Part shown: positions 1-64,000 of the stretch, one piece after another | Numbering within the stretch: the first letter of the stretch is position 1 | Layout of the letters: each line of letters opens with the position of its first letter | Notes under the pieces: model-generated | Told to the model about the DNA's origin: nothing | Seen by the model: the letters and a program-made list of their open reading frames with translations, nothing else | The model's database searches: none | Source of the DNA: Burkholderiales bacterium | GTDB lineage: Bacteria > Pseudomonadota > Gammaproteobacteria > Burkholderiales > SG8-41 | Reading direction: 5' to 3' | NCBI GenBank assembly: GCA_019744975.1 | Contig: JAIETP010000010.1 | Location: forward strand, 62,001-126,000 | Length of the DNA stretch: 64,000 nt | Made by a program: the position numbers and the translations under genes

Positions 1-1
1 C

Positions 2-442
2 GGCGATGTGAAACTGAGTCAGGAGGAAGCCGCCGAAGTGGTCAATCTGGCGCGCGCCTCGATCAAGTACCCGGCATCGGGCCAGCTCAGCGGCGACTGG
101 AAGGCCGGGGATCGGCTGGCGCATGACGGCGCCGGCGACCGCATCCGCAACGGCAAGACCGAGGCCAACAAGCAAAACGGTGCCTTGTGCCAGAATTGCC
201 ACGCCCTCGCCCCGGGTGAAATCAACGTCGGCAATGTCGGCCCGCCCCTGACCGGCTATGGCAAACAACGCGGCAATTCCGAGGCCATCGTCAAATACAC
301 CTACGAAAAAATCTACAATGCCTGGGCGTATTTCCCCTGCTCCAACATGCCGCGCCTGGGCGCCACGGGACACCTGACGCCGGAGCAGGTCACACACATG
401 GTGGCCTACCTGCTCGATCCGCAATCGCCGATAAACAAATAA
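2..442 (+). CDS. soxX: SoxX, thiosulfate-oxidation cytochrome c (5' end outside window)
   Basis: Partial gene: the reading frame is open to the window edge, so the signal peptide and true start lie upstream. The protein has one c-type haem motif, CQNCH (near residue 60), and a downstream Met in a NMPR context that could be the distal haem ligand. The C-terminal helix (LTPEQVTHMVAYLLDP) is typical of SoxX. SoxX pairs with SoxA in the periplasm to couple thiosulfate to the SoxY carrier and passes the electrons on. The next gene is soxB, matching the usual betaproteobacterial order A-X-B. Confidence 0.9.
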   Translation, partial: GDVKLSQEEAAEVVNLARASIKYPASGQLSGDWKAGDRLAHDGAGDRIRNGKTEANKQNGALCQNCHALAPGEINVGNVGPPLTGYGKQRGNSEAIVKYTYEKIYNAWAYFPCSNMPRLGATGHLTPEQVTHMVAYLLDPQSPINK

Positions 443-463
443 CTGCGATTGCAGCAAGCAACC

Positions 464-493
464 AGAGGCTTGGGCAACCAAGCCTCTTTTTTT
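464..493 (+). terminator. Intrinsic terminator between soxX and soxB
   Basis: A perfect 10-bp stem, AGAGGCTTGG and CCAAGCCTCT, closes a GCAA tetraloop and is followed directly by seven T. It starts 21 nt after the soxX stop and ends just before the soxB ribosome-binding site (GGAGTG, 495-500). Most transcripts should stop here, so soxB would be expressed by readthrough or from a promoter I cannot see. Confidence 0.85.
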
Positions 494-508
494 CGGAGTG
501 CCCACAGC

Positions 509-2236
509 ATGAACCTGTCACGTCGCGAATTCCTGCAGATACTCGCCATCGCCGCAGCACAGGGCATGCCGCTGGCCAGTGGCCGCGCCATGGCCGCCGC
601 GCGCAGTGGCAATCTCTACGAGTTGGGGAAACCGCAGGGCAACGTCACCCTGATGCATTTCACCGATTGCCACGCCCAGCTGCTGCCCGGTTATTTCCGT
701 GAACCGGACGTGAACATCGGCGTGGGCGACGCCCGCGGCCGCCCGCCGCACCTGGTGGGTGATGCGCTGTTGCGGCATTTCGGCATCCGGCCGGGCACCC
801 GCGAAGCCCACGCTTATACACACCTTGATTACGTGGCCGCAGCACGCACCTTCGGCAAGATCGGCGGCTTCGCCCATCTTGCAACACTGGTCAGGCAGAT
901 CCGCGCGCAGCGCCCCGGCGCACTGCTGCTCGACGGCGGGGACAACTGGCAGGGTTCCGCCACCGCGCTGTGGAGCCAGGGCCAGGACATGATCGATGCC
1001 TCGAAGCTGCTCGGCGTCGACATCATGACCGGCCACTGGGAATTCACCTATGGCGCCAAACGGGTACAGGAAGTAGTCAGCAAGGATTTCAAAGGGCAAA
1101 TCGAGTTCCTTGCGCAAAACATCCGCACCGCTGATTTTGACGATCCGGTGTTCCCGTCCTACACGCTGCGTGAATTCAGCGGCGCACGGGTCGCGGTCAT
1201 CGGCCAGGCTTTTCCCTACACCCCCATCGCCAATCCCCGACATTTCGTCGCCGACTGGACCTTCGGCATCCAGGAAGAACGCCTGCAGCGCGTCATCGAA
1301 GAAGTGCGCAATAAGGGCGCGCACGCCGTAGTGCTGCTGTCACACAACGGCATGGATACCGATCTCAAGCTGGCCTCGCGGGTTTCCGGCCTGGACGTCA
1401 TCCTCGGCGGCCACACCCACGATGCCATACCCCGCCCTGTTCCCGTTAAAAACCGGGGTGGCCAGACACTGGTGACCAATGCCGGATCCAACGGCAAGTT
1501 TCTCGGTGTGCTGGAACTCGACGTCCGCGGCGGCGGCGTCAAGTCCGTGAACTACCGCCTGCTGCCGGTGTTCGCGAATCTGCTCGATGCCGACACCGGC
1601 ATGGCCGAGCTGATCAAAAAACACCGCGCACCGTACGAGACCAGGCTCGGCGAAACACTCGCGGTCAGCGAGGGGTTGCTGTTTCGCCGGGGCAATTTCA
1701 ATGGCAGTTTCGATCAGTTGATCCTCGACGCCCTGTTGGCGACCCAGGACGCTGAAATCGCGTTTTCCCCGGGCTTCCGCTGGGGCACTTCCATCCTGCC
1801 CGGCGCGCCCATCACCACGGAAGATGTGATGAACATGACCGCGATCACCTACCCCTTTGTCACCACCAGCAACATCACCGGCGAAAATCTGAAAAACCTG
1901 CTTGAGGACATTTGCGACAACCTGTTCAACCCCGATCCCTATTACCAGCAGGGCGGCGACATGGTGCGCGTCGGCGGACTGCAATATGCCTGTGACCCCA
2001 CGCAGAAAATCGGCAGCCGGATCAGCGACATGCGCCTCAAAGGCAAGAACATAGAAGCAACCGTGACTTACAAGCTGGCCAGCTGGGCGCCGGTGGCCGA
2101 AGGCGCCTCGGGAGAACCGGTCTGGGATGTTGTCACGCGTTATCTGCGCGACAGGAAGGTGATCAAACCGCCGGTATTGAACCGGCCAAGGGTGACCGGG
2201 GTCGCGGGGAATCCGGGGCTGGCGGCTATTCGCTGA
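509..2236 (+). CDS. soxB: SoxB, sulfate thiol esterase / dimanganese hydrolase
   Basis: SoxB releases sulfate from the thiocysteine-S-sulfonate form of SoxY in the periplasm. I chose the ATG at 509 because GGAGTG precedes it and the product then begins with a twin-arginine signal (SRREFLQ) and an Ala-rich hydrophobic stretch. Metallophosphoesterase motifs follow in order: HFTDCHAQ, GGDNWQG, GHWEFTYG, SHNGMDTD and GGHTHD. A 5'-nucleotidase-like C-terminal domain then completes the protein. Length is 575 aa, normal for the family. The stop overlaps the convergent ligase gene by 11 bp. Confidence 0.95.
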   Translation: MNLSRREFLQILAIAAAQGMPLASGRAMAAARSGNLYELGKPQGNVTLMHFTDCHAQLLPGYFREPDVNIGVGDARGRPPHLVGDALLRHFGIRPGTREAHAYTHLDYVAAARTFGKIGGFAHLATLVRQIRAQRPGALLLDGGDNWQGSATALWSQGQDMIDASKLLGVDIMTGHWEFTYGAKRVQEVVSKDFKGQIEFLAQNIRTADFDDPVFPSYTLREFSGARVAVIGQAFPYTPIANPRHFVADWTFGIQEERLQRVIEEVRNKGAHAVVLLSHNGMDTDLKLASRVSGLDVILGGHTHDAIPRPVPVKNRGGQTLVTNAGSNGKFLGVLELDVRGGGVKSVNYRLLPVFANLLDADTGMAELIKKHRAPYETRLGETLAVSEGLLFRRGNFNGSFDQLILDALLATQDAEIAFSPGFRWGTSILPGAPITTEDVMNMTAITYPFVTTSNITGENLKNLLEDICDNLFNPDPYYQQGGDMVRVGGLQYACDPTQKIGSRISDMRLKGKNIEATVTYKLASWAPVAEGASGEPVWDVVTRYLRDRKVIKPPVLNRPRVTGVAGNPGLAAIR

Positions 2237-3689
2237 TCCAACCTTGCGTCCAAAACCGTGGGAATAACGGGGTATCGGGCGGATGTGCCGCCAAATATGA
2301 TTTTTCACGCTCAGCAATGCGACCAATTTCCGGAGCAACACCGTAAGCAACCGCAGCGGCAGCGATCACGGTTACGGCAGTCAGGATCACATGCTGCATG
2401 TTGCTGCTGCGCACTGTACGCGCAGCAAAATAAATACCGATCGCCCAGCCACACAACAAAACCAGCAGGGTCTGGCTGACCGGCATCACCAGTACCCCGT
2501 CCACCATCGCCTGCGCCGCCGCGCCGGCCAGCGCAGCCAGCAGCGCAACCAGAACCAGCGCCTGGCGGTCACCGACCTCGGCCACCGTGCGCCGCACATG
2601 GCCGGCAAAAGCCAGGCCGGCCACAGCGCAGACAGCGGTCAGCAGCAAGGCCGCGGGAATCCCCCATTCCGCGAGCCATTGCAGGACTGCATTGTGCGGG
2701 TGCGCAGCGACCCTGGTCGCGAAATAGGCGTAGTGCATCGGGCCGATGCCGAGCCACGGATGCTGAACTGCAAAATCAAGCGCCGTGATCCACAACACCT
2801 CTCGCAACGACAGCGACAGGATATCGCCGGTGCGGTGCAGAAACCCTACAGGTTGCTCCAGCAATTGCGGGACAGCCCAGATGAACACGGCGTAACACAA
2901 GACACCGCTCAGCAGACCGCCCAGTTGCCATTTAATCCATCGCCGGCCAACCTGTCCGCCGTAGACCCATGCTGCAATCACACCCACCAACAGCGCACAC
3001 CAGGTGCCGCGAGTACCCGACCCGACAGCCAGCATCCACCAGATTGCCGGGACACTCCACAAAAAAATGCGCTGCCACCGGGTCCTGCCCCACCACATCG
3101 CAGGCACCAGCAGAAACGGCAGCAGCATGGTCTGGATGTGGCCGAAAAAACGTACGTTTGAAAAACTGACATACAGTTCTCGGACATCAAAAATCTGCCC
3201 GTAAACCGGCCCGACCAGCAGCATGACCACATACACGGAGCCAGCGCTGATCGCATAGGCCGTTGCTGTTGCAAAAAACAACAGCACCAGCGGCTGATCC
3301 AGCCGCCTTCCGAAGTGGCGGTACTGCGCTGCAATCCCGAGCACCACGATAAGCAACAGCCATAACTGGCCCCATTCCAGCAGTGCCCAGCGCGGCAGCG
3401 GCGCCAAGAGACCGGATGCAAACCCCAGCACAAATGCCCCCTGCAGCGCGATACGGCCCCAGCAGGGCAGCAATGCCCATGTATCGGCCAGGCTGCGTGC
3501 AGCACCCGGCCATGCGAGAGAAAACACCACCACCGCCAATAATGCCAGCTGGGCAAAGCGTTGACTGTCATGCCACCGAAGGTCGGCAGCAAAATCAATA
3601 TTTGGTGCCAGAAAAACAAAGGCTGCGACCGCCAGCAGAACCCAGGGCAGGGTCCGCAGCGTCACCGGTGCCGGTGGGTTCGTATTCAT
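2226..3689 (-). CDS. O-antigen ligase family protein, candidate pilin O-oligosaccharyltransferase
   Basis: Polytopic inner-membrane protein of about 487 aa with roughly 11-12 hydrophobic segments. The Wzy_C-type periplasmic loop carries an HPHNAVLQWLAEWG motif, the conserved H-x-H-N-x-x-L signature of WaaL/PglL/PilO enzymes. The start MNTNPPAP was chosen because the only longer frame begins at a TTG without a ribosome-binding site. The gene lies directly downstream of the pilin gene on the same strand. In Pseudomonas tfpO/pilO has the same position and glycosylates PilA. I infer pilin glycosylation; a Wzy polymerase or WaaL role is not excluded. Confidence 0.75.
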   Translation of the reverse strand: MNTNPPAPVTLRTLPWVLLAVAAFVFLAPNIDFAADLRWHDSQRFAQLALLAVVVFSLAWPGAARSLADTWALLPCWGRIALQGAFVLGFASGLLAPLPRWALLEWGQLWLLLIVVLGIAAQYRHFGRRLDQPLVLLFFATATAYAISAGSVYVVMLLVGPVYGQIFDVRELYVSFSNVRFFGHIQTMLLPFLLVPAMWWGRTRWQRIFLWSVPAIWWMLAVGSGTRGTWCALLVGVIAAWVYGGQVGRRWIKWQLGGLLSGVLCYAVFIWAVPQLLEQPVGFLHRTGDILSLSLREVLWITALDFAVQHPWLGIGPMHYAYFATRVAAHPHNAVLQWLAEWGIPAALLLTAVCAVAGLAFAGHVRRTVAEVGDRQALVLVALLAALAGAAAQAMVDGVLVMPVSQTLLVLLCGWAIGIYFAARTVRSSNMQHVILTAVTVIAAAAVAYGVAPEIGRIAEREKSYLAAHPPDTPLFPRFWTQGWISE

Positions 3690-3795
3690 GGTTTTCGCGA
3701 AACGCAAGGCATTAAAAAGCCACGATCATCAGGCAATCCGCCGCGAATGCCAATCAGTCAAGCCGACGGCAAGATATGTACAGAAACGATGTACG

Positions 3796-3822
3796 AAAAA
3801 AAGCCCCGGAAAACCGGGGCTT
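3796..3822 (-). terminator. Intrinsic terminator of pilA
   Basis: GCCCCGG (3803-3809) and CCGGGGC (3814-3820) form a 7-bp stem, extended by two A-T pairs, over an AAAA loop. On the minus strand a run of U follows. It lies about 20 bp past the pilA stop and before the ligase gene, so the ligase probably receives only readthrough or has its own promoter. Confidence 0.85.
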
Positions 3823-3842
3823 CTTTTAAACCAAGCAATGGA

Positions 3843-4307
3843 TCAGGTGCCCACGCCGGTCTTGGACTTGCCACAGCCGGCAGCGCCACCGTTGGTATAC
3901 CTCCAGGCAACCGAAGAGCCGCTGGAATTGTCCGCAGCGATCAACACTGTGCAGGAGGCCCCGCCAGAACCCACGCCGTTCGTACCGGTAATCAGGATAC
4001 CGGTAGCGCTGTAAGCCAGTGCGGAGATGTTGGGGGTAGCCGTGGCAGAAACCGTCGGCAGGGTCAGCGCACCAGTCGAACTGCGCACTTCGTCGGTCGT
4101 ATCACACTCCGCCATGGTACCTGCATTGTTCTGCAGGCATTCGGCGATCGCCGTCTTGAAGGCCTGGACACGGGACAGATTGTCCTGCCACTTGGCACGG
4201 GTGATGTAGTCCTGATACTGCGGAATCGCAATCGCCGCCAGAATGCCGATGATCGCCACGACGATCATCAGTTCGATCAGCGTGAAGCCTTTTTGCAGAT
4301 TTTTCAT
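3843..4307 (-). CDS. pilA: Type IV major pilin
   Basis: A 154-aa prepilin. The start MKNLQKG follows a good ribosome-binding site (GGGAG, 8 nt spacing). The class III leader is cleaved after Gly, giving mature [19 protein letters not shown] with the conserved Phe1 and Glu5. The hydrophobic N-terminal helix is followed by a variable globular domain. Two Cys pairs (one around CLQNN...AEC, one between SCTVL and AAGCGKS) could close the alpha-beta and D-region loops. The product is the subunit of retractile pili for twitching, adhesion or DNA uptake. A sigma-54 promoter lies upstream and a strong terminator downstream. Confidence 0.93.
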
Positions 4308-4365
4308 GTGATGCTCCCAGAAAGTTGAACACATTGACGCCGGGCCAAGCCCGCCTATGCACTGG

Positions 4366-4381
4366 AGCAAATCCCGTACCA
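4366..4381 (-). promoter_or_regulatory. Sigma-54 promoter of pilA
   Basis: On the minus strand TGGTACGGGATTTGCT matches the -24/-12 consensus TGGCAC-N5-TTGCW. Invariant GG and GC are separated by exactly 10 bp. It lies about 60 bp upstream of the pilA start. Pilin genes in Pseudomonas, Neisseria relatives and others are often RpoN/PilR dependent. Confidence 0.85.
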
Positions 4382-4420
4382 TTTGATTTGATCATCAATA
4401 CGCCATCAGAGAATATAATA

Positions 4421-4442
4421 TAAATTATTGATTATATTGATA
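4421..4442 (-). repeat. Dispersed IHF-like motif, copy 1 (pilA promoter)
   Basis: Reads TATCAATATAA then TCAATAATTTA on the minus strand. The core AATCAATAATTTA is a perfect WATCAANNNNTTR match. It sits about 50 bp upstream of the sigma-54 promoter, between it and possible activator sites, where IHF usually bends sigma-54 promoter DNA. Confidence 0.75.
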
Positions 4443-4477
4443 TTTTTAAATTTTACGTGTTAAAGAAATTATTGTGG

Positions 4478-4493
4478 CGTGATCTGCGTCACG
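4478..4493. promoter_or_regulatory. CRP/Vfr-like palindrome upstream of pilA
   Basis: CGTGATCTGCGTCACG contains GTGA-N6-TCAC, the CRP-family half-sites in perfect symmetry. It lies about 110 bp upstream of the sigma-54 promoter. An adenylate cyclase and a cNMP phosphodiesterase gene lie in the same window, which makes cAMP control plausible. Confidence 0.55.
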
Positions 4494-4571
4494 GTTAACC
4501 GTCGCGGTCAGAAACTGCAGGATTCCATATGCCGGCGGAGCCAATCGCGACAAGTAATGATCGGTCACAAA

Positions 4572-4588
4572 CTGACAAATTTTGTCAG
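4572..4588. promoter_or_regulatory. Palindrome, possible activator (PilR-type) site
   Basis: CTGACAAATTTTGTCAG has 8-bp perfect arms around a single central T. It lies about 190 bp upstream of the -24 element of pilA, a usual enhancer distance, and overlaps the stop codon of the neighbouring TPR gene. Assignment to PilR is inference. Confidence 0.4.
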
Positions 4589-6351
4589 CCACGGCCGCTG
4601 GTTTTGACCACCAGTTGCTCCCGAATATCGGCAATCACCGGAGACCATACACCACGAACTGGTTGCCGGAACAACCGTACCGATGGATACCAGGGCATGG
4701 TGCCCCGCTCCAGGCCATAACGCCATTCCGGAATCCGCGGCGTCATGACCCACGCCGGGCGGCCCAGTGCGCCGGTCAGATGGACCACCGAGGTGCACAC
4801 CGAGATCACCAGATCCAGCGCGCTGACCAGCGATGCTGTCTCGTCATAGTCGCCATCGATGGCTTCCGGCCAGTCAGAGATGACTATGCCCTGCGCGGCA
4901 GTCAAATCTTCAATTTCACCGACCCGATCACCGTACTGCAGATTAACCCAGCGCACACCGGGAACGGTCAACAGCGGCAGCAACTGCGTCAGGTCGAGCG
5001 ATCTGCGCGCCCGCCGGGTGACCACGACACCTCCCCGCCAGGAAATGCCGACTTTGAGGCCCTGCCCGAGGGCAGCAAGCTGTCCTCGCCAGTACTGGAC
5101 ACGAGCAGGATCGGCCTTCAGATAACCATCGTGCGCGGGAAATTCCCGCAGTCCGCTGCGAAAATGACGCGGCAAGCTGCCGGCGTAACTGTAAACATCG
5201 ACCGGGACTCCGGGGTCAGTGCGCTCCCGGGTCTCCATATCGTGCAGGGGATGAAACCTCGCTCCCGGAAAAGAACGGGCGAACAAGCGCTCAAGACGTG
5301 GTTCGCATTCGATATGGCATTGCGCCGATTGCCGCAGCAGGTCCGGATAGCAGGATGCGTACATGATCTCATCCCCCAGTCCCTGCTCACGCATGACCAG
5401 GATGGTTCGGCCATTCAGTGCCGTGCCGTTCCAGCGTGGCTCGCAGGATCGCCATGCCTTGAACCGGTTGATATTCAGACGCTGCTCAAAATCCACCCAG
5501 CCCTCGCGAAAGCGCCAGCGCATCAGATTGATCAGGCTGATGTCGTAGCGTGCCGCCACGGAATCGGGTTCGAGTTTTAATGCCCGGCGGTGCGCCGCCA
5601 ACGCCTCTTCGGGCTTGCCCAGGTCGAACAGCGCATTGCCCAGCACCACATAGGGCGCTGAGTCATCTGTGTAAAGCTGCAAGGCCTTCCTTGACGTTGC
5701 TACGGCAGCCTCGAGCTCGTCCACGCCAAACTGGGCCAACGCAAGACAGCACAGCGTCTCGAAATTCTCGCCGTTCTCAGCAATAGCTCTTTGGGCCAGC
5801 GGCAGCATCTCGCGGTGCCGGCCAACACGATCCAGCCCGGAACACAGGCGGAGCAGCAGGTCCTGGCGTTCCGGCGCAAATTCCAGGGCCGCAAACAGCT
5901 CTGTCAGTGCGTCACGGTCACGCCCCGTTGCCTGCAGCACATCCGCCAGCACTGCCCGAAAGCGGGCCTCGGTGGGCTGCGCGGCAACCGCATCACGGGC
6001 ATGTTTTTCGGCGGCCTCATGGTCTCCGGCCTCGAACCTGATCGTCGCCAGATCCGCATGTGCATCCGCGAGATCGGGGTCGACCTCCAGAGCGGCCTTC
6101 AGCAGGCCTTCGGCCTCGGTGTATCGATTCAGCGCCATCAGGGCACGCGCGCATAGATGGCGGGCTTGGGCGCTGTCCGGCTGCTCGGAAATAACGGACT
6201 CGCAGGCCCGGATGACCTCTTCGTAACGGCTGGCATTGAATGCCGCGATCGCCGGTCCGAGACTGGCAACTGCCTGCTTTTCGCGCGCCGCCCGTGCCGC
6301 GGCAGCGGGCGACCGCCACAGTCCCGTCAGCAGACTCTTCAACATGCGCAT
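4585..6351 (-). CDS. TPR protein with GT9-like glycosyltransferase C-terminal domain
   Basis: 588 aa. Residues about 35-270 are consecutive tetratricopeptide repeats (A-L...Y-x-E-A...A-L pattern). The C-terminal half resembles heptosyltransferase/GT9 folds: DEIMYASCYPDLL, a nucleotide-binding-like GISWRGG, and DLVISVCTSVVHLTGALG near the end. Such TPR-GT9 proteins are common near flagellar, pilus or polysaccharide loci and may modify a surface glycan or protein. The substrate is unknown. Two adjacent Met codons (6351, 6345) are both possible starts. Confidence 0.75.
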   Translation of the reverse strand: MRMLKSLLTGLWRSPAAAARAAREKQAVASLGPAIAAFNASRYEEVIRACESVISEQPDSAQARHLCARALMALNRYTEAEGLLKAALEVDPDLADAHADLATIRFEAGDHEAAEKHARDAVAAQPTEARFRAVLADVLQATGRDRDALTELFAALEFAPERQDLLLRLCSGLDRVGRHREMLPLAQRAIAENGENFETLCCLALAQFGVDELEAAVATSRKALQLYTDDSAPYVVLGNALFDLGKPEEALAAHRRALKLEPDSVAARYDISLINLMRWRFREGWVDFEQRLNINRFKAWRSCEPRWNGTALNGRTILVMREQGLGDEIMYASCYPDLLRQSAQCHIECEPRLERLFARSFPGARFHPLHDMETRERTDPGVPVDVYSYAGSLPRHFRSGLREFPAHDGYLKADPARVQYWRGQLAALGQGLKVGISWRGGVVVTRRARRSLDLTQLLPLLTVPGVRWVNLQYGDRVGEIEDLTAAQGIVISDWPEAIDGDYDETASLVSALDLVISVCTSVVHLTGALGRPAWVMTPRIPEWRYGLERGTMPWYPSVRLFRQPVRGVWSPVIADIREQLVVKTSGRG

Positions 6352-6494
6352 GGAATGGTTTCGGACCTCTGTGAGTCTGGTTCGGATATCCTTTCAGGTA
6401 TCCGCGTCATCCGCGGGGCTACACCTGCAGGAACATGCTTGGTATTCTCGCATTCTACACATGCAGCTTTTCATCCCGCACAAAGGAATGAGTC

Positions 6495-6815
6495 ATGGGT
6501 CTTTTCGGATCGGTTTCTGGAAAACAGGTGGATGAGTTCGCGCGCGGACTCGTCGAAACGGTATTGACGCTACGCCCGCCCAAAGGCAAGGCAACGCCCA
6601 GCAATCCCGGAGTTTCCCTGAAAACCCTGGAACCCAGGGTCGACGCGCTTTTTGAAACAGCAACCTCATTCAGAAAAGAGCACAAGCTCGGCGTCTACAA
6701 GAAAGCCCGGCTGGCCAATACTTTCCGCTGGGAAATGAAGGAGCGCGGTTATGACGACGGATTCATCGAAATGATCACAGAAAAACTGGTCGTCGCATTG
6801 TCAAAGAAGGACTGA
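6495..6815 (+). CDS. Small conserved-looking hypothetical protein
   Basis: 106 aa, soluble and basic, beginning MGLFGSVSGKQVDEFARGL after a clear AAAGGA ribosome-binding site at 6481. No membrane segment, signal peptide or recognised motif. It stands alone on the plus strand between two minus-strand genes. Even codon use and the ribosome-binding site support a real gene. I do not recognise a function. Confidence 0.7.
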   Translation: MGLFGSVSGKQVDEFARGLVETVLTLRPPKGKATPSNPGVSLKTLEPRVDALFETATSFRKEHKLGVYKKARLANTFRWEMKERGYDDGFIEMITEKLVVALSKKD

Positions 6816-6825
6816 CGGCCCGCAA

Positions 6826-8445
6826 CTATCGCGCGGGCGGCGGCTGGTAGCCCGGAATCCGCGCGACGTCCACGACGTCAATCTGCTCGGGATCGAGAAA
6901 TTCCTTCGCGTATTTCTCGTAGACTTTCTCCCACATGAATACGTCGAACAAATCCGGATCGACGTGGCCGTTCAGCTTGAACTTGCCGAGGATGGTCAAG
7001 GACTCGGTCAAAGTCTTGCCCTTCTTGTAGGGCCGGTCTTTCGCTGTCAGCGCCTCAAAAATATCGGCAATGCCCATGCAGCGCGCCTGCACCGACATCT
7101 GCTCCCGCGTCAGCCCCTTCGGGTAACCCTTGCCGTCCATGCGTTCGTGGTGACCGCCGGCATACTCCGGCACCCGCTTCAGATGACGGGGCCACGGCAG
7201 CGATTCCAGCATCTGTATGGTGACGTCGATATGGTGATTGATGATCTGCCGCTCACCGGGCGTCAGCGTGCCGGCGCGTATGGTCAGGTTTTCAATTTCA
7301 TCAGTCGCCAGGAAATCGCCGATGCTGCCGTCGGGACGCTGCCACCGGTAGCGGGCGGAGATCGTCCTGACGCGGGCCATGTCCTCCTCGCGCATCGACT
7401 CACCGCCCACATTGATGCGCCGCAGGAATTCCCGATCCTGCTCAATGTCACGCAGCAGAGCCTCGGTCGCGGAAGCCGTCGCGCTGCCGGTCAGCAGCGC
7501 CATCTGGGCATCACGTTTGATGACTTCAAAACGCGTGTCTATCAAATCAATGCGGTCATAAATCGTCTGCAGCTTGGTTGCCTTGTCGACCACGTGCACA
7601 GGGGTCGTCACCTTGCCGCAATCGTGCAACAGGCCGGCGATTTTCAGTTCATAACGGTCGCGATCGGTCATCGCGAAGTCCTTGAGCGGCCCGACCTGGC
7701 AGTTGTTGACCGCTTCGGCCAGCAGCAAGGTCAGCGTCGGCACCCGCTCGCAATGCCCGCCCGTATACGGTGACTTGTCGTCGATCGCGGCATTGATCAT
7801 CTGGATGAACGACTCGAACAGGCTTTCCAGATGGTTGATCAGCAGCCGGTTGGTCAGCGCAATCGCCGCCTGCGAGGCCAGAGACTCCGCCAGTTGCTGG
7901 TCATTATCCGAGAACGGCACCACCTTCCCGGTTTCACGGTTCTTGGCATTGATCAACTGCAGCACGCCGATGATTTCATTCTCGTGATTTTTCATCGGCA
8001 CGGTAAGGAATGACGTCGACCGGTAGCCGGTTTTTTTGTCAAAGTTCTTGGTGCCCGAGAAATCGAACCCGGCTTCGGTGTAGGCATCCGCGACGTTTAC
8101 CGAACGATCATGGTGCACGGCATAGGTGGCAACCATGCTGTTGATGGCATTGCCGTCCTTGTCGAACAGGTTGACCGGATAAAACGGGATATCCACGCCG
8201 CTGGTGCCGCCCATGGCGATGCCCAGCGTGTCGTTGCGCATGATCTCGAAGCGCAGCGATTGCTCATCCGTCATGCGGTAGAGCGTGCCGCCGTCGGCAC
8301 TGGTGATGTCTTTCGCTGCAATCAGGATGGCTTCGAGCAGCCGGTTGATGTCGCGTTCGCGCGACAGCGCGACGCCGATGCGCAACAGCTCACCCAGCCG
8401 GTGGGCAAGCTCGGTCGCCGCCGGCGGGGTTTCCAGTTGATTCAT
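6826..8445 (-). CDS. GAF - HD-GYP protein, probable cyclic-di-GMP phosphodiesterase
   Basis: 539 aa. A GAF domain (about residues 15-200) is followed by an HD-GYP domain. Seen motifs are HDCGKVTTPVHV (HD pair), GGHHERMDGKGYPKGL (GYP motif, here GKGYP) and IADIFEALTAKDRPYKK. HD-GYP enzymes hydrolyse c-di-GMP to pGpG or GMP. There is a long insert between the HD and GYP parts. It is the last gene of the 6.8-18.5 kb same-strand group, 40 nt after the GspE-like ATPase, which also has a GAF domain, so the two may share a ligand or control pilus/secretion motors. Confidence 0.88.
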   Translation of the reverse strand: MNQLETPPAATELAHRLGELLRIGVALSRERDINRLLEAILIAAKDITSADGGTLYRMTDEQSLRFEIMRNDTLGIAMGGTSGVDIPFYPVNLFDKDGNAINSMVATYAVHHDRSVNVADAYTEAGFDFSGTKNFDKKTGYRSTSFLTVPMKNHENEIIGVLQLINAKNRETGKVVPFSDNDQQLAESLASQAAIALTNRLLINHLESLFESFIQMINAAIDDKSPYTGGHCERVPTLTLLLAEAVNNCQVGPLKDFAMTDRDRYELKIAGLLHDCGKVTTPVHVVDKATKLQTIYDRIDLIDTRFEVIKRDAQMALLTGSATASATEALLRDIEQDREFLRRINVGGESMREEDMARVRTISARYRWQRPDGSIGDFLATDEIENLTIRAGTLTPGERQIINHHIDVTIQMLESLPWPRHLKRVPEYAGGHHERMDGKGYPKGLTREQMSVQARCMGIADIFEALTAKDRPYKKGKTLTESLTILGKFKLNGHVDPDLFDVFMWEKVYEKYAKEFLDPEQIDVVDVARIPGYQPPPAR

Positions 8446-8485
8446 GGGGGTCAGAACAGGGGATGGGGAAATGCGGGGAGAAATG

Positions 8486-10864
8486 CTATTTGATACAAAC
8501 GGCGCGTACCTGCTTCATGTCGGTAATACCCATCAGCACTTTCTCGATGCCGTCCTGCTTCAGGGTGCGCATGCCGTCCTCCAGCGCGGTCGCCACCATT
8601 TCCGCGACGCGTGCGTGCTCCTGGATGTTCTTTTTAAGCGCGTCGGTGCCCACCAGCAACTCATGCAGGCCCACCCGCCCCTTGTAACCACTGCCACCGC
8701 AGACTTCACAGCCCACCGGATCGTGGATCACCAGCTTGCCGCTCTCGCCGCCGTAATTGGCGATCCAGTCCTCCAGCAGCTTGGCCTCGGCCGCCTTGGG
8801 ATCCTTTTTCCAGGTCTCGGTGTTCTTCAGTTCCTGCGCGTATTCGACGATCAGCGCCTGGATCTCCTCGGTCGTCGCGTCGTGCGGTTTTTTGCACTTG
8901 CCGCACAGGCGTTTGGCGAGGCGCTGCGCCAGGATGCCGAGCAGCGCGTCGGCAAAGTTGAACGGGTCCATGCCCATGTCGAGCAGACGGATGATCGACT
9001 CCGGCGCGCTGTTGGTATGCAGCGTGGCAAACACCAGGTGACCCGTCAGCGAGGCCTCAATGCCGGTGCCGGTGGTTTCCTTGTCGCGCATCTCGCCGAC
9101 CATGATGATGTCCGGATCGGCGCGGAGAAAGGCTTTCATCGCCACGGCAAAGGTCATCCCCGCCTTGGGATTCATCTGCACCTGGCGCAGGCCCTTTTGC
9201 GTAATCTCGACCGGGTCCTCCGCGGTCCAGATCTTGGTGTCCGACGTGTTGAGGTAACCGAGCACCGAGTGCAGCGTCGTCGTCTTGCCGGAACCGGTCG
9301 GGCCGCAGACGAAAAACAGGCCGTACGGCTTGGATACGGTTTCCTTCAGCGTCTCGTTGTTGTATTTGGTCAGCCCCAGCTTGTCCAGCGGGATCGGTTC
9401 ACCCGCGGCCAGAATACGCATCACGATGTCTTCAACGCCGCCTGCGGACGGGATGGTGGCCACCCGCAGTTCGATGTCCAGCGGTCCGAATTTCTTGAAT
9501 TTGATCTTGCCGTCCTGCGGCCGGCGGCGTTCTGAAATATCCAGATCACACATGATCTTCAGCCGTGCAGCCAGCGCGCTGCGGTAACTGGCCGGGACCT
9601 GGATGTACGGCTGTAGCGAACCGTCGCGGCGGAAGCGAATTTCGGTTTTCGCCTTGCCGGGATAGGGCTCGATGTGGATGTCCGATGCGCCCATCTGGTA
9701 GGCATCGATGATGATCTTGTTGACGAGTTTGACCAGTTCGTTGTCAGCGGCGGCGGACGCCACATCATCTCCGCCGGCACCTTCACCCTCGGACTCGTCA
9801 TCCAATGTGCCGAGCATGTCCTCGATGTTGCCGGAGTCCTCCAGGCCGCTGCCGGCGCCGAACATCTGGTCCAGCGTGGTCACGAACTCGGTGTTGGTGG
9901 TCACCCGGAAGATGATCTTGCTTTTCGGGAACACGTTGCTGACCATGCGCGACGCCTTGACCCGCTCCGGGTCGGTGGTCATCACGATGATGCCTTCCTT
10001 GGTGTCGTCCAGCGGCACCCACTGGTTGGTCTGGCAGAACTCGCGGTTCATGTTTTTCATCAAGTCGGGCGGCTTGATGCGATCCTGCTTGAACGGCTCG
10101 TACGGTACGCCGAAATAGGTTCCGAGCGCGTCCCCCAGCGCCGGCAGCTTGACCTGGAATTCGTCCTTCAGCACGACCTCGACATCGAGATTCTTGCGCC
10201 GCGCCGAGCGCTGTGCGAGCTCCAGCTCTTCGCCCGAAATCACTGCATTGGTGACCAGACCGTCATACTTGCTGCGCACCTGCATCATCGGGCCCTGACG
10301 CTGGCGGAAGGCAATCGCCAGCGTTTCGGTCAGCGACAACACGCCCTCTTCCATCATCGGCGGAAAGGGCTGCCCGGCCTTGTTGTTGATGATCTGGACG
10401 ACGCCGATCAGGTCCTTGGCTTTGGCGTCCAGCACCGGCGCCACCAGCATCTGCTTGGTGCGGTACCCGGTCTTGGCATCGACTGCCTTCAGGAAATTCA
10501 GCTGCGCGCTGTAGGATTTGAGTTCCGCATCGTCATAGACGTCGCGGATGTTGACCACGCGTTTGTTGGCGGCGACAAAGCCGGCAATGGACTGCTCGTT
10601 GATCGGCAGCTTGATGTCCTTGAACGAGGTCAGCCCCGTCTTGACCTTGGAAATGATCGAGCCCTTGTCCTCGCTGAGCAGGTAGATGGTCAGGCGGTCG
10701 GCATTGAACAGGGTGCACAGCTCCTGCGACATCTCGAGAATGATCTCGTCGATGTTCTTGGTCGCATGGATCTTGTTGGTAACACCCTGCAGTTTCTGCT
10801 GAAAGTTGACTTTTTCAGCCAGATTTTCGGCGGCTGCCGGCTTGCTCTGGAGTACAGTGCTCAT
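8486..10864 (-). CDS. GspE/PilB-family ATPase with N-terminal GAF domain
   Basis: 792 aa, longer than ordinary PilB because of an N-terminal GAF domain (about residues 20-175). A GspE N-terminal-like region and an acidic Gly/Asp-rich linker follow. The ATPase core has Walker A GPTGSGKT, an Asp box, Walker B IIMVGEMRDKET, a His box (HLVFATLHTNSA) and a zinc Cys4 site (LCGKCKKPH ... CEVCGGSGYKGR). Such ATPases power pilus or type II secretion assembly, but no other motor part is encoded nearby. I chose ATG 10864 (MSTVLQSK); a GTG two codons upstream is possible. Confidence 0.85.
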   Translation of the reverse strand: MSTVLQSKPAAAENLAEKVNFQQKLQGVTNKIHATKNIDEIILEMSQELCTLFNADRLTIYLLSEDKGSIISKVKTGLTSFKDIKLPINEQSIAGFVAANKRVVNIRDVYDDAELKSYSAQLNFLKAVDAKTGYRTKQMLVAPVLDAKAKDLIGVVQIINNKAGQPFPPMMEEGVLSLTETLAIAFRQRQGPMMQVRSKYDGLVTNAVISGEELELAQRSARRKNLDVEVVLKDEFQVKLPALGDALGTYFGVPYEPFKQDRIKPPDLMKNMNREFCQTNQWVPLDDTKEGIIVMTTDPERVKASRMVSNVFPKSKIIFRVTTNTEFVTTLDQMFGAGSGLEDSGNIEDMLGTLDDESEGEGAGGDDVASAAADNELVKLVNKIIIDAYQMGASDIHIEPYPGKAKTEIRFRRDGSLQPYIQVPASYRSALAARLKIMCDLDISERRRPQDGKIKFKKFGPLDIELRVATIPSAGGVEDIVMRILAAGEPIPLDKLGLTKYNNETLKETVSKPYGLFFVCGPTGSGKTTTLHSVLGYLNTSDTKIWTAEDPVEITQKGLRQVQMNPKAGMTFAVAMKAFLRADPDIIMVGEMRDKETTGTGIEASLTGHLVFATLHTNSAPESIIRLLDMGMDPFNFADALLGILAQRLAKRLCGKCKKPHDATTEEIQALIVEYAQELKNTETWKKDPKAAEAKLLEDWIANYGGESGKLVIHDPVGCEVCGGSGYKGRVGLHELLVGTDALKKNIQEHARVAEMVATALEDGMRTLKQDGIEKVLMGITDMKQVRAVCIK

Positions 10865-10928
10865 GATCACCCCTTTGTTTCCGTTGCTGCTGTTCTTGCT
10901 GCTGCTCCTGACTTTTCCGGCGCGTTAT

Positions 10929-10976
10929 TACGCAAAAGCGTACGCAAAAGCATACGCAAAAGAATACGCAAAGCGC
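10929..10976. repeat. 12-bp tandem repeat, four copies
   Basis: TACGCAAAAGCG, TACGCAAAAGCA, TACGCAAAAGAA and TACGCAAAGCGC follow head to tail in the non-coding gap between the phosphodiesterase stop and the GspE-like ATPase start. The array is in the leader or promoter of the ATPase gene. It could be slippage-prone or hold iterated protein-binding sites. Confidence 0.9.
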
Positions 10977-11004
10977 CGCAACACCGCCGCAATATCACAC
11001 AGTC

Positions 11005-11784
11005 TCAGAACTCAAAAATCTGGTTCTGTTCCAGCATGTTCAGCCGTCGCCCGGGCACCCGGTCCACGATCTGCTCCATGATAAGTTCTGCTTCCCGCGG
11101 TTTGAAGTGTGTCACATAAATGGCCGGATCCAACTGCAGTTTGGCCAGTTCCTCCGCCAGCAGACCCGGGCAGAGATGTTTGGAGATTACCGCAAGTTCC
11201 CGCTCCGCATCCGACAGCGCAGACTCGATGATGATATATTTTAAGTTATTGATTTTATTGATATATTTCCAGGATGCGTCCTGGCTGGTGGTATCCCCGG
11301 TAAACACCAGGCTGGCTGCCCCGGAATCGAGGTGAAAACCGACCGCCGGAACCACGTGATTCGCCGGCAGCGGCGTAATGGTCCGACGGCCGGTCCGCCG
11401 GTCGTCCAGCGCCACCGGCACCCCTACCCGTACCGGGGCATAACGCAGCAGCGGTGACTTTGCGTCGGGGATCTGCCGGAAATCAGGCCACAGCTTCCAG
11501 TTGAACAAGTGTTCGCTGAGGATATCCAGCGTTTCCTGGATCGCATGCAGCGTGACCGGTTTGGCGCGTTGCCAGCCGACGGTGTCGAGCAGGAACGGGA
11601 TTGAAGTCACATGATCGAGATGGGAATGCGTCAGGAAAACATGGTCGATGTTCGCCAGTTGCTGCAACGACAGGTCCCCGACGCCGGTCCCGGCATCAAT
11701 CAGCACATCGTCGTCGAGCAACATCGAGGTTGTACGCAGGTCGCCGCCGATGCCGCCACTGCAGCCAAGGATCCGCAGCCTCAT
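11005..11784 (-). CDS. Class II 3',5'-cyclic-nucleotide phosphodiesterase (metallo-beta-lactamase fold)
   Basis: 259 aa. The metal-binding signature HSHLDHVTSIPFLL (about residues 53-66) matches the class II cNMP phosphodiesterase pattern H-x-H-L-D-H. Other MBL-fold ligands appear as TGDTT and ESALSD, and a late His is in YVTHFK. It should hydrolyse cAMP to AMP. Its ATG overlaps the TAA of the upstream adenylate cyclase gene by 1 nt, so cyclase and phosphodiesterase are probably translationally coupled, pairing synthesis and breakdown. A copy of the dispersed IHF-like motif lies within the coding sequence. Confidence 0.85.
   Translation of the reverse strand: MRLRILGCSGGIGGDLRTTSMLLDDDVLIDAGTGVGDLSLQQLANIDHVFLTHSHLDHVTSIPFLLDTVGWQRAKPVTLHAIQETLDILSEHLFNWKLWPDFRQIPDAKSPLLRYAPVRVGVPVALDDRRTGRRTITPLPANHVVPAVGFHLDSGAASLVFTGDTTSQDASWKYINKINNLKYIIIESALSDAERELAVISKHLCPGLLAEELAKLQLDPAIYVTHFKPREAELIMEQIVDRVPGRRLNMLEQNQIFEF
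11242..11263 (-). repeat. Dispersed IHF-like motif, copy 2 (inside phosphodiesterase gene)
   Basis: TATCAATAAAA then TCAATAACTTA on the minus strand, with a perfect WATCAANNNNTTR core. It is in frame as Ile-Asn-Lys-Ile-Asn-Asn-Leu, with Leu encoded by TTA, an unusual codon in this GC-rich gene. Confidence 0.75.
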
Positions 11785-14015
11785 TACTTGGTCTCAAATT
11801 TGTGCACACCGTTCCATGCGGAATCCGGCGGGCTGGCACGGTAACCCGCAATACGCTCGAGGAACACGTCGTAGAGATAGGGTTTTGGCGAAACCTTCTT
11901 CAGATTGATCAGTTGCAATTCCGCTTTGTCCCAGTCCTGGGCGCGATAAAACCGCAGCGCCTGATTCCAGAGCTTGATCTCGTCGAGCCTGGATTGTTCA
12001 ACTTCGCCTTCCAGCCCGAACGGCTCATAGATCGCCACCGGTTCGTCCTTGCCCTTGACCTGCACCAGGTCGATTTCGCGCAATACGATGCCGGTGATGC
12101 GTTTTTTGGTGGGTTCACCGATGATGATGTCGGCGCCGTACTGCTTGGTAATGCCCTCCAGCCGCGAACCCAGGTTCACCGCGTCCCCCATCACGGTATA
12201 GGCCTTGCGGATTTTTGATCCCATGTCGCCGACGCGCATTACTCCCGAGTTGACACCAATGCCGATCGCAAACGGCGGCCAGCCCTTGTCGTTGAATTTT
12301 TTGTTGAGCACCGCCGCCTGTTTCATCATGTCCAGTGCCGCCAATACGCCATTCTGCGCATGATTGGGGTCGGCCATCGGCGCGCCCCAGAATGCCATGA
12401 TCGCGTCGCCGATGTACTTGTCGAGAGTGCCGCGATGCCCCTCTCGGATCACCATGCTCATCGTGGTCAGGTAATCATTGATGTACAACGACAGGTCATC
12501 CGGGGACAGGCTTTCCGAAATGGTCGTGAATCCGCGCACGTCGGAAAACAGTACGGTAAGTTCTTCGGCGCGCGGCGCCATGTTGAACTGTTCTGGATTC
12601 AGCGCCATTTGTTCGACCAGTTCCGGCGGCACGTATTGTCCGAACAATCCCGTGATCAACCGCGTGCCGCGTGCCTCGACCAGGAAGCCGTACGCCATGT
12701 TGAAGGTGAACAGGATCAGCACCAGCAAGAGGCCCGAGGCCAGAGGCAGTACCAGATGCCCGGTATGAAACACCATCAGGTTGGCCCCGACCACCGCCAC
12801 CAGCACCAGCGCCGTCACCAGCATGGATTTGAACGGCGTCAGCAGCGGCAACAGCAGCGTCAGCGCAGCACCGGACAGCAGCAACAGCACGAACTCGGCG
12901 CCGACCACATAGGGCGGGCGCTGCTTGATATTGCCGTCGAGGATGCCGCTGATCAGGTTGGCGTGGATTTCCACTCCGGGATACACCGGATCCACCGGTG
13001 TCGCCCGCAGATCCAGCAGGCCCGGCGCCGTGGTGCCGACCAGCGCAATTTTTCCGCGCAGTTCCTCGACGGGGATGCGTTCGTTCAACACATCAACCAG
13101 CGAGTAGTACCGGTAGCTGCCCTTGACGCCGCGATACGGCACCAGCGCGGCCGCCTGGAAATCAACCGGGATTTCAAAAGGCCCGGTCTTGACCCACTCC
13201 AGGCCGCTGTAGTCAGTGCTGTCCTGATTGACCACCGGCACCACCGGCGGCCGGTCATGAACCGCCCGCACCATCGCCAGTGACAAGGGTTCGTAATAGG
13301 CGCCGGCATGTTCAACCAGCATCGGCACGCGCCGGGTGATGCCGTCCTGGTCCGGCAACGGGTTGATGTGTCCGGCGCCGGAGGCGGCGCCCTGCAGCCG
13401 TTCCAGGTTCGCGGTATAACCGGGCCAAGAGGTGACACCAACCTTGCGCTCGCCGAAAGCACCCGCCGGCAGCACCGGCGGCGGCAACATCCCCTTCCTG
13501 GTGGCGTTGGCCGGGTCGTCGCTCAGGAACACATGGCCCAGCACCACCGTACGCCCCTTCATTTTGCGGGCGAAGATATCGTCGTACTCGAGTTGCGGCC
13601 GCACCTGGTCGAGCACGGACTGGAATTGCGGCACCCCCTTCAGTTCGCGCTGCCCCAGGCGCTCCAGCACACGGATACCCGAGGATTCATCGCGCTCGGC
13701 AAACACCACGTCGAAACCGACGACGGCGATGCCGTATTTGTCGAACAGTTTGTCCAGCAGCAGCGCCAGCCGGTCGCGCGGCCACGGCCAGCGGCCTTCG
13801 CCGCCCTTTTCCTTTTCCTGCAGGCTTTTTTCGTCGATGTCGAGAATCACCACGCGCGGATCGACGGTGCGCGGCATGGTCAGCCGCAGACGCGTGTCGT
13901 AAACAATGGCTTCAAGATTGTCGAGCAGCGGGACGCGCAGGACATGTATCGCGTGTGCGAGAAACAGGGCAACAATCGCCATGCCTATCGCTATGCGGGC
14001 CAGATGTTTTTTCAC
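11784..14015 (-). CDS. CHASE2-domain adenylate cyclase (class III)
   Basis: 743 aa. An N-terminal membrane anchor is followed by an extracytoplasmic CHASE2 sensor (about residues 25-350) and further transmembrane segments. The class III cyclase domain (from about residue 480) has metal-binding Asp in FSDVRGFT and in DKYIGDAIMAFWG, where the Lys fits ATP rather than GTP. Translation starts at a GTG preceded by AGGA. That AGGA lies at the edge of a MITE-like insert. The gene overlaps the phosphodiesterase gene by 1 nt and follows the kinase-phosphatase-FHA genes, suggesting one operon linking phosphorylation to cAMP. Confidence 0.88.
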   Translation of the reverse strand: MKKHLARIAIGMAIVALFLAHAIHVLRVPLLDNLEAIVYDTRLRLTMPRTVDPRVVILDIDEKSLQEKEKGGEGRWPWPRDRLALLLDKLFDKYGIAVVGFDVVFAERDESSGIRVLERLGQRELKGVPQFQSVLDQVRPQLEYDDIFARKMKGRTVVLGHVFLSDDPANATRKGMLPPPVLPAGAFGERKVGVTSWPGYTANLERLQGAASGAGHINPLPDQDGITRRVPMLVEHAGAYYEPLSLAMVRAVHDRPPVVPVVNQDSTDYSGLEWVKTGPFEIPVDFQAAALVPYRGVKGSYRYYSLVDVLNERIPVEELRGKIALVGTTAPGLLDLRATPVDPVYPGVEIHANLISGILDGNIKQRPPYVVGAEFVLLLLSGAALTLLLPLLTPFKSMLVTALVLVAVVGANLMVFHTGHLVLPLASGLLLVLILFTFNMAYGFLVEARGTRLITGLFGQYVPPELVEQMALNPEQFNMAPRAEELTVLFSDVRGFTTISESLSPDDLSLYINDYLTTMSMVIREGHRGTLDKYIGDAIMAFWGAPMADPNHAQNGVLAALDMMKQAAVLNKKFNDKGWPPFAIGIGVNSGVMRVGDMGSKIRKAYTVMGDAVNLGSRLEGITKQYGADIIIGEPTKKRITGIVLREIDLVQVKGKDEPVAIYEPFGLEGEVEQSRLDEIKLWNQALRFYRAQDWDKAELQLINLKKVSPKPYLYDVFLERIAGYRASPPDSAWNGVHKFETK

Positions 14016-14023
14016 CCTGTCGT

Positions 14024-14172
14024 CCTAGCAGGCTGTTGAAAAAGCGATGCGCGAGCGCGTGGGGAGCGTAGCGACCAAGTGCACACGCGTACAAGTCATT
14101 GATTTAACGAGATTCAAAAAATCTTGTACGTCAGCGAATAACATCAATCGAGAATTTCAACAAACTGCCAGG
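14024..14172. mobile_element. MITE-like element, 149 bp
   Basis: Terminal inverted repeats CCTAGCAGGCTGTTGAAA (14024-14041) and, on the other strand, CCTGGCAGTTTGTTGAAA (14155-14172) agree at 15 of 18 positions. The GGCTGTTGAAA end resembles ends of common transposons, but no transposase is present. Internally CGTACAAG (14088-14095) pairs with CTTGTACG (14123-14130). It separates the FHA gene from the cyclase gene and its left end is 9 bp from the cyclase start. Just to the right (14197-14240) an imperfect GTGCGAC/GTCGCAC hairpin follows. Confidence 0.65.
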
Positions 14173-14270
14173 GCCTGTTAACAATCATTTTATGAGTGCG
14201 ACAGCGGCGATTTGGCCCCGTGCCGTCCGCCGTCGCACAGCGTGCGCTCAAAACGCGCCGCGCGATCTTT

Positions 14271-15095
14271 TTATTTCTTTACGAAAAATTCCATCTTCAC
14301 GCCCGCCAGTTCAATGACGTCATGATCCTGCAGGGGTTGGGCCTGCGCATCGATCATCTTGCCGTTGATGATCGGGAACTTTGCCCCTTCAACATGGGTA
14401 ATGAAATAACCCTGTGGACGCCGTGTGATCACCGCCACCTGGAGGCCGGGTTTGCCCAGCGTGGTCAGGTTCTTGACGAGGTCGAGTTCCTTGCCGGCGC
14501 TGGGGCCGGTCAGAATCTGCACCGCGGCCAGGGGCTGCATTTCAGCCGGTTTGGCCGAAGCAGCGGCAAGAGGTGCGGACGGAGACGGAGTCGGTGTCGG
14601 TGTGGCTGCAACCGGAGCAGCAGCTGGGGCTGCCGGCTTGACCACGGGCGGCGCGGGCCGCGGTGTAGGCGGCGGCGTCGAGGGTTTGGGCGGGGGGGCC
14701 GGTTCATTGGCCGGTTTGACGGGGGCGGGAGCAGCGGCCGCCGCTTTCGGCGGCGCACGCAGGATCATCGTTTTTTCGAAATCCTCGTTGCCCTGGCCTG
14801 CCGCCGGCGCTTCAGCGACGTATTTCAGTTTGTATTTGCCGATCTCGATCACATCGTTGTTCTGCAGGATGTGTTTCTTGATCGGATTGCCGTTGACCAG
14901 GGTGCCGTTGGTCGAGCCCATGTCCTCAAGAAAAGAATCATTGAGGATGGTCACGATGCAGGCATGCTCGCCGCTGACCGCCAGATTCTCGATCTGGATC
15001 TCGTTGGAAGGCTTGCGCCCGATCATGATCCGCTCCTTGTCGAGAGGAACCTCGCGGATCAACGAGCCTTCAAGAGAAAGTATCAACTTCGCCAT
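14271..15095 (-). CDS. Double FHA-domain protein
   Basis: 274 aa. N-terminal FHA domain (about 1-95) has the motifs GRKPSNEI, SGEHA and STNGTLVNG, which bind phosphothreonine peptides. A long Pro/Ala-rich linker (about 115-185) leads to a second, more diverged FHA-like domain at the C-terminus (ITRRPQGYFI...NGKMI...VIELAG). No signal peptide. It lies 17 nt after the PP2C phosphatase gene and two genes after the kinase, so it probably reads the kinase output. Its partner protein is unknown. Confidence 0.85.
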   Translation of the reverse strand: MAKLILSLEGSLIREVPLDKERIMIGRKPSNEIQIENLAVSGEHACIVTILNDSFLEDMGSTNGTLVNGNPIKKHILQNNDVIEIGKYKLKYVAEAPAAGQGNEDFEKTMILRAPPKAAAAAPAPVKPANEPAPPPKPSTPPPTPRPAPPVVKPAAPAAAPVAATPTPTPSPSAPLAAASAKPAEMQPLAAVQILTGPSAGKELDLVKNLTTLGKPGLQVAVITRRPQGYFITHVEGAKFPIINGKMIDAQAQPLQDHDVIELAGVKMEFFVKK

Positions 15096-15112
15096 AGTAG
15101 TATCCCCGTTGC

Positions 15113-15925
15113 TTATCTGAGCCAGGACTTCAACCGGTCAACCAACCCGGCGCGAGCCGGAAAACTCTTCAGCACACGCACCAGAATAACCGAAACATTG
15201 TCACGCCCGCCATTGTCGTTCGCCTGCTGCACCAGTTGTGCTGCGGCCAGGGGCAGATTGGCCTGCAACGATGCCAGCGTCAACTCCATGTCCTCATCCG
15301 TCACCATGTCATTGAGGCCATCTGAACACAGCAGGTAGATGTCTCCGGCCTCCACCGGATAACTGTGCACTTCGGCCTCGACTTCGGGGTCGATCCCCAC
15401 CGCCCGCGTCACCAGGTTCTTGTTCTGGGAGTGGCGGGCCTGCGCCTTGGTGATCAGGCCGCTGTCGATCTGTTCCTGCAGCAGCGAGTGGTCGCGCGTG
15501 ACCTGCTCGAGCTTGTTGCCACGAAAGCGGTACAACCTCGAGTCGCCGATATGCCCGACCACCAGCGAGTTGTCGTGCCACAGCGCCACGACCAGCGTGG
15601 TGCCCATGCCGGCATACTGGGCCTGGTTTTGCGCGGCCTGAAAAATCGCATTGTTGGCGCGCACCGCATGTTCGCCCACCAGGCGTTCTGCGGTCGCAGC
15701 ATCGATTTCGCCGCCGGCCTCCGCCAGCGCTTTTTTCAGCTCCGCGCTGATCATCGCCACCGCAATGCCGCTGGCCACCTCGCCGGCATTGTAACCGCCC
15801 ATGCCGTCGGCGAGCACGGCCAGCCCGGTCGCGGCGTCGGCTGAAATACTGTCCTCGTTATGCGACCGCACCATGCCCGGGTGGGTGGCGGTCGTGATTT
15901 CGATGACGTTGGACAAGTCGTTCAT
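15113..15925 (-). CDS. PP2C-family protein Ser/Thr phosphatase
   Basis: 270 aa, the size of bacterial Stp/PrpC enzymes. Metal-binding Asp motifs are present: SHNEDS near residue 20, LADGMGGYNAGE near 40, GHIGDSRLYRFR near 130, CSDGLNDMV near 200, and GGRDNVSVILV near the end. The enzyme removes phosphate from Ser/Thr of proteins phosphorylated by the adjacent kinase. The start is 8 nt after the kinase stop, so the two genes are co-translated or nearly so. Confidence 0.92.
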   Translation of the reverse strand: MNDLSNVIEITTATHPGMVRSHNEDSISADAATGLAVLADGMGGYNAGEVASGIAVAMISAELKKALAEAGGEIDAATAERLVGEHAVRANNAIFQAAQNQAQYAGMGTTLVVALWHDNSLVVGHIGDSRLYRFRGNKLEQVTRDHSLLQEQIDSGLITKAQARHSQNKNLVTRAVGIDPEVEAEVHSYPVEAGDIYLLCSDGLNDMVTDEDMELTLASLQANLPLAAAQLVQQANDNGGRDNVSVILVRVLKSFPARAGLVDRLKSWLR

Positions 15926-15933
15926 GCAGGGCC

Positions 15934-18507
15934 TCAGGATACAGCGGTATCAGCTCGGGGTTTGGGTTTGGCCGTCAGTGTACCAAGGCAAAGCCGGATG
16001 GCCTTGGCCATCTGCTCGCCGTTCTGGTAGCGCTGATCGGGATCCTTGGCCAATGCCTTGTTGGTGATCGCCGCCACGCACGCCGGCAACTCAGGCTTTA
16101 CCTTGCGGATATCAAGATGGGCTTCGTTGGCGATCTTGAACATCAGCTGCGCCATTGATTCGCCCTGGAAAGGCAGGCTGCCGCTCAGCATCTGGTAGAG
16201 CATGACGCCCAGCGAAAACAGGTCGGAGCGCCCTTCCACTTTTTTCCCGGCCAGTTGTTCCGGCGACATGTAGGACGGGGTGCCAAGCACCATGCCGGTC
16301 TTGGTTTTGGAGGAATCGGTCACCCGCGCAATGCCGAAATCGGTCACTTTCGGCGTGTCGCTTTCCGGCTCGTACATGATGTTCGCCGGCTTGATGTCGC
16401 GATGCACGACATTCTGCAGGTGTGCGTAACCCAGCGCTTCGGCCACGCGGGCAACAATCGACAGCACCTGCGGCACCGGCAGCAGTGCATCGGGTTTGGT
16501 GAACGGCGCCAGATCGCGGCCTTTGAGGAATTCCATCGCGATATACGCCAGATCGTGTTCTTCGCCGGCGTCATAAATGGTGACGATATTGGGGTGTGTC
16601 AGGCGGCCGGCGGTTTCCGCTTCGCGGAAGAAACGCTCCTTGACCTCCGCCAGTTCATCACCCTCGAACTCCTGCGACAGCGCCATGGTCTTGATCGCCA
16701 CCACGCGGCCGATCTTGGGATCCTTGCCGAGGTAAACCACGCCCATCGCACCCTTGCCGAGTTCTTTCTCAACCTGATAACGGCCAAGCATCGGTTTTTC
16801 CATGCCGCCGCCGGCAAGCATCATGGTGCCTCCCGGATGTCCCTGGGCGCCGCCAAGGATCACGGTCTCGGACAGCGCTTTCGCGCGCGTCAGCCTTTGT
16901 TCGAGGTCGCGGAACTTGGGATTGAATTCAGCCATGTACTGGAACACCGACTCGGCCTTGTTGAACTGACGCTTGCGTTCGAAATCCAGCGCCAGGGCAT
17001 AGAGATTTTCCATCAAGGGATCAGCCAGCGGACATTGCCGGAACTTGTCCCAGGCCAGATCGAGCTGTCCCTGGGCCTGGTAGGCAATGCCCAGCATGCG
17101 GTTGGACTCCGCGGACTCGGCATCGGATTTTTCCTTGCCGCGCTCGGTGACCAGGAAACGTTTGGTGGTCAGCGCGGCGTAACCCACCGCCAGCAGCGCC
17201 ACCGAAGCCATCAGCTGGATCCAGGTCAGTTGCGTCACCATCAATCCGAAATGCGCTCCAATCAATGCCACACCGATCACCAGGCTGAATACCGCGGCGA
17301 TTCCGGCTTTTAATCGCGGCAGCAGCAGGATCAGATACAGCGCCACCAGAAAAAACACTCCGAGCTGCACCCAGATGCCCCAGGACGGCGAGACAAAAAA
17401 ATGTTCGCCGAGGATGCTCGAAACGGTATGCGCCAGGGTCAGCACCGGCGGTGTTGCCGGCGATGCCGGCGTAACCTGCGCCGTACCCAGACCGGCGGCA
17501 GTGGCGCCGATCAGCACGATCTTGTCCTGGAATTTGGCGGCCGGCACCTTGCCGCTCAGCACGTCGAAAAAAGAATCCACCGGAAACGCCGACCGGCCGT
17601 CGCGATCGGCATAAAAGAAGGTATGCATGCGCAGTTCGGCATCCGTGCGCACCCGCAGTTTGCCGATTTGCAGCGCTTCGCCCCAGGCCGGCTTGATGTC
17701 GGCAACACCGAGGTTCAGGCTGCGCGCCGCCACCACCACCGACAAGGCCGGAAACACCTGGTCGTAATAACGCACCAGCAGCGGCTCCGAACGCACCGCG
17801 CCATCGACATCGATATCGGCGTTCAGGTGTCCGATGCCGGCAACCGCCGACCCCAGTTCGGCTACCGGATACAGGGGAAACACGCCCGGGGGCGGCAGGG
17901 GATCCGCACCGCGCGGCCCGTGCATGCCGCTGGCCAGCACGTAGGACGGCAGCGGTTTGTCCGGATTGCCCTGGGGTTCGCTCAGTTGCTGAAACACCAG
18001 CGGCAGCACGACATTGCCGGCCGCTTTCATGCTGCCGGCCAGTTTGCGATCGGTATTGAGCGCCTGCTCGGCTTCGGTCAGTACCGCACCGATCCGCGCC
18101 AGCCCCTCGTGGGCGCCGGCCGCCTTGGGATCGGTCGCGCCCTGGGCGCTCAATTCATTGTGCAGATTCAGCAGTTTTTCGACATAGACCAGCCCGGCAT
18201 CACGCTGCGGCTCGAAAAAAAATGTGGTGTTGGCAATGACCTTGGCTTTGGCGCCGGCCAGCAGATCAATCATGCGGGCATGGACATCACGCGACCAGGG
18301 CCAGCGCCCGATATTGGCGATGCTGGCATCGTCGATAGCGATGACGGCGATCCGGTCGGACGGCGAGCGGGCGGCGGCCTGGACACCAAGGTCGTAAGCC
18401 TTGCGTTCCAGGCTCTGGATCAGGTCGCCACGTGCCGCGATCAGCATGATCACGGCGACGACGAACCCGATAAACCAGTCAGCCTTCCAGAAACCCAGCT
18501 TTTTCAT
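15934..18507 (-). CDS. CHASE2-domain Ser/Thr protein kinase
   Basis: 857 aa. A short cytoplasmic start, one transmembrane helix, an extracytoplasmic CHASE2 sensor (about 30-370) and about three transmembrane helices come first. A TPR-like stretch (about 470-560) leads to a Hanks-type kinase domain (about 570-840). Catalytic motifs are complete: glycine loop GKGAMG, Lys in VAIKTM, HRDIKPANIMYE, DFGIARV and GTPSYMSPEQ. It is the first gene of the signalling operon. The cyclase two genes downstream of the phosphatase has the same sensor type, suggesting two outputs from one class of signal. Confidence 0.92.
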   Translation of the reverse strand: MKKLGFWKADWFIGFVVAVIMLIAARGDLIQSLERKAYDLGVQAAARSPSDRIAVIAIDDASIANIGRWPWSRDVHARMIDLLAGAKAKVIANTTFFFEPQRDAGLVYVEKLLNLHNELSAQGATDPKAAGAHEGLARIGAVLTEAEQALNTDRKLAGSMKAAGNVVLPLVFQQLSEPQGNPDKPLPSYVLASGMHGPRGADPLPPPGVFPLYPVAELGSAVAGIGHLNADIDVDGAVRSEPLLVRYYDQVFPALSVVVAARSLNLGVADIKPAWGEALQIGKLRVRTDAELRMHTFFYADRDGRSAFPVDSFFDVLSGKVPAAKFQDKIVLIGATAAGLGTAQVTPASPATPPVLTLAHTVSSILGEHFFVSPSWGIWVQLGVFFLVALYLILLLPRLKAGIAAVFSLVIGVALIGAHFGLMVTQLTWIQLMASVALLAVGYAALTTKRFLVTERGKEKSDAESAESNRMLGIAYQAQGQLDLAWDKFRQCPLADPLMENLYALALDFERKRQFNKAESVFQYMAEFNPKFRDLEQRLTRAKALSETVILGGAQGHPGGTMMLAGGGMEKPMLGRYQVEKELGKGAMGVVYLGKDPKIGRVVAIKTMALSQEFEGDELAEVKERFFREAETAGRLTHPNIVTIYDAGEEHDLAYIAMEFLKGRDLAPFTKPDALLPVPQVLSIVARVAEALGYAHLQNVVHRDIKPANIMYEPESDTPKVTDFGIARVTDSSKTKTGMVLGTPSYMSPEQLAGKKVEGRSDLFSLGVMLYQMLSGSLPFQGESMAQLMFKIANEAHLDIRKVKPELPACVAAITNKALAKDPDQRYQNGEQMAKAIRLCLGTLTAKPKPRADTAVS

Positions 18508-18769
18508 CCCTTTTGCGCCCGTTCCGCTTGTTTTTTTGTTTCTGCTGAATGACTTAACGACGGAGTTTCACAGATTTTACGATATCCACCTCTAAACATT
18601 ATGTTTTTTTGAGGACTTAGTGCCAAAGGTCACAGGCCATGGTCATTCGTCCGACCGCCGGTCGCAGCGCACCGACAAACGTGCCGTTTCAACCCCGGGC
18701 GTCCGTGCCGAAACCGGTTTACCAAAGAAATTATCAATAAAAACAAATACTTACTTAACAGCAAAAGAA
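18508..18769. other. Intergenic region between kinase operon and formyl-THF hydrolase gene
   Basis: No credible gene in about 260 bp. It must hold the promoter of the minus-strand kinase operon (right of 18507) and contains copy 3 of the dispersed motif. I see no clear sigma-70 or sigma-54 hexamers. Confidence 0.5.
18732..18753 (+). repeat. Dispersed IHF-like motif, copy 3
   Basis: TATCAATAAAA then ACAAATACTTA on the plus strand. The core AAACAAATACTTA differs from WATCAANNNNTTR at one base. It is intergenic, upstream of the kinase operon and beside a terminator. Confidence 0.7.
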
Positions 18770-18793
18770 AAGGCCACGCTTCAGCGTGGCCTT
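18770..18793 (-). terminator. Intrinsic terminator of the frc / formyltransferase-like unit
   Basis: AAGGCCACGC (18770-18779) and GCGTGGCCTT (18784-18793) form a 10-bp stem over a TTCA loop. On the minus strand the stem is followed by UUUUCUUUUGC. It lies 22 bp past the stop of the formyl-THF hydrolase-like gene. Confidence 0.85.
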
Positions 18794-18814
18794 GGGCGGA
18801 AATGACCTTGTGAC

Positions 18815-19753
18815 TCAGGTGCCGAGCAGCGCGCCTTTTGCCAAACCGTTGGCGCGTGCAAAATCGCCACCCGACAGCTTTTTACCGTCTTCGCCGCGGG
18901 CACGCAGCACTTCGATCACGCCACCCTGTGCCGTGACCTTGAAACTGCCTTCGGTGACTTCGGAGACTTCACCGATTTTGCCGGCGACATCGACAAAACG
19001 GCGGAACAGGTGTTTGCGCGCATCAAAAATCTGCACTTTTTTGCCGTTCAGCGTGGTCCATGCACCCGGCGCCGGATTGGTGCCGCGAATCACGTTGTAG
19101 ACAAAATCGACATGATGGGCCCAATGGATCTGCGCTTCGCCGGCGCGGCACCAGCCTTCGTAACTCGCCTTGGATTCGTCCTGCACCGTTTCCTTGTGTT
19201 TACCGGCAAACACCAGATCGGCGGCTTCCAGCATGGCTTTGACGCCCATCGGGAACAGCTTGTTGAAATAAACCTCGCCGATGGTTTCGTCGGGGCCGAT
19301 GTCGCAGGTTTTCTGCAGGATCACCGGACCTTCGTCGAGGCCTTCGTTCGGACGAAAGATCGTCAACCCAGTCTTGGTATCGCCGCGGATGATCGGCCAG
19401 TTGATCGACGACGGGCCGCGGTACAGCGGCAACAACGACGGGTGGTACTGGATCATGCCGAGGCGCGGCAGCTGCACGAAGGTATCCGGCGCAAACTGCA
19501 GCACATAGGCCATCACGCCGATGTCGACGTTCAGTGACTTCAGTGCATCGTGCGCTTCCGGCACCCGCAACGACGGGAACTGGAACACCTTCAGGCCATG
19601 CGCTTCGGCGGCGGTGCGCAGCGGATCAGCCTTGGCACCCGGTTTTTCCGGTGCGCAGAACACACCGGCCACCTCGTCCTTTCGTGCAAGAAAAGCTTCC
19701 AGCACTTCCTTGCCGAAATCCTGCTGTCCGATGATTGCTATTTTCATTTTCAA
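18815..19753 (-). CDS. 10-formyltetrahydrofolate hydrolase-like protein (formyltransferase fold)
   Basis: 312 aa. The start is MKIAIIGQQDFGKEV-like and the active-site region reads HPSLLPLYRGPSSINW with a later LDEGPVILQKTCDI. Both the size and motifs (ADPL, INWPIIRGD, WIRG-like YNVIRGTNPAPGAW) fit the stand-alone N-terminal hydrolase domain of ALDH1L1 better than methionyl-tRNA formyltransferase. It would release formate and THF from 10-formyl-THF, or transfer a formyl group. It lies 30 bp downstream of formyl-CoA transferase on the same strand, tying it to oxalate/formate metabolism. Exact substrate is inferred. Confidence 0.7.
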   Translation of the reverse strand: MKMKIAIIGQQDFGKEVLEAFLARKDEVAGVFCAPEKPGAKADPLRTAAEAHGLKVFQFPSLRVPEAHDALKSLNVDIGVMAYVLQFAPDTFVQLPRLGMIQYHPSLLPLYRGPSSINWPIIRGDTKTGLTIFRPNEGLDEGPVILQKTCDIGPDETIGEVYFNKLFPMGVKAMLEAADLVFAGKHKETVQDESKASYEGWCRAGEAQIHWAHHVDFVYNVIRGTNPAPGAWTTLNGKKVQIFDARKHLFRRFVDVAGKIGEVSEVTEGSFKVTAQGGVIEVLRARGEDGKKLSGGDFARANGLAKGALLGT

Positions 19754-19783
19754 TCCTCTGTAAATCCCGCGCTGTTACCGAGA

Positions 19784-21052
19784 TTATTTTTTCTTCGGCG
19801 GCGCGCTGAACGCGCCGGCGGTTTTCAGCTTGCCGATCTGTTCGTCGCCGTATCCCAGCACGTCCTTCAGCACTTCATCGGTGTGTTCGCCAAGTAGCGG
19901 CGAGCGTTTGATCACCGCGGGCGACGCGGACAGCTTGATCGGCATGCCGACGTTCCACCACTTGCCGCGCTGCGGATGGTCGAGTTCGACATACATGTCG
20001 CGGCCGCGGATATGTTCGTCGTTGGCCAGATCCTCGGTGGACATGATCGGCCCGCAGGGCACATCCAGCGGATTGAGGATGGCCATGAATTCGCGTTTGG
20101 TGTATTTCTCCGCGAACTTGGTGATCAGGGTCCACATCAGTTGCTGGTTCTTGCGGCGCTCGCCAATGGTGGCGAACTGGGGATCGGCGGCCAGACCCGG
20201 CATGCCGAGATCAGGTCCGATGCGTTTCGCCAGTGCATCCCACACCGCTTCCTGCACCACGATGTAAAGCCAGTCGTTGGCGCCATGCGGTTTGCAGTGG
20301 ATCGCATTGCCGAGCTGGCCGCCGCCGGAATCATTACCGGCGCGCGGCACTTCACCCATGTTCTGGTAAGTCGGCACCGAATACTCGGCCAGGGACTGCC
20401 GGGTCAGCCGCTGGTGATCGCGCCATTTGACACGGCACAGGTTCATCACGCCGTCCATCATCGCGACCTCGACATACTGGCCCTGACCGGTGCGATTCGC
20501 CTGATGCAGCGCGGCCAGGAGGCCGATCGCCAAGTGCAGCCCCGTGCCGGAATCGCCGATCTGCGCACCGGTGACAAACGGCGGGCCGTCGGGCACGCCC
20601 GTCGTGCTCATCGCGCCACCCATCGCCTGCGCCACGTTTTCGTAGGCCTTGAACTCGGCATACGGCCCGCTCGAACCGAAACCCTTGATCGAGCCCATGA
20701 CGATCTTCGGATTGATCTCGTGGATTTTTTCCCAGGTGAAGCCGAAACGGTCGAGTACGCCGGGACCGAAGTTTTCCATCACGATGTCGCATTGTTTCAG
20801 CAAATCAACGAATACCGTCTTGCCTTCAGCCGATTTCATGTTGACCGTGATTGACCGTTTGTTGCAGTTCAACATGGTGAAATACAGGCTGTCCGCGTTT
20901 GGCACGTCACGCAACTGGCCGCGCGTTGCGTCACCCTGCGGCGGCTCGAACTTGATGACGTCGGCGCCCATCCATGCCAGCAACTGCGAGCAGGTCGGCC
21001 CGGCTTGCACATGGGTCATGTCAAGAATACGAACACCCTTCAAAGCTTCCAT
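19784..21052 (-). CDS. frc: Formyl-CoA:oxalate CoA-transferase
   Basis: 422 aa, class III CoA-transferase close in length to Oxalobacter Frc (428 aa). The start MEALKGVRILDMTHVQAGP was chosen because family members begin there. The catalytic Asp is in the QIGDSGTGLHLAIG segment, and the flexible glycine loop appears as NDSGGGQ. It swaps CoA from formyl-CoA to oxalate, giving oxalyl-CoA and formate. Oxalyl-CoA decarboxylase is encoded 1.1 kb away on the other strand. A TTGAC-N4-GTCAA box lies 110 bp upstream. The Lys-rich C-terminus (SAPPKKK) is unusual. Confidence 0.9.
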   Translation of the reverse strand: MEALKGVRILDMTHVQAGPTCSQLLAWMGADVIKFEPPQGDATRGQLRDVPNADSLYFTMLNCNKRSITVNMKSAEGKTVFVDLLKQCDIVMENFGPGVLDRFGFTWEKIHEINPKIVMGSIKGFGSSGPYAEFKAYENVAQAMGGAMSTTGVPDGPPFVTGAQIGDSGTGLHLAIGLLAALHQANRTGQGQYVEVAMMDGVMNLCRVKWRDHQRLTRQSLAEYSVPTYQNMGEVPRAGNDSGGGQLGNAIHCKPHGANDWLYIVVQEAVWDALAKRIGPDLGMPGLAADPQFATIGERRKNQQLMWTLITKFAEKYTKREFMAILNPLDVPCGPIMSTEDLANDEHIRGRDMYVELDHPQRGKWWNVGMPIKLSASPAVIKRSPLLGEHTDEVLKDVLGYGDEQIGKLKTAGAFSAPPKKK

Positions 21053-21162
21053 TCTGATCTCCAAAAATTCCGTGGCAGACGACAGGCTGTGGCCCGTTTT
21101 TCTGATTGTTGATTGTACATAACGAGAGGCGGCCACTATAGGTAATGACCACCCTGCCGGCC

Positions 21163-21176
21163 TTGACCGGAGTCAA
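21163..21176. promoter_or_regulatory. Crp/Fnr-type box between frc and the regulator gene
   Basis: TTGACCGGAGTCAA has perfect 5-bp arms (TTGAC, GTCAA) around CGGA. It is placed to control both divergent genes, frc and the Crp/Fnr regulator. It differs from the E. coli FNR box (TTGAT-N4-ATCAA) by one symmetric base pair. Confidence 0.7.
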
Positions 21177-21262
21177 GATTCCATTCCGATAATTTACGTA
21201 AAATAAACAAATAGTTATAAAATTCAAACACCTGCTTCCCGCAACCCCGCCATTCACCAGCC

Positions 21263-21871
21263 ATGACCCAGCTCGCGCTGCATCCCCAGTCCAAAATCAT
21301 CCGTCTGCAATTGCGGCAAAACATGGTTTTGCAAAATCTCAGCGTCGCACAGTGGAATGAATTCGAGCCGCTGCTGGAAATTACCGACTACGTCAAGGGC
21401 GAAACCCTGGAACTCCAGGGTACACACGCCATGGAGCAGTATTTCATCATTGACGGCATCCTGAAACGGACCGTTTCCAATGCGCAGGGCAAGGAAATGA
21501 TTCTGCGTTTTGCCGCTGAAAGCGACATCGACACCAGTTACGCCGCCTGGCGCCTGAAAACGCCGATGCCGTATTCGATCCGCGCCGTCACCCGTGTGCG
21601 GGCCGCCAAGCTGTCGATGCTGCAGTGGGCCGCCTTTCTCGAACGGCATGCCAAAATAAAGGGCGAGTTCGAGCTGGAAGTCATGCGGCTGATGAGCGAA
21701 GTCATGGCGCATACCATCACCCTGCATCTGCTCAATGCGCCGGGGCGGGTGCAGCGTTTCATGCGCAAAAACACCGAACTCGCCGAGCGGCTGCCGAAAA
21801 AGGAGCTGGCCTCCTACCTCAACCTGTCGCCGGAAACGCTGAGCCGCCTGAAGCGTCGCGGCAAAATCTAG
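21263..21871 (+). CDS. Crp/Fnr-family transcriptional regulator without cysteines
   Basis: 202 aa. An N-terminal cyclic-nucleotide-binding-like beta-roll (about 20-130) and dimer helix lead to a C-terminal helix-turn-helix, LPKKELASYLNLSPETLSRLKRR. The recognition helix has the E-x-x-S-R pattern of FNR, which reads TTGA half-sites. No Cys is present, so it cannot carry an FNR-type iron-sulfur cluster. The cAMP-binding residues of CRP are not evident, so the signal is unknown, perhaps an oxalate or formate metabolite. The gene sits between frc and oxc, both preceded by TTGAC-N4-GTCAA boxes. Confidence 0.85.
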   Translation: MTQLALHPQSKIIRLQLRQNMVLQNLSVAQWNEFEPLLEITDYVKGETLELQGTHAMEQYFIIDGILKRTVSNAQGKEMILRFAAESDIDTSYAAWRLKTPMPYSIRAVTRVRAAKLSMLQWAAFLERHAKIKGEFELEVMRLMSEVMAHTITLHLLNAPGRVQRFMRKNTELAERLPKKELASYLNLSPETLSRLKRRGKI

Positions 21872-21897
21872 CCCATGGCGCCATATGGCATAAAACG

Positions 21898-21939
21898 CGG
21901 GGTCATTTGATGCGTTGCAATACCCATCAAATGACCCCG
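21898..21939. repeat. Perfect 15-bp inverted repeat after the regulator gene
   Basis: CGGGGTCATTTGATG (21898-21912) and CATCAAATGACCCCG (21925-21939) are perfectly complementary around a 12-bp loop. No T-run follows, so it is not a canonical terminator. It begins 26 bp after the regulator stop. It could be an unconventional terminator or an operator. Confidence 0.7.
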
Positions 21940-21978
21940 GTGATATGAAGGCTAAATCGGCCCGCCCGCTTCCGAAAA

Positions 21979-21992
21979 TTGACCGGGGTCAA
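21979..21992. promoter_or_regulatory. Crp/Fnr-type box upstream of oxc
   Basis: TTGACCGGGGTCAA has perfect 5-bp arms around CGGG. It lies about 225 bp upstream of the oxc start. The rest of the 345-bp gap (21872-22216) holds the inverted repeat above and a weak ATTACGGC/GCCGTAAAT pair; I see no gene in it. Confidence 0.7.
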
Positions 21993-22216
21993 GAGTGGAT
22001 TTATACCCTTCCCCCTATGATTCACCGCTTAAATTACGGCCACATTTAGATGGCTTGGATCTGCCGTAAATCGAGGAAATTCGTCGAGAAAATTGATCGG
22101 GAAATCCGGCCATGAGTCCGGCCGCTCCCCTTAGACCATTTTCACGGCGGGCATCACAGATCTAACCGGTAAAAACACTTGTTCAATTGACGGCATAAAC
22201 GCCAGAGCATCTCAAC

Positions 22217-23953
22217 ATGACAACTGACACGCAAGCACAGGAACAGACCGACGGCTTTAATCTGGTGATCGATGCACTGAAACTCAACGGCATCGACACC
22301 ATCTTCGGTCTGCCCGGCATCCCGATCACCGATCTCACCCGCAAGATACAGGCTGCGGGCATGCGCATGATTTCCTTCCGCCATGAGCAGAACGCCGGCA
22401 ATGCCGCCGCGATCGCCGGATTCCTGACACAAAAACCCGGCATCTGCCTGACGGTGTCCGCCCCCGGCTTCCTCAATGGCCTGAACGCACTGACCAACGC
22501 CACCACCAACTGCTTTCCGATGATCCTGATCAGCGGCTCCAGCGAGCGCGAGATTGTCGACCTGCAGCAGGGTGACTACGAAGAAATGGACCAGCTGGCC
22601 ATCGCCAAACCGCTGTGCAAGGCGGCTTTCCGTGTGCTGAATGCCGAAGACATCGGCATCGGCATCGCGCGCGCCATCCGCGCTGCCGTCTCCGGCCGTC
22701 CGGGCGGCGTCTACCTCGACCTGCCGGCCAAACTCTTCGCGCAAAGCATGGACGCTGCCGCGGGCAAAGCCTCGCTGATCAAGGTGGTTGATCCGGCGCC
22801 GCGCCAGATTCCGGCACCGGATGCGGTGCAGCGCGCGCTCAATTTGCTGAAAACCGCCAAACGTCCGCTGATCATACTGGGCAAAGGTGCCGCCTATGCC
22901 CAGGCCGACGCCGACATCCGCGCTTTGGTCGAAAAAACCGGCATCCCCTACCTGCCGATGTCGATGGCCAAGGGCCTGCTGCCCGACAACCATAAACAGT
23001 CGGCGGCGGCTGCACGCTCCTATGTGCTGCCCGAAGCAGACGTCGTGGTGCTGATCGGCGCACGACTCAACTGGCTCTTGTCACACGGCAAGGGCAAGAC
23101 CTGGGGCGGCAAGGACCACAAGGCCTGGGGCGGCCAGAAGTATGTCCAGATCGACATTTCGCCGCAGGAAGCAGACAGCAATGTGCGCATCGATGCACCG
23201 GTGGTCGGTGATATAGGCTCCTGCGTATCGGCGATGCTTGACGGCATCAATGCCGCGGGCGCCGGCTGGCCTGCACCGTCCGCGGACTGGCTGGGCGCCA
23301 TCGACGAACGCAAGACCAAAAACATCGCGAAAATGGCCGAGACCCTGGCCAAAAATCCTTCGCCGATGAATTTCCACAGCGCGCTGAACGTGATGCGCGA
23401 TATCGTCAAGGCCAACCCGGACGCGATGCTGGTCAACGAAGGCGCCAACGCGCTGGACTTCACGCGCAGCATTGTCGACATGTACAAGCCGCGCAAGCGC
23501 CTCGACGTCGGCACCTGGGGCGTGATGGGCATCGGCATGGGTTTTGCCGTCGCCGCAGCCGTGGTCAGCGGCCAGCCGGTGATCGCAGTGGAAGGCGACA
23601 GCGCTTTCGGTTTCTCCGGCATGGAAGTCGAGACCATCTGCCGCTACAACCTGCCGGTGTGCGTGGTGGTGATGAACAACAACGGCGTTTACAAGGGCAC
23701 CGACGTCAATCCGACTGGCGGCCCCGATGTGGCGCCCACGGTGTTCGTCAAGGGCGCGCGTTACGACAAGATGATGGAGGCCTTTGGCGGTGTCGGTGTG
23801 CATGCCACGACTCCGGCGGAGCTGCGCAAGGCGGTGGAAGAAGCCGTGCGTTCACGCAAACCCACGCTGATCAACGCCGTCATCGATGAAACCGCAGGCA
23901 CCGAAAGCGGTCGTATCACCAGCCTCAATCCGACGGCGGCAAAAAAGAAATAA
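22217..23953 (+). CDS. oxc: Oxalyl-CoA decarboxylase (thiamine diphosphate enzyme)
   Basis: 578 aa. The N-terminal pyrimidine-binding domain has the catalytic Glu in [16 protein letters not shown]. The C-terminal thiamine-pyrophosphate motif is [19 protein letters not shown] with the closing [30 protein letters not shown] near residue 110 is typical of Oxc and separates it from acetolactate synthases. It converts oxalyl-CoA to formyl-CoA and CO2; formyl-CoA is then the CoA donor for Frc. The ribosome-binding site is weak. A strong hairpin terminator follows 18 bp after the stop. Confidence 0.93.
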
Positions 23954-23970
23954 CAAAAAAACCAGGCCAC

Positions 23971-24010
23971 AAAAAATCCGGCCCGGGCATCTGCCCGGGC
24001 CGGATTTTTT
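23971..24010. terminator. Bidirectional intrinsic terminator between oxc and tctA
   Basis: A long stem of TCCGGCCCGGGC with GCCCGGGCCGGA is flanked by A6 on the left and T7 on the right. It can stop oxc transcripts on the plus strand and tctA transcripts on the minus strand. Confidence 0.9.
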
Positions 24011-24065
24011 TACGACTGCCGCAAGTCCTGAACAACCGCGGAGAGCTTCAATCCGCACGTCCCGC

Positions 24066-25565
24066 TTAGGCCCCGCTGTTGCGTAAGGCGGCTTTCAGCT
24101 TGCCGATCAAGGGCCAGAACAGCATCAGCAATCCCAGCGCCATGATGCTGCCGACCAGCCCGTTGGAGAAAAACACCCGCACGTCACCCTGCGAGATCAG
24201 CATCGACTGACGGAAAGCATCCTCGGCCTGGTCGCCCAGCACCAAGGCCAGCACCAGCGGCGCCAGCGGGTAGGATAGTTTCTTGAAGGCATAACCCATG
24301 ACGCCGAACAGCAGCATGAACCAGATGTCGAGCATCGCATTGTTCACGGTGAAAGCGCCGATGGCGCAGATGACGATGATCACCGGCGCCACGATCGAGA
24401 ACGGAATGCGCAGGATCGCGGCGAACAGCGGCACACAGGTCAGCACGATGATCAGCCCGACAATATTGCCCAGGTACATGCTGGCAATCAGGCCCCAGAC
24501 AAAGTCCTTCTGCTCGACAAACAGCAGCGGTCCCGGCTGCAGGCCCCAGATCAGCAGGCCGCCCAGCAGCACCGCAGCCGTCGGCGACCCGGGAATGCCC
24601 AGCGACAACATCGGCAGCAGCGCCGCCGTGCCCGCGGCATGGGCGGCAGTCTCCGGCGCGACGATGCCTTCGGGCATGCCGGTGCCGAACTTGGTGCCAT
24701 CCGGGGACATGCGTTTGGCGACGCCGTAACTCATGAACGAGGCCGGCGTGGCGCCGCCCGGCGTGATGCCCATCCAGCAGCCGATGATGCAGCTGCGCAG
24801 CGAGGTCAGCCAGAATTTGGGCAGCTTTTTCCAGGTTTCGATGACGATCCGCATGTTGATTTTCGCGGTGCGGCCCTGGAACGACAGACCTTCCTCCATC
24901 GACAGCAGGATCTCGCCAATGCCAAAGAGGCCGATCACCGCGATCAGGAAGTCGAAACCGCGCATCAGTTCATGCCAGCCGAAAATCAGCCGCAACTGGC
25001 CGGTCACCGTGTCGATACCCACCGCGGCCAGCGCGAAGCCCAGCATCATCGCCGCGACGATCTTGAACGGCGGTTCCTTGCCCATGCCGATGAAGCTGCA
25101 AAAGGTCAGGAAAAACACCGAAAAGAATTCCGGCGGCCCGAACTGCAATGCGAATTTCGCGACCAGGGGCGCGAGGAAGGTGATCATCACCACCGCAAAA
25201 AACGCACCGATGAACGACGACGTGAACGCCGTGGTCAGCGCCTCGCCCGCCTTGCCCTGCTGCGCCATCGGGTAGCCGTCGAAGGTGGTCGCCACCGACC
25301 AGGGCTCGCCCGGAATGTTGAACAGGATGGAGGTGATGGCGCCGCCGAACAGCGCCCCCCAGTAGATGCATGACAGCATGATCACCGCCGAGGTCGGCGG
25401 CATGGTGAAGGTGAGCGGCAGCAGGATCGCGATGCCGTTGGCGCCGCCAAGACCGGGGAGCACACCGATCAACACGCCCAGTACAATCCCGATCACCATC
25501 AACATCAGGTTGAACGGTGTCAGCGCAACGGAGAACCCGTGAAATAGGGCGTTGATTTCTTCCAA
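24066..25565 (-). CDS. tctA: Tripartite tricarboxylate transporter, large membrane subunit
   Basis: 499 aa with about 11-12 transmembrane segments. The conserved GVLPGLGGANGIAILLPLTF near the N-terminus and GMPEGIVAPETAAHAAGTAALLPMLSLGIPGSPTAA-type region are diagnostic of TctA (quoted here in short parts). It starts at TTG 25565 with GGAG 8 nt upstream. It forms the transport channel with TctB and uses the periplasmic TctC. Placement in the oxalate cluster suggests a dicarboxylate such as oxalate, but specificity is not readable from sequence. Confidence 0.9.
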   Translation of the reverse strand: MEEINALFHGFSVALTPFNLMLMVIGIVLGVLIGVLPGLGGANGIAILLPLTFTMPPTSAVIMLSCIYWGALFGGAITSILFNIPGEPWSVATTFDGYPMAQQGKAGEALTTAFTSSFIGAFFAVVMITFLAPLVAKFALQFGPPEFFSVFFLTFCSFIGMGKEPPFKIVAAMMLGFALAAVGIDTVTGQLRLIFGWHELMRGFDFLIAVIGLFGIGEILLSMEEGLSFQGRTAKINMRIVIETWKKLPKFWLTSLRSCIIGCWMGITPGGATPASFMSYGVAKRMSPDGTKFGTGMPEGIVAPETAAHAAGTAALLPMLSLGIPGSPTAAVLLGGLLIWGLQPGPLLFVEQKDFVWGLIASMYLGNIVGLIIVLTCVPLFAAILRIPFSIVAPVIIVICAIGAFTVNNAMLDIWFMLLFGVMGYAFKKLSYPLAPLVLALVLGDQAEDAFRQSMLISQGDVRVFFSNGLVGSIMALGLLMLFWPLIGKLKAALRNSGA

Positions 25566-25591
25566 GTCGCCTGCTCCTCTAAATCAATGCG

Positions 25592-26116
25592 TCAGTAACC
25601 GATGAAGCTGAGGGGATTGAACGCGCCCTTGAACAGCGGCACCTTGAACCATATTTCGAACATCATGAATGTGGCGATACTGACGGCGATGCCGAGCAGC
25701 ACGCTCTTGAACCAGGGATATTTGCCGAGCCAGACCATGAAAAAAGCGATATAGGCCACCGACGCGACATAAATGCCGATCATCTGGATGCCAAATACAT
25801 AAACCGTGGCCGGTATCAGCACCGACAGCACCAGTTTCAACTGCGCCCACTCGACGAACACCTTGTGTTCGCCACGCCCCTTGCCGAAGAACACCTGGCC
25901 CAGGACGCCCAGGCTGGAGACACAGATGAACAGCGCGATGTAAAACGGGAAATAACCCGCCTGCGGACCGTCCCCCACCCAGCGAAACCCCAGGCGGACG
26001 CTGTCGTACATCACCAGCCCGCCCAAAGTCAGCAAAAATATGGCCACTGCGATCTCCGCAGCACGCACCGAGATGCCGGAGGGCACCACTTCACCGGAAA
26101 CCTGTTTGTCTTCCAT
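25592..26116 (-). CDS. tctB: Tripartite tricarboxylate transporter, small membrane subunit
   Basis: About 174 aa with four predicted transmembrane helices (for example IAVAIFLLTLGGLVMY, YFPFYIALFICVSSLGVLGQV). It starts at ATG 26116 (MEDKQVSG); a TTG three codons upstream is possible. It lies between tctC and tctA, 26 nt before tctA, in the standard C-B-A order. Confidence 0.85.
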   Translation of the reverse strand: MEDKQVSGEVVPSGISVRAAEIAVAIFLLTLGGLVMYDSVRLGFRWVGDGPQAGYFPFYIALFICVSSLGVLGQVFFGKGRGEHKVFVEWAQLKLVLSVLIPATVYVFGIQMIGIYVASVAYIAFFMVWLGKYPWFKSVLLGIAVSIATFMMFEIWFKVPLFKGAFNPLSFIGY

Positions 26117-26186
26117 GTAATTCAACCCAGCGCTTTAGGTTAAGGAAAATCTTGAGTAGCGGACACATCCCCGCGGGATGCAAAGA

Positions 26187-26212
26187 CCCGACGGACCGGG
26201 GGGTCCGTCGGG
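26187..26212. repeat. Intercistronic GC-rich hairpin between tctC and tctB
   Basis: CCCGACGGACC (26187-26197) and GGTCCGTCGGG (26202-26212) form a perfect 11-bp stem over GGGG, 16 bp past the tctC stop. No U-run follows. Such hairpins often protect the mRNA of an abundant binding protein from 3' decay and lower downstream expression. Confidence 0.75.
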
Positions 26213-26228
26213 ACAACACGGCCAATGA

Positions 26229-27242
26229 TCAGGGTTTGGCGAGGAACCCGGCTTCCTTCATCAGGTCGCGGTGCAGCGATTCCGCCTTGGCCACCCAGTC
26301 AGCGTAGCCTTTGCCGGTCATGAAAGTCTGGTTGAATGCACCGTCTTCCATGAATTTTTTCCATTCCGGGGTCGCACGCACCTTGTTGAACAGGTCGATA
26401 TAAAAAGCGACCACGTCCGGAGACACGCCGGCCGGCATGAAAATACCGCGCAGCATCACGTACTCCATCGGGATGCCGGCTTCCTTGCAGGTCGGGATGT
26501 CGTTCCAGGACTGTGTTGTGGTGACCTTGTCCTTGTACGGCATGCGCTGATCGTCAAACACGCACAATGCACGCAGTGAACCGGCACGCCATTGCGCCAC
26601 CGCCTCGATCGGGTTGTTGACGCTCGAGTTGATGTGTTTGCCGACCAGCTGGGTCGCCACCGCACCACCGCCCTTGAACGGGATGTAGGTGAACTTGACG
26701 CCGGCCGCCTTTTCGATCGCCACGGTGATGATCTGGTCTTCCTGCTTGGAACCCGTGCCGCCCATCTTGAAGGCGTTCGGGCCGGCTTTTTTCACTGCGT
26801 CCAGATATTCCTTGGGCGTTTTGTAGGGGTCTTCCGAGTTCACCCACAACACAAAGTTGTCCAGTGACAGCATCGCGACGGGTGTCAGATCCTTCCAGTT
26901 GAAAGGCACACCGGTCGCCATCGGCGTCGTGAACAGATTCGACAGGGTGATGATGATCTTGTGCGGGTCGCCCTTCGCGGCCTTCACCTCGAGGAAACCT
27001 TCCGCACCGGCGCCACCCGACTTGTTGACGGGAATCAGCGCCTGCTTCATCAGGTTGTGTTTGGCGACAATGCCTTGAACCAAGCGCGCCATCTGGTCAG
27101 CACCACCGCCGGTGCCGGCGGGAATGATGAACTCGACGGACTTGGTCGGTTCCCAGGCTGCGGCAGGACCGGATACGGCGACCAGGCCGAATGCGGCAAC
27201 CAGCGGCAGCAAGCCGCGTGACAATACTCGTTGAATACCCAT
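26229..27242 (-). CDS. tctC: TctC/Bug-family periplasmic solute-binding protein
   Basis: 337 aa with a Sec signal peptide ending AVSGPAAA. The mature protein begins WEPTKSVEFIIPAGTGGGADQMAR, the Bug-family ligand loop. A strong AGGAGGA ribosome-binding site precedes the ATG. It is the first gene of the tctCBA unit, with a TTGAC-N4-ATCAA box 125 bp upstream. The complete three-part cluster is notable because most Bug proteins are orphans. Ligand unknown; oxalate is suggested only by neighbours. Confidence 0.9.
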   Translation of the reverse strand: MGIQRVLSRGLLPLVAAFGLVAVSGPAAAWEPTKSVEFIIPAGTGGGADQMARLVQGIVAKHNLMKQALIPVNKSGGAGAEGFLEVKAAKGDPHKIIITLSNLFTTPMATGVPFNWKDLTPVAMLSLDNFVLWVNSEDPYKTPKEYLDAVKKAGPNAFKMGGTGSKQEDQIITVAIEKAAGVKFTYIPFKGGGAVATQLVGKHINSSVNNPIEAVAQWRAGSLRALCVFDDQRMPYKDKVTTTQSWNDIPTCKEAGIPMEYVMLRGIFMPAGVSPDVVAFYIDLFNKVRATPEWKKFMEDGAFNQTFMTGKGYADWVAKAESLHRDLMKEAGFLAKP

Positions 27243-27366
27243 GTGACACTCCTCCTTATCAATTGAACGACGGGTGCTGAGTTTTTATCCACGGCAGTTG
27301 CCGCGGCCCAACCTTATTGGATCGTCGTAGCAGGTCATTCTTTCGCATTTGTCACAGCGAAAGAAT

Positions 27367-27380
27367 TGACCAAAATCAAG
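27367..27380. promoter_or_regulatory. Crp/Fnr-type box upstream of tctC
   Basis: TTGACCAAAATCAA has 4 of 5 symmetric arm positions (TTGAC and ATCAA). The preceding stretch ATTCTTTCGC (27337-27346) pairs imperfectly with GCGAAAAGAAT (27357-27367), forming another dyad beside it. Both are in the 337-bp gap upstream of tctC (27243-27579), which has no gene. Confidence 0.6.
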
Positions 27381-27460
27381 ATTCGAGTATATCCGCGCCG
27401 AAGCAAAGCACCATCAATGGCTGCGCAAGGGCACAAAGACCGTCGGCCACGGCGGCTGTG

Positions 27461-27497
27461 GGCGATGTAGCAGGGCTGGTGCCCTGCATGTATCGCC
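27461..27497 (-). terminator. Hairpin downstream of the universal stress protein gene
   Basis: GCAGGGC/GCCCTGC over TGGT (27470-27487) is extended by GGCGAT/ATCGCC outside a small internal loop. It lies about 80 bp past the usp stop on the minus strand. There is no T-run, so termination is only probable. Confidence 0.45.
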
Positions 27498-27508
27498 GTT
27501 CATAAAAA

Positions 27509-27530
27509 AATCAATTAAATCAAATACTTA
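27509..27530 (+). repeat. Dispersed IHF-like motif, copy 4
   Basis: AATCAATTAAA then TCAAATACTTA on the plus strand. The core AATCAAATACTTA is a perfect WATCAANNNNTTR match and is identical to copies 6 and 8. It is intergenic, 3' of usp. Confidence 0.75.
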
Positions 27531-27579
27531 AATAGAATTCGCGGCTGACACCCGGGGGCTCCCAAGCGCAATCCTGCAG

Positions 27580-28008
27580 TCAGGGAATCAAGGTGACCGG
27601 AACCTGGGTCAGATGCAGGACTTTGGTCGCGACAGAACCGAGCACAAGCCCGGACACGGCGCCAAGGCCGCGGCAGCCCATCACGATGCGATCGCAGCCC
27701 TGCGACTTGACGAAAGCAGCAATCACTTCGGCCGGCTCACCAACACTGATGTGCGGGGTATACGGCACCTTCGCCGCATCCAGTTGCCTGCGCGCAGACG
27801 CCAGGGCCTTCTCGCCTTCTTCCTTGTAATACTTCTTCAGCGAATCACTGTTGATGAACATTTTCACGTTCACCCCGCCGAGGGTCATCTGGGCGTTCAG
27901 CAAGTGCAGCTCGATGGGCGCCTTGTACAGCGCGCTTTCCCTGATCAGGAAATCAATCACGCGTGCCGAGTTGTCTGAACCGTCCACCGCTACCAGTAAT
28001 TTTGTCAT
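27580..28008 (-). CDS. Universal stress protein, UspA family, ATP-binding type
   Basis: 142 aa, single Usp domain. MTKLLVAVDGSDNS gives the N-terminal strand and phosphate loop, and GCRGLGAVSGLVLGSVA matches the G-x2-G-x9-G-(S/T) ATP-binding motif. It lies 12 nt after the TerC gene and is probably co-transcribed with it. Role is inferred as stress tolerance; no specific partner is visible. Confidence 0.88.
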   Translation of the reverse strand: MTKLLVAVDGSDNSARVIDFLIRESALYKAPIELHLLNAQMTLGGVNVKMFINSDSLKKYYKEEGEKALASARRQLDAAKVPYTPHISVGEPAEVIAAFVKSQGCDRIVMGCRGLGAVSGLVLGSVATKVLHLTQVPVTLIP

Positions 28009-28020
28009 TGAGATTCGCCT

Positions 28021-28746
28021 TCAGTCTTTTTTGGGTTCTGCTTGCGCGAGATCAACTGGCGCCGCCGGCACAGTTGCAGACGCGCGCCGGGCCAGCAGCT
28101 TGCCAACGGCGACGACGAACAAGACGCCCGCCACCGGGCCGCCATACTTTAGCCAGGCGGCATTGGCGATCACCCAATCCTTGATTGCCGCATCCCGCAC
28201 CAGCATGTCACCGGCAATCCAGCCCAGCAGCGCGGCGCCGGCAACAATGACCACGGGGAAACGGTCCATCAGCTTCAGTACCAGTGTGCTGCCCCAGACG
28301 ATGATGGGCACACTCACCACCAGACCGAAAATGACGAGCCCGATACTGTCCTTGGCCGCCGCCGATATCGCGATCACGTTGTCGAGACTCATCACTGCAT
28401 CGGCCACAATGATGGTTTTGATGGCGCCGAGCAGATTGGTACTGGCGTCGATTTCGTGCCCGCCCTCATCCTGGGGCATCATCAGCTTCAGCGCGATCCA
28501 GAACAGCAGCAAACCGCCGACGATCTTGAGGAACGGGATCTGGAGCAGTTGCAGGGCAAAAAAGATCAATATCACGCGCAGCGCGATGGCCCCGAATACA
28601 CCCCAGAATATGGCTTTCTTGCGCTGGTGATCCGGCAGACGGCGCGAAGCAAGGGCAATCACGACTGCGTTATCGCCCCCGAGAATGATGTCGATGGCAA
28701 TGATCTGCACCACCGCAACCCAGAATGCCGGCGAGCCGAATTCCAT
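28021..28746 (-). CDS. TerC/Alx-family membrane protein, possible Mn2+ exporter
   Basis: 241 aa with about seven transmembrane helices. Conserved acidic motifs are IIAIDIILGGDNAVVIAL and IIVADAVMSLDNVIAI, where Asp/Asn-Asn residues are thought to bind metal. YkoY/Alx members export manganese and are often controlled by yybP-ykoY riboswitches; such a riboswitch lies upstream of the preceding nhaD-like gene. The gene also has its own promoter-like sequence and a structured leader. Confidence 0.85.
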   Translation of the reverse strand: MEFGSPAFWVAVVQIIAIDIILGGDNAVVIALASRRLPDHQRKKAIFWGVFGAIALRVILIFFALQLLQIPFLKIVGGLLLFWIALKLMMPQDEGGHEIDASTNLLGAIKTIIVADAVMSLDNVIAISAAAKDSIGLVIFGLVVSVPIIVWGSTLVLKLMDRFPVVIVAGAALLGWIAGDMLVRDAAIKDWVIANAAWLKYGGPVAGVLFVVAVGKLLARRASATVPAAPVDLAQAEPKKD

Positions 28747-28905
28747 ATTTATTTTTCCCGCGTCAGTTTATTGATGAAGAACTCTCGAAGAGTTCCGCCA
28801 GACCATTTGCGCGCTGCCGCATCCTGAGGAAAATGGAAAATGCGCGGCATCCTACCATCGGATGCCGGGAACCAGTGAAGGAGCGCGGCCATGGGTGCAA
28901 TTATA
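28747..28905 (-). promoter_or_regulatory. Promoter -10 element and structured leader of the TerC gene
   Basis: A perfect TATAAT lies on the minus strand at 28900-28905 with upstream TG (TGTATATAAT). I see no good -35. The following leader of about 150 nt holds CGGCATCC/GGATGCCG (28845-28867) and GAACTCT/AGAGTTC over CGA (28779-28795). It is not a match I can assign to a known riboswitch. Confidence 0.5.
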
Positions 28906-28945
28906 TACAAAATCAAAAAAATCCCACCACCCTTGCAATCGTCAC

Positions 28946-28980
28946 TGAAAACGTGATTGGCATCAACCATCACGTTTTCA
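28946..28980. repeat. 12-bp inverted repeat between nhaD-like and TerC genes
   Basis: TGAAAACGTGAT (28946-28957) and ATCACGTTTTCA (28969-28980) are perfectly complementary, and the stem extends inward with one bulge. No U-run. It may end the nhaD-like transcript or act as an operator for the TerC promoter about 40 bp away. Confidence 0.6.
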
Positions 28981-29014
28981 AGGGATTCTCTCTTCTGCCG
29001 ACTTGAAAAAGCCA

Positions 29015-30412
29015 TTACGGTTTAGGCGTGAACATCGCAGGCTGCTGAACCGGCGCCGATATCGCGCTGCCCGCCGGCGCCGGTTTGTGCCGCTCGTGCG
29101 GCTCCCAGCCCATGATGCCCAGCATCACAAAAAATCCCGCCACATAGGCGATCGGCACAAACCAGCCATGGCGCAGCCACAACCCCACCGAGCGCGCTTC
29201 CGGGTACATATTGGACAGCGCAACGCCGGCGCTGGAACCGAACCAGATCATCGAGCCGCCGAAACCCACGGCATAGGCCAGCACACCCCAGTCGTAACCG
29301 CCCTGCTTCAGCGCCAGCGCGGTCAGCGGGATGTTGTCGAACACCGATGAAATGAAACCGAGACCAAATGTCGACTGCCAGGACGCCGGCGGCAGTTTTT
29401 CCACCGGCATCAGCGACGCGCACAACACCAGCGCCAGCAGGAAAATGCTGCCCTTGGCCGCCTCCGGCACCAGGCTCCATTGCGGCTTGCGCCACGGCGC
29501 ACAGGCCAGGATCACCACCCATACCGCGACACCGATGAACGGGAACAGATGGGCCAGGTGGTTGAACTCCAGATTGATCGTGACATTGGTGGCAATCGCG
29601 GCGGCCAGGATCAGCGCAACGATGGCGATACGCGCCCAGTCCACCGGCGCATGTTTACCCTCATCCTTGACGATCGGTGAATACTTCTGCTGCTGCAGGG
29701 CAGCGGGGATGCCGAGAACCAGCAGCGCCGCGGCCGCAGCCACGTAGGCATGCAGCACATCCCGCGGGTCGACGCCGTCCAGCCACATCATCGTGGTGGT
29801 GGTGTCGCCCACCACGCTGCCGGCGCCGCCGGCATTGGACGCCGCGACAATCGCCGCGAGGTAGCCGATGTGCACCTTGCGGCGGAACAACGTCGCCGCC
29901 AGCGTGCCGCCGATCAGCGCAGCGGCAATGTTGTCGAGAAAGCCGGAGAGGACAAAAATCATCACCAGCAGCAGAAACGCACCCTTCCAGTCGTTCGGGA
30001 GATATTTGGGCAGCATCAACGGCAGATGGCTTTTCTCGAAATGATTCGACAGCAGCGCAAACCCGACCAGCAGGCCGAACAAATTGGTAATGATCACCCA
30101 CTCATGGATCAGGTGATTGACCAGGCCGGGCAGGCCGTCGCCGGTCTTGAAACCGGTAAAGCCCAGTTTGTAGAGCATGATGACCGTCAACCCGGTCAGT
30201 GCCACCTGCAGCGTGTATTTGTGGAACAGCGCAACACCGAGCAGCGTCATGCCAAACAGAATGAAATCAACGGGAATGCCGAATACTTGGGGCGATTCTG
30301 CAGCAACCGCAAGGCCGGAATAAAGCGCCAGCAACGCCCCGGCAGGCAGCAGCGCGAACAACGGCAGAAGCCGCTGTTGCACAGTACCTTGAGTCTGAAT
30401 CCGGTGTTGCAT
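29015..30412 (-). CDS. nhaD: NhaD-type sodium:proton antiporter
   Basis: 465 aa, ion-transporter superfamily, about 12-13 hydrophobic segments. NhaD-like signatures are FVLSGFLDNIAAALIGGTLA, ASNAGGAGSVVGDTTTTMMW and FISSVFDNIPLTALAL. GGAG precedes ATG 30412. It is the first gene after a yybP-ykoY riboswitch, which points to manganese or pH responsive expression. The TerC and usp genes follow on the same strand. A carboxylate transport role in this oxalate region cannot be excluded by sequence. Confidence 0.82.
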   Translation of the reverse strand: MQHRIQTQGTVQQRLLPLFALLPAGALLALYSGLAVAAESPQVFGIPVDFILFGMTLLGVALFHKYTLQVALTGLTVIMLYKLGFTGFKTGDGLPGLVNHLIHEWVIITNLFGLLVGFALLSNHFEKSHLPLMLPKYLPNDWKGAFLLLVMIFVLSGFLDNIAAALIGGTLAATLFRRKVHIGYLAAIVAASNAGGAGSVVGDTTTTMMWLDGVDPRDVLHAYVAAAAALLVLGIPAALQQQKYSPIVKDEGKHAPVDWARIAIVALILAAAIATNVTINLEFNHLAHLFPFIGVAVWVVILACAPWRKPQWSLVPEAAKGSIFLLALVLCASLMPVEKLPPASWQSTFGLGFISSVFDNIPLTALALKQGGYDWGVLAYAVGFGGSMIWFGSSAGVALSNMYPEARSVGLWLRHGWFVPIAYVAGFFVMLGIMGWEPHERHKPAPAGSAISAPVQQPAMFTPKP

Positions 30413-30524
30413 GCATCTCCCCTAGCGTAATCGCTTCATCTGCCAGGACCGGATGCCGGGAACGCCCCGCGGCGCATCACAGCCCGGCCTTTACCTCACA
30501 GATCAACGCGGCATGCCACTGCCG

Positions 30525-30675
30525 CGCTGTCGTACAGGCAAAGGTCTCGCTTGCGATGCCTTGCCGGCAGGGCCGGGGAAACGGATGCGTCCCGCTTCCC
30601 GTGATGACGGCCGCGCCGCGGCGGCGTTTTGATATCGTTGCCGCCGTAGCTACTCCCCTTTGTAGCGGCGCCCCG
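30525..30675 (-). promoter_or_regulatory. yybP-ykoY (manganese) riboswitch
   Basis: On the minus strand the conserved elements occur in order: AAAGGGGAGTAGC (30649-30661), AACGATATCAAAAC loop (about 30627-30640), CCGTCATCACGG (about 30599-30610) and GCAAGCGAGACCTTTGCC (about 30537-30554). The GGGGAGUAG and AGACCUU segments are hallmarks of this class. It lies in the 365-bp gene-free gap (30413-30777) about 110 nt upstream of the nhaD-like start. Mn2+ binding usually turns the downstream gene on. Confidence 0.85.
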
Positions 30676-30777
30676 GAACTGCCGCCGGAACACGCGCTCG
30701 CGCTTCTGCGCCCGACTCTTTACCATGCCGGCTTCAGCAGCGTCAATAACAGCGCCGCTGCAGCCCTTGTAAACCGG

Positions 30778-32454
30778 TCAGAACAAGCCGACCACTTTGC
30801 CTTCGTCCGTCAAATCAATTTTCTCCGCCGACGCAATTTTCGGCAGGCCGGGCATGGTCATGATGTCGCCGCAGACCATCACCACGAACTCGGCGCCGGC
30901 CGACAGCCGCACTTCGCGGATGTTGACGATGTGGCCCGAGGGTGCGCCGCGCAGCCCGGCATCGGTGGAGAACGAATACTGCGTCTTGGCCACGCACACC
31001 GGGTATTCGCCGTAACCGTCCTCTTGCAGTTTCTTGATCTGGCCGCGCACCTTGTTGTCGGCAGTGATGTCGGTCGCGCCGTAAATTTTGGTGGCGATGG
31101 TTTTCATTTTGTCCCACAGCGGCAGCTTCTCGTCATAGACGAACTTGAACCGGTTCTCGCCTTTGTCGATCAACTCAACCACGGTTTTCGCAACCTCGGT
31201 CGCGCCCGCGCCGCCGTCCGCCCAGTGCCGGGCCAGGATGACCGGCACATCGTGCGGTGCCATTTTCTTTTTCAGCAGTTCGATCTCGGCATCGGTATCG
31301 AAGGTGAAATGGTTGATCGACACCACGCACTTCAGGCCGTAGTTCTCGCGCACGTTTTTGACATGGCGCTCGAGGTTGGCCACGCCTTTTTCCAGCGCCG
31401 CGAGGTTTTCCTTGTTGAGTTCCTTGACGTCAACGCCGCCGTGGAATTTCAGCGCGCGGATGGTGGCCACGATCACGCAGGCATCGGGCTTGAGGCCCGA
31501 TTTGCGGCACTTGATGTCGACAAATTTCTCAGCGCCAAGGTCGGCGCCGAAGCCGGCTTCGGTGACCACGTAGTCGGCCAGTTTCAGCGCGGTCTGGGTG
31601 GCGATCACGGTGTTGCAACCGTGGGCGATGTTGGCGAAGGGGCCGCCGTGCACAAAGGCCGCGTTGTTCTCCAGCGTCTGCACCAGGTTTGGCGCCAATG
31701 CATCCTTTAACAGCACCGTCATCGCACCATGCACCTTCAGGTCCTTCGCCCGCACCGGCTTCAGGTCGCGGGTGTAGGCGACGACGATGTTGCCCAGGCG
31801 CGTTTTCAGGTCCTTCAGCGAAGTCGCGAGGCAGAAAATCGCCATCACTTCGGACGCGACGACGATGTCGAAGCCGTCCTGGCGCGGATAACCGTTGCCC
31901 GGACCGCCCAGAGACACTGTGATGTCGCGCAGCGCGCGGTCGTTCATGTCCATCACCCGTTTCCAGGTGACACGGCGCACGTCGATGCCGAGCTCGTTGC
32001 CATGATGGATGTGATTGTCCATCGCCGCGGCCAGCAGGTTGTTGGCCAGCGCGATGGCGTTGAAGTCACCGGTGAAATGCAGGTTGATGTCTTCCATCGG
32101 CACGATCTGCGCGTAACCACCGCCCGCCGCGCCGCCTTTCATGCCGAATACAGGACCCAGGGACGGTTCGCGCAGGCAGATGATGGCTTTTTTGCCGATC
32201 TTGTTCAGCGCGTCACCGAGGCCGACCGTGGTCGTGGTCTTGCCTTCACCAGCGGGGGTCGGGCTGATCGCGGTGACCAGGATCAGCTTGCCGTTTTTCC
32301 TGTTTTTCAGGCTGTCGACATACTCCAGCGACACCTTGGCCTTGGTATGGCCGTAGGGCACCAAGTGTTCTTCGGGGATGCCCAGCTTTTGCGCGATCTT
32401 GACGATGCGCTCCATTTTCGCCGCTTGGGCAATTTCAATATCCGACAGTGCCAT
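30778..32454 (-). CDS. fhs: Formate-tetrahydrofolate ligase
   Basis: 558 aa. ATG 32454 ([10 protein letters not shown]) follows AGGAGAGGAA. The P-loop [14 protein letters not shown] binds ATP, and [20 protein letters not shown] is the conserved FTHFS motif. It makes 10-formyl-THF from formate, THF and ATP. The formate dehydrogenase genes are directly upstream on the same strand, so formate from oxalate can be either oxidised for NADH or placed on the folate for biosynthesis. The 10-formyl-THF hydrolase-like gene at 18.8-19.8 kb would run the reverse step. Confidence 0.95.
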
Positions 32455-32541
32455 GTTGTTCCTCTCCTGATCGTGATCCAATGAACGCCCGCGGAACGGG
32501 CTGTATTTTTGCCTGCTGCTTCGATCTGCTGCTGTTATGCG

Positions 32542-35352
32542 TTATATTTTTTCGAGTTGCGCCAGCACCTGCCCGCCGCCGTAGCTGGAACGCGGCGTCA
32601 GTTCTCCGCCCTTCATCACTTTCACCGCGCAATACTTGAACTCGGGAATCTTGCCGACCGGATCGAGCGCGGCATTGGTCAGCAGATTCACCGCCGCTTC
32701 GTAGTAACAGAAAGGGATGAACACCGCGCCGCGCGGCGTGCCGTCGTCAGGACGCGCATGCAGCGAAATCAGGCCGCGCCGCGACTCCACGGTGATCACG
32801 TCACCACCCCGGGCGCCGATCTGGTCGAGATCCAGCGGATGCATGGACACCGTTGGTTCCGGTTCAATGGCGTCGAGTACGCCGGCACGGCGCGTCATCG
32901 CACCGGTATGCCAATGCTCCAGCTGGCGACCGGTGATCAGCACAAACGGGAACTCACTGTCAGGCCGTTCGTTGGCCGGAATCACATCAGCCGGCACAAA
33001 CTTCGCCTTGCCGGTGGCTGTCGGAAATTTATCAATAAAAACAATTGGTTGCCCTGGGTCGCCTTCTTGCTCACAGGGATAAGTAACACAGCTCTCAGCT
33101 TCCAGCCGCTCCCAGGTGATGCCGGCGATCGAATTCATCGCTTGACGCATTTCGTTGAACACGTCCTTCGGACCGTTGTAATTCCAGTCGAGTCCGAGGC
33201 GGCGCGCCAGTTCCTGGATGATCCACAGGTCGGGTTTGGCTTCGCCCGGCGCGTCCAGCGCCTTGCGGCCCATCTGCACCATGCGATCGGTATTGGTCAC
33301 CGTGCCGTCTTTTTCCGGCCACGCCGTCGCCGGGAAAATCACGTCGGCGTAATAACAGGTTTCGGTGAGGAAAATCTCCTGAACCACCAGGCAATCGAGT
33401 TTCGCCAGTGCCTCGCGCGCATGGTGCGCATCCGGATCCGACATCGCCGGGTTTTCGCCCATCACGTACATGCCGCGAATCTCGCCCTGCAGCGTGGCGT
33501 GAATGATTTCCACCACGGTCAGCCCGGGCTTCGGATCGAGTTTCATGCCCCAGAGTTTTTCGAAACGCGCCAGCGCCTGCGGATTATCGACACGCTGGTA
33601 ATCCGGAAACACCATCGGGATCAGGCCGGAGTCGGAAGCGCCCTGCACATTGTTCTGCCCGCGCAGCGGATGCAGCCCGGTGCCGGGACGGCCGATCTGG
33701 CCGGTCATCAGGCACAGCGCGATCAGGCAGCGCGCATTGTCGGTGCCGTGAATGTGCTGCGAAATGCCCATGCCCCACAGAATCATCGAGGCCTTGGACG
33801 TCGCGTAAACCCGCGCCACTTCCCGGATGGTTTCGGCGGGAATGCCGCACACCGGCGCCATCGCTTCCGGGCTGTAACCCTCGACGTTTTTCTTCAGGTC
33901 TTCGTAACCGATGGTGCGCGACTTGATGAAGTCCTCGTCGACCAGACCTTCATGCACAATGACGTGCATCATCGCGTTCAGCAGCGCGACGTCGGTGTCG
34001 GCCTTGAACTGCAGCGAGTAGGCCGCATGGCGCGACAACTCCGAACGCCGCGGATCGGCGTAAATCAGCCTGACACCGCTCTTTACCGCGTTCTTGATCC
34101 AGGTCGCCGCCACCGGGTGGTTGGAGATCGGGTTGGCCCCGATCAGAAAGATGACTTCCGCATTCGCCACGTCGCTGACCTGGTTCGACACCGCGCCGGA
34201 ATTCACCGCTTCCATCAGCGCCGCGACGCTGGAGGCATGACACAGGCGTGTGCAGTGGTCGACATTGTTGGAGCCGAAACCGGTGCGCACCAGTTTCTGG
34301 AACAGATAGGCTTCCTCGTTGCTGCCTTTCGCCGAACCGAAACCGGCCAGCGCTTTTTTGCCGCTCTGATCACGGATCGCGCGCAACTTGCCGGCGGCAA
34401 GATCCAGCGCCTCTTCCCAAGTCGCCTCGCGGAAGTACTCCAGCGGATTCGCCGGATCCATCGTGAAATCGGCGTGTTTGGGCGCGCCCGGCTTGCGGAT
34501 CAGCGGTTTGGTCAGACGCTGCTTGTGGTTCACGTAATCAAATCCGTAGCGACCCTTGACGCAAAGGCGCTCGTGGTTGGACGGGCCGTCGCGACCGTCC
34601 ACCGAAATGATCTTGTTGTCCTTGATGTTGTAGGTCAGCTGACAGCCGACGCCGCAATAGGGACAGACCGAATGCACCTGCTTGTCGGGTTTGACCAGCC
34701 CGGCTTCGCGCGCCGGCATCAGGGCGCCGGTCGGGCAGGCCTGCACACATTCGCCGCAGGCAACGCAGGTGGAGTCGCCCATCGCGTCACCGAGATCAAA
34801 CACGATGGACGAATGTTCGCCGCGGAAGGCGTAACCGATGACGTCGTTGACCTGCTCCTCGCGGCAGGCACGCACACAGCGTGTGCACTGGATGCAGGAA
34901 TCGAGGTTCACCGCGATGCCGTAATGCGACACATCGGCCTGCGGCTGGTGGCGCGCCTTGAACCGCGGTTTGCCGACCTTGAGTTTGGCCACCCACTGGT
35001 CAAGCTCCGAATTACGGGTGTGACGTTTCTCCGGCATGTCGGAGAGCAGCAGCTCCATGACCATTTTCTGCGACGCCAGCGCGCGCGCATTGTCGGTGGT
35101 GACTTCCATGCCCGGCGAAGGTTTGCGGCAGCAGGAGGCCGCGAGCACGCGCTCGCCCTTGACCTCGACCACGCAGGCGCGGCAGTTGCCGTCGGGCCGC
35201 ATACCCTCCTTGTAACAGAGGTGCGGAATCTCGACGCCGTGGCGCTTCGCGGTCTGGATGATGGTCTCGGACGCGTAACCGACCACGTCCTTGCCGTTCA
35301 GCTTGAATTCGACCGGCATTGCCGCCAGCTCGTCTTTGTTCATCGCAGTCAT
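32542..35352 (-). CDS. fdsA: NAD-dependent formate dehydrogenase, molybdopterin alpha subunit
   Basis: 936 aa. From the N-terminus: a 2Fe-2S domain (LCYKEGMRPDGNCRAC), a Cys3-His-like segment, two 4Fe-4S clusters (CIQCTRCVRAC, CVACGECVQAC), another 4Fe-4S site (CPYCGVGC) and the molybdopterin domains. The probable Mo-ligand Cys is in HCTRLCHASS, so this is the Cys and not the selenocysteine form. It oxidises formate in the cytoplasm. It follows fdsB after a long hairpin and precedes fhs by 87 nt. Copy 5 of the dispersed motif is inside the gene. Confidence 0.93.
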   Translation of the reverse strand: MTAMNKDELAAMPVEFKLNGKDVVGYASETIIQTAKRHGVEIPHLCYKEGMRPDGNCRACVVEVKGERVLAASCCRKPSPGMEVTTDNARALASQKMVMELLLSDMPEKRHTRNSELDQWVAKLKVGKPRFKARHQPQADVSHYGIAVNLDSCIQCTRCVRACREEQVNDVIGYAFRGEHSSIVFDLGDAMGDSTCVACGECVQACPTGALMPAREAGLVKPDKQVHSVCPYCGVGCQLTYNIKDNKIISVDGRDGPSNHERLCVKGRYGFDYVNHKQRLTKPLIRKPGAPKHADFTMDPANPLEYFREATWEEALDLAAGKLRAIRDQSGKKALAGFGSAKGSNEEAYLFQKLVRTGFGSNNVDHCTRLCHASSVAALMEAVNSGAVSNQVSDVANAEVIFLIGANPISNHPVAATWIKNAVKSGVRLIYADPRRSELSRHAAYSLQFKADTDVALLNAMMHVIVHEGLVDEDFIKSRTIGYEDLKKNVEGYSPEAMAPVCGIPAETIREVARVYATSKASMILWGMGISQHIHGTDNARCLIALCLMTGQIGRPGTGLHPLRGQNNVQGASDSGLIPMVFPDYQRVDNPQALARFEKLWGMKLDPKPGLTVVEIIHATLQGEIRGMYVMGENPAMSDPDAHHAREALAKLDCLVVQEIFLTETCYYADVIFPATAWPEKDGTVTNTDRMVQMGRKALDAPGEAKPDLWIIQELARRLGLDWNYNGPKDVFNEMRQAMNSIAGITWERLEAESCVTYPCEQEGDPGQPIVFIDKFPTATGKAKFVPADVIPANERPDSEFPFVLITGRQLEHWHTGAMTRRAGVLDAIEPEPTVSMHPLDLDQIGARGGDVITVESRRGLISLHARPDDGTPRGAVFIPFCYYEAAVNLLTNAALDPVGKIPEFKYCAVKVMKGGELTPRSSYGGGQVLAQLEKI
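33030..33051 (+). repeat. Dispersed IHF-like motif, copy 5 (inside fdsA)
   Basis: TATCAATAAAA then ACAATTGGTTG on the plus strand, antisense to fdsA. The core has one mismatch to WATCAANNNNTTR. It encodes Pro-Ile-Val-Phe-Ile-Asp-Lys in fdsA with almost only A/T-ending codons, unlike the flanking sequence. Confidence 0.7.
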
Positions 35353-35365
35353 GGCGTTACTCCCG

Positions 35366-35427
35366 GTGAAGGAGTGAAGACGTAAAGGTGTGAAAGAGGT
35401 ACCCCATTCACGCCTTCACTCCTTCAC
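35366..35427. repeat. Long hairpin between fdsB and fdsA
   Basis: GTGAAGGAGTGAAG (35366-35379) and CTTCACTCCTTCAC (35414-35427) are perfectly complementary over 14 bp. An inner pair, GGTGTGAA with TTCACGCC (one G-U), continues the structure. It fills the fdsB-fdsA gap; the fdsA ribosome-binding site GGGAG lies just outside the stem on the mRNA. Confidence 0.8.
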
Positions 35428-35431
35428 GCTT

Positions 35432-37129
35432 TCACAGAATTTCCTTGGAAAAATATTTCATTACTGTGCGGATCGGATTGGGCGCCGCCTGCCCGAGCCC
35501 GCAGATCGAGGCATCGGCCATCGCCGCCGACAGCTCTTCGAGCAGCCCCTGATCCCAGCTCGGGGCTTGCATCAGTTGCAGCGCCTTCGCCGTGCCGACG
35601 CGGCAGGGCGTGCACTGACCGCAGGATTCCTCGGCAAAAAACTTCATCACATTGCGCGCGGCACCGCTGGCTTTGTCCTGATCCGAAAAAATGATCACGG
35701 CGGCTGAACCGATGAAACAGCCGTAGGGATGCAGTGTGTCGAAATCGAGTGGTACGTCGCCCAGCGACGCAGGCAGGATGCCGCCCGATGCACCACCTGG
35801 CAAGTAGCCGTAGAACGTATGTCCCGGCAACATGCCGCCGCAATATTCGGCAATCAGTTCTTTCACCGTGATGCCCGCCGGCGCGAGATGCACGCCCGGC
35901 TTCTTGACACGACCCGACACCGAGAACGAACGCAGGCCCTTGCGTCCATGACGGCCATGCCCGGCGAACCAGTCGGCGCCCTTTTCCAGGATGTCACGCA
36001 CCCAGTACAGGGTTTCCATGTTGTGCTCGAGCGTCGGGTAACCGAACAACCCCACCTGCGCCACATAGGGCGGGCGCAGCCGCGGCATGCCGCGTTTACC
36101 CTCGATCGATTCGATCATCGCGGATTCTTCACCGCAGATATAGGCGCCTGCACCACGGCGCAGGAATATCGGCGGCAGCGGGCACGGCGGATCGGCCTGC
36201 AAGGCCTTGATCTCTTTTTCAAGGATCGCGCGCACACCGGCGTATTCATCACGCAGGTAGATATAAATCTCGGACACCTGCACGGTCCAGGCCGCGATCA
36301 GCATGCCTTCGAGGAAACGGTGCGGATCGGTTTCCAGGTAATGGCGATCCTTGAACGTGCCCGGTTCGCCTTCGTCGATATTGACCGCCATCAGCCGCGG
36401 GCCTTTTTCGCCGCGCACGATGCGCCATTTGCGTCCCGTCGGGAAACCCGCGCCGCCCAGACCGCGCAGGCTGGAATTTTCCATGGTCTTGATCAGGGTT
36501 TCGGCGTCACGCCTGCCGGCCAGGCATTCCGCCGGAATGGTGTAGCCGCCCTGCTTGCGATATTCGGCATAGGCCACATACTTGCCGACAGTACATTGCG
36601 TCTTCTTTGCCGCCACCAGCGGCTTGACCTTGTCGACCGTTGCCTGCGCCACCGGATTTTGGCCAATCACGGCGACCGGCGCCTGTTCGCAACGACCGAC
36701 GCAGGGTGCCGGGATCACGCGCACACCGTCACCCAGCGCTTTTTTCAGACCCGTCATCAGCGCGCCCGCGCCCGACAGTTCGCAGGACAGGGAATCACAG
36801 ACACGCACCGTCAACGCCGGCGGCGCCTTGTCGCCCTCCTTCACCACGTCAAAGTGATGGTAGAAGGTGGCGACTTCATAGACTTCGGTCATCGCCAGCT
36901 TCATTTCGCGCGCCAGCGCGACGATGTGCGCGGCGGCAATGTGACCGTACTGATCCTGGATGCGATGCAGATTTTCGATCAGCAGATCGCGGCGCCGCGG
37001 CTCAACGCCCGTTTCGCGCTGCGCCTCGTTCAGCAGTTTTTGCACGTCGGCCAGCGCGCGCGTATCCACCGTGCGGCCCTTGAGGGCCCCGCGTGTCCGT
37101 TTGCCGCGCTTCACGATGCCACCTTCCAA
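35432..37129 (-). CDS. fdsB: Formate dehydrogenase diaphorase subunit, NuoE-NuoF fusion
   Basis: 565 aa. The N-terminal part (about 25-170) is a NuoE/FdsG-like thioredoxin-fold 2Fe-2S domain with Cys in RVCDSLSCE and PAPCVGRCEQAP. The remainder is NuoF/FdsB-like: FMN/NADH motifs GLGGAGFPTGRKW and GAGAYICGEESAMIESIEG, then the 4Fe-4S ligand set ESCGQCTPCRVG. It passes electrons from FdsA to NAD+. Translation starts at TTG 37129 (GGAG 8 nt upstream) or at GTG 37114, preceded by GGAAGG. A separate fdsG gene is absent, as expected from the fusion. Confidence 0.9.
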   Translation of the reverse strand: MEGGIVKRGKRTRGALKGRTVDTRALADVQKLLNEAQRETGVEPRRRDLLIENLHRIQDQYGHIAAAHIVALAREMKLAMTEVYEVATFYHHFDVVKEGDKAPPALTVRVCDSLSCELSGAGALMTGLKKALGDGVRVIPAPCVGRCEQAPVAVIGQNPVAQATVDKVKPLVAAKKTQCTVGKYVAYAEYRKQGGYTIPAECLAGRRDAETLIKTMENSSLRGLGGAGFPTGRKWRIVRGEKGPRLMAVNIDEGEPGTFKDRHYLETDPHRFLEGMLIAAWTVQVSEIYIYLRDEYAGVRAILEKEIKALQADPPCPLPPIFLRRGAGAYICGEESAMIESIEGKRGMPRLRPPYVAQVGLFGYPTLEHNMETLYWVRDILEKGADWFAGHGRHGRKGLRSFSVSGRVKKPGVHLAPAGITVKELIAEYCGGMLPGHTFYGYLPGGASGGILPASLGDVPLDFDTLHPYGCFIGSAAVIIFSDQDKASGAARNVMKFFAEESCGQCTPCRVGTAKALQLMQAPSWDQGLLEELSAAMADASICGLGQAAPNPIRTVMKYFSKEIL

Positions 37130-37260
37130 AATCCGTTCTCCTCAATCATCTCAATCATTAACGCCGCCACGCCGTTGTTTCAGGCAGGGACTACCCGGCG
37201 AATTTTTGTGCCCTGCGCATTTTGTGCCTGCGCATTTTTGCTCCCGCTATTCCGCCGGAT

Positions 37261-38145
37261 TTATTTCAGTACCGACTTCAGCAACTTGCCCATTTCGGCG
37301 GGGTTTTTGGTGGTCTTGATGCCACACGCTTCCATCACCGCGAGTTTTTCCTCCGCAGTGCCCTTGCCGCCGGAAATGATCGCGCCGGCATGGCCCATGC
37401 GTTTGCCCGGAGGGGCGGTGACGCCCGCGATGAAACCGACCACGGGTTTTTTCATGTTGGCCTTGATCCAGCGTGCACATTCCTCCTCGTTCGAGCCGCC
37501 GATCTCGCCGACCATGATCACCGCCTCGGTCTGCGGGTCATCGTTGAACATTTTCATGACATCAATATGTTTCAGGCCATTCACCGGATCGCCGCCGATG
37601 CCGACGCAGGACGACTGACCGAGACCGATTTCCATCAACTGGCCGACCGCTTCGTACGTTAACGTGCCCGAACGCGACACCACGCCGATCGGGCCTTTTT
37701 TGTGAATGTGGCCGGGCATGATGCCGATCTTGATTTCGTCGGGCGTAATCACGCCGGGGCAATTCGGCCCGATGAGCAGGGTTTTGCTTTTGTTCTGCTC
37801 CATCTTGTATTTCAGGCGGACCATATCGCGCACGGGAATACCTTCAGTGATGCAGATCACCAGTTCCAGTTGCGCATCCACCGCTTCCTCGATGGCGGCG
37901 GCGGCATAGGGCGGCGGCACGTAAATCACGGAAACATTGGCACCGGTCGCATCTTTTGCTTCGCGCACCGAATTGAAAATGGGAATGCCCTCGTAACTCT
38001 GACCGCCCTTTTTCGGCGTCACGCCGGCGACATAGCAGTTCTTGCCGTTGGCGTATTCCTTGCCGGTCTTGGTGTGGAACTGCCCGGTCTTGCCGGTGAT
38101 GCCCTGGGTCATCACCCGCGAATTTTTGTTGATCAGGATGGACAT
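37261..38145 (-). CDS. sucD: Succinyl-CoA synthetase alpha subunit
   Basis: 294 aa. The CoA-binding Rossmann start is [14 protein letters not shown] and the phospho-His is in [20 protein letters not shown] and GPNCPGVI are standard SucD motifs. The ATG overlaps the sucC stop by 1 nt (TGATG), giving coupled translation. It interconverts succinyl-CoA and succinate with nucleotide triphosphate in the TCA cycle. A related malate-CoA ligase role was considered but nothing in the sequence favours it. Confidence 0.93.
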
Positions 38146-39314
38146 CAGTGTTTCCCCTTCGCCGCGGCAACCACCTTCTGCGCGGCATCAGCCATGTTGT
38201 TGCCGGAAATGATCGGCAATCCGGATTCGGCGAGGATTTTCTTGCCGAGATCGACGTTGGTGCCTTCAAGGCGTACCACCAGCGGCACACTCAGGCTGAC
38301 CTCGCGCGCCGCGGCCACCACACCCTGCGCGATCACGTCGCATTTCATGATGCCGCCGAAAATGTTGACCAGGATCGCACGCAGATCCGGGTTGCGCAGC
38401 ATGATCTTGAACGCTTCGGTGACCTTCTCCGCGGTGGCGCTGCCGCCGACGTCGAGAAAGTTGGCGGGGCTGCCGCCATAGAGTTTGATGATGTCCATCG
38501 ACGCCATCGCGAGACCGGCGCCGTTGACCAGGCAGCCGATGTTGCCGTCGAGCTGGATGTAATTGAGGTCGTGCTTGGAGGCTTCGACTTCCGCGGGATC
38601 CTCTTCGTCGAGGTCGCGCAGCGCAACCAGGTCAGGGTGGCGGAACAGCGCATTGCCGTCGAAATCGATCTTGGCATCCAGCGCAATCACCTTGCCGTCG
38701 CCGGTGAGGATCAGCGGATTGATTTCGGCCAGCGAAGCGTCGGTTTCATCGAATGCCTTGTACAGGGCCTGCAGCAGTACCCGCGCCTGCGGCACCGATG
38801 CCGGAGGTACGCCGATTTTTCCCGCCACGTCATCGGCCTCGGCGTCGGTCAACCCCTTCATCGGGTCAATCGCGACCTTGTGGATTTTCTCGGGGGTGTG
38901 TGCAGCCACTTCCTCGATGTCCATGCCGCCTTCGCTGGAGGCCATCAGCACCACGCGCTGTGTGCCGCGGTCGATCACCATGCCGACATAGAGTTCTTTT
39001 TTGATGTCGGCGCCTTCCTCGATCAGCAACCGCCGCACCTTCTGCCCCTCGGGCCCGGTCTGGTGGGTTTTCAACTGCATGCCGAGGATGCTGCCGGCAT
39101 GGCTTTTCACTTCAGCCGGCGACTTGGCGACCTTGACGCCGCCGCCCTTGCCGCGACCACCGGCATGGATCTGCGCCTTGACAACCCATACGCTGCCGCC
39201 GAGTTTGGCGGCGGCGCTGACGGCTTCGTCTACACTGAAACAGGGGATGCCGCGCGGCGTCGGTACGCCATATTTGCGCAGCAGTTCTTTGGCCTGGTAC
39301 TCGTGGATTTTCAT
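38145..39314 (-). CDS. sucC: Succinyl-CoA synthetase beta subunit
   Basis: 389 aa, standard length. ATP-grasp N-terminal domain starts [20 protein letters not shown] with [15 protein letters not shown]. The C-terminal nucleotide- and CoA-ligase region has [16 protein letters not shown] and [11 protein letters not shown]. It partners with SucD. A TTGAC-N4-GTCAA box lies 90 bp upstream of the start, hinting that it shares the oxalate regulator. Confidence 0.94.
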
Positions 39315-39404
39315 TGTTCTGGTCCGCTTGAGGTGCGCTCGTTAAAAAAAGCGCCCCGGTTCCGCAGGGACGCCAAATCTATTACAGCGGCTGCAACGCC
39401 AGCC

Positions 39405-39418
39405 TTGACCGCAGTCAA
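39405..39418. promoter_or_regulatory. Crp/Fnr-type box upstream of sucC
   Basis: TTGACCGCAGTCAA has perfect 5-bp arms around CGCA. A hairpin AACCCGCG/CGCGGGTT (39421-39447) lies next to it. Both are in the 824-bp gap 39315-40138, which I find free of credible protein genes. Confidence 0.65.
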
Positions 39419-39773
39419 TAAACCCGCGATTGCGCAAAACGCGGGTTCGGCGGATGCCGCATACAGGTTGAGTGTGAATCGGCGATGAACCCGGCACATG
39501 AACCTCGCGCCAAGGGCATTTACTCCGGGAATGTTGCTGCAAAAATATTGCCCTGATCGAGTATATCAAAGCACTTTGCCCGTTCAGCCTGCGCACCCGC
39601 CCGTATCGGGGCAGCAGCAGGTGCCACGCATCGGCAACCTGCCGGGGAGGCCGCAACGCACCGCCCGCCCGCTGCAACCGTACCCGGCCAGGCCAGGGCG
39701 CTTCGGATAATGGAAGGTACCGCATCATTGGTCAATTTCAGCTAACATGCTGCACCGCCACATCGACCGCACA

Positions 39774-39868
39774 AAAAAAAGCGCAACCCCGGAGGGTTGC
39801 GCTGAAGTTCCACCAAAGGAGGAGGTTTTGGAGGATGTGTGCCGATGTCTGTAGAGACACCCAACACG
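39774..39868 (-). ncRNA. Candidate small RNA with anti-Shine-Dalgarno motifs
   Basis: About 95 nt on the minus strand. It begins near GTGTTGGGTGTC. A small hairpin, TGTCTCTACAGACA, is followed by an unpaired C-rich stretch with CATCCTCC, ACCTCCTCC and CTTTGG. It ends in a strong terminator, AGCGCAACCC/GGGTTGCGCT, followed by eight U. The repeated CCUCC could pair with ribosome-binding sites. No ORF with support overlaps it. I do not recognise the family. Confidence 0.6.
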
Positions 39869-39874
39869 GTTCCC

Positions 39875-39902
39875 ATTCTGCCACGGCCATTCGGGGGGTC
39901 AA
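39875..39902 (-). promoter_or_regulatory. Sigma-70-like promoter of the candidate small RNA
   Basis: On the minus strand -35 TTGACC (39897-39902) and -10 CAGAAT (39875-39880) are spaced by 16 bp. The start site would be near 39868. Confidence 0.5.
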
Positions 39903-39985
39903 GCGGTTTTTGTTGCTTCGCAATATAAATTTTATTGTCGAAAACATGAGAATAACTAAACCGAACCGGGCTGCCGTACCCCGAC

Positions 39986-40001
39986 CGTGATCTGTTTCAC
40001 A
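39986..40001. promoter_or_regulatory. CRP-like site upstream of the CapA-like gene and small RNA
   Basis: CGTGATCTGTTTCACA matches TGTGA-N6-TCACA at 9 of 10 consensus bases. It lies 138 bp upstream of the CapA-like start and about 118 bp upstream of the small-RNA start, between the divergent units. Confidence 0.45.
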
Positions 40002-40138
40002 AAACAAGCCTGCAACGCAGCCCGTCGCCACGAGGTGGGCACCCGCTTGCGCCTCGCCCCCCGCTTGGGCGATAAACAAAGCACGCAGCGCCGCAGCAGC
40101 GGTGCGGTTTAAATCACTCTCGGGGGAGAACAGCAGGC

Positions 40139-41182
40139 ATGGGCCGTACCTTGATGATGTTCACAGGCGACATCAACCTGATGAACGTGCCCGATCCGGC
40201 GTTGCCGTTCGCGCGCGTGGTCGATACCCTGCGCAGCGCCGATGTGTTGTTCGGCAACCTGGAATGCTGCCTGTATCAACCCCCGACCGAAGTATCAGTG
40301 ACCGACGAAGGTTTTTATGCGAAGCCGGCCGCCGGACAGGCGCTCAAGATCGCCGGTTATCACGCCATCGGCAATGCCAACAACGTCAACTACGGCGCCG
40401 AGGCCATCAAATCCTCGCTGCGCGAACTGGAAAAACTCGGCATTCCCGTCACCGGCACCGGACTCAACCGCGCCGAGGCGCGCAAGCCGGTGATCATCAC
40501 CCGCAACGGCCTGCGTTACGGCTTCGTGCAGCGCACTTCCGTTTACTGGCCGACCAATCACGAAGCGGGAGAACACTCACCCGGCGTTGCCGCATTGCGC
40601 GGCCATACCGCCTATCAGTTGCCGCTGCACAAGACGCGCCAGGACATTCCGCCGGCAAACCGCCCGGGCGTGCCGCCCGTCATCGTGACCTGGGCCGACG
40701 CCAAATACCTCGCCGATTACATTGCCGAAATCACCGCGCTGCGCAAGGAAGTCGATGTGCTGGTTGCATCCCAGCACTGGGGGCTCAAGGAGGAAGTGCT
40801 GGAGTACATGACCGAGATCGCGCATGCGGTGATCGACGCCGGCGCCGACATTGTCATCGGCCACGGACCGCACTATTCGCTGCCGGTGGAAATCTACAAA
40901 GGCAAACCGGTGTTCTACGGCCTCGGCAGTTTTTGCTTCCACACCGGGCACGGCGGCATCAAACACGGCGACTGGGTGGGCATGCTGGCGCGTGTCACGC
41001 TGAACGGCCGGACTTGCGAAAGCGCGTCATTCGAATTCGTGCGCCATAACGAGCGCAACGAAACGGTACTCTGCGATCTGGCCAGCGAACAGGCGACGCT
41101 GGAGTTATTGCGCAAACGCAGCGCACCCTTCAATACCACGATCAAAATCGACGGCAACAAGGCCGTGTTCAGCGCCAGTTGA
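40139..41182 (+). CDS. CapA-family metallophosphoesterase-fold protein
   Basis: 347 aa, no signal peptide. TGDINLM and NLECCL near the start, then the GNANNVNYG segment, ASQHWG and VIGHGPHY, fit the CapA/PgsA (poly-gamma-glutamate capsule) fold with calcineurin-like metal ligands. GGGGGAG precedes the ATG. Without a signal or other capsule genes a capsule role is unlikely; stand-alone members near catabolic genes are of unknown function. Its 3' end converges on the enolase-superfamily gene. Confidence 0.7.
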   Translation: MGRTLMMFTGDINLMNVPDPALPFARVVDTLRSADVLFGNLECCLYQPPTEVSVTDEGFYAKPAAGQALKIAGYHAIGNANNVNYGAEAIKSSLRELEKLGIPVTGTGLNRAEARKPVIITRNGLRYGFVQRTSVYWPTNHEAGEHSPGVAALRGHTAYQLPLHKTRQDIPPANRPGVPPVIVTWADAKYLADYIAEITALRKEVDVLVASQHWGLKEEVLEYMTEIAHAVIDAGADIVIGHGPHYSLPVEIYKGKPVFYGLGSFCFHTGHGGIKHGDWVGMLARVTLNGRTCESASFEFVRHNERNETVLCDLASEQATLELLRKRSAPFNTTIKIDGNKAVFSAS

Positions 41183-41200
41183 ACAACGGCACTTTATTTA

Positions 41201-41222
41201 TAAGTATTTGATTTTATTGATT
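41201..41222 (-). repeat. Dispersed IHF-like motif, copy 6
   Basis: AATCAATAAAA then TCAAATACTTA on the minus strand, perfect core AATCAAATACTTA. It lies in the short gap between the convergent CapA-like and enolase-superfamily genes. Confidence 0.8.
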
Positions 41223-41248
41223 ATTTTAAGGGCGCCTTTACCGACCCA

Positions 41249-42400
41249 TTACGGCCCCTCATCAGCCGGGGTACGCAGCTTGCGTTGCGGGTAGACCTTG
41301 GCCGGATGTTTTTTCAGCGCTTCTTCATCGACATCGATGCCCAGCCCCGGCGCGGTCGGCAAGTCGATGTAGCCGTTTTTCGGTTTCAGCTGGTTCGGCG
41401 AAATGGTGTCGCAGAAATCGACGAAGGGCAGGAAGTATTCGGTGATGATGAAGTTGGGCATGGTCGCCGAGGCATGCACGGTCGACGCCAGCGCGACCAG
41501 GGTCGAGTTGTAGTTGTGCGGTGACATGGCGACCAGGAAAGACTCCGCCATCGCGGCGATTTCCTTCAGTTCCAGTATGCCGCCGACGCAGGCGACGTCG
41601 GGATTGAGGATGTCAGCTGAACGTTTTTCCAGCAGCGGACGGAATCCGGTCTTGGTATAAGTCGCCTCACCGATCACCACCGGCACACCGATCTCGCGGC
41701 GGATCTGCGCCAACTCGTCGGGGAATTCCGCCTGGCAGGATTCCTCCATCCAGTAGAGATCGAATTCGGCGAGTTGTTTGTCGAGCCGGATCGCGTGCAT
41801 GGGTGCCAGGCGGCGGTGCTGCTCGATCAACAGGTCGATATCAGGACCCACCGCATCGCGGATGGCCTTCACCACGCTGATCGCGCGTTTTTCATGTTCC
41901 TTGGGTATCCAGGTGCGCCACGGTGACGGCAACGGATCGAATTTCATCGCGGTGAAACCCTGCTTCACCACTTTCTCCGCGGCGCGCGCGTAATCCGCGG
42001 GCTCCTTCATGCCGTAACTCCAGCCGTTGGCATAAACCCGGATCTTTTCGCGGTATTTGCCGCCGAGCAGGTTATAAACCGGCTGTTGCGTCGCCTTGCC
42101 GACGATGTCCCACATGGCCTGCTCGATGCCGCTGATCGCGCAGAACAGTTCCACCGAACCGCGGCGTGCCGCGTAATCGTCAAAGGCAAACTGGGTGAAA
42201 TGTTTGATGTCGAAAGGACTGCGTCCAACCATGTACGGGCCCAGCGCTCCGAGCTGCGCCATCACCGCGGTATCACGGTCGTATTGTGAGTAGGCCTCAC
42301 CCCAGCCGTGGATGCCGGCATCGGTTTCGACTTTGACGAAGATCAGATTTTTGCGCCAGCCGGGATGTACGGCATAACTTTTGACGGCGGTGATTTTCAT
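41249..42400 (-). CDS. Mandelate racemase / muconate lactonizing enzyme family protein
   Basis: 383 aa. The start MKITAVKSYAVHPGW follows AAGGG. The enolase-superfamily capping domain is followed by a barrel: Lys region AMKFDPL, metal ligands in IDLLIEQHRR, YWMEES and VVIGEATYT, and a late MSPHNYNST that supplies the catalytic His. The pattern fits acid-sugar dehydratases such as galactonate dehydratase, but the substrate is not readable. It is followed 112 bp later by nothing on its own strand except through the downstream spacer, and the PLP enzyme gene lies upstream on the same strand. Confidence 0.82.
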   Translation of the reverse strand: MKITAVKSYAVHPGWRKNLIFVKVETDAGIHGWGEAYSQYDRDTAVMAQLGALGPYMVGRSPFDIKHFTQFAFDDYAARRGSVELFCAISGIEQAMWDIVGKATQQPVYNLLGGKYREKIRVYANGWSYGMKEPADYARAAEKVVKQGFTAMKFDPLPSPWRTWIPKEHEKRAISVVKAIRDAVGPDIDLLIEQHRRLAPMHAIRLDKQLAEFDLYWMEESCQAEFPDELAQIRREIGVPVVIGEATYTKTGFRPLLEKRSADILNPDVACVGGILELKEIAAMAESFLVAMSPHNYNSTLVALASTVHASATMPNFIITEYFLPFVDFCDTISPNQLKPKNGYIDLPTAPGLGIDVDEEALKKHPAKVYPQRKLRTPADEGP

Positions 42401-42512
42401 GGCGGGCACCCTTCGTGAACGGATCAAAAAACCAGGGCCTGAATCTATGCGCCCGGCATTCGCAGTGTCAAGAACGTCCGCACGCAGGTCCAGCATGCGA
42501 CACGCCGTGCCG

Positions 42513-43649
42513 TTACAGCGTGCGCGGCTGCAGATTCAGCAACTGGCCGATACGCTCCGAGCTTTTCAATCCGCTGCCGGTCAGCACCACGATGGTTTCC
42601 TCATCGCGGCGAATGGCGCCGGAGGTGAGCAACTGCGTCAATCCGGCTGCAGCGGCCGCGCAGGTTGGCTCCACATACAAACCCATCGCGGCCAATCCGC
42701 CCAGCGCGGTGATGATTTCCGTTTCGCTGACCGCCGCGATCGCGCCCTCGCTGCGGCGCACCGCCTGAACCACCTCGCGCAGCCGTGTCGGCTGAGACGA
42801 AGCGATGCCCTCGGCCACCGTCGGACTGATGGCCGTCGGCACCGGCGACTCGCTGCCGGCCTGCCAGGCGGCATGGCAGGGTGCACAATTCGCCGCCTGC
42901 ACGCCGAAAATACGCGGGCGTTTTTTGATTTCACCGTTGCGGAGCAGTTCATCAAAACCACGATCCAGGCCCAGCACATTGCTGCCGTAACCCAGCGGCG
43001 TGATGACATTGTCCGGCGCGCGGAAACCGAGTTCTTCCCACAATTCGTAGGCCAGCGTCTTGGTGCCTTCGATGAAAAACGGCTGCCAGTTGTGACTGGC
43101 ATAAAAAATTTCGCTGCTCATGCGCAGCGCGGCATCGGCCACGTCCTGGCGTGTGCCCGGCACCGTCACCACATCGGCGCCGCAGGCGGCGATCTGCGCA
43201 ATTTTCGGATACGACGCCGTTTCCGGCACCAGGATGCGGCAGCGCATGCCCGCCGCCGCCGCGTACGCCGACAACGATGCGCCGGCATTGCCCGATGAAT
43301 CCTCCAGCACATGGTCGATACCGCGGCTTTTCAGGTAGCTGACCATCACCGTCATGCCGCGGTCCTTGAACGAACCGGTGGGCATCATGAATTCGAGCTT
43401 GAAACGCACTGGCGCGCCATTCCACTCTCGGCTCAGCAAGGGCGTGCCGCCTTCACCCAGCGACACCGCGCTTTGCGCAGCAACACCGATGGCCTGCGCA
43501 TAACGCCACATCGAGCGATCCTGAGGGTTGATCGAATCGCGCGTCATGCCCGAACCGGGCGCAAGATTCAGGTATGCGCCGCTGTCGCCACACCATCTCG
43601 CGACCTTGGACGAATAATGAGTGCCGCTTTGAGAGTCTATGTAATACAT
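42513..43649 (-). CDS. Threonine synthase-like PLP-dependent enzyme
   Basis: 378 aa from ATG 43649 (MYYIDSQSG). The PLP Lys is in MMPTGSFKDRG and the phosphate-binding region in EDSSGNAGASLSAYAAA. GYGSNVLGLDRGF and a late VLTGSGLKSS also fit threonine synthase / cysteate synthase fold type II enzymes. There is no ribosome-binding site ahead of this ATG; an AT-rich dispersed motif overlaps it instead. The longer frame begins at TTG inside another gene's terminator and is unlikely. Substrate uncertain. Confidence 0.75.
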   Translation of the reverse strand: MYYIDSQSGTHYSSKVARWCGDSGAYLNLAPGSGMTRDSINPQDRSMWRYAQAIGVAAQSAVSLGEGGTPLLSREWNGAPVRFKLEFMMPTGSFKDRGMTVMVSYLKSRGIDHVLEDSSGNAGASLSAYAAAAGMRCRILVPETASYPKIAQIAACGADVVTVPGTRQDVADAALRMSSEIFYASHNWQPFFIEGTKTLAYELWEELGFRAPDNVITPLGYGSNVLGLDRGFDELLRNGEIKKRPRIFGVQAANCAPCHAAWQAGSESPVPTAISPTVAEGIASSQPTRLREVVQAVRRSEGAIAAVSETEIITALGGLAAMGLYVEPTCAAAAAGLTQLLTSGAIRRDEETIVVLTGSGLKSSERIGQLLNLQPRTL

Positions 43650-43663
43650 TGATTTTATTGATA
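43642..43663 (-). repeat. Dispersed IHF-like motif, copy 7 (over the threonine synthase-like start)
   Basis: TATCAATAAAA then TCAATGTATTA on the minus strand, perfect core AATCAATGTATTA. The ATG inside the motif is the probable start codon of the PLP-enzyme gene. Confidence 0.8.
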
Positions 43664-43733
43664 AATTTTTATTACCGCGAGAGACGCCAGAAAAGTAAGT
43701 ACTAACTTTCACGCCTGGCTGACGCCGTTCAAC

Positions 43734-43767
43734 AAAAAAAGAAGGCAGGCGCAATGCGCCTGCCTTC
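43734..43767 (-). terminator. Intrinsic terminator of the Ala/Lys/Pro-rich protein gene
   Basis: GAAGGCAGGCGCA (43741-43753) and TGCGCCTGCCTTC (43755-43767) form a 13-bp stem. On the minus strand it is followed by seven U. Confidence 0.9.
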
Positions 43768-43809
43768 CTGATTGTAACGTGCCGCCGAAACCGGCGGCTG
43801 TGTTACAGC

Positions 43810-44139
43810 TTACTTCGCCGGAGCCGGAGCAGCTTCCGCTTTCGGAGCTTTGCTGGCTTTTTTCGACTTGGCTTTCTTCGGTGCGTCGGCTTTGGCTTTT
43901 TTCGGCTTGTCAGCTTTGGCTTTTTTCGGGGCATCAGCCTTGGCAGCAGGCGTTGCCGGAGTGGCCGGGGTCGCTTTCGCCGCGTCGGCTTTGGCCGGCG
44001 TCGCCGGGGTGGCCGGGGTGGCTTTCGCTGCATCGGCTTTGGCCGGTGCTGCCGGGGTCGCCGGTGCGGTCTGGGCAACAGCGTTGAAGGTTACCGCGGC
44101 AAAGGCGGTGGCAAGCAGGGTGGTCAGCAGTTTGTTCAT
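43810..44139 (-). CDS. Exported Ala/Lys/Pro/Thr-rich repeat protein
   Basis: 109 aa. A Sec signal peptide (MNKLLTTLLATAFAAVTFNAVAQ in short: MNKLL...AVAQ) follows GGAG. The mature part is low complexity: a 16-residue unit AKADAAKATPATPATP occurs twice, then a Lys-rich tail with KADAPKKAK-type units. It resembles histone H1-like or PHA-associated basic proteins in composition, but the signal peptide argues for the periplasm or outside. It has its own strong terminator. Copy number of the 48-bp DNA repeat may vary between strains. Function unknown. Confidence 0.75.
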   Translation of the reverse strand: MNKLLTTLLATAFAAVTFNAVAQTAPATPAAPAKADAAKATPATPATPAKADAAKATPATPATPAAKADAPKKAKADKPKKAKADAPKKAKSKKASKAPKAEAAPAPAK

Positions 44140-44311
44140 GGTTTCTCCAGTTTCTGAATGGGTAGTTCGCGTTGTTGCGCGATTCGTCCCGAATTTTTCG
44201 GGTCGTATGCCCATAACGCCGGCGCCGCATCCCGGTTGACGAAGCGGCGATATCGCGGTGTTACCATCACGCCAACGTCGCCAAATCACGACGATTCAGA
44301 GGAAATTGACC

Positions 44312-45088
44312 ATGAAACTGGGATTACAGGGTAAAAACGCGCTAATCACCGGGGGGTCCCGCGGTATCGGACTGGGTGCGGCACAATTGCTGGCCGCGGA
44401 AGGATGCCATTTGCATCTGGCCGCGCGCAGCGCCGCCGACCTGGAAAACGCTAAAACCGGCATCCTGCGCGATCACAAGGTCGACATCCGCTGCCATGCA
44501 GTCGATCTGTCGAACAGCGCAAACGCCATGGCACTGGCGCGGGAATGCGGCGATGTCGATTTTCTGGTGAACAATGCCGGCGCCATTCCGCAGGGCACGC
44601 TGGACACGCTGGATGACGCGACATGGAAACAGTCCTGGGATCTCAAGGTCTTCGGTTTCATCGACATCACCCGCGAAATCTACAAACGCATGCGCGAGCG
44701 GCGCAGCGGCGTCATTGTCAACGTGATCGGCGCCGCCGGCGAGCGGCCGGTCGCCAGCTACATTGCCGGCAGCATGGGCAATGCCGCTCTGATGGCCATG
44801 ACCCGTGCCCTCGGTGCGGAAAGTCCGGAATTCGGCGTGCGCGTGGTCGGCATCAATCCCGGCGGCACCGCCACCGATCGCGCGGTGAAACGGCTGCGCG
44901 AACGCGCAGGCAAAGAACTGGGCAACGCCGACCGCTGGCAGGAACTGGTCAGCAAATCCCCGTTCGGCCGCATGGCGACCGTGGAGGAAATCGGCGCCCT
45001 GGTGGCGTTTTTGTGTTCACCGCTTTCGGGTTACACCACCGGCACCATCATCACCGTCGACGGCGGCGCCAGCAGCCGCCGCGCCTGA
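44312..45088 (+). CDS. Atypical short-chain dehydrogenase/reductase
   Basis: 258 aa. ATG 44312 follows AGAGGAAATTGACC. The NAD(P)-binding TGGSRGIG and NNAG motifs are intact. The catalytic region reads NVIGAAGERPVASYIAGSMGN, so the Tyr is present but the YxxxK Lys is Ser and the usual Ser of the triad is not evident. A late PGGTATDR and the C-terminal ITVDGGAS are typical SDR. It may use a different proton relay or bind without classical catalysis. Confidence 0.82.
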   Translation: MKLGLQGKNALITGGSRGIGLGAAQLLAAEGCHLHLAARSAADLENAKTGILRDHKVDIRCHAVDLSNSANAMALARECGDVDFLVNNAGAIPQGTLDTLDDATWKQSWDLKVFGFIDITREIYKRMRERRSGVIVNVIGAAGERPVASYIAGSMGNAALMAMTRALGAESPEFGVRVVGINPGGTATDRAVKRLRERAGKELGNADRWQELVSKSPFGRMATVEEIGALVAFLCSPLSGYTTGTIITVDGGASSRRA

Positions 45089-45101
45089 ACGGTTCAATCC
45101 C

Positions 45102-45467
45102 TTATTTGGGCACTACGGTCGGTGCCGCCCGATGCGTCGCATCGACGGCATTGACGGCCTGGTCATAAGCCTTCTGCGCCGCGGCCAGCCTGCCGCGCGC
45201 GGCATCAAACGCTTTTTGCGCCGCATCGAGTTCACGCTTGCGCAGGTCCGCCTGCTGTTGCGCGGCGGTGTGCGCATCACGCAGGTTCAACACGTCCTGT
45301 TCGGCGAGTTTTGCATCATGGCGCGCCTGCTCCAGTTCGCGATGTGCGATACCGGCACGATACTGGCCCTGGCGGAGAGCATCGCCAGGATCTGCTGCCG
45401 GAGCCTGAGCCTGAGCCACTCCTGCCACGCACAACACGGCAGCCAGCATCGATAATCGCATGTTCAT
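45102..45467 (-). CDS. Small exported coiled-coil protein
   Basis: 121 aa. The signal peptide is MNMRLSMLAAVLCVAGVAQAQA-like, with cleavage after an AQA motif. The mature part is almost wholly helical with heptads of Ala, Gln, Leu, Arg and Asp (coiled coil about residues 30-105). Two Met codons (45467, 45461) are possible starts. It converges with the SDR gene. It lies just downstream of a sensor kinase gene on the same strand. Function unknown. Confidence 0.65.
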   Translation of the reverse strand: MNMRLSMLAAVLCVAGVAQAQAPAADPGDALRQGQYRAGIAHRELEQARHDAKLAEQDVLNLRDAHTAAQQQADLRKRELDAAQKAFDAARGRLAAAQKAYDQAVNAVDATHRAAPTVVPK

Positions 45468-45507
45468 ATACCCGTGCCCGTTATGTTGAATAATGAGGCG
45501 CGCAGCA

Positions 45508-47643
45508 TCATGACGCCGCACGCCGCGAAGCAAGTCCCCTTGGGGGGCGCGCATCCGCCCTGGCCCACCACGCCGCGGCGTCACGCTGTGTCCAGGGGTG
45601 CATCACCGCCAGCACCTCCAGCGCCGCCAGTATGACCACGATGTCGTGCGGCCGTTCACCGCGCTCCTTGGCCAGACAGCGCGTGATCAGCTCAGCGAGG
45701 CGTGCTGGAACCTGGGGGGCGAAGTCAGTGATCGCCGGCACCGGCGCATGCAGGATCTGGTAAGTGAGGTCATGTTCACCCGCGGCCTCGTACGGCGGGC
45801 GCCCGGTCAGCAGGTGGAAGGCCGTCGCGCCGATCGCATAAATATCCGAGCGGTTGTCCGCATCGGCTGCGTTGCGCACCCGTTCCGGCGCCATGTACAC
45901 GGGGGTGCCGACTACACGCTGGAACTGGGTGATGTTGCGCGATTGCAGTGTGGTCAGATCCTTGACCAGGCCGAAATCGAGGATCTTGACCACGTCGAAC
46001 TCGCCGCCACGCTGGCACAACATCAGGTTATGCGGCTTGATGTCGCGGTGAACCAGACCACGGCCATGCGCCTCGCGCAGCGCGGCGCAGGTCTGGCGCA
46101 GCACGTGGATCACCCGCGCCACCGGCAGCGGGCCATCGGCGGCCATGATTTCGTCAAGCGACCGTCCTTCCAGGTATTCCATCACATAATAAAAAACACC
46201 CTCTGGTGTTCGACCGTAGTCATAAATGCCGATGGTGTTCGGATGTACCAGCTGGCTGGCAAGGCGTGCCTCGCGTTCGAAGCGCCCGATCGCCTCGTCG
46301 GTGGCCAGGTGCGCCTTCAGCAGCTTGATCGCCGTCGGGCGCTTCAGCAGCGCATGCCGCGCCAGATAAACCGTGCCCATCGCGCCCTCGCCGAGTTGCC
46401 GTTCCAGCCGGTACTGGCCGATGACCTGCGAATCGCCCGCGGCCCGGCGCAAACGATGCACATTCCACATCGAACCCAGCACCGCGAGCACCGCCAGCCC
46501 GACCAGCGTGCCGAGCAGGCCAAAGGCAAGATTGAGATAACGCAGCGGTGCGTAGGCTTCATCGCGCGACATTTCAATGGCGATCGCAAAATCGTAATCT
46601 GCCAGCCAGCGCCATGCGCCAATCACGGTATCACCACGATAATTGCGATAAGGCTCGAGAATGACGCCGCGCAACCCGGCTGGATCCGATTTGCCGCGTG
46701 CCGCACCGGCGAGTGCAGCCAGACGGGTCAGCGGCGCCGCCGCCCAGTCGGCCGGCAGCTTGTGGCCTTCGGCAAACGCGCCGCCGGGATCGCGGATTTG
46801 CACCTGCAGCGCGCCGTTGCCGGCATCCGGCAGCAATGCACCTGCCGCGCGCAATTCCGTCGCATGGCGGCTGTCCGACAGCATCAGTCCGTCCGCGGTC
46901 AGCGCATAAACCTCGCCGGTAATGCCGGGACTCGCAGTGCCGAGTATCCCGGTGAAGCGGCTGTCGGCGTAATGCGCAAAACCGAGACCGGCAACCGCAT
47001 TGCCGGCCGCATCCAGAACCGGCGTTTTGAACCAGACCATCGGCCGCGCAAACGCCGTGCTTGGCTCGCCCTCGATGCGATCGCGTTCACGATAGGGGCG
47101 GACAAACCGCGTGGCCCCGCCGAGTACATCGCGCACCGCGCCCAGATACTCGCCGGGGCTGATGCGCCGGCCAAGATACTCGGGCGCGGCCGAGGCGATG
47201 ACCACGCCCTGCTGATCGACCACGTTGTAGGCCACGGCACCTGATTCCTTCAGCGCCGGCGCCAGCGCCGCGGCAAGATTCGCCCGCGATTTTTCCGGGG
47301 CGGCGCCGGTGGACAGCGCCACGGTGGCGCTGCGTATGCGCGGATCAGCGGCCCAGTGCCGGACCTCCCCCTTGCGATCCTCGATCCACAGGCCCAGCGC
47401 CTGCACTTCGGCATCGAGCACCGCGGTCAGTCCCGCAGCGCGCATGTCGCGCAGCGACTGCTCGATGCCGGAATAAGCCCAGGCCCCCAGTGCGATCAGG
47501 CTGACCGCAACCACCAGGGCAATGGCATTGACGCGCGCGTTGGCGGCAATCAGCCGCAACGCCAGGCGGTTGACAGCATCGCTGTCAGCGCCGGGCGCCG
47601 CGGAAATCGCATTCTGGTCAGTGGCGGGCGCATGTTCCGACAT
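45508..47643 (-). CDS. Membrane Ser/Thr protein kinase with Cache-like sensor
   Basis: 711 aa. One transmembrane helix near residue 45, a periplasmic Cache-like domain (about 65-370) and a second helix near 385 precede a Hanks-type kinase (about 410-680). Catalytic motifs: GEGAMG, Lys in TAIKLLK, HRDIKPHNLMLC, DFGLVKDL and GTPVYMAPERV. It differs from the CHASE2 kinase at 15.9-18.5 kb in sensor and lacks neighbouring phosphatase or FHA genes. It may share the PP2C and FHA partners from that locus. Confidence 0.9.
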   Translation of the reverse strand: MSEHAPATDQNAISAAPGADSDAVNRLALRLIAANARVNAIALVVAVSLIALGAWAYSGIEQSLRDMRAAGLTAVLDAEVQALGLWIEDRKGEVRHWAADPRIRSATVALSTGAAPEKSRANLAAALAPALKESGAVAYNVVDQQGVVIASAAPEYLGRRISPGEYLGAVRDVLGGATRFVRPYRERDRIEGEPSTAFARPMVWFKTPVLDAAGNAVAGLGFAHYADSRFTGILGTASPGITGEVYALTADGLMLSDSRHATELRAAGALLPDAGNGALQVQIRDPGGAFAEGHKLPADWAAAPLTRLAALAGAARGKSDPAGLRGVILEPYRNYRGDTVIGAWRWLADYDFAIAIEMSRDEAYAPLRYLNLAFGLLGTLVGLAVLAVLGSMWNVHRLRRAAGDSQVIGQYRLERQLGEGAMGTVYLARHALLKRPTAIKLLKAHLATDEAIGRFEREARLASQLVHPNTIGIYDYGRTPEGVFYYVMEYLEGRSLDEIMAADGPLPVARVIHVLRQTCAALREAHGRGLVHRDIKPHNLMLCQRGGEFDVVKILDFGLVKDLTTLQSRNITQFQRVVGTPVYMAPERVRNAADADNRSDIYAIGATAFHLLTGRPPYEAAGEHDLTYQILHAPVPAITDFAPQVPARLAELITRCLAKERGERPHDIVVILAALEVLAVMHPWTQRDAAAWWARADARPPRGLASRRAAS

Positions 47644-47700
47644 GCGGCCATGATACCGCTGCGCCCGGGTACGGCGGATAATTTGGAAAGAACGTCAGGG

Positions 47701-48672
47701 CTAGGGCAGCAGCACCGTGGAGCCGGTGGTTTTGCGCGCCTCCAGGTCACGATGCGCCTGTGCCGCCTCGCGCAGCGGATAACGCTGGTTGATGGTGATT
47801 TTTACGGCGCCCTTTTTGACCACGGCGAACAGTTCACGGGCCGCGGTCAGCAGATCTTCGCGCGCCGAAGTGTAATTGACCAGCGTCGGCCGCGTCAGGT
47901 ACAGCGAACCCTTTTGCGCGAGAATGCCGATGTTGACCGGCGCCACCGCCCCCGAGGCGTTGCCGAAGCTTGCCATCAGTCCGAGCGGCGCCAGACAATC
48001 CAGCGATTCAACGAAGGTGTCCTTGCCCACACCGTCATAAACCACCGGCACACCCTTGCCCTTGGTGATTTCCCTGACGCGTACCGGGAGTTTTTCACGC
48101 GACATCACCACCACGTGTTTGCAGCCGGCTTTTTTGGCCAGCGCGATTTTTTCATCGCTGCCCACGGTACCGATCACGGTGGCGCCCAGGTGTTTCGCCC
48201 ACTGGCAGAGGATCTGCCCGACGCCGCCCGCTGCGGCATGCACCACGATGGTGTCGCCCTTTTTAACGCGGTAAGTGCGCCGGCACAGGTACCAGGCGGT
48301 CATGCCCTTCAGCATCATCGCCGCCGCCGTTTCATCCTTGATGCCGGCGGGAATTTTTACCAGCCGCGCCACCGGACGGATCAATACTTCAGCGTAGGCG
48401 CCAATCGGCTGCGCATAGGCCACGTGATCACCGACCTTGAACTCCTTGACCTTGGGCCCGACCGCCTCGACCACACCGGCACCCTCGGAACCGAGCACCA
48501 GCGGCAGCGGCATGGGATAAAGCCCGGAACGGTGATAGGTGTCGATGAAATTCAAGCCGATCGCGGTATTGCGGACCCGGACTTCACCGGGACCGGGATC
48601 ACCGACAGTGACTTCTTCCCACTGCATCTGCTCCGGACCACCGTTCTGATGTATGCGTATGACATGCGGCAT
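47701..48672 (-). CDS. qor: NADPH:quinone oxidoreductase
   Basis: 323 aa, zinc-free medium-chain dehydrogenase. GLNFIDTYHRSGLYP, LGSEGAGVVEAVG and AAAGGVGQILCQWAKHLGA are hallmark Qor motifs; the last is the NADPH-binding fold. It reduces quinones by one electron and can respond to oxidative stress. It is 28 bp downstream of the terminator of the Bug-protein gene on the same strand. Confidence 0.9.
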   Translation of the reverse strand: MPHVIRIHQNGGPEQMQWEEVTVGDPGPGEVRVRNTAIGLNFIDTYHRSGLYPMPLPLVLGSEGAGVVEAVGPKVKEFKVGDHVAYAQPIGAYAEVLIRPVARLVKIPAGIKDETAAAMMLKGMTAWYLCRRTYRVKKGDTIVVHAAAGGVGQILCQWAKHLGATVIGTVGSDEKIALAKKAGCKHVVVMSREKLPVRVREITKGKGVPVVYDGVGKDTFVESLDCLAPLGLMASFGNASGAVAPVNIGILAQKGSLYLTRPTLVNYTSAREDLLTAARELFAVVKKGAVKITINQRYPLREAAQAHRDLEARKTTGSTVLLP

Positions 48673-48684
48673 TTGAGTCTCCAG

Positions 48685-48712
48685 AAAAAAAGGACGGCCA
48701 TTGCCGCCCTTT
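48685..48712 (-). terminator. Intrinsic terminator of the Bug-protein gene
   Basis: On the minus strand AAAGGGCGGC pairs with GCCGTCCTTT (one G-U) over AATG, followed by four more U. It lies just past the stop at 48717. Confidence 0.8.
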
Positions 48713-48716
48713 CAGG

Positions 48717-49694
48717 TTATTCAGCCTTGATGCCCGCGTCGCGGACCACCTTCGACCACTTGGTCGTCTCGGCCTTGATGAACTTGCCGTAGGTCACGGA
48801 GTTCATGTACAAAACCTCGGCGCCCTGCGTATCAAACTTTTTCTGCATGTCCGGCGTGTTCACCACCTTGGCAACTGCGGCCTCAAGGACACGCACCATC
48901 TCCGGAGTCACGCCGGCGGGGGCGAGTATGCCCCACCAGTTGTTCGCCTCGTAGCCGGGAACGGTTTCGGCGACCGTCGGTGTGTTGGGAAACGCGCCGT
49001 TGCGCTTGGCGCTGCCGACGGCGAGCAGCCGCAGCCGGTTGCCCTGGATATGCGGAACCAGCTGCAGCAGCGAACCCATGGTGACCTGGGTGTTGCCGGC
49101 GATCACGTCAGCCATCGCCGGGCCGCCGCCCTTGAACGGGATGTGAACGATATTGATTTTGGCCAGCAGTTTCAGCATTTCCGTACTCAGGTGCTGGAAG
49201 CTGCCGATGCCGGCGGTCGCGTAGTTGAGCGTGCCCGGCTTCGCCTTCGCCATGTCGATCAGTTCCTTGGTTGTCTTCGCCGCCATTTTCGGATTCACGG
49301 TCAGCGCGCTGGGGCCGGTGCCGATCAGCGCAATCGGCGTGAACGATTTCTCGGGATTGAAGCGCACCTGCGACTTGTAGATCGAGGGATTGTAGGCAAA
49401 CGCCACCGAGGCGATCAGCAGAGTATGGCCGTCGGGCTGCGCATTCGCCGCGATTTCGGAACCGATGATGCCGCCTGCGCCACCGCGGTTGTCGATCACC
49501 ACCTGCTGGCCGAGCAGCGGGCTCAAATCGCTGGCAACCAGGCGGCCGACAATGTCGTTGCTGCCGCCCGGCGGGAACGGCACGATGACGCGTATCGGCT
49601 TGGTCGGCGCCCACTCCGCGGCCTGGGCAAACACCGGTAGCGCAAGCGCCGCCGCGATCATGCCGGCCAGCGCCGGCTTCAGGGATGCTGTCAT
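48717..49694 (-). CDS. Bug-family (TctC-like) periplasmic solute-binding protein
   Basis: 325 aa. ATG 49694 (MTASLKPALAG) follows GGAGAATATCAG. Signal peptide ends VFAQAAEW; the ligand loop is RVIVPFPPGGSNDIVGR and the second signature is NRGGAGGIIGSE. No tctA/tctB gene is adjacent, so it is an orphan receptor. Its 3' neighbour is quinone reductase and its 5' neighbour an HpcH-type aldolase, suggesting capture of a small aromatic or dicarboxylic acid. Ligand unknown. Confidence 0.88.
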   Translation of the reverse strand: MTASLKPALAGMIAAALALPVFAQAAEWAPTKPIRVIVPFPPGGSNDIVGRLVASDLSPLLGQQVVIDNRGGAGGIIGSEIAANAQPDGHTLLIASVAFAYNPSIYKSQVRFNPEKSFTPIALIGTGPSALTVNPKMAAKTTKELIDMAKAKPGTLNYATAGIGSFQHLSTEMLKLLAKINIVHIPFKGGGPAMADVIAGNTQVTMGSLLQLVPHIQGNRLRLLAVGSAKRNGAFPNTPTVAETVPGYEANNWWGILAPAGVTPEMVRVLEAAVAKVVNTPDMQKKFDTQGAEVLYMNSVTYGKFIKAETTKWSKVVRDAGIKAE

Positions 49695-49712
49695 CTGATA
49701 TTCTCCAAAAAT

Positions 49713-49734
49713 AATTAATAAAATCAAATACTTA
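49713..49734 (+). repeat. Dispersed IHF-like motif, copy 8
   Basis: AATTAATAAAA then TCAAATACTTA on the plus strand, perfect core AATCAAATACTTA. It lies in the 42-bp gap between the aldolase stop and the Bug-protein start. Confidence 0.8.
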
Positions 49735-49736
49735 TA

Positions 49737-50543
49737 TCAGTTTCCCGAGGACTGCAAAGCACGCCGCAATTCACCGGTAACACGCGTCGCTTCGGCCATG
49801 ATGAAAGCGATCTCGCTGTTGGTGGTGATGAAGCGCGCACCACGGCGGATGTACTCCATCTGCCGCGCCAGATTGCGGTCGCCGCCAACACCGGCAATCT
49901 TGCCGTGGCGGACTGCGGACGCAATCACCTTCTCGATCGCCGCAGCGCCTTCAGGATCACCGAACTGCCCCGGCTTGCCCAGCGCGGTCAGCAGATCGTT
50001 GGCGCCGACATGGATCACATCGACGCCCTCCACCGCGGCGATGGCATCAATGTTTTCAACGCCAGCGCGGGTTTCGATCATGCACACCACCAGCGTGTTC
50101 TCCTGCAATGCCGGCACCGCCTCGGCGGTGGACATCGGACGAAAATCAAAAATCGCGTAACCACCGGAAACCGAGCGCCGGCCGATCGGCGGGAACTTTG
50201 CGCGGTTCACGGCACGGCGCGCCTCGTCTGCCGTGCTGATGTCGGGGAACACGATGCCGGTGACGCCGTTGTCGAGCAACACGGAGGTGTCGGGATCATC
50301 ACAACTGCGCACCCGCACCAGCGGCGCAATACCACAGCCCAGTGCCGCCTGCGCGATATGACCGACCGTTTCGAGATTGAACAAGGAGTGCTGCATGTCG
50401 ATGAAAATGAAATCATGGCCGCTCGACTTGGCGATCCGGGCGATGTCGCCGGAACGCGCCAGACGCACGTTCATGCCAAGCGCAACCTTGCCCACCTGCA
50501 TCATCGTTTTCACCGGATTTACCGCCGAAACAGCGCCCGCCAT
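49737..50543 (-). CDS. HpcH/HpaI-family aldolase (class II, 2-keto acid type)
   Basis: 268 aa. ATG 50543 (MAGAVSAV) has a perfect GGAGGAG site 6 nt upstream. Family motifs are FIFIDMQHSLFN, VRVRSCDDPD, VVCMIETRAGVENID with the metal-binding Glu, and DVIHVGANDLL with the metal Asp. It cleaves or forms 4-hydroxy-2-oxo acids with pyruvate. It precedes the Bug protein gene by 42 bp on the same strand and is probably co-transcribed. Its 5' leader runs into the left end of the island. Confidence 0.85.
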   Translation of the reverse strand: MAGAVSAVNPVKTMMQVGKVALGMNVRLARSGDIARIAKSSGHDFIFIDMQHSLFNLETVGHIAQAALGCGIAPLVRVRSCDDPDTSVLLDNGVTGIVFPDISTADEARRAVNRAKFPPIGRRSVSGGYAIFDFRPMSTAEAVPALQENTLVVCMIETRAGVENIDAIAAVEGVDVIHVGANDLLTALGKPGQFGDPEGAAAIEKVIASAVRHGKIAGVGGDRNLARQMEYIRRGARFITTNSEIAFIMAEATRVTGELRRALQSSGN

Positions 50544-50621
50544 GCCAATCTCCTCCATCACCTTCCGAAACAAAAACCCGGGCCTGATTCTTGTAAAAAC
50601 CATGCCGGCCGGCAGCAATAC

Positions 50622-50666
50622 TGGTGGGTCGTGTTGGACTCGAACCAACGACCAAGGGATTATGAG
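50622..50666. repeat. Left attachment repeat (attL), tRNA 3'-half copy
   Basis: 45 bp identical to 56105-56149. It contains the tRNA from the anticodon loop to the CCA end but not the 5' half, so it is not a working tRNA. It marks the left border of the integrated island. Confidence 0.93.
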
Positions 50667-50784
50667 GCAATGGCCGTTATTTTTCAGCATTTAACGGCAA
50701 TAAACCAAAGCAAATTCACAGAGGAAAAATAAGAGCCTGCTCTGCTTCCATGTGCTGTGGTTAACTGCCTTTCAAAGGCCCAGA

Positions 50785-50803
50785 GTGTGCCAAAAGTGTG
50801 CCA
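50785..50803 (+). repeat. Possible integrase arm-type repeats, left end
   Basis: GTGTGCCA occurs twice with an 11-bp period (50785, 50796). A matching pair with the same period and orientation lies at 56019-56037 by the right end. Confidence 0.55.
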
Positions 50804-50908
50804 AAAAAATCAGAGGGTGTCGGTCTTGTAAAGAATACGTTAAAGTTCTTACTGCGCCGATTTGATATACAGCTTGCGGGCGCCTAATAAAATGCAGCTA
50901 AAGCGAGG

Positions 50909-50942
50909 AAACCCGCTCTAGCGAAAGCTGTGCGGGTTTTTT
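50909..50942 (+). terminator. Intrinsic terminator in the left island region
   Basis: AAACCCGC pairs with GCGGGTTT, with an inner AGC-GAAA-GCT, followed by six T. No ORF with support precedes it in 50667-51067, so it may end a small RNA or an incoming transcript. The rest of this 400-bp stretch holds only the arm-type repeats. Confidence 0.65.
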
Positions 50943-51067
50943 AGTTGGTGCCGCCGATTTAAGCAACAACTTGCAGGGCGGGATACAAGAACTGCTAAAG
51001 CGTTGGCCGGCCCACCCGGACCCCCGGGGCCTGTCCAGCGATCACGGATGGGGGCAGGAGAAGTAAT

Positions 51068-51571
51068 ATGAGTGATTCAGTAGAAATAGCCCCGGGCGAG
51101 TTGTCGCCCTTTGAGCCAGAACTCAAGGCCATCCTCAGTAGCCTTCACGGGCATCTCACCGGGCTGAACGGCGAGATCTTCTACGTCCTCCGCGAGTGTA
51201 ACAACGCGAACATCCCAGCCGATGTGGCAGACCGGATTACGAAGGTGTTTGAGGCGTTCTTTGGCACTGTCCAACACGACGTGCGCGCCGAAGTTCTGAA
51301 CCTTGAGGACAAGCTCGGTTTACGCCCCGGTCTGAAGCCCTATGATCCGGACATCAAAAACCCCGACCCGAGGGTGACCATCGGCTTCATCCGGGATTGG
51401 CTGCACGCAGATTTCGTGGATCTAGATCAGCTGGTGAAGGAACTAAAAGGAAACAACGCTCTTGGCTATATCTTGGTCTCGGAGACCGGTGCCAACATGT
51501 TGAACATACATGGGGACATCGTGGATGGGCTGCGCCGGATCGAGAGCATCCTCTCGCAGCACAATCGGTAA
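51068..51571 (+). CDS. Island cargo protein 1, unknown
   Basis: 167 aa, acidic and mostly helical, beginning MSDSVEIAPGELSPFEPEL after AGGAGAAGTAAT. No signal peptide, transmembrane helix or recognised motif. It is the first of three closely spaced plus-strand genes in the island, divergent from the integrase side. I do not recognise a family. Confidence 0.7.
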   Translation: MSDSVEIAPGELSPFEPELKAILSSLHGHLTGLNGEIFYVLRECNNANIPADVADRITKVFEAFFGTVQHDVRAEVLNLEDKLGLRPGLKPYDPDIKNPDPRVTIGFIRDWLHADFVDLDQLVKELKGNNALGYILVSETGANMLNIHGDIVDGLRRIESILSQHNR

Positions 51572-51600
51572 ACACTTACCTCTTCTACGAGGAGCGGCAT

Positions 51601-52290
51601 ATGGCCAAGCACACTCCAACCTATCCCGAAGGCGGCTGCTGCATTTCAATATCAGAGTCGCCAGACCGGGCGACATCACCATTCACACTCGAGCAGAGCA
51701 TTGTATTTGAAGCCTATTTCAACAAAACGTCAGACAGAGAAATAGCAGCTTCAATCGCCTGTGATCGTCTCGGGGTACCGGACGAGACTCGATGTTCACG
51801 TATCGAGGCGGCTGTTGGTCAGATACTTATTCACAGTATTCAGCATCGACTTCCACAATGGCGGTCAACCCGGGGCGACAAGCTGATCTACGGACGCAAA
51901 TACAGTAAGTCCCCTGTGGGCGCTCACGTGGCTTTCGTTCCCCAGCATCTCTTTACAATAAATTGGGCAAATTCGGGGCCCGGGCTTTTTTGGCCAGAGA
52001 GCTACCACCTATGCTACGTTCCGATCCATCACCGCTATGTCGCAATAGCCTCCCAAGACAGCACTGACGTCTACGGATGCACCGATCAAGCCATGGGCCA
52101 TTTCGAACCTCGGGAAAGGCGATTGGTGGGTGCCAAACGAATTCTTACTGCGCACTGGCGCGAGCAGTTGGATTCCTATACACAAATGCCTTGGGTAGAA
52201 GTTTTGAACGAGGGGCTCGTCGATACCAAGCGCGCAGAGCGATGGCGGCAACAAGTCTGGCCAGGAGAACCCGAAAGCTACCTCGGGTAG
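51601..52290 (+). CDS. Island cargo protein 2, unknown
   Basis: 229 aa from ATG 51601 (MAKHTPTYPEGG), chosen because GAGGAG lies 6 nt upstream; a longer open frame back to 51397 overlaps the previous gene and has no ribosome-binding site. The C-terminal half is rich in aromatics and His (SYHLCYVPIHHRYVAIAS), suggesting a compact globular domain. It follows gene 1 by 29 bp. Not recognised. Confidence 0.7.
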   Translation: MAKHTPTYPEGGCCISISESPDRATSPFTLEQSIVFEAYFNKTSDREIAASIACDRLGVPDETRCSRIEAAVGQILIHSIQHRLPQWRSTRGDKLIYGRKYSKSPVGAHVAFVPQHLFTINWANSGPGLFWPESYHLCYVPIHHRYVAIASQDSTDVYGCTDQAMGHFEPRERRLVGAKRILTAHWREQLDSYTQMPWVEVLNEGLVDTKRAERWRQQVWPGEPESYLG

Positions 52291-52332
52291 TCAGTCAATA
52301 GCCAATGTCGCGACTCTCTGGAAAGGGCGGGT

Positions 52333-52662
52333 ATGAGCGATTCGAGTAAAAAACTGCTCAATGCATCTAATTTTGTCTCCGATTTTTGCACTGTGATTCT
52401 GATCTGGACCCCACTGCTTTGGTTTATCGGTGAACATCGAACAGCCTCTGGGGGGCATAATGGCGAACCCACTCTGGTGTTCGAAGCACTGAGCATGGGA
52501 TGGGCCGATATTGCACTACTTGCCTTATTGTGTGCGGCATCTTTTTTATCGCAAATACGCTTCATACTAGTCAGGCAAGACCTAATGAAATTCGAAGCGC
52601 TCAAGCGTCGGCATAACGAAGCGCAAGCTTTTTTACGGCAGCAGGCTGGCGAGAAATTTTGA
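52333..52662 (+). CDS. Island cargo protein 3, small two-helix membrane protein
   Basis: 109 aa. Two transmembrane segments are visible (about residues 15-32, FCTVILIWTPLLWFI; about 58-76, IALLALLCAASFLS), then a charged C-terminal helix. It follows gene 2 by 42 bp. A small membrane protein with two soluble partners is a layout seen in some defence or toxin systems, but function here is unknown. Its DNA is clearly AT-richer than the chromosome. Confidence 0.65.
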   Translation: MSDSSKKLLNASNFVSDFCTVILIWTPLLWFIGEHRTASGGHNGEPTLVFEALSMGWADIALLALLCAASFLSQIRFILVRQDLMKFEALKRRHNEAQAFLRQQAGEKF

Positions 52663-52707
52663 CGCCAGGCGGAGCATATCGGCTTGCCCTACAAGCCTAA
52701 ATTGCCT

Positions 52708-53127
52708 CTAACTCCCAATCGGCCTAGGCACTTTGTTCGCGTTTTCCTCAAGTGCCGAGACCCGTCGATCAAGAGCGTCAATTTCGATGATTCTGGCTTG
52801 TGCCGCGACAGCTTGCATCACCGCGGTTGCCTCGCTCGGGGTAATTTCCCCTCTGCAAAGCGCGGCGAGCACAGCGCGGCCTTGGTCTGCCAAGGATTGG
52901 TCGTGGCTGGGCAACTCGACCGGGCTGTCCTTGGCCTTAACAGGGGGTAGAAGTCGATCAATACAGATGCGCAGGGCCGTCGTATCGCCCTCCAAAGCGC
53001 GCTCTATGGCCTTCCCGATCAGATCCCCTGCATGGGGCTCAAGAAACGCCCTGAGCACTGTGCGCTTGTCGCGAATACCAACTGGCCTGCCGGCGGGGTT
53101 ACCGCTATGCCCTTTCTTGTATCTCAT
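52708..53127 (-). CDS. DUF5681-domain protein
   Basis: 139 aa. MRYKKGHSGNPAGRPVG is the DUF5681 signature (KGxSGNPxGRP), found mainly in phage and mobile-element proteins often near terminase genes. The rest is helical with a coiled coil near the C-terminus. Its start overlaps the upstream gene stop by 4 nt. It converges with cargo gene 3. Role unknown; a small-terminase-like role is a guess. Confidence 0.75.
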   Translation of the reverse strand: MRYKKGHSGNPAGRPVGIRDKRTVLRAFLEPHAGDLIGKAIERALEGDTTALRICIDRLLPPVKAKDSPVELPSHDQSLADQGRAVLAALCRGEITPSEATAVMQAVAAQARIIEIDALDRRVSALEENANKVPRPIGS

Positions 53128-53408
53128 TTTTTCCTGATCAGATCAGGGTTTCGTAATTCTCGTAATATTTTTGCCTCGCCCAAACCAACAGGCACTGCTG
53201 CGATCGCACGACTTAGTAAATCCCCATCGCTTTCTCGACTTCTGCGCTTGATGATGATTACGTCCTTCGGATCCATACTATCGCCATGGCGCTGATACCC
53301 TAATAAAGGAAGGTGTTTTTCATAGGAAAAGCTGATTACGATAACCGGCGAAGATGTCTCACCGCACTTTTGTTCAAGTTTGTTGATGCGTGCTGTCAGT
53401 GATTTCAT
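53124..53408 (-). CDS. Island hypothetical protein
   Basis: 94 aa, beginning MKSLTARINKLEQKCGE, a short coiled coil, then a beta-rich stretch (VIVISFSYE) and a basic tail. Overlaps the DUF5681 gene by 4 nt, so the two are translationally coupled. Not recognised. Confidence 0.6.
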   Translation of the reverse strand: MKSLTARINKLEQKCGETSSPVIVISFSYEKHLPLLGYQRHGDSMDPKDVIIIKRRSRESDGDLLSRAIAAVPVGLGEAKILRELRNPDLIRKK

Positions 53409-53428
53409 ATTACGATTCGCGCATTGCT

Positions 53429-54010
53429 TTACCGCACATTCATCTCGAAAGGTGCTGGACCCTCATACTCATTGAGAAAATCTTCATGCTCTTTCATATA
53501 GACGCTCTGGTTTTCTACTTCATTCCCCTCCCCTATATTCCCCACCTCTCCCCTCAAGGGGCTGGCAGGCCCCTTCACAGGGTGGCTAGGAGGCACCTTT
53601 GAAGGGTGGCTGGAAGCTAGCCTTTCAGGATGGCTCATTTTTCTTCGTTTCTCTTGAACTTGCTTCCCTCCCTCTGACATACGAGCACGCCGCTCGGCCA
53701 ACGCGGCTCGATATGCAAGCAGTTCGGGACACACGATCGTGGCTGGCGCTCCATCCTCGATCCTAAAATGGCGCATAACGCGCTCGGTGAGTGCAGCCTC
53801 GACCTCAGCCCGATTAAGCCCTAATACACGGGTTAATTCACCTATCTCGCTTGGTAATCCACTGTTCACCCAGCACTCCAGCTCCATCGTGTGGAGTAAG
53901 CCGCGCTCAGCCAAGGACATCAGCTTGAAATTGCGATCCGCCAGACGATCAGATGCATACATCTGAAAAGCAGGTGGCCCTCTCCGGCTATTCTTCTGTG
54001 AAGTGGACAT
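53429..54010 (-). CDS. DUF1376-like protein, possible replication initiator
   Basis: 193 aa from ATG 54010 (MSTSQKNSRRG). Residues about 15-100 (FQMYASDRLADRNFKLMSL...RGLLHTMELECW) resemble the winged-helix DUF1376/YdaU domain of phage replication proteins. The C-terminal part has repeated Ser-His-Pro units (ASSHPSKVPPSHPVKGP) and an acidic tail. It starts 4 nt after the AlpA-like gene. Function by similarity only. Confidence 0.6.
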   Translation of the reverse strand: MSTSQKNSRRGPPAFQMYASDRLADRNFKLMSLAERGLLHTMELECWVNSGLPSEIGELTRVLGLNRAEVEAALTERVMRHFRIEDGAPATIVCPELLAYRAALAERRARMSEGGKQVQEKRRKMSHPERLASSHPSKVPPSHPVKGPASPLRGEVGNIGEGNEVENQSVYMKEHEDFLNEYEGPAPFEMNVR

Positions 54011-54014
54011 CGGC

Positions 54015-54290
54015 TCAGCCCGTGATCTGACACCGCTGCTTTTGCTGGGAAGCCACCCACCTAAAAAAAGCGGACTCGTCAATCAACACACGACGACCGA
54101 CGCGAACAATCGCTCCGTATCTCTCCATTCCGTTTCCCGGAATGCTTTGGCCACGCGCGCTAATACGGTCGGCAGAGTGGAGAATCAGGTTTCTGAGCGC
54201 CGCCTGCGTCCAAGCTGGTCGGCGTTGGGCAAACTGCTTTACGGTATACAGATCGCGTGGTGACGCGTCATTAGCTGTATGTTGTTGCAT
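54015..54290 (-). CDS. AlpA/excisionase-like DNA-binding protein
   Basis: 91 aa. LYTVKQFAQRRPAWTQAALRNLIL is a MerR/excisionase-like helix-turn-helix, and RVLIDESAFFRWV is the typical wing and following helix. Such proteins help excision or activate satellite and integrase genes. A perfect palindrome at 54342-54361 lies about 50 bp upstream and may be its operator. Confidence 0.75.
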   Translation of the reverse strand: MQQHTANDASPRDLYTVKQFAQRRPAWTQAALRNLILHSADRISARGQSIPGNGMERYGAIVRVGRRVLIDESAFFRWVASQQKQRCQITG

Positions 54291-54341
54291 GAGCGCTCCT
54301 CTTGCTTGTCGATGCGCTCATTTGATTCCCTTAGAACGACA

Positions 54342-54361
54342 AAATAAATCGGGATTTATTT
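54342..54361. repeat. Palindrome upstream of the AlpA-like gene
   Basis: AAATAAATCGGGATTTATTT has perfect 9-bp arms around GG. It overlaps the 3' end of the gene at 54356-54832 and lies 52 bp upstream of the AlpA-like start. It could be an operator or a weak terminator. Confidence 0.6.
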
Positions 54362-54832
54362 ATCTTTTCTCAGATTTTTCTTGTAGTAGGAAAGACCGCC
54401 TACAGCCTGCCATGCCGCCTTAATACTACTCTTTGATTTACGACGTCTGGTCGCTACGACCTGCAATGCGCTGTCTACGCTGACAGGCATACCCTTCGCC
54501 CGCTGCCTATCGAGCACACCGGCTACTTCCATATAAAACAGCGGCCGGACATCCGGTTTTCGCGGGGCCCCGCGGCTACGTTCGATTCCCAACGCCCGTT
54601 CGATCCCTATGCCCCGGGCAAGAAAATTACGCAATCCTTCCTCAAGAAATCGGAGCGCCACTAAATCCGCCTCCATTACATCCTTGCCTTTGTCGATTTC
54701 CGCGATTGCGTCCACTGCTGCATGCAGCAACGACCTTGCAGCCAGAGCGTCACCGCGCTCGGCCGCCGTCACCTTGCTCCGTAACACTTTGGCGAAGATT
54801 CTTTGTTTTCGACGTCGTTCGAGCGTATGCAT
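54356..54832 (-). CDS. Island hypothetical protein
   Basis: 158 aa, strongly basic at both ends (MHTLERRRKQR; KNLRKDK). Internal helices with an EKG-like DKGKDVMEADLVALRFLEEGL stretch, then a Lys/Arg-rich helix-turn-helix-like tail (ATRRRKSKSSIKAAW). It lies between integrase and AlpA-like genes. Not recognised; nucleic-acid binding is plausible. Confidence 0.55.
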   Translation of the reverse strand: MHTLERRRKQRIFAKVLRSKVTAAERGDALAARSLLHAAVDAIAEIDKGKDVMEADLVALRFLEEGLRNFLARGIGIERALGIERSRGAPRKPDVRPLFYMEVAGVLDRQRAKGMPVSVDSALQVVATRRRKSKSSIKAAWQAVGGLSYYKKNLRKDK

Positions 54833-54853
54833 TATGGCGTTCCAGCGCCCCCA

Positions 54854-55975
54854 CTAGGCACCAAAATACTTTCGAGTCATCCGCTCAACAACAGCCCCGG
54901 TATGCTGGTCCGACAGGTGCGCGTATCGCTTCACCATGGATAGAGTCTTGTGCCCGAGCACAGCCGCTATCTCCGGGGTGGTCGCACCACTCATGGCTAG
55001 GTAACTTGCGGCCGTATGGCGCAGATCGTGGAAGCGAAAGTCCTGAATGCCAGCTTGTTTCAGCGCCTCATACCACCATGCGTCGAACCACAATGGCCCG
55101 ATGTCCTTGGCTTTTTCGGCTATGACAGGTGATTTCTTGCGTATGGGTTTGGCAGGGAAAAGAAGGTCTGTGTCGAGCCGGCGCACTTTTGCATATTCAC
55201 GCAGCAACGCAGCAACCTCAGGCACCGCAGGAACAGAGCGCCGTTCTCCGTTCTTGGTCTTCTGCAGCACAATCAGCCGGCGCTCTAGATCCACGTCCGG
55301 CCAACGCAGTCCGAGTATCTCCCCTCTGCGCATCCCAGTTGTCAGCGCCATCAGGACAATCAGGTAGAGCTCTGGGAGCGTGGACTTCTTGCATGCAGCC
55401 AGCAGCGCCTTGCGCTCATCATCGGACAGAAATCGCACCCGCCCGGTGGACTCCGTTTCCTTATTCACCCGTAGCACCGGGTTGTCTTGCAGCCAGTGCC
55501 ATTCCTTTACCGCATTGGAAAACGCCTTGCTCAGGGCATACAGGAATCGGTTAGCCGTTGCCGGGCCTCGATAGGCGGGCGCCTTTTCAGTGCCGATGTT
55601 TTCCTGCTGGAGCTTGTCCCGATACTCGGCGATGAGGGCGGGAGTCACCTGCGCCAGGGTGTAATTCCCGAGCTTTACCCTCCACCAGCCGAGATGCCCT
55701 TTTTGGCGGTTGTAGTCGCGGGGACGTTTACTCTTGACTGTTTCCAGCTGACGATCAATCAGATCAGCCAAGGTGCGACGCTTGGCTTCGCGCATGGGAA
55801 AGTGTCGGCCGTCGCGCATCTCGGCCTCTACCTTGGTCGCCCAAGCCTTCGCATCGGTCTTGCGATCAAAGCTGGCTGAAACCGGGGGGTAGCCCCGCAG
55901 TCGGACTTGAGCGCGGTAGCGAGTGTTTTGCCGGCCTTCCTTATCGGTCCACGTCCGCGCCTGAATCGTCGCCAT
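54854..55975 (-). CDS. int: Tyrosine-family site-specific integrase
   Basis: 373 aa. ATG 55975 (MATIQARTW) follows AAGGGG. An AP2-like N-terminal arm domain (about 1-60) and SAM-like core-binding domain (about 70-170) precede the catalytic domain. Catalytic residues: Arg in TGMRRGEILGL, Lys in KTKNGERRSVP, His-x-x-Arg in HDLRHTAAS, His in LGHKTLSMV and Tyr in KRYAHLS. It adjoins the intact tRNA gene, the usual position for island integrases, and should recombine the 45-bp att repeats. Confidence 0.95.
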   Translation of the reverse strand: MATIQARTWTDKEGRQNTRYRAQVRLRGYPPVSASFDRKTDAKAWATKVEAEMRDGRHFPMREAKRRTLADLIDRQLETVKSKRPRDYNRQKGHLGWWRVKLGNYTLAQVTPALIAEYRDKLQQENIGTEKAPAYRGPATANRFLYALSKAFSNAVKEWHWLQDNPVLRVNKETESTGRVRFLSDDERKALLAACKKSTLPELYLIVLMALTTGMRRGEILGLRWPDVDLERRLIVLQKTKNGERRSVPAVPEVAALLREYAKVRRLDTDLLFPAKPIRKKSPVIAEKAKDIGPLWFDAWWYEALKQAGIQDFRFHDLRHTAASYLAMSGATTPEIAAVLGHKTLSMVKRYAHLSDQHTGAVVERMTRKYFGA

Positions 55976-56018
55976 GGTGAGCCCCTTGCGGTTGGTTACT
56001 GGCAATTCCTGCCACCGA

Positions 56019-56037
56019 TTGTGCCAGAATTGTGCCA
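56019..56037 (+). repeat. Possible integrase arm-type repeats, right end
   Basis: TTGTGCCA occurs twice with an 11-bp period (56019, 56030), just upstream of the integrase start. Pairs with the repeats at 50785-50803. Confidence 0.55.
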
Positions 56038-56078
56038 ATACACGCAATTGGGCCAGATTAGGCTAGACGAATAAATTC

Positions 56079-56100
56079 CAACTTATTGTTTTTATTATCT
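56079..56100 (-). repeat. Dispersed IHF-like motif, copy 9 (beside attR)
   Basis: AGATAATAAAA then ACAATAAGTTG on the minus strand. The AATAAAAACAA part is shared with copies 3 and 5; the core has one mismatch to WATCAANNNNTTR. It lies 4 bp from the attachment core, where phage integration sites usually have IHF sites, so it may be unrelated to the chromosomal copies. Confidence 0.5.
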
Positions 56101-56104
56101 TATT

Positions 56105-56181
<77 letters not shown>

Positions 56182-56260
56182 GCATGCAGAAAAACATCCG
56201 TTTGCCTGTACCAGCACAAGTGGACGTATGCGGATGTGCCAAGCCAGGCTGAAAGCCGGG

Positions 56261-57379
56261 CTATTTTATCATTTCGTCAGTCGTGACCTGCCCCTCGACA
56301 GGACCGGAAACGGCAGCAGTGTCTGCCTCATCCTTCCCGTCATCTTTGACCCAGTCATCAATCAGCGTGTAAGCCACGGCCAGCACCACCGGGCCGACGA
56401 AAATACCCACCAGGCCGAAAACCAGCAGGCCGCCGATGACGCCGGCAAAAATCAGCAGCAGCGACAGGTCGGCCCCCTGCCGGATGAAAAGGGGACGTAT
56501 GACGTTGTCGATGGTGCCAACAAAGATCGTCCATACCAGCAGGAAGGTGCCCCAACCACTGCTGTCGCTCCAGTACAACCAGCCAACCGCGGGCAGCAGC
56601 ACGAACACGGGACCGAGTTGCGCAATGCAGAGCATGAACATGACCGCCGTCAGCATCCCGGCAAAGGGCACACCGGCAATCACCAGTCCGATGCCACCCA
56701 GTATCGATTGGACCAGCGCCGTCACCACCACGCCCAGGGCAACGCCGCGAATCGCCTGACCGGCGAGTATCACCGCCCGCTCACCGCGCACGGCCGCCAG
56801 CCTGCCGCCAAAACGGATCATCCAGCGCGCCCAGGCCTCACCACTCACGTAGAGAACGGCGGACAGAATGATCGTCAGCAGGAACTGGGCGAACACCACG
56901 CCGAAACCGCCGACCTCGGCGATAAACCACTTGGTGACCGCGCCCGCGTACGGTTCAGCCTTCGCGGCCAGGCTGCGCGTGCTTTCGGCGGCAACCTTTT
57001 CCCAGAGCACAACCGCATGATCCCCCAGCGGCAGGCTGCGCAGCCAGTCGGGCGGAGGCGGCAGGCGAAAACCGCCCAGCTCCTTTCCCCAGGCAACAAT
57101 TTCACCGGCATGTTCAACGATGGTAATGATCGCCATCGTCAGCGGCACCACGAACACCAGCATTAGCCCCAGCATCATCGCCGTCACCGCAAGCGCCCTG
57201 CTGCCCCACAGCCGTTTCTCGGCGCGAACCATCAGCGACCAGGTCGAGACGACAATCATGGTGGCCCAGATCAGCGGCGCCAGAAAGGGCCGCATGATCC
57301 AGAACGAGGCAAGAATCAGGCCGCCAATAAACAGCACGGCCAGCGTGGTGCGTGTGAGGTCGCTGGGCAATTGGCTCAT
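56261..57379 (-). CDS. AI-2E / PerM-family transporter
   Basis: 372 aa with about eight transmembrane helices. The central and C-terminal signatures (ALVQSILGGIGLVIAGVPFA, IFVGTIDNVIRPLFIRQGADLSLLLI, GLVGIFVGPVVLAVAYTLI) define the UPF0118 family. Members export quorum-sensing AI-2, or act as cation/proton antiporters, so substrate is open. It is on the same strand as, and downstream of, rpoD with a 107-bp gap. Confidence 0.85.
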   Translation of the reverse strand: MSQLPSDLTRTTLAVLFIGGLILASFWIMRPFLAPLIWATMIVVSTWSLMVRAEKRLWGSRALAVTAMMLGLMLVFVVPLTMAIITIVEHAGEIVAWGKELGGFRLPPPPDWLRSLPLGDHAVVLWEKVAAESTRSLAAKAEPYAGAVTKWFIAEVGGFGVVFAQFLLTIILSAVLYVSGEAWARWMIRFGGRLAAVRGERAVILAGQAIRGVALGVVVTALVQSILGGIGLVIAGVPFAGMLTAVMFMLCIAQLGPVFVLLPAVGWLYWSDSSGWGTFLLVWTIFVGTIDNVIRPLFIRQGADLSLLLIFAGVIGGLLVFGLVGIFVGPVVLAVAYTLIDDWVKDDGKDEADTAAVSGPVEGQVTTDEMIK

Positions 57380-57486
57380 GTGCGCCTCCAGAGCAGTGTC
57401 AATGAAAGATGCGCCGACGCCGGATACACGGCGGCACGGAACCGATCCGGCATCATGCGCGCACCCGGATTACCAGGCTTGCGGTT

Positions 57487-59835
<2,349 letters not shown>

Positions 59836-59903
59836 GGATTAGGCTCCGCCGGGCGATGGATCGGTGAAAAAGCCAAAAATTATACCGCAAACCACCAGCT
59901 CTT

Positions 59904-61664
59904 TCACTTACCGGCTGGTACGTTAAGTGCTTGTTGCAAAAGACGATATTGATCCTGTTCCGCAGATGTCAACCCTTGGCGATCTTTCTTTTGCCCCATG
60001 GCTTTAAAACGGGTTCTGCGTATCTGATCCAAGACCTTGCTCCACGCACCGCGAAAATCCGCCTCCAGCCCTTCAGCGCTAAACCCTTGATTTTGCTTAT
60101 GTAATGCCCCGACCTCTGCCTGCAAGACAGCGGCCTCATGCGGGGAACCACGAAATGCTTCCCCCAGATTGACAACACCTTCTCCGTCACCCACAACCTC
60201 CAGCACCGCATCCAATACCTGCAGTTCGGCTTGATCCAGACCGGGAACCTCCATGGCTCCGCCAAGATCATCGCGCTTGATCAACGCCGCAAACCGCGGC
60301 TCCACGACCAGCAATTCGAGCACCGTGCGCAAAATCGACTGCGTCGCCGGTGCTGCCCGCCGGGCCGGTGCCGACACGGCCTGTGACCTGATTTCGAAAT
60401 TCGCGTCGAGTTCCTGCTGCGTCACGCCAGCGAGTTGCGCCAGCTCCTTGCGGATCAGCAGTGACAGCATCGGTGCGGCAATCTGCTTCACCAGCGGTTT
60501 CGCCTGTTGCATCAGCTTGGCGCGGCCCTCGGAAGTATGGCTGTCGACATTCGAGCGCAGTTCATCGATCAAAAACCGCGACAGCGGTTCCGCCTTGCCG
60601 AGCAGCGCTTCGAACGCGGCCTTGCCGTTCGCCCGCACATAGGTATCGGGATCCTCGCCGTCGGGCAAGAACAGGAAACGCAGCTGTTTGCCGTCCACCA
60701 GTAGCGTGAGGCTGTTTTCCAGCGCGCGCCAGGCGGCGCGGCGGCCGGCGGCATCACCGTCAAAACAGAATACGATCTCGTCCGACTGGCGCAGCAGTTT
60801 CTGTACATGGTTCGGCGTGGTCGCCGTCCCCAGCGTCGCCACCGCGTATTCAACCCCCGCCTGCGCCAGCGCCACCACGTCCATGTAACCTTCGACCACG
60901 ATCACACAACCGGCGTCGCGGATCGCGCGCCGCGCGTGGAACAGGCCGTAGAGTTCGCGACCTTTTTCGAACACCGGCGTTTCCGGAGAATTCAGGTATT
61001 TCGGTTCACCGTCGCCCAGTACGCGGCCGCCGAAACCGATGATGTTGCCTTTGACATCAACGATCGGGAACATGATGCGGTCGCGAAATACGTCGTAACG
61101 CCGGCCTTCCTCGTTCTGTTTGACCAGGCCCGCAACATTCAGCGCCTTGTCTGCATAATCAGGGAACACCTTTTCCAGATTCTGCCAACCATCCGGGGCA
61201 TAACCGATGCCGAATTTCTTCGCGATCTCGCCGGAGAGCCCGCGACGCTTCAGATACTCGATCGCCTGCGGTGCGTCCTTCAACTGGTTGCGGTAAAACT
61301 GCGCCGCCTGCAGCAGCACACCGTACAGATCCGGGCCTTCTTCCGCGCGGCGCTGGGCATATTCAGAACGCGCCTCTTCCGGCACCTGCATGCCGACACT
61401 TTGCGCGAGATCCTTTACCGCATCGACAAACCCCATGCCGCTGTACTCCATCATGAAACCGATGGCGGTACCATGCGCGCCGCAACCGAAGCAGTGATAA
61501 AACTGCTTGGTCGGACTGACGGTGAAAGACGGGGATTTTTCGGTGTGGAACGGGCAGCAGGCTGAATAATTGGCGCCGCTGCGTTTCAGCTTCACGTGGC
61601 GATCGACCACTTCGACGATGTCGACCCGGCCGAGCAAATCCTGGATGAACGACTGCGGAATCAT
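59904..61664 (-). CDS. dnaG: DNA primase
   Basis: 586 aa from ATG 61664 (MIPQSFIQDLL). The CHC2-type zinc domain is CCPFHTEKSPSF...FYHCFGCGAHG. The TOPRIM core has EGYMDVVALAQAG and FDGDAAGRRAA. The C-terminal part would bind DnaB helicase. It makes RNA primers for replication. The gene lies 68 bp before rpoD. Confidence 0.96.
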   Translation of the reverse strand: MIPQSFIQDLLGRVDIVEVVDRHVKLKRSGANYSACCPFHTEKSPSFTVSPTKQFYHCFGCGAHGTAIGFMMEYSGMGFVDAVKDLAQSVGMQVPEEARSEYAQRRAEEGPDLYGVLLQAAQFYRNQLKDAPQAIEYLKRRGLSGEIAKKFGIGYAPDGWQNLEKVFPDYADKALNVAGLVKQNEEGRRYDVFRDRIMFPIVDVKGNIIGFGGRVLGDGEPKYLNSPETPVFEKGRELYGLFHARRAIRDAGCVIVVEGYMDVVALAQAGVEYAVATLGTATTPNHVQKLLRQSDEIVFCFDGDAAGRRAAWRALENSLTLLVDGKQLRFLFLPDGEDPDTYVRANGKAAFEALLGKAEPLSRFLIDELRSNVDSHTSEGRAKLMQQAKPLVKQIAAPMLSLLIRKELAQLAGVTQQELDANFEIRSQAVSAPARRAAPATQSILRTVLELLVVEPRFAALIKRDDLGGAMEVPGLDQAELQVLDAVLEVVGDGEGVVNLGEAFRGSPHEAAVLQAEVGALHKQNQGFSAEGLEADFRGAWSKVLDQIRRTRFKAMGQKKDRQGLTSAEQDQYRLLQQALNVPAGK

Positions 61665-61819
61665 GCGCGCGGCAAATGCTCCACTCGGAACCGGCGGCCC
61701 GCCGGGCCGTGGCAATCAGGGAATTATAGGGGCAGGCAGTGCGGGGCCGCGCATTGGGTCAGCGGCGGTGGTAGTGCGTGCCTGCGAGGTTCGAAAAAAA
61801 CACCAAACAAAACAACAGG

Positions 61820-62284
61820 CTATGATTTGGTGAGCTGAGCTTTAACAGCAGCAGACACTTTGGTCATATCAGCACGACCGGCCAGCTTCGGTTTCAGCAG
61901 CGCCATCACCTTGCCCATGTCCGACGGCGCAGCCGCGCCGGTCTCCGCCACCGCCGCCGCTACGGCTGCGGCAATTTCCGCATCACCCAGCGCCTGCGGC
62001 ATGTAGGCCTGCAACAGCGCGAGTTCCTGCTTTTCCTTGTCGGCCAGATCCTGGCGGCCGCCCTGCTCAAACTGGCTGATCGAATCGCGGCGCTGCTTGA
62101 GCATTTTTTCGATAATGCCCAGCACGTCGGCGTCGGTCAGCACCTTGCGTTCATCGACTTCGCGCTGCTTCAGGGCGGACAACAACAGCCGGATGGTGTC
62201 GCGGCGCGCAACATCACCGCCGCGCATCGCTGCTTTCAAGTCGTCGTTGATCTGTTCACGCAAAGATTGTTGACGCAAAGTCAT
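61820..62284 (-). CDS. yqeY: GatB/YqeY-domain protein
   Basis: 154 aa from MTLRQQSLREQIND. The GatB/YqeY tail domain (helical, IAAAVAAAV...DMGKVMALLKPKLAGRADM) matches the family found between rpsU and dnaG in beta- and gammaproteobacteria. Related to the tRNA-binding tail of the glutamyl-tRNA amidotransferase; exact role unknown. A hairpin lies between it and rpsU. Confidence 0.92.
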   Translation of the reverse strand: MTLRQQSLREQINDDLKAAMRGGDVARRDTIRLLLSALKQREVDERKVLTDADVLGIIEKMLKQRRDSISQFEQGGRQDLADKEKQELALLQAYMPQALGDAEIAAAVAAAVAETGAAAPSDMGKVMALLKPKLAGRADMTKVSAAVKAQLTKS

Positions 62285-62307
62285 GGGGCTGGACTCCAGA
62301 AATGACA

Positions 62308-62339
62308 AAAGGGTGCGAGGCTGTAGCCCTGCACCCTTT
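62308..62339 (-). terminator. Partial terminator or processing hairpin between rpsU and yqeY
   Basis: AAAGGGTGC (62308-62316) and GCACCCTTT (62331-62339) form a 9-bp stem with an inner GGCT-ACA-GCC, followed by only four U on the minus strand. In E. coli the rpsU-dnaG gap also holds an attenuating terminator that lowers primase levels. Confidence 0.65.
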
Positions 62340-62366
62340 GACGGCCTGAACGGCGCGCCGGACTTC

Positions 62367-62579
62367 TTAGTAGAGCTTCGGCGGCAGCAGTTGCGAACGC
62401 AGGCGTTTGTGCGTGCGCTTCACTGCGGCGGCCAGCTTGCGCTTGCGCTCGGAAGTCGGTTTTTCGTAGAACTCGCGGGCACGCAGCTCGGTCAGCAGCC
62501 CGGTTTTTTCCACGGTGCGTTTGAAACGGCGCAGGGCCACTTCAAACGGTTCATTTTCTTTTACGCGTACTGTCGTCAT
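62367..62579 (-). CDS. rpsU: Ribosomal protein bS21
   Basis: 70 aa, very basic. [21 protein letters not shown] and a C-terminal [10 protein letters not shown] tail are typical of bS21. It binds the 30S platform near the anti-Shine-Dalgarno region and aids initiation. It is the first gene of the macromolecular-synthesis operon and divergent from tsaD. Confidence 0.97.
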
Positions 62580-62702
62580 GAAACCCTCATGGTCCTGCCG
62601 GATTTTGGCAGGTCGAAATCGGAAAGGCGCGTATTATAACCAGATCCGGCCCGGAATTACAGGGCCCCAAACACCCTCCGCTGCCCCACCCGCCTGAACC
62701 CC

Positions 62703-63731
62703 GTGCTTGTACTAGGCATTGAAACCTCCTGCGACGAAACCGGCATCGCCCTGTATGACACCGGGCGGGGCCTGCTCGCCCATGCCCTGCACTCCCAGGT
62801 GGCGCTGCACGCCGACTACGGCGGGGTGGTGCCGGAACTGGCCTCCCGCGACCACATCCGCCGGGTATTGCCGCTGACCCGGGAGGTGTTGCGCGGGGCC
62901 GGCGCCACCCTGGCCGAGGTCAATGCCGTGGCTTACACCGCAGGTCCCGGGCTGGCCGGCGCGCTGCTGGTCGGTGCCGGAGTCGGCACCAGCCTCGCCT
63001 ATGCCCTGGGTATTCCCGCGATCGGCATCCACCATCTCGAAGGCCACCTGCTGTCACCACTGCTGGCCGATCCGGCGCCGCAGTTCCCGTTTGTCGCCCT
63101 GCTGGTGTCCGGCGGCCATACCCAATTGATGCGGGTGGGCGGTGTTGGAGACTACACGCTGCTCGGCGAAACCCTGGATGACGCCGCCGGCGAGGCGTTC
63201 GACAAATCGGCAAAACTGCTGGACCTGGGTTACCCCGGCGGCCCGGCCATTGCCGCACTCGCCGCATCCGGCCATGCCGGCAAATACCCGCTGCCGCGAC
63301 CAATGTTACGCAGCGACAACCTTGATTTCAGTTTCAGCGGCCTCAAAACAGCCGTGCTCACCGCCGTTCGCGATCTGCCGCCGGGGACACAGGCACGCGC
63401 CGATCTTGCCGCCGAACTGCAGGCGGCCATCGTGGACGTGCTGGTCGGCAAAACCATCGCGGCAATGGAACAAACCGGACTGACACGACTGGTGGTAGCC
63501 GGCGGCGTCGGCGCCAACCGCCTGCTGCGCATGCAACTGGATGCGGCTGCGCAGCGCTGCGGCTGCACGGTGTTTTACCCGCCGTTCGAATTCTGCACCG
63601 ACAACGGCGCAATGATCGCCTTTGCCGGCGCGCTGCGTCTGCAGCAGGATAAGAAGGAAAACCCGCGTGGAAACGGCGCCGGGTTTACCGTGCGCCCGCG
63701 CTGGGATCTGGCGAGTCTCGTCGCAGGCTAA
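62703..63731 (+). CDS. tsaD: tRNA N6-threonylcarbamoyladenosine transferase
   Basis: 342 aa from GTG 62703 ([14 protein letters not shown]). ASKHA fold; metal His pair is HIEGHLL-like ([12 protein letters not shown]), substrate loop [10 protein letters not shown], and the Kae1 motif [15 protein letters not shown]. It installs t6A at position 37 of ANN-reading tRNAs with TsaB/TsaE. The stop overlaps the convergent plsY stop by 4 bp. Confidence 0.96.
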
Positions 63732-64000
63732 CTGCCGGCCTTGGCGCCGATCTTGCTTTCCTTGCCATCCAGCAAGTTATGAATATTCGAGCGATGGCGC
63801 CAGATCAGCAATGCTGCGATCACCACGACCGCAAAGAAAAACGGATGTGATGCATTAAACAGGATCAGCGTGAAAAACACGGCGAACAGCGCGGAGATCA
63901 GTGCGGCGAGCGAAGAGTACCGGAAAAACACCGCGATGGTGATCCAGGTGGCCAATACGCCCAGCCCAAGATAAAAGCTCAACGCGAGCAACACGCCCAG
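63728..64000 (-). CDS. plsY: Glycerol-3-phosphate acyltransferase PlsY (5' part outside window)
   Basis: The last 90 residues only; the frame is open to the window edge. Three hydrophobic helices and the C-terminal [18 protein letters not shown] motif are characteristic of PlsY, which acylates glycerol-3-phosphate using acyl phosphate at the membrane. Adjacent to tsaD as in many bacteria. Confidence 0.9.

Follow-up and report, generated by a model that had tools for sequence, protein, structure and literature searches.

Dispersed, evenly spaced IHF-type sites in a Burkholderiales genome suggest a chromosome-folding scaffold

What would place a nearly constant AT-rich sequence every few kilobases along a GC-rich chromosome, in gene gaps and inside genes, on both strands? 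The question is raised by a 64-kb stretch of the genome of an uncultured betaproteobacterium of the Burkholderiales (the window, meaning the whole stretch of DNA analysed), in which a first-pass annotation had listed nine copies of a 22-bp motif.

Copies of the motif in the window

All nine copies are present letter for letter on the strands listed below. The reported perfect WATCAANNNNTTR is indeed found in six of them (copies 1, 2, 4, 6, 7 and 8), with one base off in the other three (3, 5 and 9), and copies 4, 6 and 8 do share an identical 3' half. In leave-one-out scans of the window with a position weight matrix (PWM), each of the nine ranked 3rd to 9th, and scanning also revealed a tenth, weaker copy absent from the first-pass list. 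The sites, with the number of mapped relatives that retain each, are as follows:

Copy 1, 4421..4442 (-), TATCAATATAATCAATAATTTA: gap between co-directional genes; same-orientation site within 250 bp in 4/4 mapped relatives (4/8 unmapped)
Copy 2, 11242..11263 (-), TATCAATAAAATCAATAACTTA: within an MBL-fold hydrolase gene (11005-11784, -), residues ~173-180; 5/5 mapped relatives
Copy 3, 18732..18753 (+), TATCAATAAAAACAAATACTTA: intergenic, flanked by a kinase-domain gene and a formyltransferase-like gene; 7/7
Extra weak copy, 21196..21217 (+), ACGTAAAATAAACAAATAGTTA: divergent gap; 5/7
Copy 4, 27509..27530 (+), AATCAATTAAATCAAATACTTA: intergenic, with the neighbouring gene (26229-27242, -) on one side and a universal stress protein gene (27580-28008, -; its 3' end) on the other; 5/8
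Copy 5, 33030..33051 (+), TATCAATAAAAACAATTGGTTG: within a molybdopterin oxidoreductase gene (32542-35352, -), presumably fdhA; 7/8
Copy 6, 41201..41222 (-), AATCAATAAAATCAAATACTTA: convergent gap of 66 bp; 4/8
Copy 7, 43642..43663 (-), TATCAATAAAATCAATGTATTA: tandem gap; 7/7
Copy 8, 49713..49734 (+), AATTAATAAAATCAAATACTTA: tandem gap of 42 bp; 3/5
Copy 9, 56079..56100 (-), AGATAATAAAAACAATAAGTTG, the weakest of the nine: between tRNA-Met and a tyrosine integrase gene; mappable in 0/8 relatives

Among the three relatives that miss copy 4, G005 and G020 carry a site at another place between the same anchors. Because it is flanked by tRNA-Met and a tyrosine integrase gene, copy 9 may stand outside the array, as an att-associated site of the DNA-bending protein integration host factor (IHF).

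Make-up, density and spacing of the sites

The array is real and larger than the first-pass annotation had stated. A 44-bp PWM (~45 bits), applied to an 824-kb sample of the genome at a cut-off score of >=20, identified 104 sites, whereas a single order-2 Markov replicate yielded 0, and extrapolation from this sample gives ~465 sites per genome. Genome-wide, WATCAATAAAAWCAAATACTTA with <=3 mismatches has 252 matches and its reversed-pattern control has 0, so that the density is far above random by both measures. At the cut-off of 20 there were no matches in 458 kb from other organisms, made up of 35 FdhA-neighbourhood loci. An initial loose pass with the matrix of the nine copies had given one weak match each in L125, L131 and L134, loci titled gammaproteobacterial.

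As read from its sequence, each site is a unit of ~38 bp composed of an A-tract, an AT-rich middle with a recurring TATCAATA, and the IHF core AWCAANNNNTTR; little is conserved beyond about -9..+31, judging from the information content of the PWM. The E. coli IHF consensus, WATCARNNNNTTR, fits the PWM at a single best register (0/5000 column shuffles were equally good) and is perfect in 39 of the 104 sites and within one mismatch in 100. The permitted variation tracks this consensus, with A or G at its last position; the third consensus base is A in about half of the sites, which is off the E. coli consensus. Upstream of the core, A occurs at a frequency of 0.70-0.87 at positions -4 to -1, and most of the strongest IHF sites are described as having an upstream A-tract in the part of PMC8421141 consulted. 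The sites thus resemble E. coli IHF sites in register, left A-tract and a length near the 35 bp of an IHF site, but differ from them in their near-fixed 22-bp core, including TATCAATA, in their hundreds of near-identical copies, in their regular spacing, and in the conservation of their positions even inside genes.

Intervals between sites are more even than chance, with a coefficient of variation (CV) of 0.50 compared with 0.95-1.17 expected (0/2000 simulations in each of three nulls), and more even than a random choice of gene gaps would give (CV 0.95). Sites typically occur about once per 8 kb in the source genome and 3.4 kb apart in a sister genus, and strong sites are never less than ~2.4 kb apart in the sample. 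Even spacing is found in three genomes: the source genome, one of a second genus, and one of another family.

Most sites (85/104) fall within gene gaps or at their borders, including gaps of just 24-50 bp, and 19/104 were scored inside genes, two of which were checked. Compared by eye, the gap classes of the sites (59 tandem, 16 divergent, 10 convergent) are near background (323, 100 and 64), and orientation relative to tandem genes is even (30 with, 29 against), ruling out a promoter, terminator or operon-boundary element. There was no replichore orientation bias with respect to local GC skew (50 sites with, 54 against), ruling out a replication-oriented motif, and neighbours do not alternate in orientation (46/100 adjacent pairs alike). 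KOPS, Chi and matS are short directional or regional chromosome sequences, each read by one protein; the sites described here are likewise short sequences along the chromosome, but without the orientation bias.

Conservation among relatives and the IHF and HU complement

Positions of the sites are conserved in close relatives: the site is kept in 47/59 mapped cells and missing in 12/59, compared with 391/1502 for random intergenic positions. Neither of the two outcomes that the first-pass annotation named as grounds for refutation, a random-level density and positions that close relatives do not share, was thus observed. Two of the nine copies lie inside genes, at 11242 and 33030. Across 13 sequences the fdhA copy displays codon-level conservation, including synonymous positions, and their comparison indicates that it arose without an indel. 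For the gene containing copy 2, a tblastn search of the G016 stretch recovered no ortholog and that of G013 only a fragment of 31% identity; both genomes nevertheless carry a site near this position.

Within the family, the array is dense, sparse or absent depending on the genome. Copy number ranges from 48 to 252 in the source genus and from 7 to 739 in genus g9, one member of which, G089, has A/G at the sixth consensus position (CAA/CAG), a variation that again follows the consensus. Such wide variation among relatives is odd for a fixed architectural need and counts against one. Nearly the same site, evenly spaced, recurs in G452, a genome of another family. A looser, class-wide scan of 369 genomes at <=2 mismatches (four of the source order, G452 excluded) found no further dense genome; the top counts were 265 (G000), followed by 22, 20 and 11 (family f83) and 12 (G596).

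The source genome encodes intact IhfA and IhfB (143 bits to NCBIfam himA and 133 bits to hip, both above cut-offs). These two are its only PF00216 proteins; HU, ordinarily the abundant member of the DNABII family, was undetected. The arms of IhfA and IhfB align closely with those of solved IHF (2iie/2iif). HU is found in 0/35 motif-rich members of the family and in 22/39 others, an HU match being absent also in 17/39 motif-poor members. A causal tie between the array and HU loss may exist. Loss as a sufficient cause is rejected because there are HU-less genomes without the motif (in g4 and g8, and the single-contig G058, which has IhfA and IhfB only), and loss as a strict requirement is doubtful because G452, in which canonical HU is absent by eye, retains a divergent HU-like protein.

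Explanations and implications

We consider it probable that the copies form a chromosome-wide set of putative high-affinity IHF (IhfA/IhfB) sites serving nucleoid or supercoil domains. This corresponds to the architectural site, possibly for IHF, suggested by the first-pass annotation, and the register, A-tract, density, positional conservation and even spacing support it well, if indirectly; the alternative in the annotation, that the copies are what is left of a small dispersed repeat, did not hold up. Many copies of a near-identical short sequence are what a mobile or dispersed repeat of the REP, MITE or Correia type would leave, and the RIB/RIP BIMEs of enterics, which are IHF-binding interspersed repeats, have dispersed IHF-type sites within one genome. 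BIMEs and Correia elements are, however, repeat elements that move or duplicate, whereas no element was found around the site, which stands alone; in the sources as far as consulted, Correia elements of Neisseria share the same dispersal of IHF-type sites. With so little conserved around the sites, with their even spacing, and with an indel-free, codon-conserved fdhA copy for which it is refuted, this origin is highly improbable. To composition or chance AT-rich islands we assign next to no probability: the AT-richness of the motif against a GC-rich genome would fit, but the reversed-pattern and Markov controls rule this out, as does the absence of matches in the loci of other organisms.

The main rival holds that the lineage is naturally competent and the motif its DNA uptake sequence; uptake bias would then accumulate the motif wherever mutation is tolerated, and the likeness to IHF sites would be incidental or secondary. 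Like the USS of Pasteurellaceae and the DUS of Neisseriaceae, as far as the excerpts consulted describe them, the sites are dispersed on both strands, enriched outside genes, evenly spaced and without orientation bias (PMC1939737); origin by point mutation (PMC7811141) fits the one copy examined, in fdhA, and lineage dialects are described in Neisseriaceae (PMC3630211). A ComP_DUS-family protein is encoded in the source genome, but matches to ComP_DUS (PF16732) occur in 22/22 genomes tested, motif-rich and motif-poor alike, and therefore do not discriminate. Spacing here is 3-8 kb, compared with ~1 kb for USS in the same partial sources, and the motif is longer than an uptake sequence, AT-rich, and carries ~45 bits over ~38 bp in the IHF register with an upstream A-tract. 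Its near-identical recurrence in another family would be unlikely for an arbitrary uptake code but expected if its reader is the conserved IHF, and we judge an uptake sequence unlikely. Alternatively, IHF could bind for local reasons, at transcription or supercoiling boundaries or as insulators between neighbouring genes, with even spacing following from gene-cluster size. The preponderance of sites in gene gaps, even very short ones, fits, but the near-background gap classes, the even orientations, the sites scored inside genes and a spacing too regular for random gene-gap choice make this quite unlikely.

If the sites are indeed IHF sites, selection rather than copying would maintain them at about one per 8 kb. 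IHF would bend the DNA sharply at each site, pinning the tips of plectonemes there, and could bridge distant segments, and in this way the array would set the layout of nucleoid loops or supercoil domains about as large as a gene cluster; occupancy of the sites and looping are what we infer from sequence. With no HU in the lineage, IHF would plausibly take over its architectural load. Simulations in which IHF bridges separate topological domains have been reported (PMC9519438, consulted in part). As a tentative but serious possibility, the array could be a sequence-encoded, quasi-periodic scaffold of several hundred optimised IHF sites, kept even in coding sequence and apparently evolved at least twice without canonical HU, that defines loop or supercoil domains. 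Among titles and abstract openings, in a literature search of partial coverage, we found no description of such an array.

It has long been an open question whether DNA sequence encodes the nucleoid domains of bacteria, and the prevailing view for E. coli is of largely variable domain borders. The hundreds of near-identical and unusually regular IHF-type sites suggest a built-in chromosome-folding scaffold; if they are domain anchors, domains would be readable from the genome, countable, comparable between species and deletable. The extrapolated number of sites happens to fall within the 400-500 supercoiled domains given for E. coli in the part of PMC3820752 consulted. Dense, sparse and absent arrays in one family, together with a second occurrence in another, would provide a natural experiment on the replacement of architectural proteins.

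Existence and spacing of the motif

All nine copies that the first-pass annotation placed in the window were recovered as given, along with its tally of six perfect IHF consensus matches and three that are one base off; we located one further copy, a weaker tenth, at 21196. The suggestion that the motif extends chromosome-wide is borne out, as the core pattern with up to three mismatches occurs 252 times in the source genome (3.69 Mb in 44 contigs) and its reversed control not once. From 85 matches of the nine-copy matrix in an 824-kb sample that includes the window (contigs C1 1-320 kb, C2 42-146 kb, C3 1-240 kb and C4 1-160 kb), we refined a 44-bp matrix of ~45 bits, which reads A-tract, WATCAATAAAA, WCAAWTRSTTA and then a weak AT-rich tail. 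It has 102, 104 and 114 matches in the sample at cut-offs of 24, 20 and 12, compared with 0, 0 and 1 in one order-2 Markov replicate; because the number of matches barely changes with the cut-off, the sites form a discrete population, extrapolated to ~465 in the genome (104/824 kb x 3,686 kb).

Relative to genes predicted with a purpose-made gene caller (coding 86-90%), 69 of the 104 sites are intergenic, 16 lie across a gene edge and 19 fall within called genes. The gaps they occupy (59 tandem, 16 divergent, 10 convergent) resemble the background (323, 100 and 64), and orientation is biased neither with respect to tandem genes (30 versus 29 sites) nor to local GC skew (50 versus 54). Between copies 2 (11242) and 3 (18732), the window also encodes an 857-aa protein (15934-18507, minus strand) whose C-terminal third contains a Ser/Thr kinase domain.

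The sites are spaced far more evenly than expected by chance. For the 94 sites of the sample scoring at least 30, the coefficient of variation (CV) of the intervals is 0.50, compared with 0.98, 1.17 and 0.95 when sites are drawn uniformly, from intergenic bases or from distinct gene gaps, and none of 2000 simulations under each null was equally regular. Only 2 intervals are shorter than 2.4 kb, where 20-30 would be expected, and no interval is longer than 21 kb, against an expected maximum of 41-51 kb. Raising the cut-off to 35 or 40 gives CVs of 0.58 and 0.64, respectively (again 0/2000 in each null), with no interval below 2.4 kb and a longest interval of 32 kb, for which P is weaker (0.002-0.05). 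The same matrix located 65 sites in 229 kb of G089, a member of another genus of the family (g9), with a mean spacing of 3.4 kb, a CV of 0.61 versus 0.97 expected (P 0.0002) and one interval below 1 kb versus 15.6 expected. Exceptions to the wide spacing are two opposite-strand pairs ~80 bp apart, G000:C1:92864/92945, both weak members (scores 33-34), and G000:C3:122405/122485, one of them weak (27).

Likeness to IHF sites and conservation

The IHF consensus WATCARNNNNTTR matches the matrix at one offset only (log2 probability -1.4; runner-up -9.8), and none of 5000 column shuffles matched it equally well; it is perfect in 39 of the 104 sites and within one mismatch in 100. Upstream of the core is the A-tract, placed as PMC8421141 describes for most of the strongest IHF sites.

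Copy 5 (33030) falls within a molybdopterin oxidoreductase gene (Pfam; 32542-35352, minus strand), which we infer to be fdhA; its product is 92% and 90% identical to its closest named relatives, from MAGs titled Betaproteobacteria. The window sequence was aligned with 30 of 80 retrieved loci, 12 of them genus-like and 18 others. Across the 13 genus-like sequences, codon identity is 0.95 over the site versus 0.62 elsewhere in the gene, the site windows ranking highest among 822 windows of 8 codons; GC3 is 0-0.25 versus 0.65-0.83. TTT ATT GAT AAA TTT is invariant in all 13 and preceded by GTT in 12; at the same position the 18 others have a GC3 of 0.62-1.0. The encoded residues partly differ between the groups: the AAA codon's lysine occurs in 13/13 and 0/18, respectively, and the VFID ahead of it is also present in the two closest others (L070, L071). 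The alignment of these 31 sequences has no indel at the site, which therefore arose by substitution. Three loci carrying the coding site (L065, L066 and L074) come from MAG records titled Bordetella parapertussis; by the 87-88% identity of their fdhA-like proteins they belong with the betaproteobacterial genus of the source genome, and the records are probably mislabelled.

Positions are conserved as well. Across eight genomes of the same genus, at 80-87% nucleotide identity, 59 of 80 copy-by-relative combinations could be mapped; a same-orientation site lies within 250 bp in 47 of these and is absent in 12, and 391 of 1502 random intergenic positions are equally near any site in either orientation. 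In two of the misses, both of copy 4 (in G005 and G020), a site lies elsewhere in the same between-anchor stretch. Copy 9 (56079) was mappable in none of the eight. It lies at the tRNA end of a lower-GC stretch that looks like an integrated element and whose other ORFs are one DUF5681 ORF and mostly unmatched ones:

50700-56181, lower-GC stretch
54854-56047, minus strand, tyrosine integrase, within the stretch
56105-56181, minus strand, tRNA-Met, adjoining the ORFs of the stretch

Copy 9 may thus be an att-associated IHF site.

Distribution and DNABII proteins

Among 74 genomes of the family, all 21 genus members carry 48-252 copies; g6 has 309, g9 61-739 except G091 with 7, g7 8-24, and g2, g3, g4, g5 and g8 0-4. 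Among 399 sampled genomes of the order (12 from the source family), the sole dense genome outside the family is G452 of family f25, with 137 copies; the 11 remaining sampled f25 genomes have 0-1, and no further dense genome emerged when 369 genomes from across the class were scanned more loosely. The matrix of G452 itself reads AAAA-TATTCAATAWAATCAAWTASTTA, with 48 sites in 400 kb versus 0 in a single Markov replicate, a mean spacing of 8.5 kb, a CV of 0.59 versus 0.97 (0/5000 simulations equally regular) and 4 intervals below 2.4 kb versus 11.8 expected.

The source genome has two PF00216 matches, IhfA (himA, 143 bits) and IhfB (hip, 133 bits), both exceeding the cut-off. A search with an HU profile (A1) detected HU in none of 35 motif-rich family members versus 22 of 39 others (one a partial match), counts that are not independent events, as the genomes are related; absence is weak evidence in motif-rich bins with zero DNABII matches (G004, G088) or only one. 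For two HU proteins scanned, the best-scoring NCBIfam models were HU, yet under cut-offs. What speaks against a causal rule by which HU loss leads to the array is that 17 of the 39 motif-poor members likewise lack HU matches (g4 4, g7 3, g8 4, g2 3, g3 2 and G091) and that G058, a single-contig genome of another family, has IhfA and IhfB only, is free of the motif and contains 3 matches to the IHF consensus in 400 kb versus 1.7 expected. G091, the sole near-motif-free g9 genome, has an extra divergent IhfB-like protein (L185-L187) and is a possible natural loss of the array. By eye, G452 lacks canonical HU and has one divergent HU-like and two extra IhfB-like proteins (seven matches, two weak ones outside this classification). 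Also by eye, G027 of g8, without HU and motif, has two additional IhfA-like proteins (L298, L304), and several f25 members have, in place of or alongside canonical HU, a second HU-like type whose arm carries RNPATG (L281-L283, L286-L289).

Possible readings: uptake sequence or nucleoid scaffold

The alternative most deserving a test is that the motif is a DNA uptake sequence. Such sequences share its even spacing, enrichment outside genes and absence of orientation bias (PMC1939737) and originate by point mutation (PMC7811141), and all 22 genomes tested, motif-rich and motif-poor alike, encode a ComP_DUS-family protein. We consider this reading unlikely and place it below the IHF one, given the motif's length, its IHF register and A-tract, and its recurrence in G452, which belongs to another family.

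Judged from sequence, the motif is a real, selected, quasi-regular array of putative IHF-type sites. PMC8421141 reports DNA bending by IHF of >160 degrees and bridging supported by simulations with AFM, and in the simulations of PMC9519438 plectonemes are pinned and the DNA is divided into topological domains. Given bending, bridging and pinning, strong evenly spaced sites would set loop or supercoil domains, here of some 3-20 kb. IHF sites as a kind are already known; what would be genuinely novel, and what we propose tentatively at slightly less than even odds, is that the array serves as a sequence-encoded periodic nucleoid scaffold.
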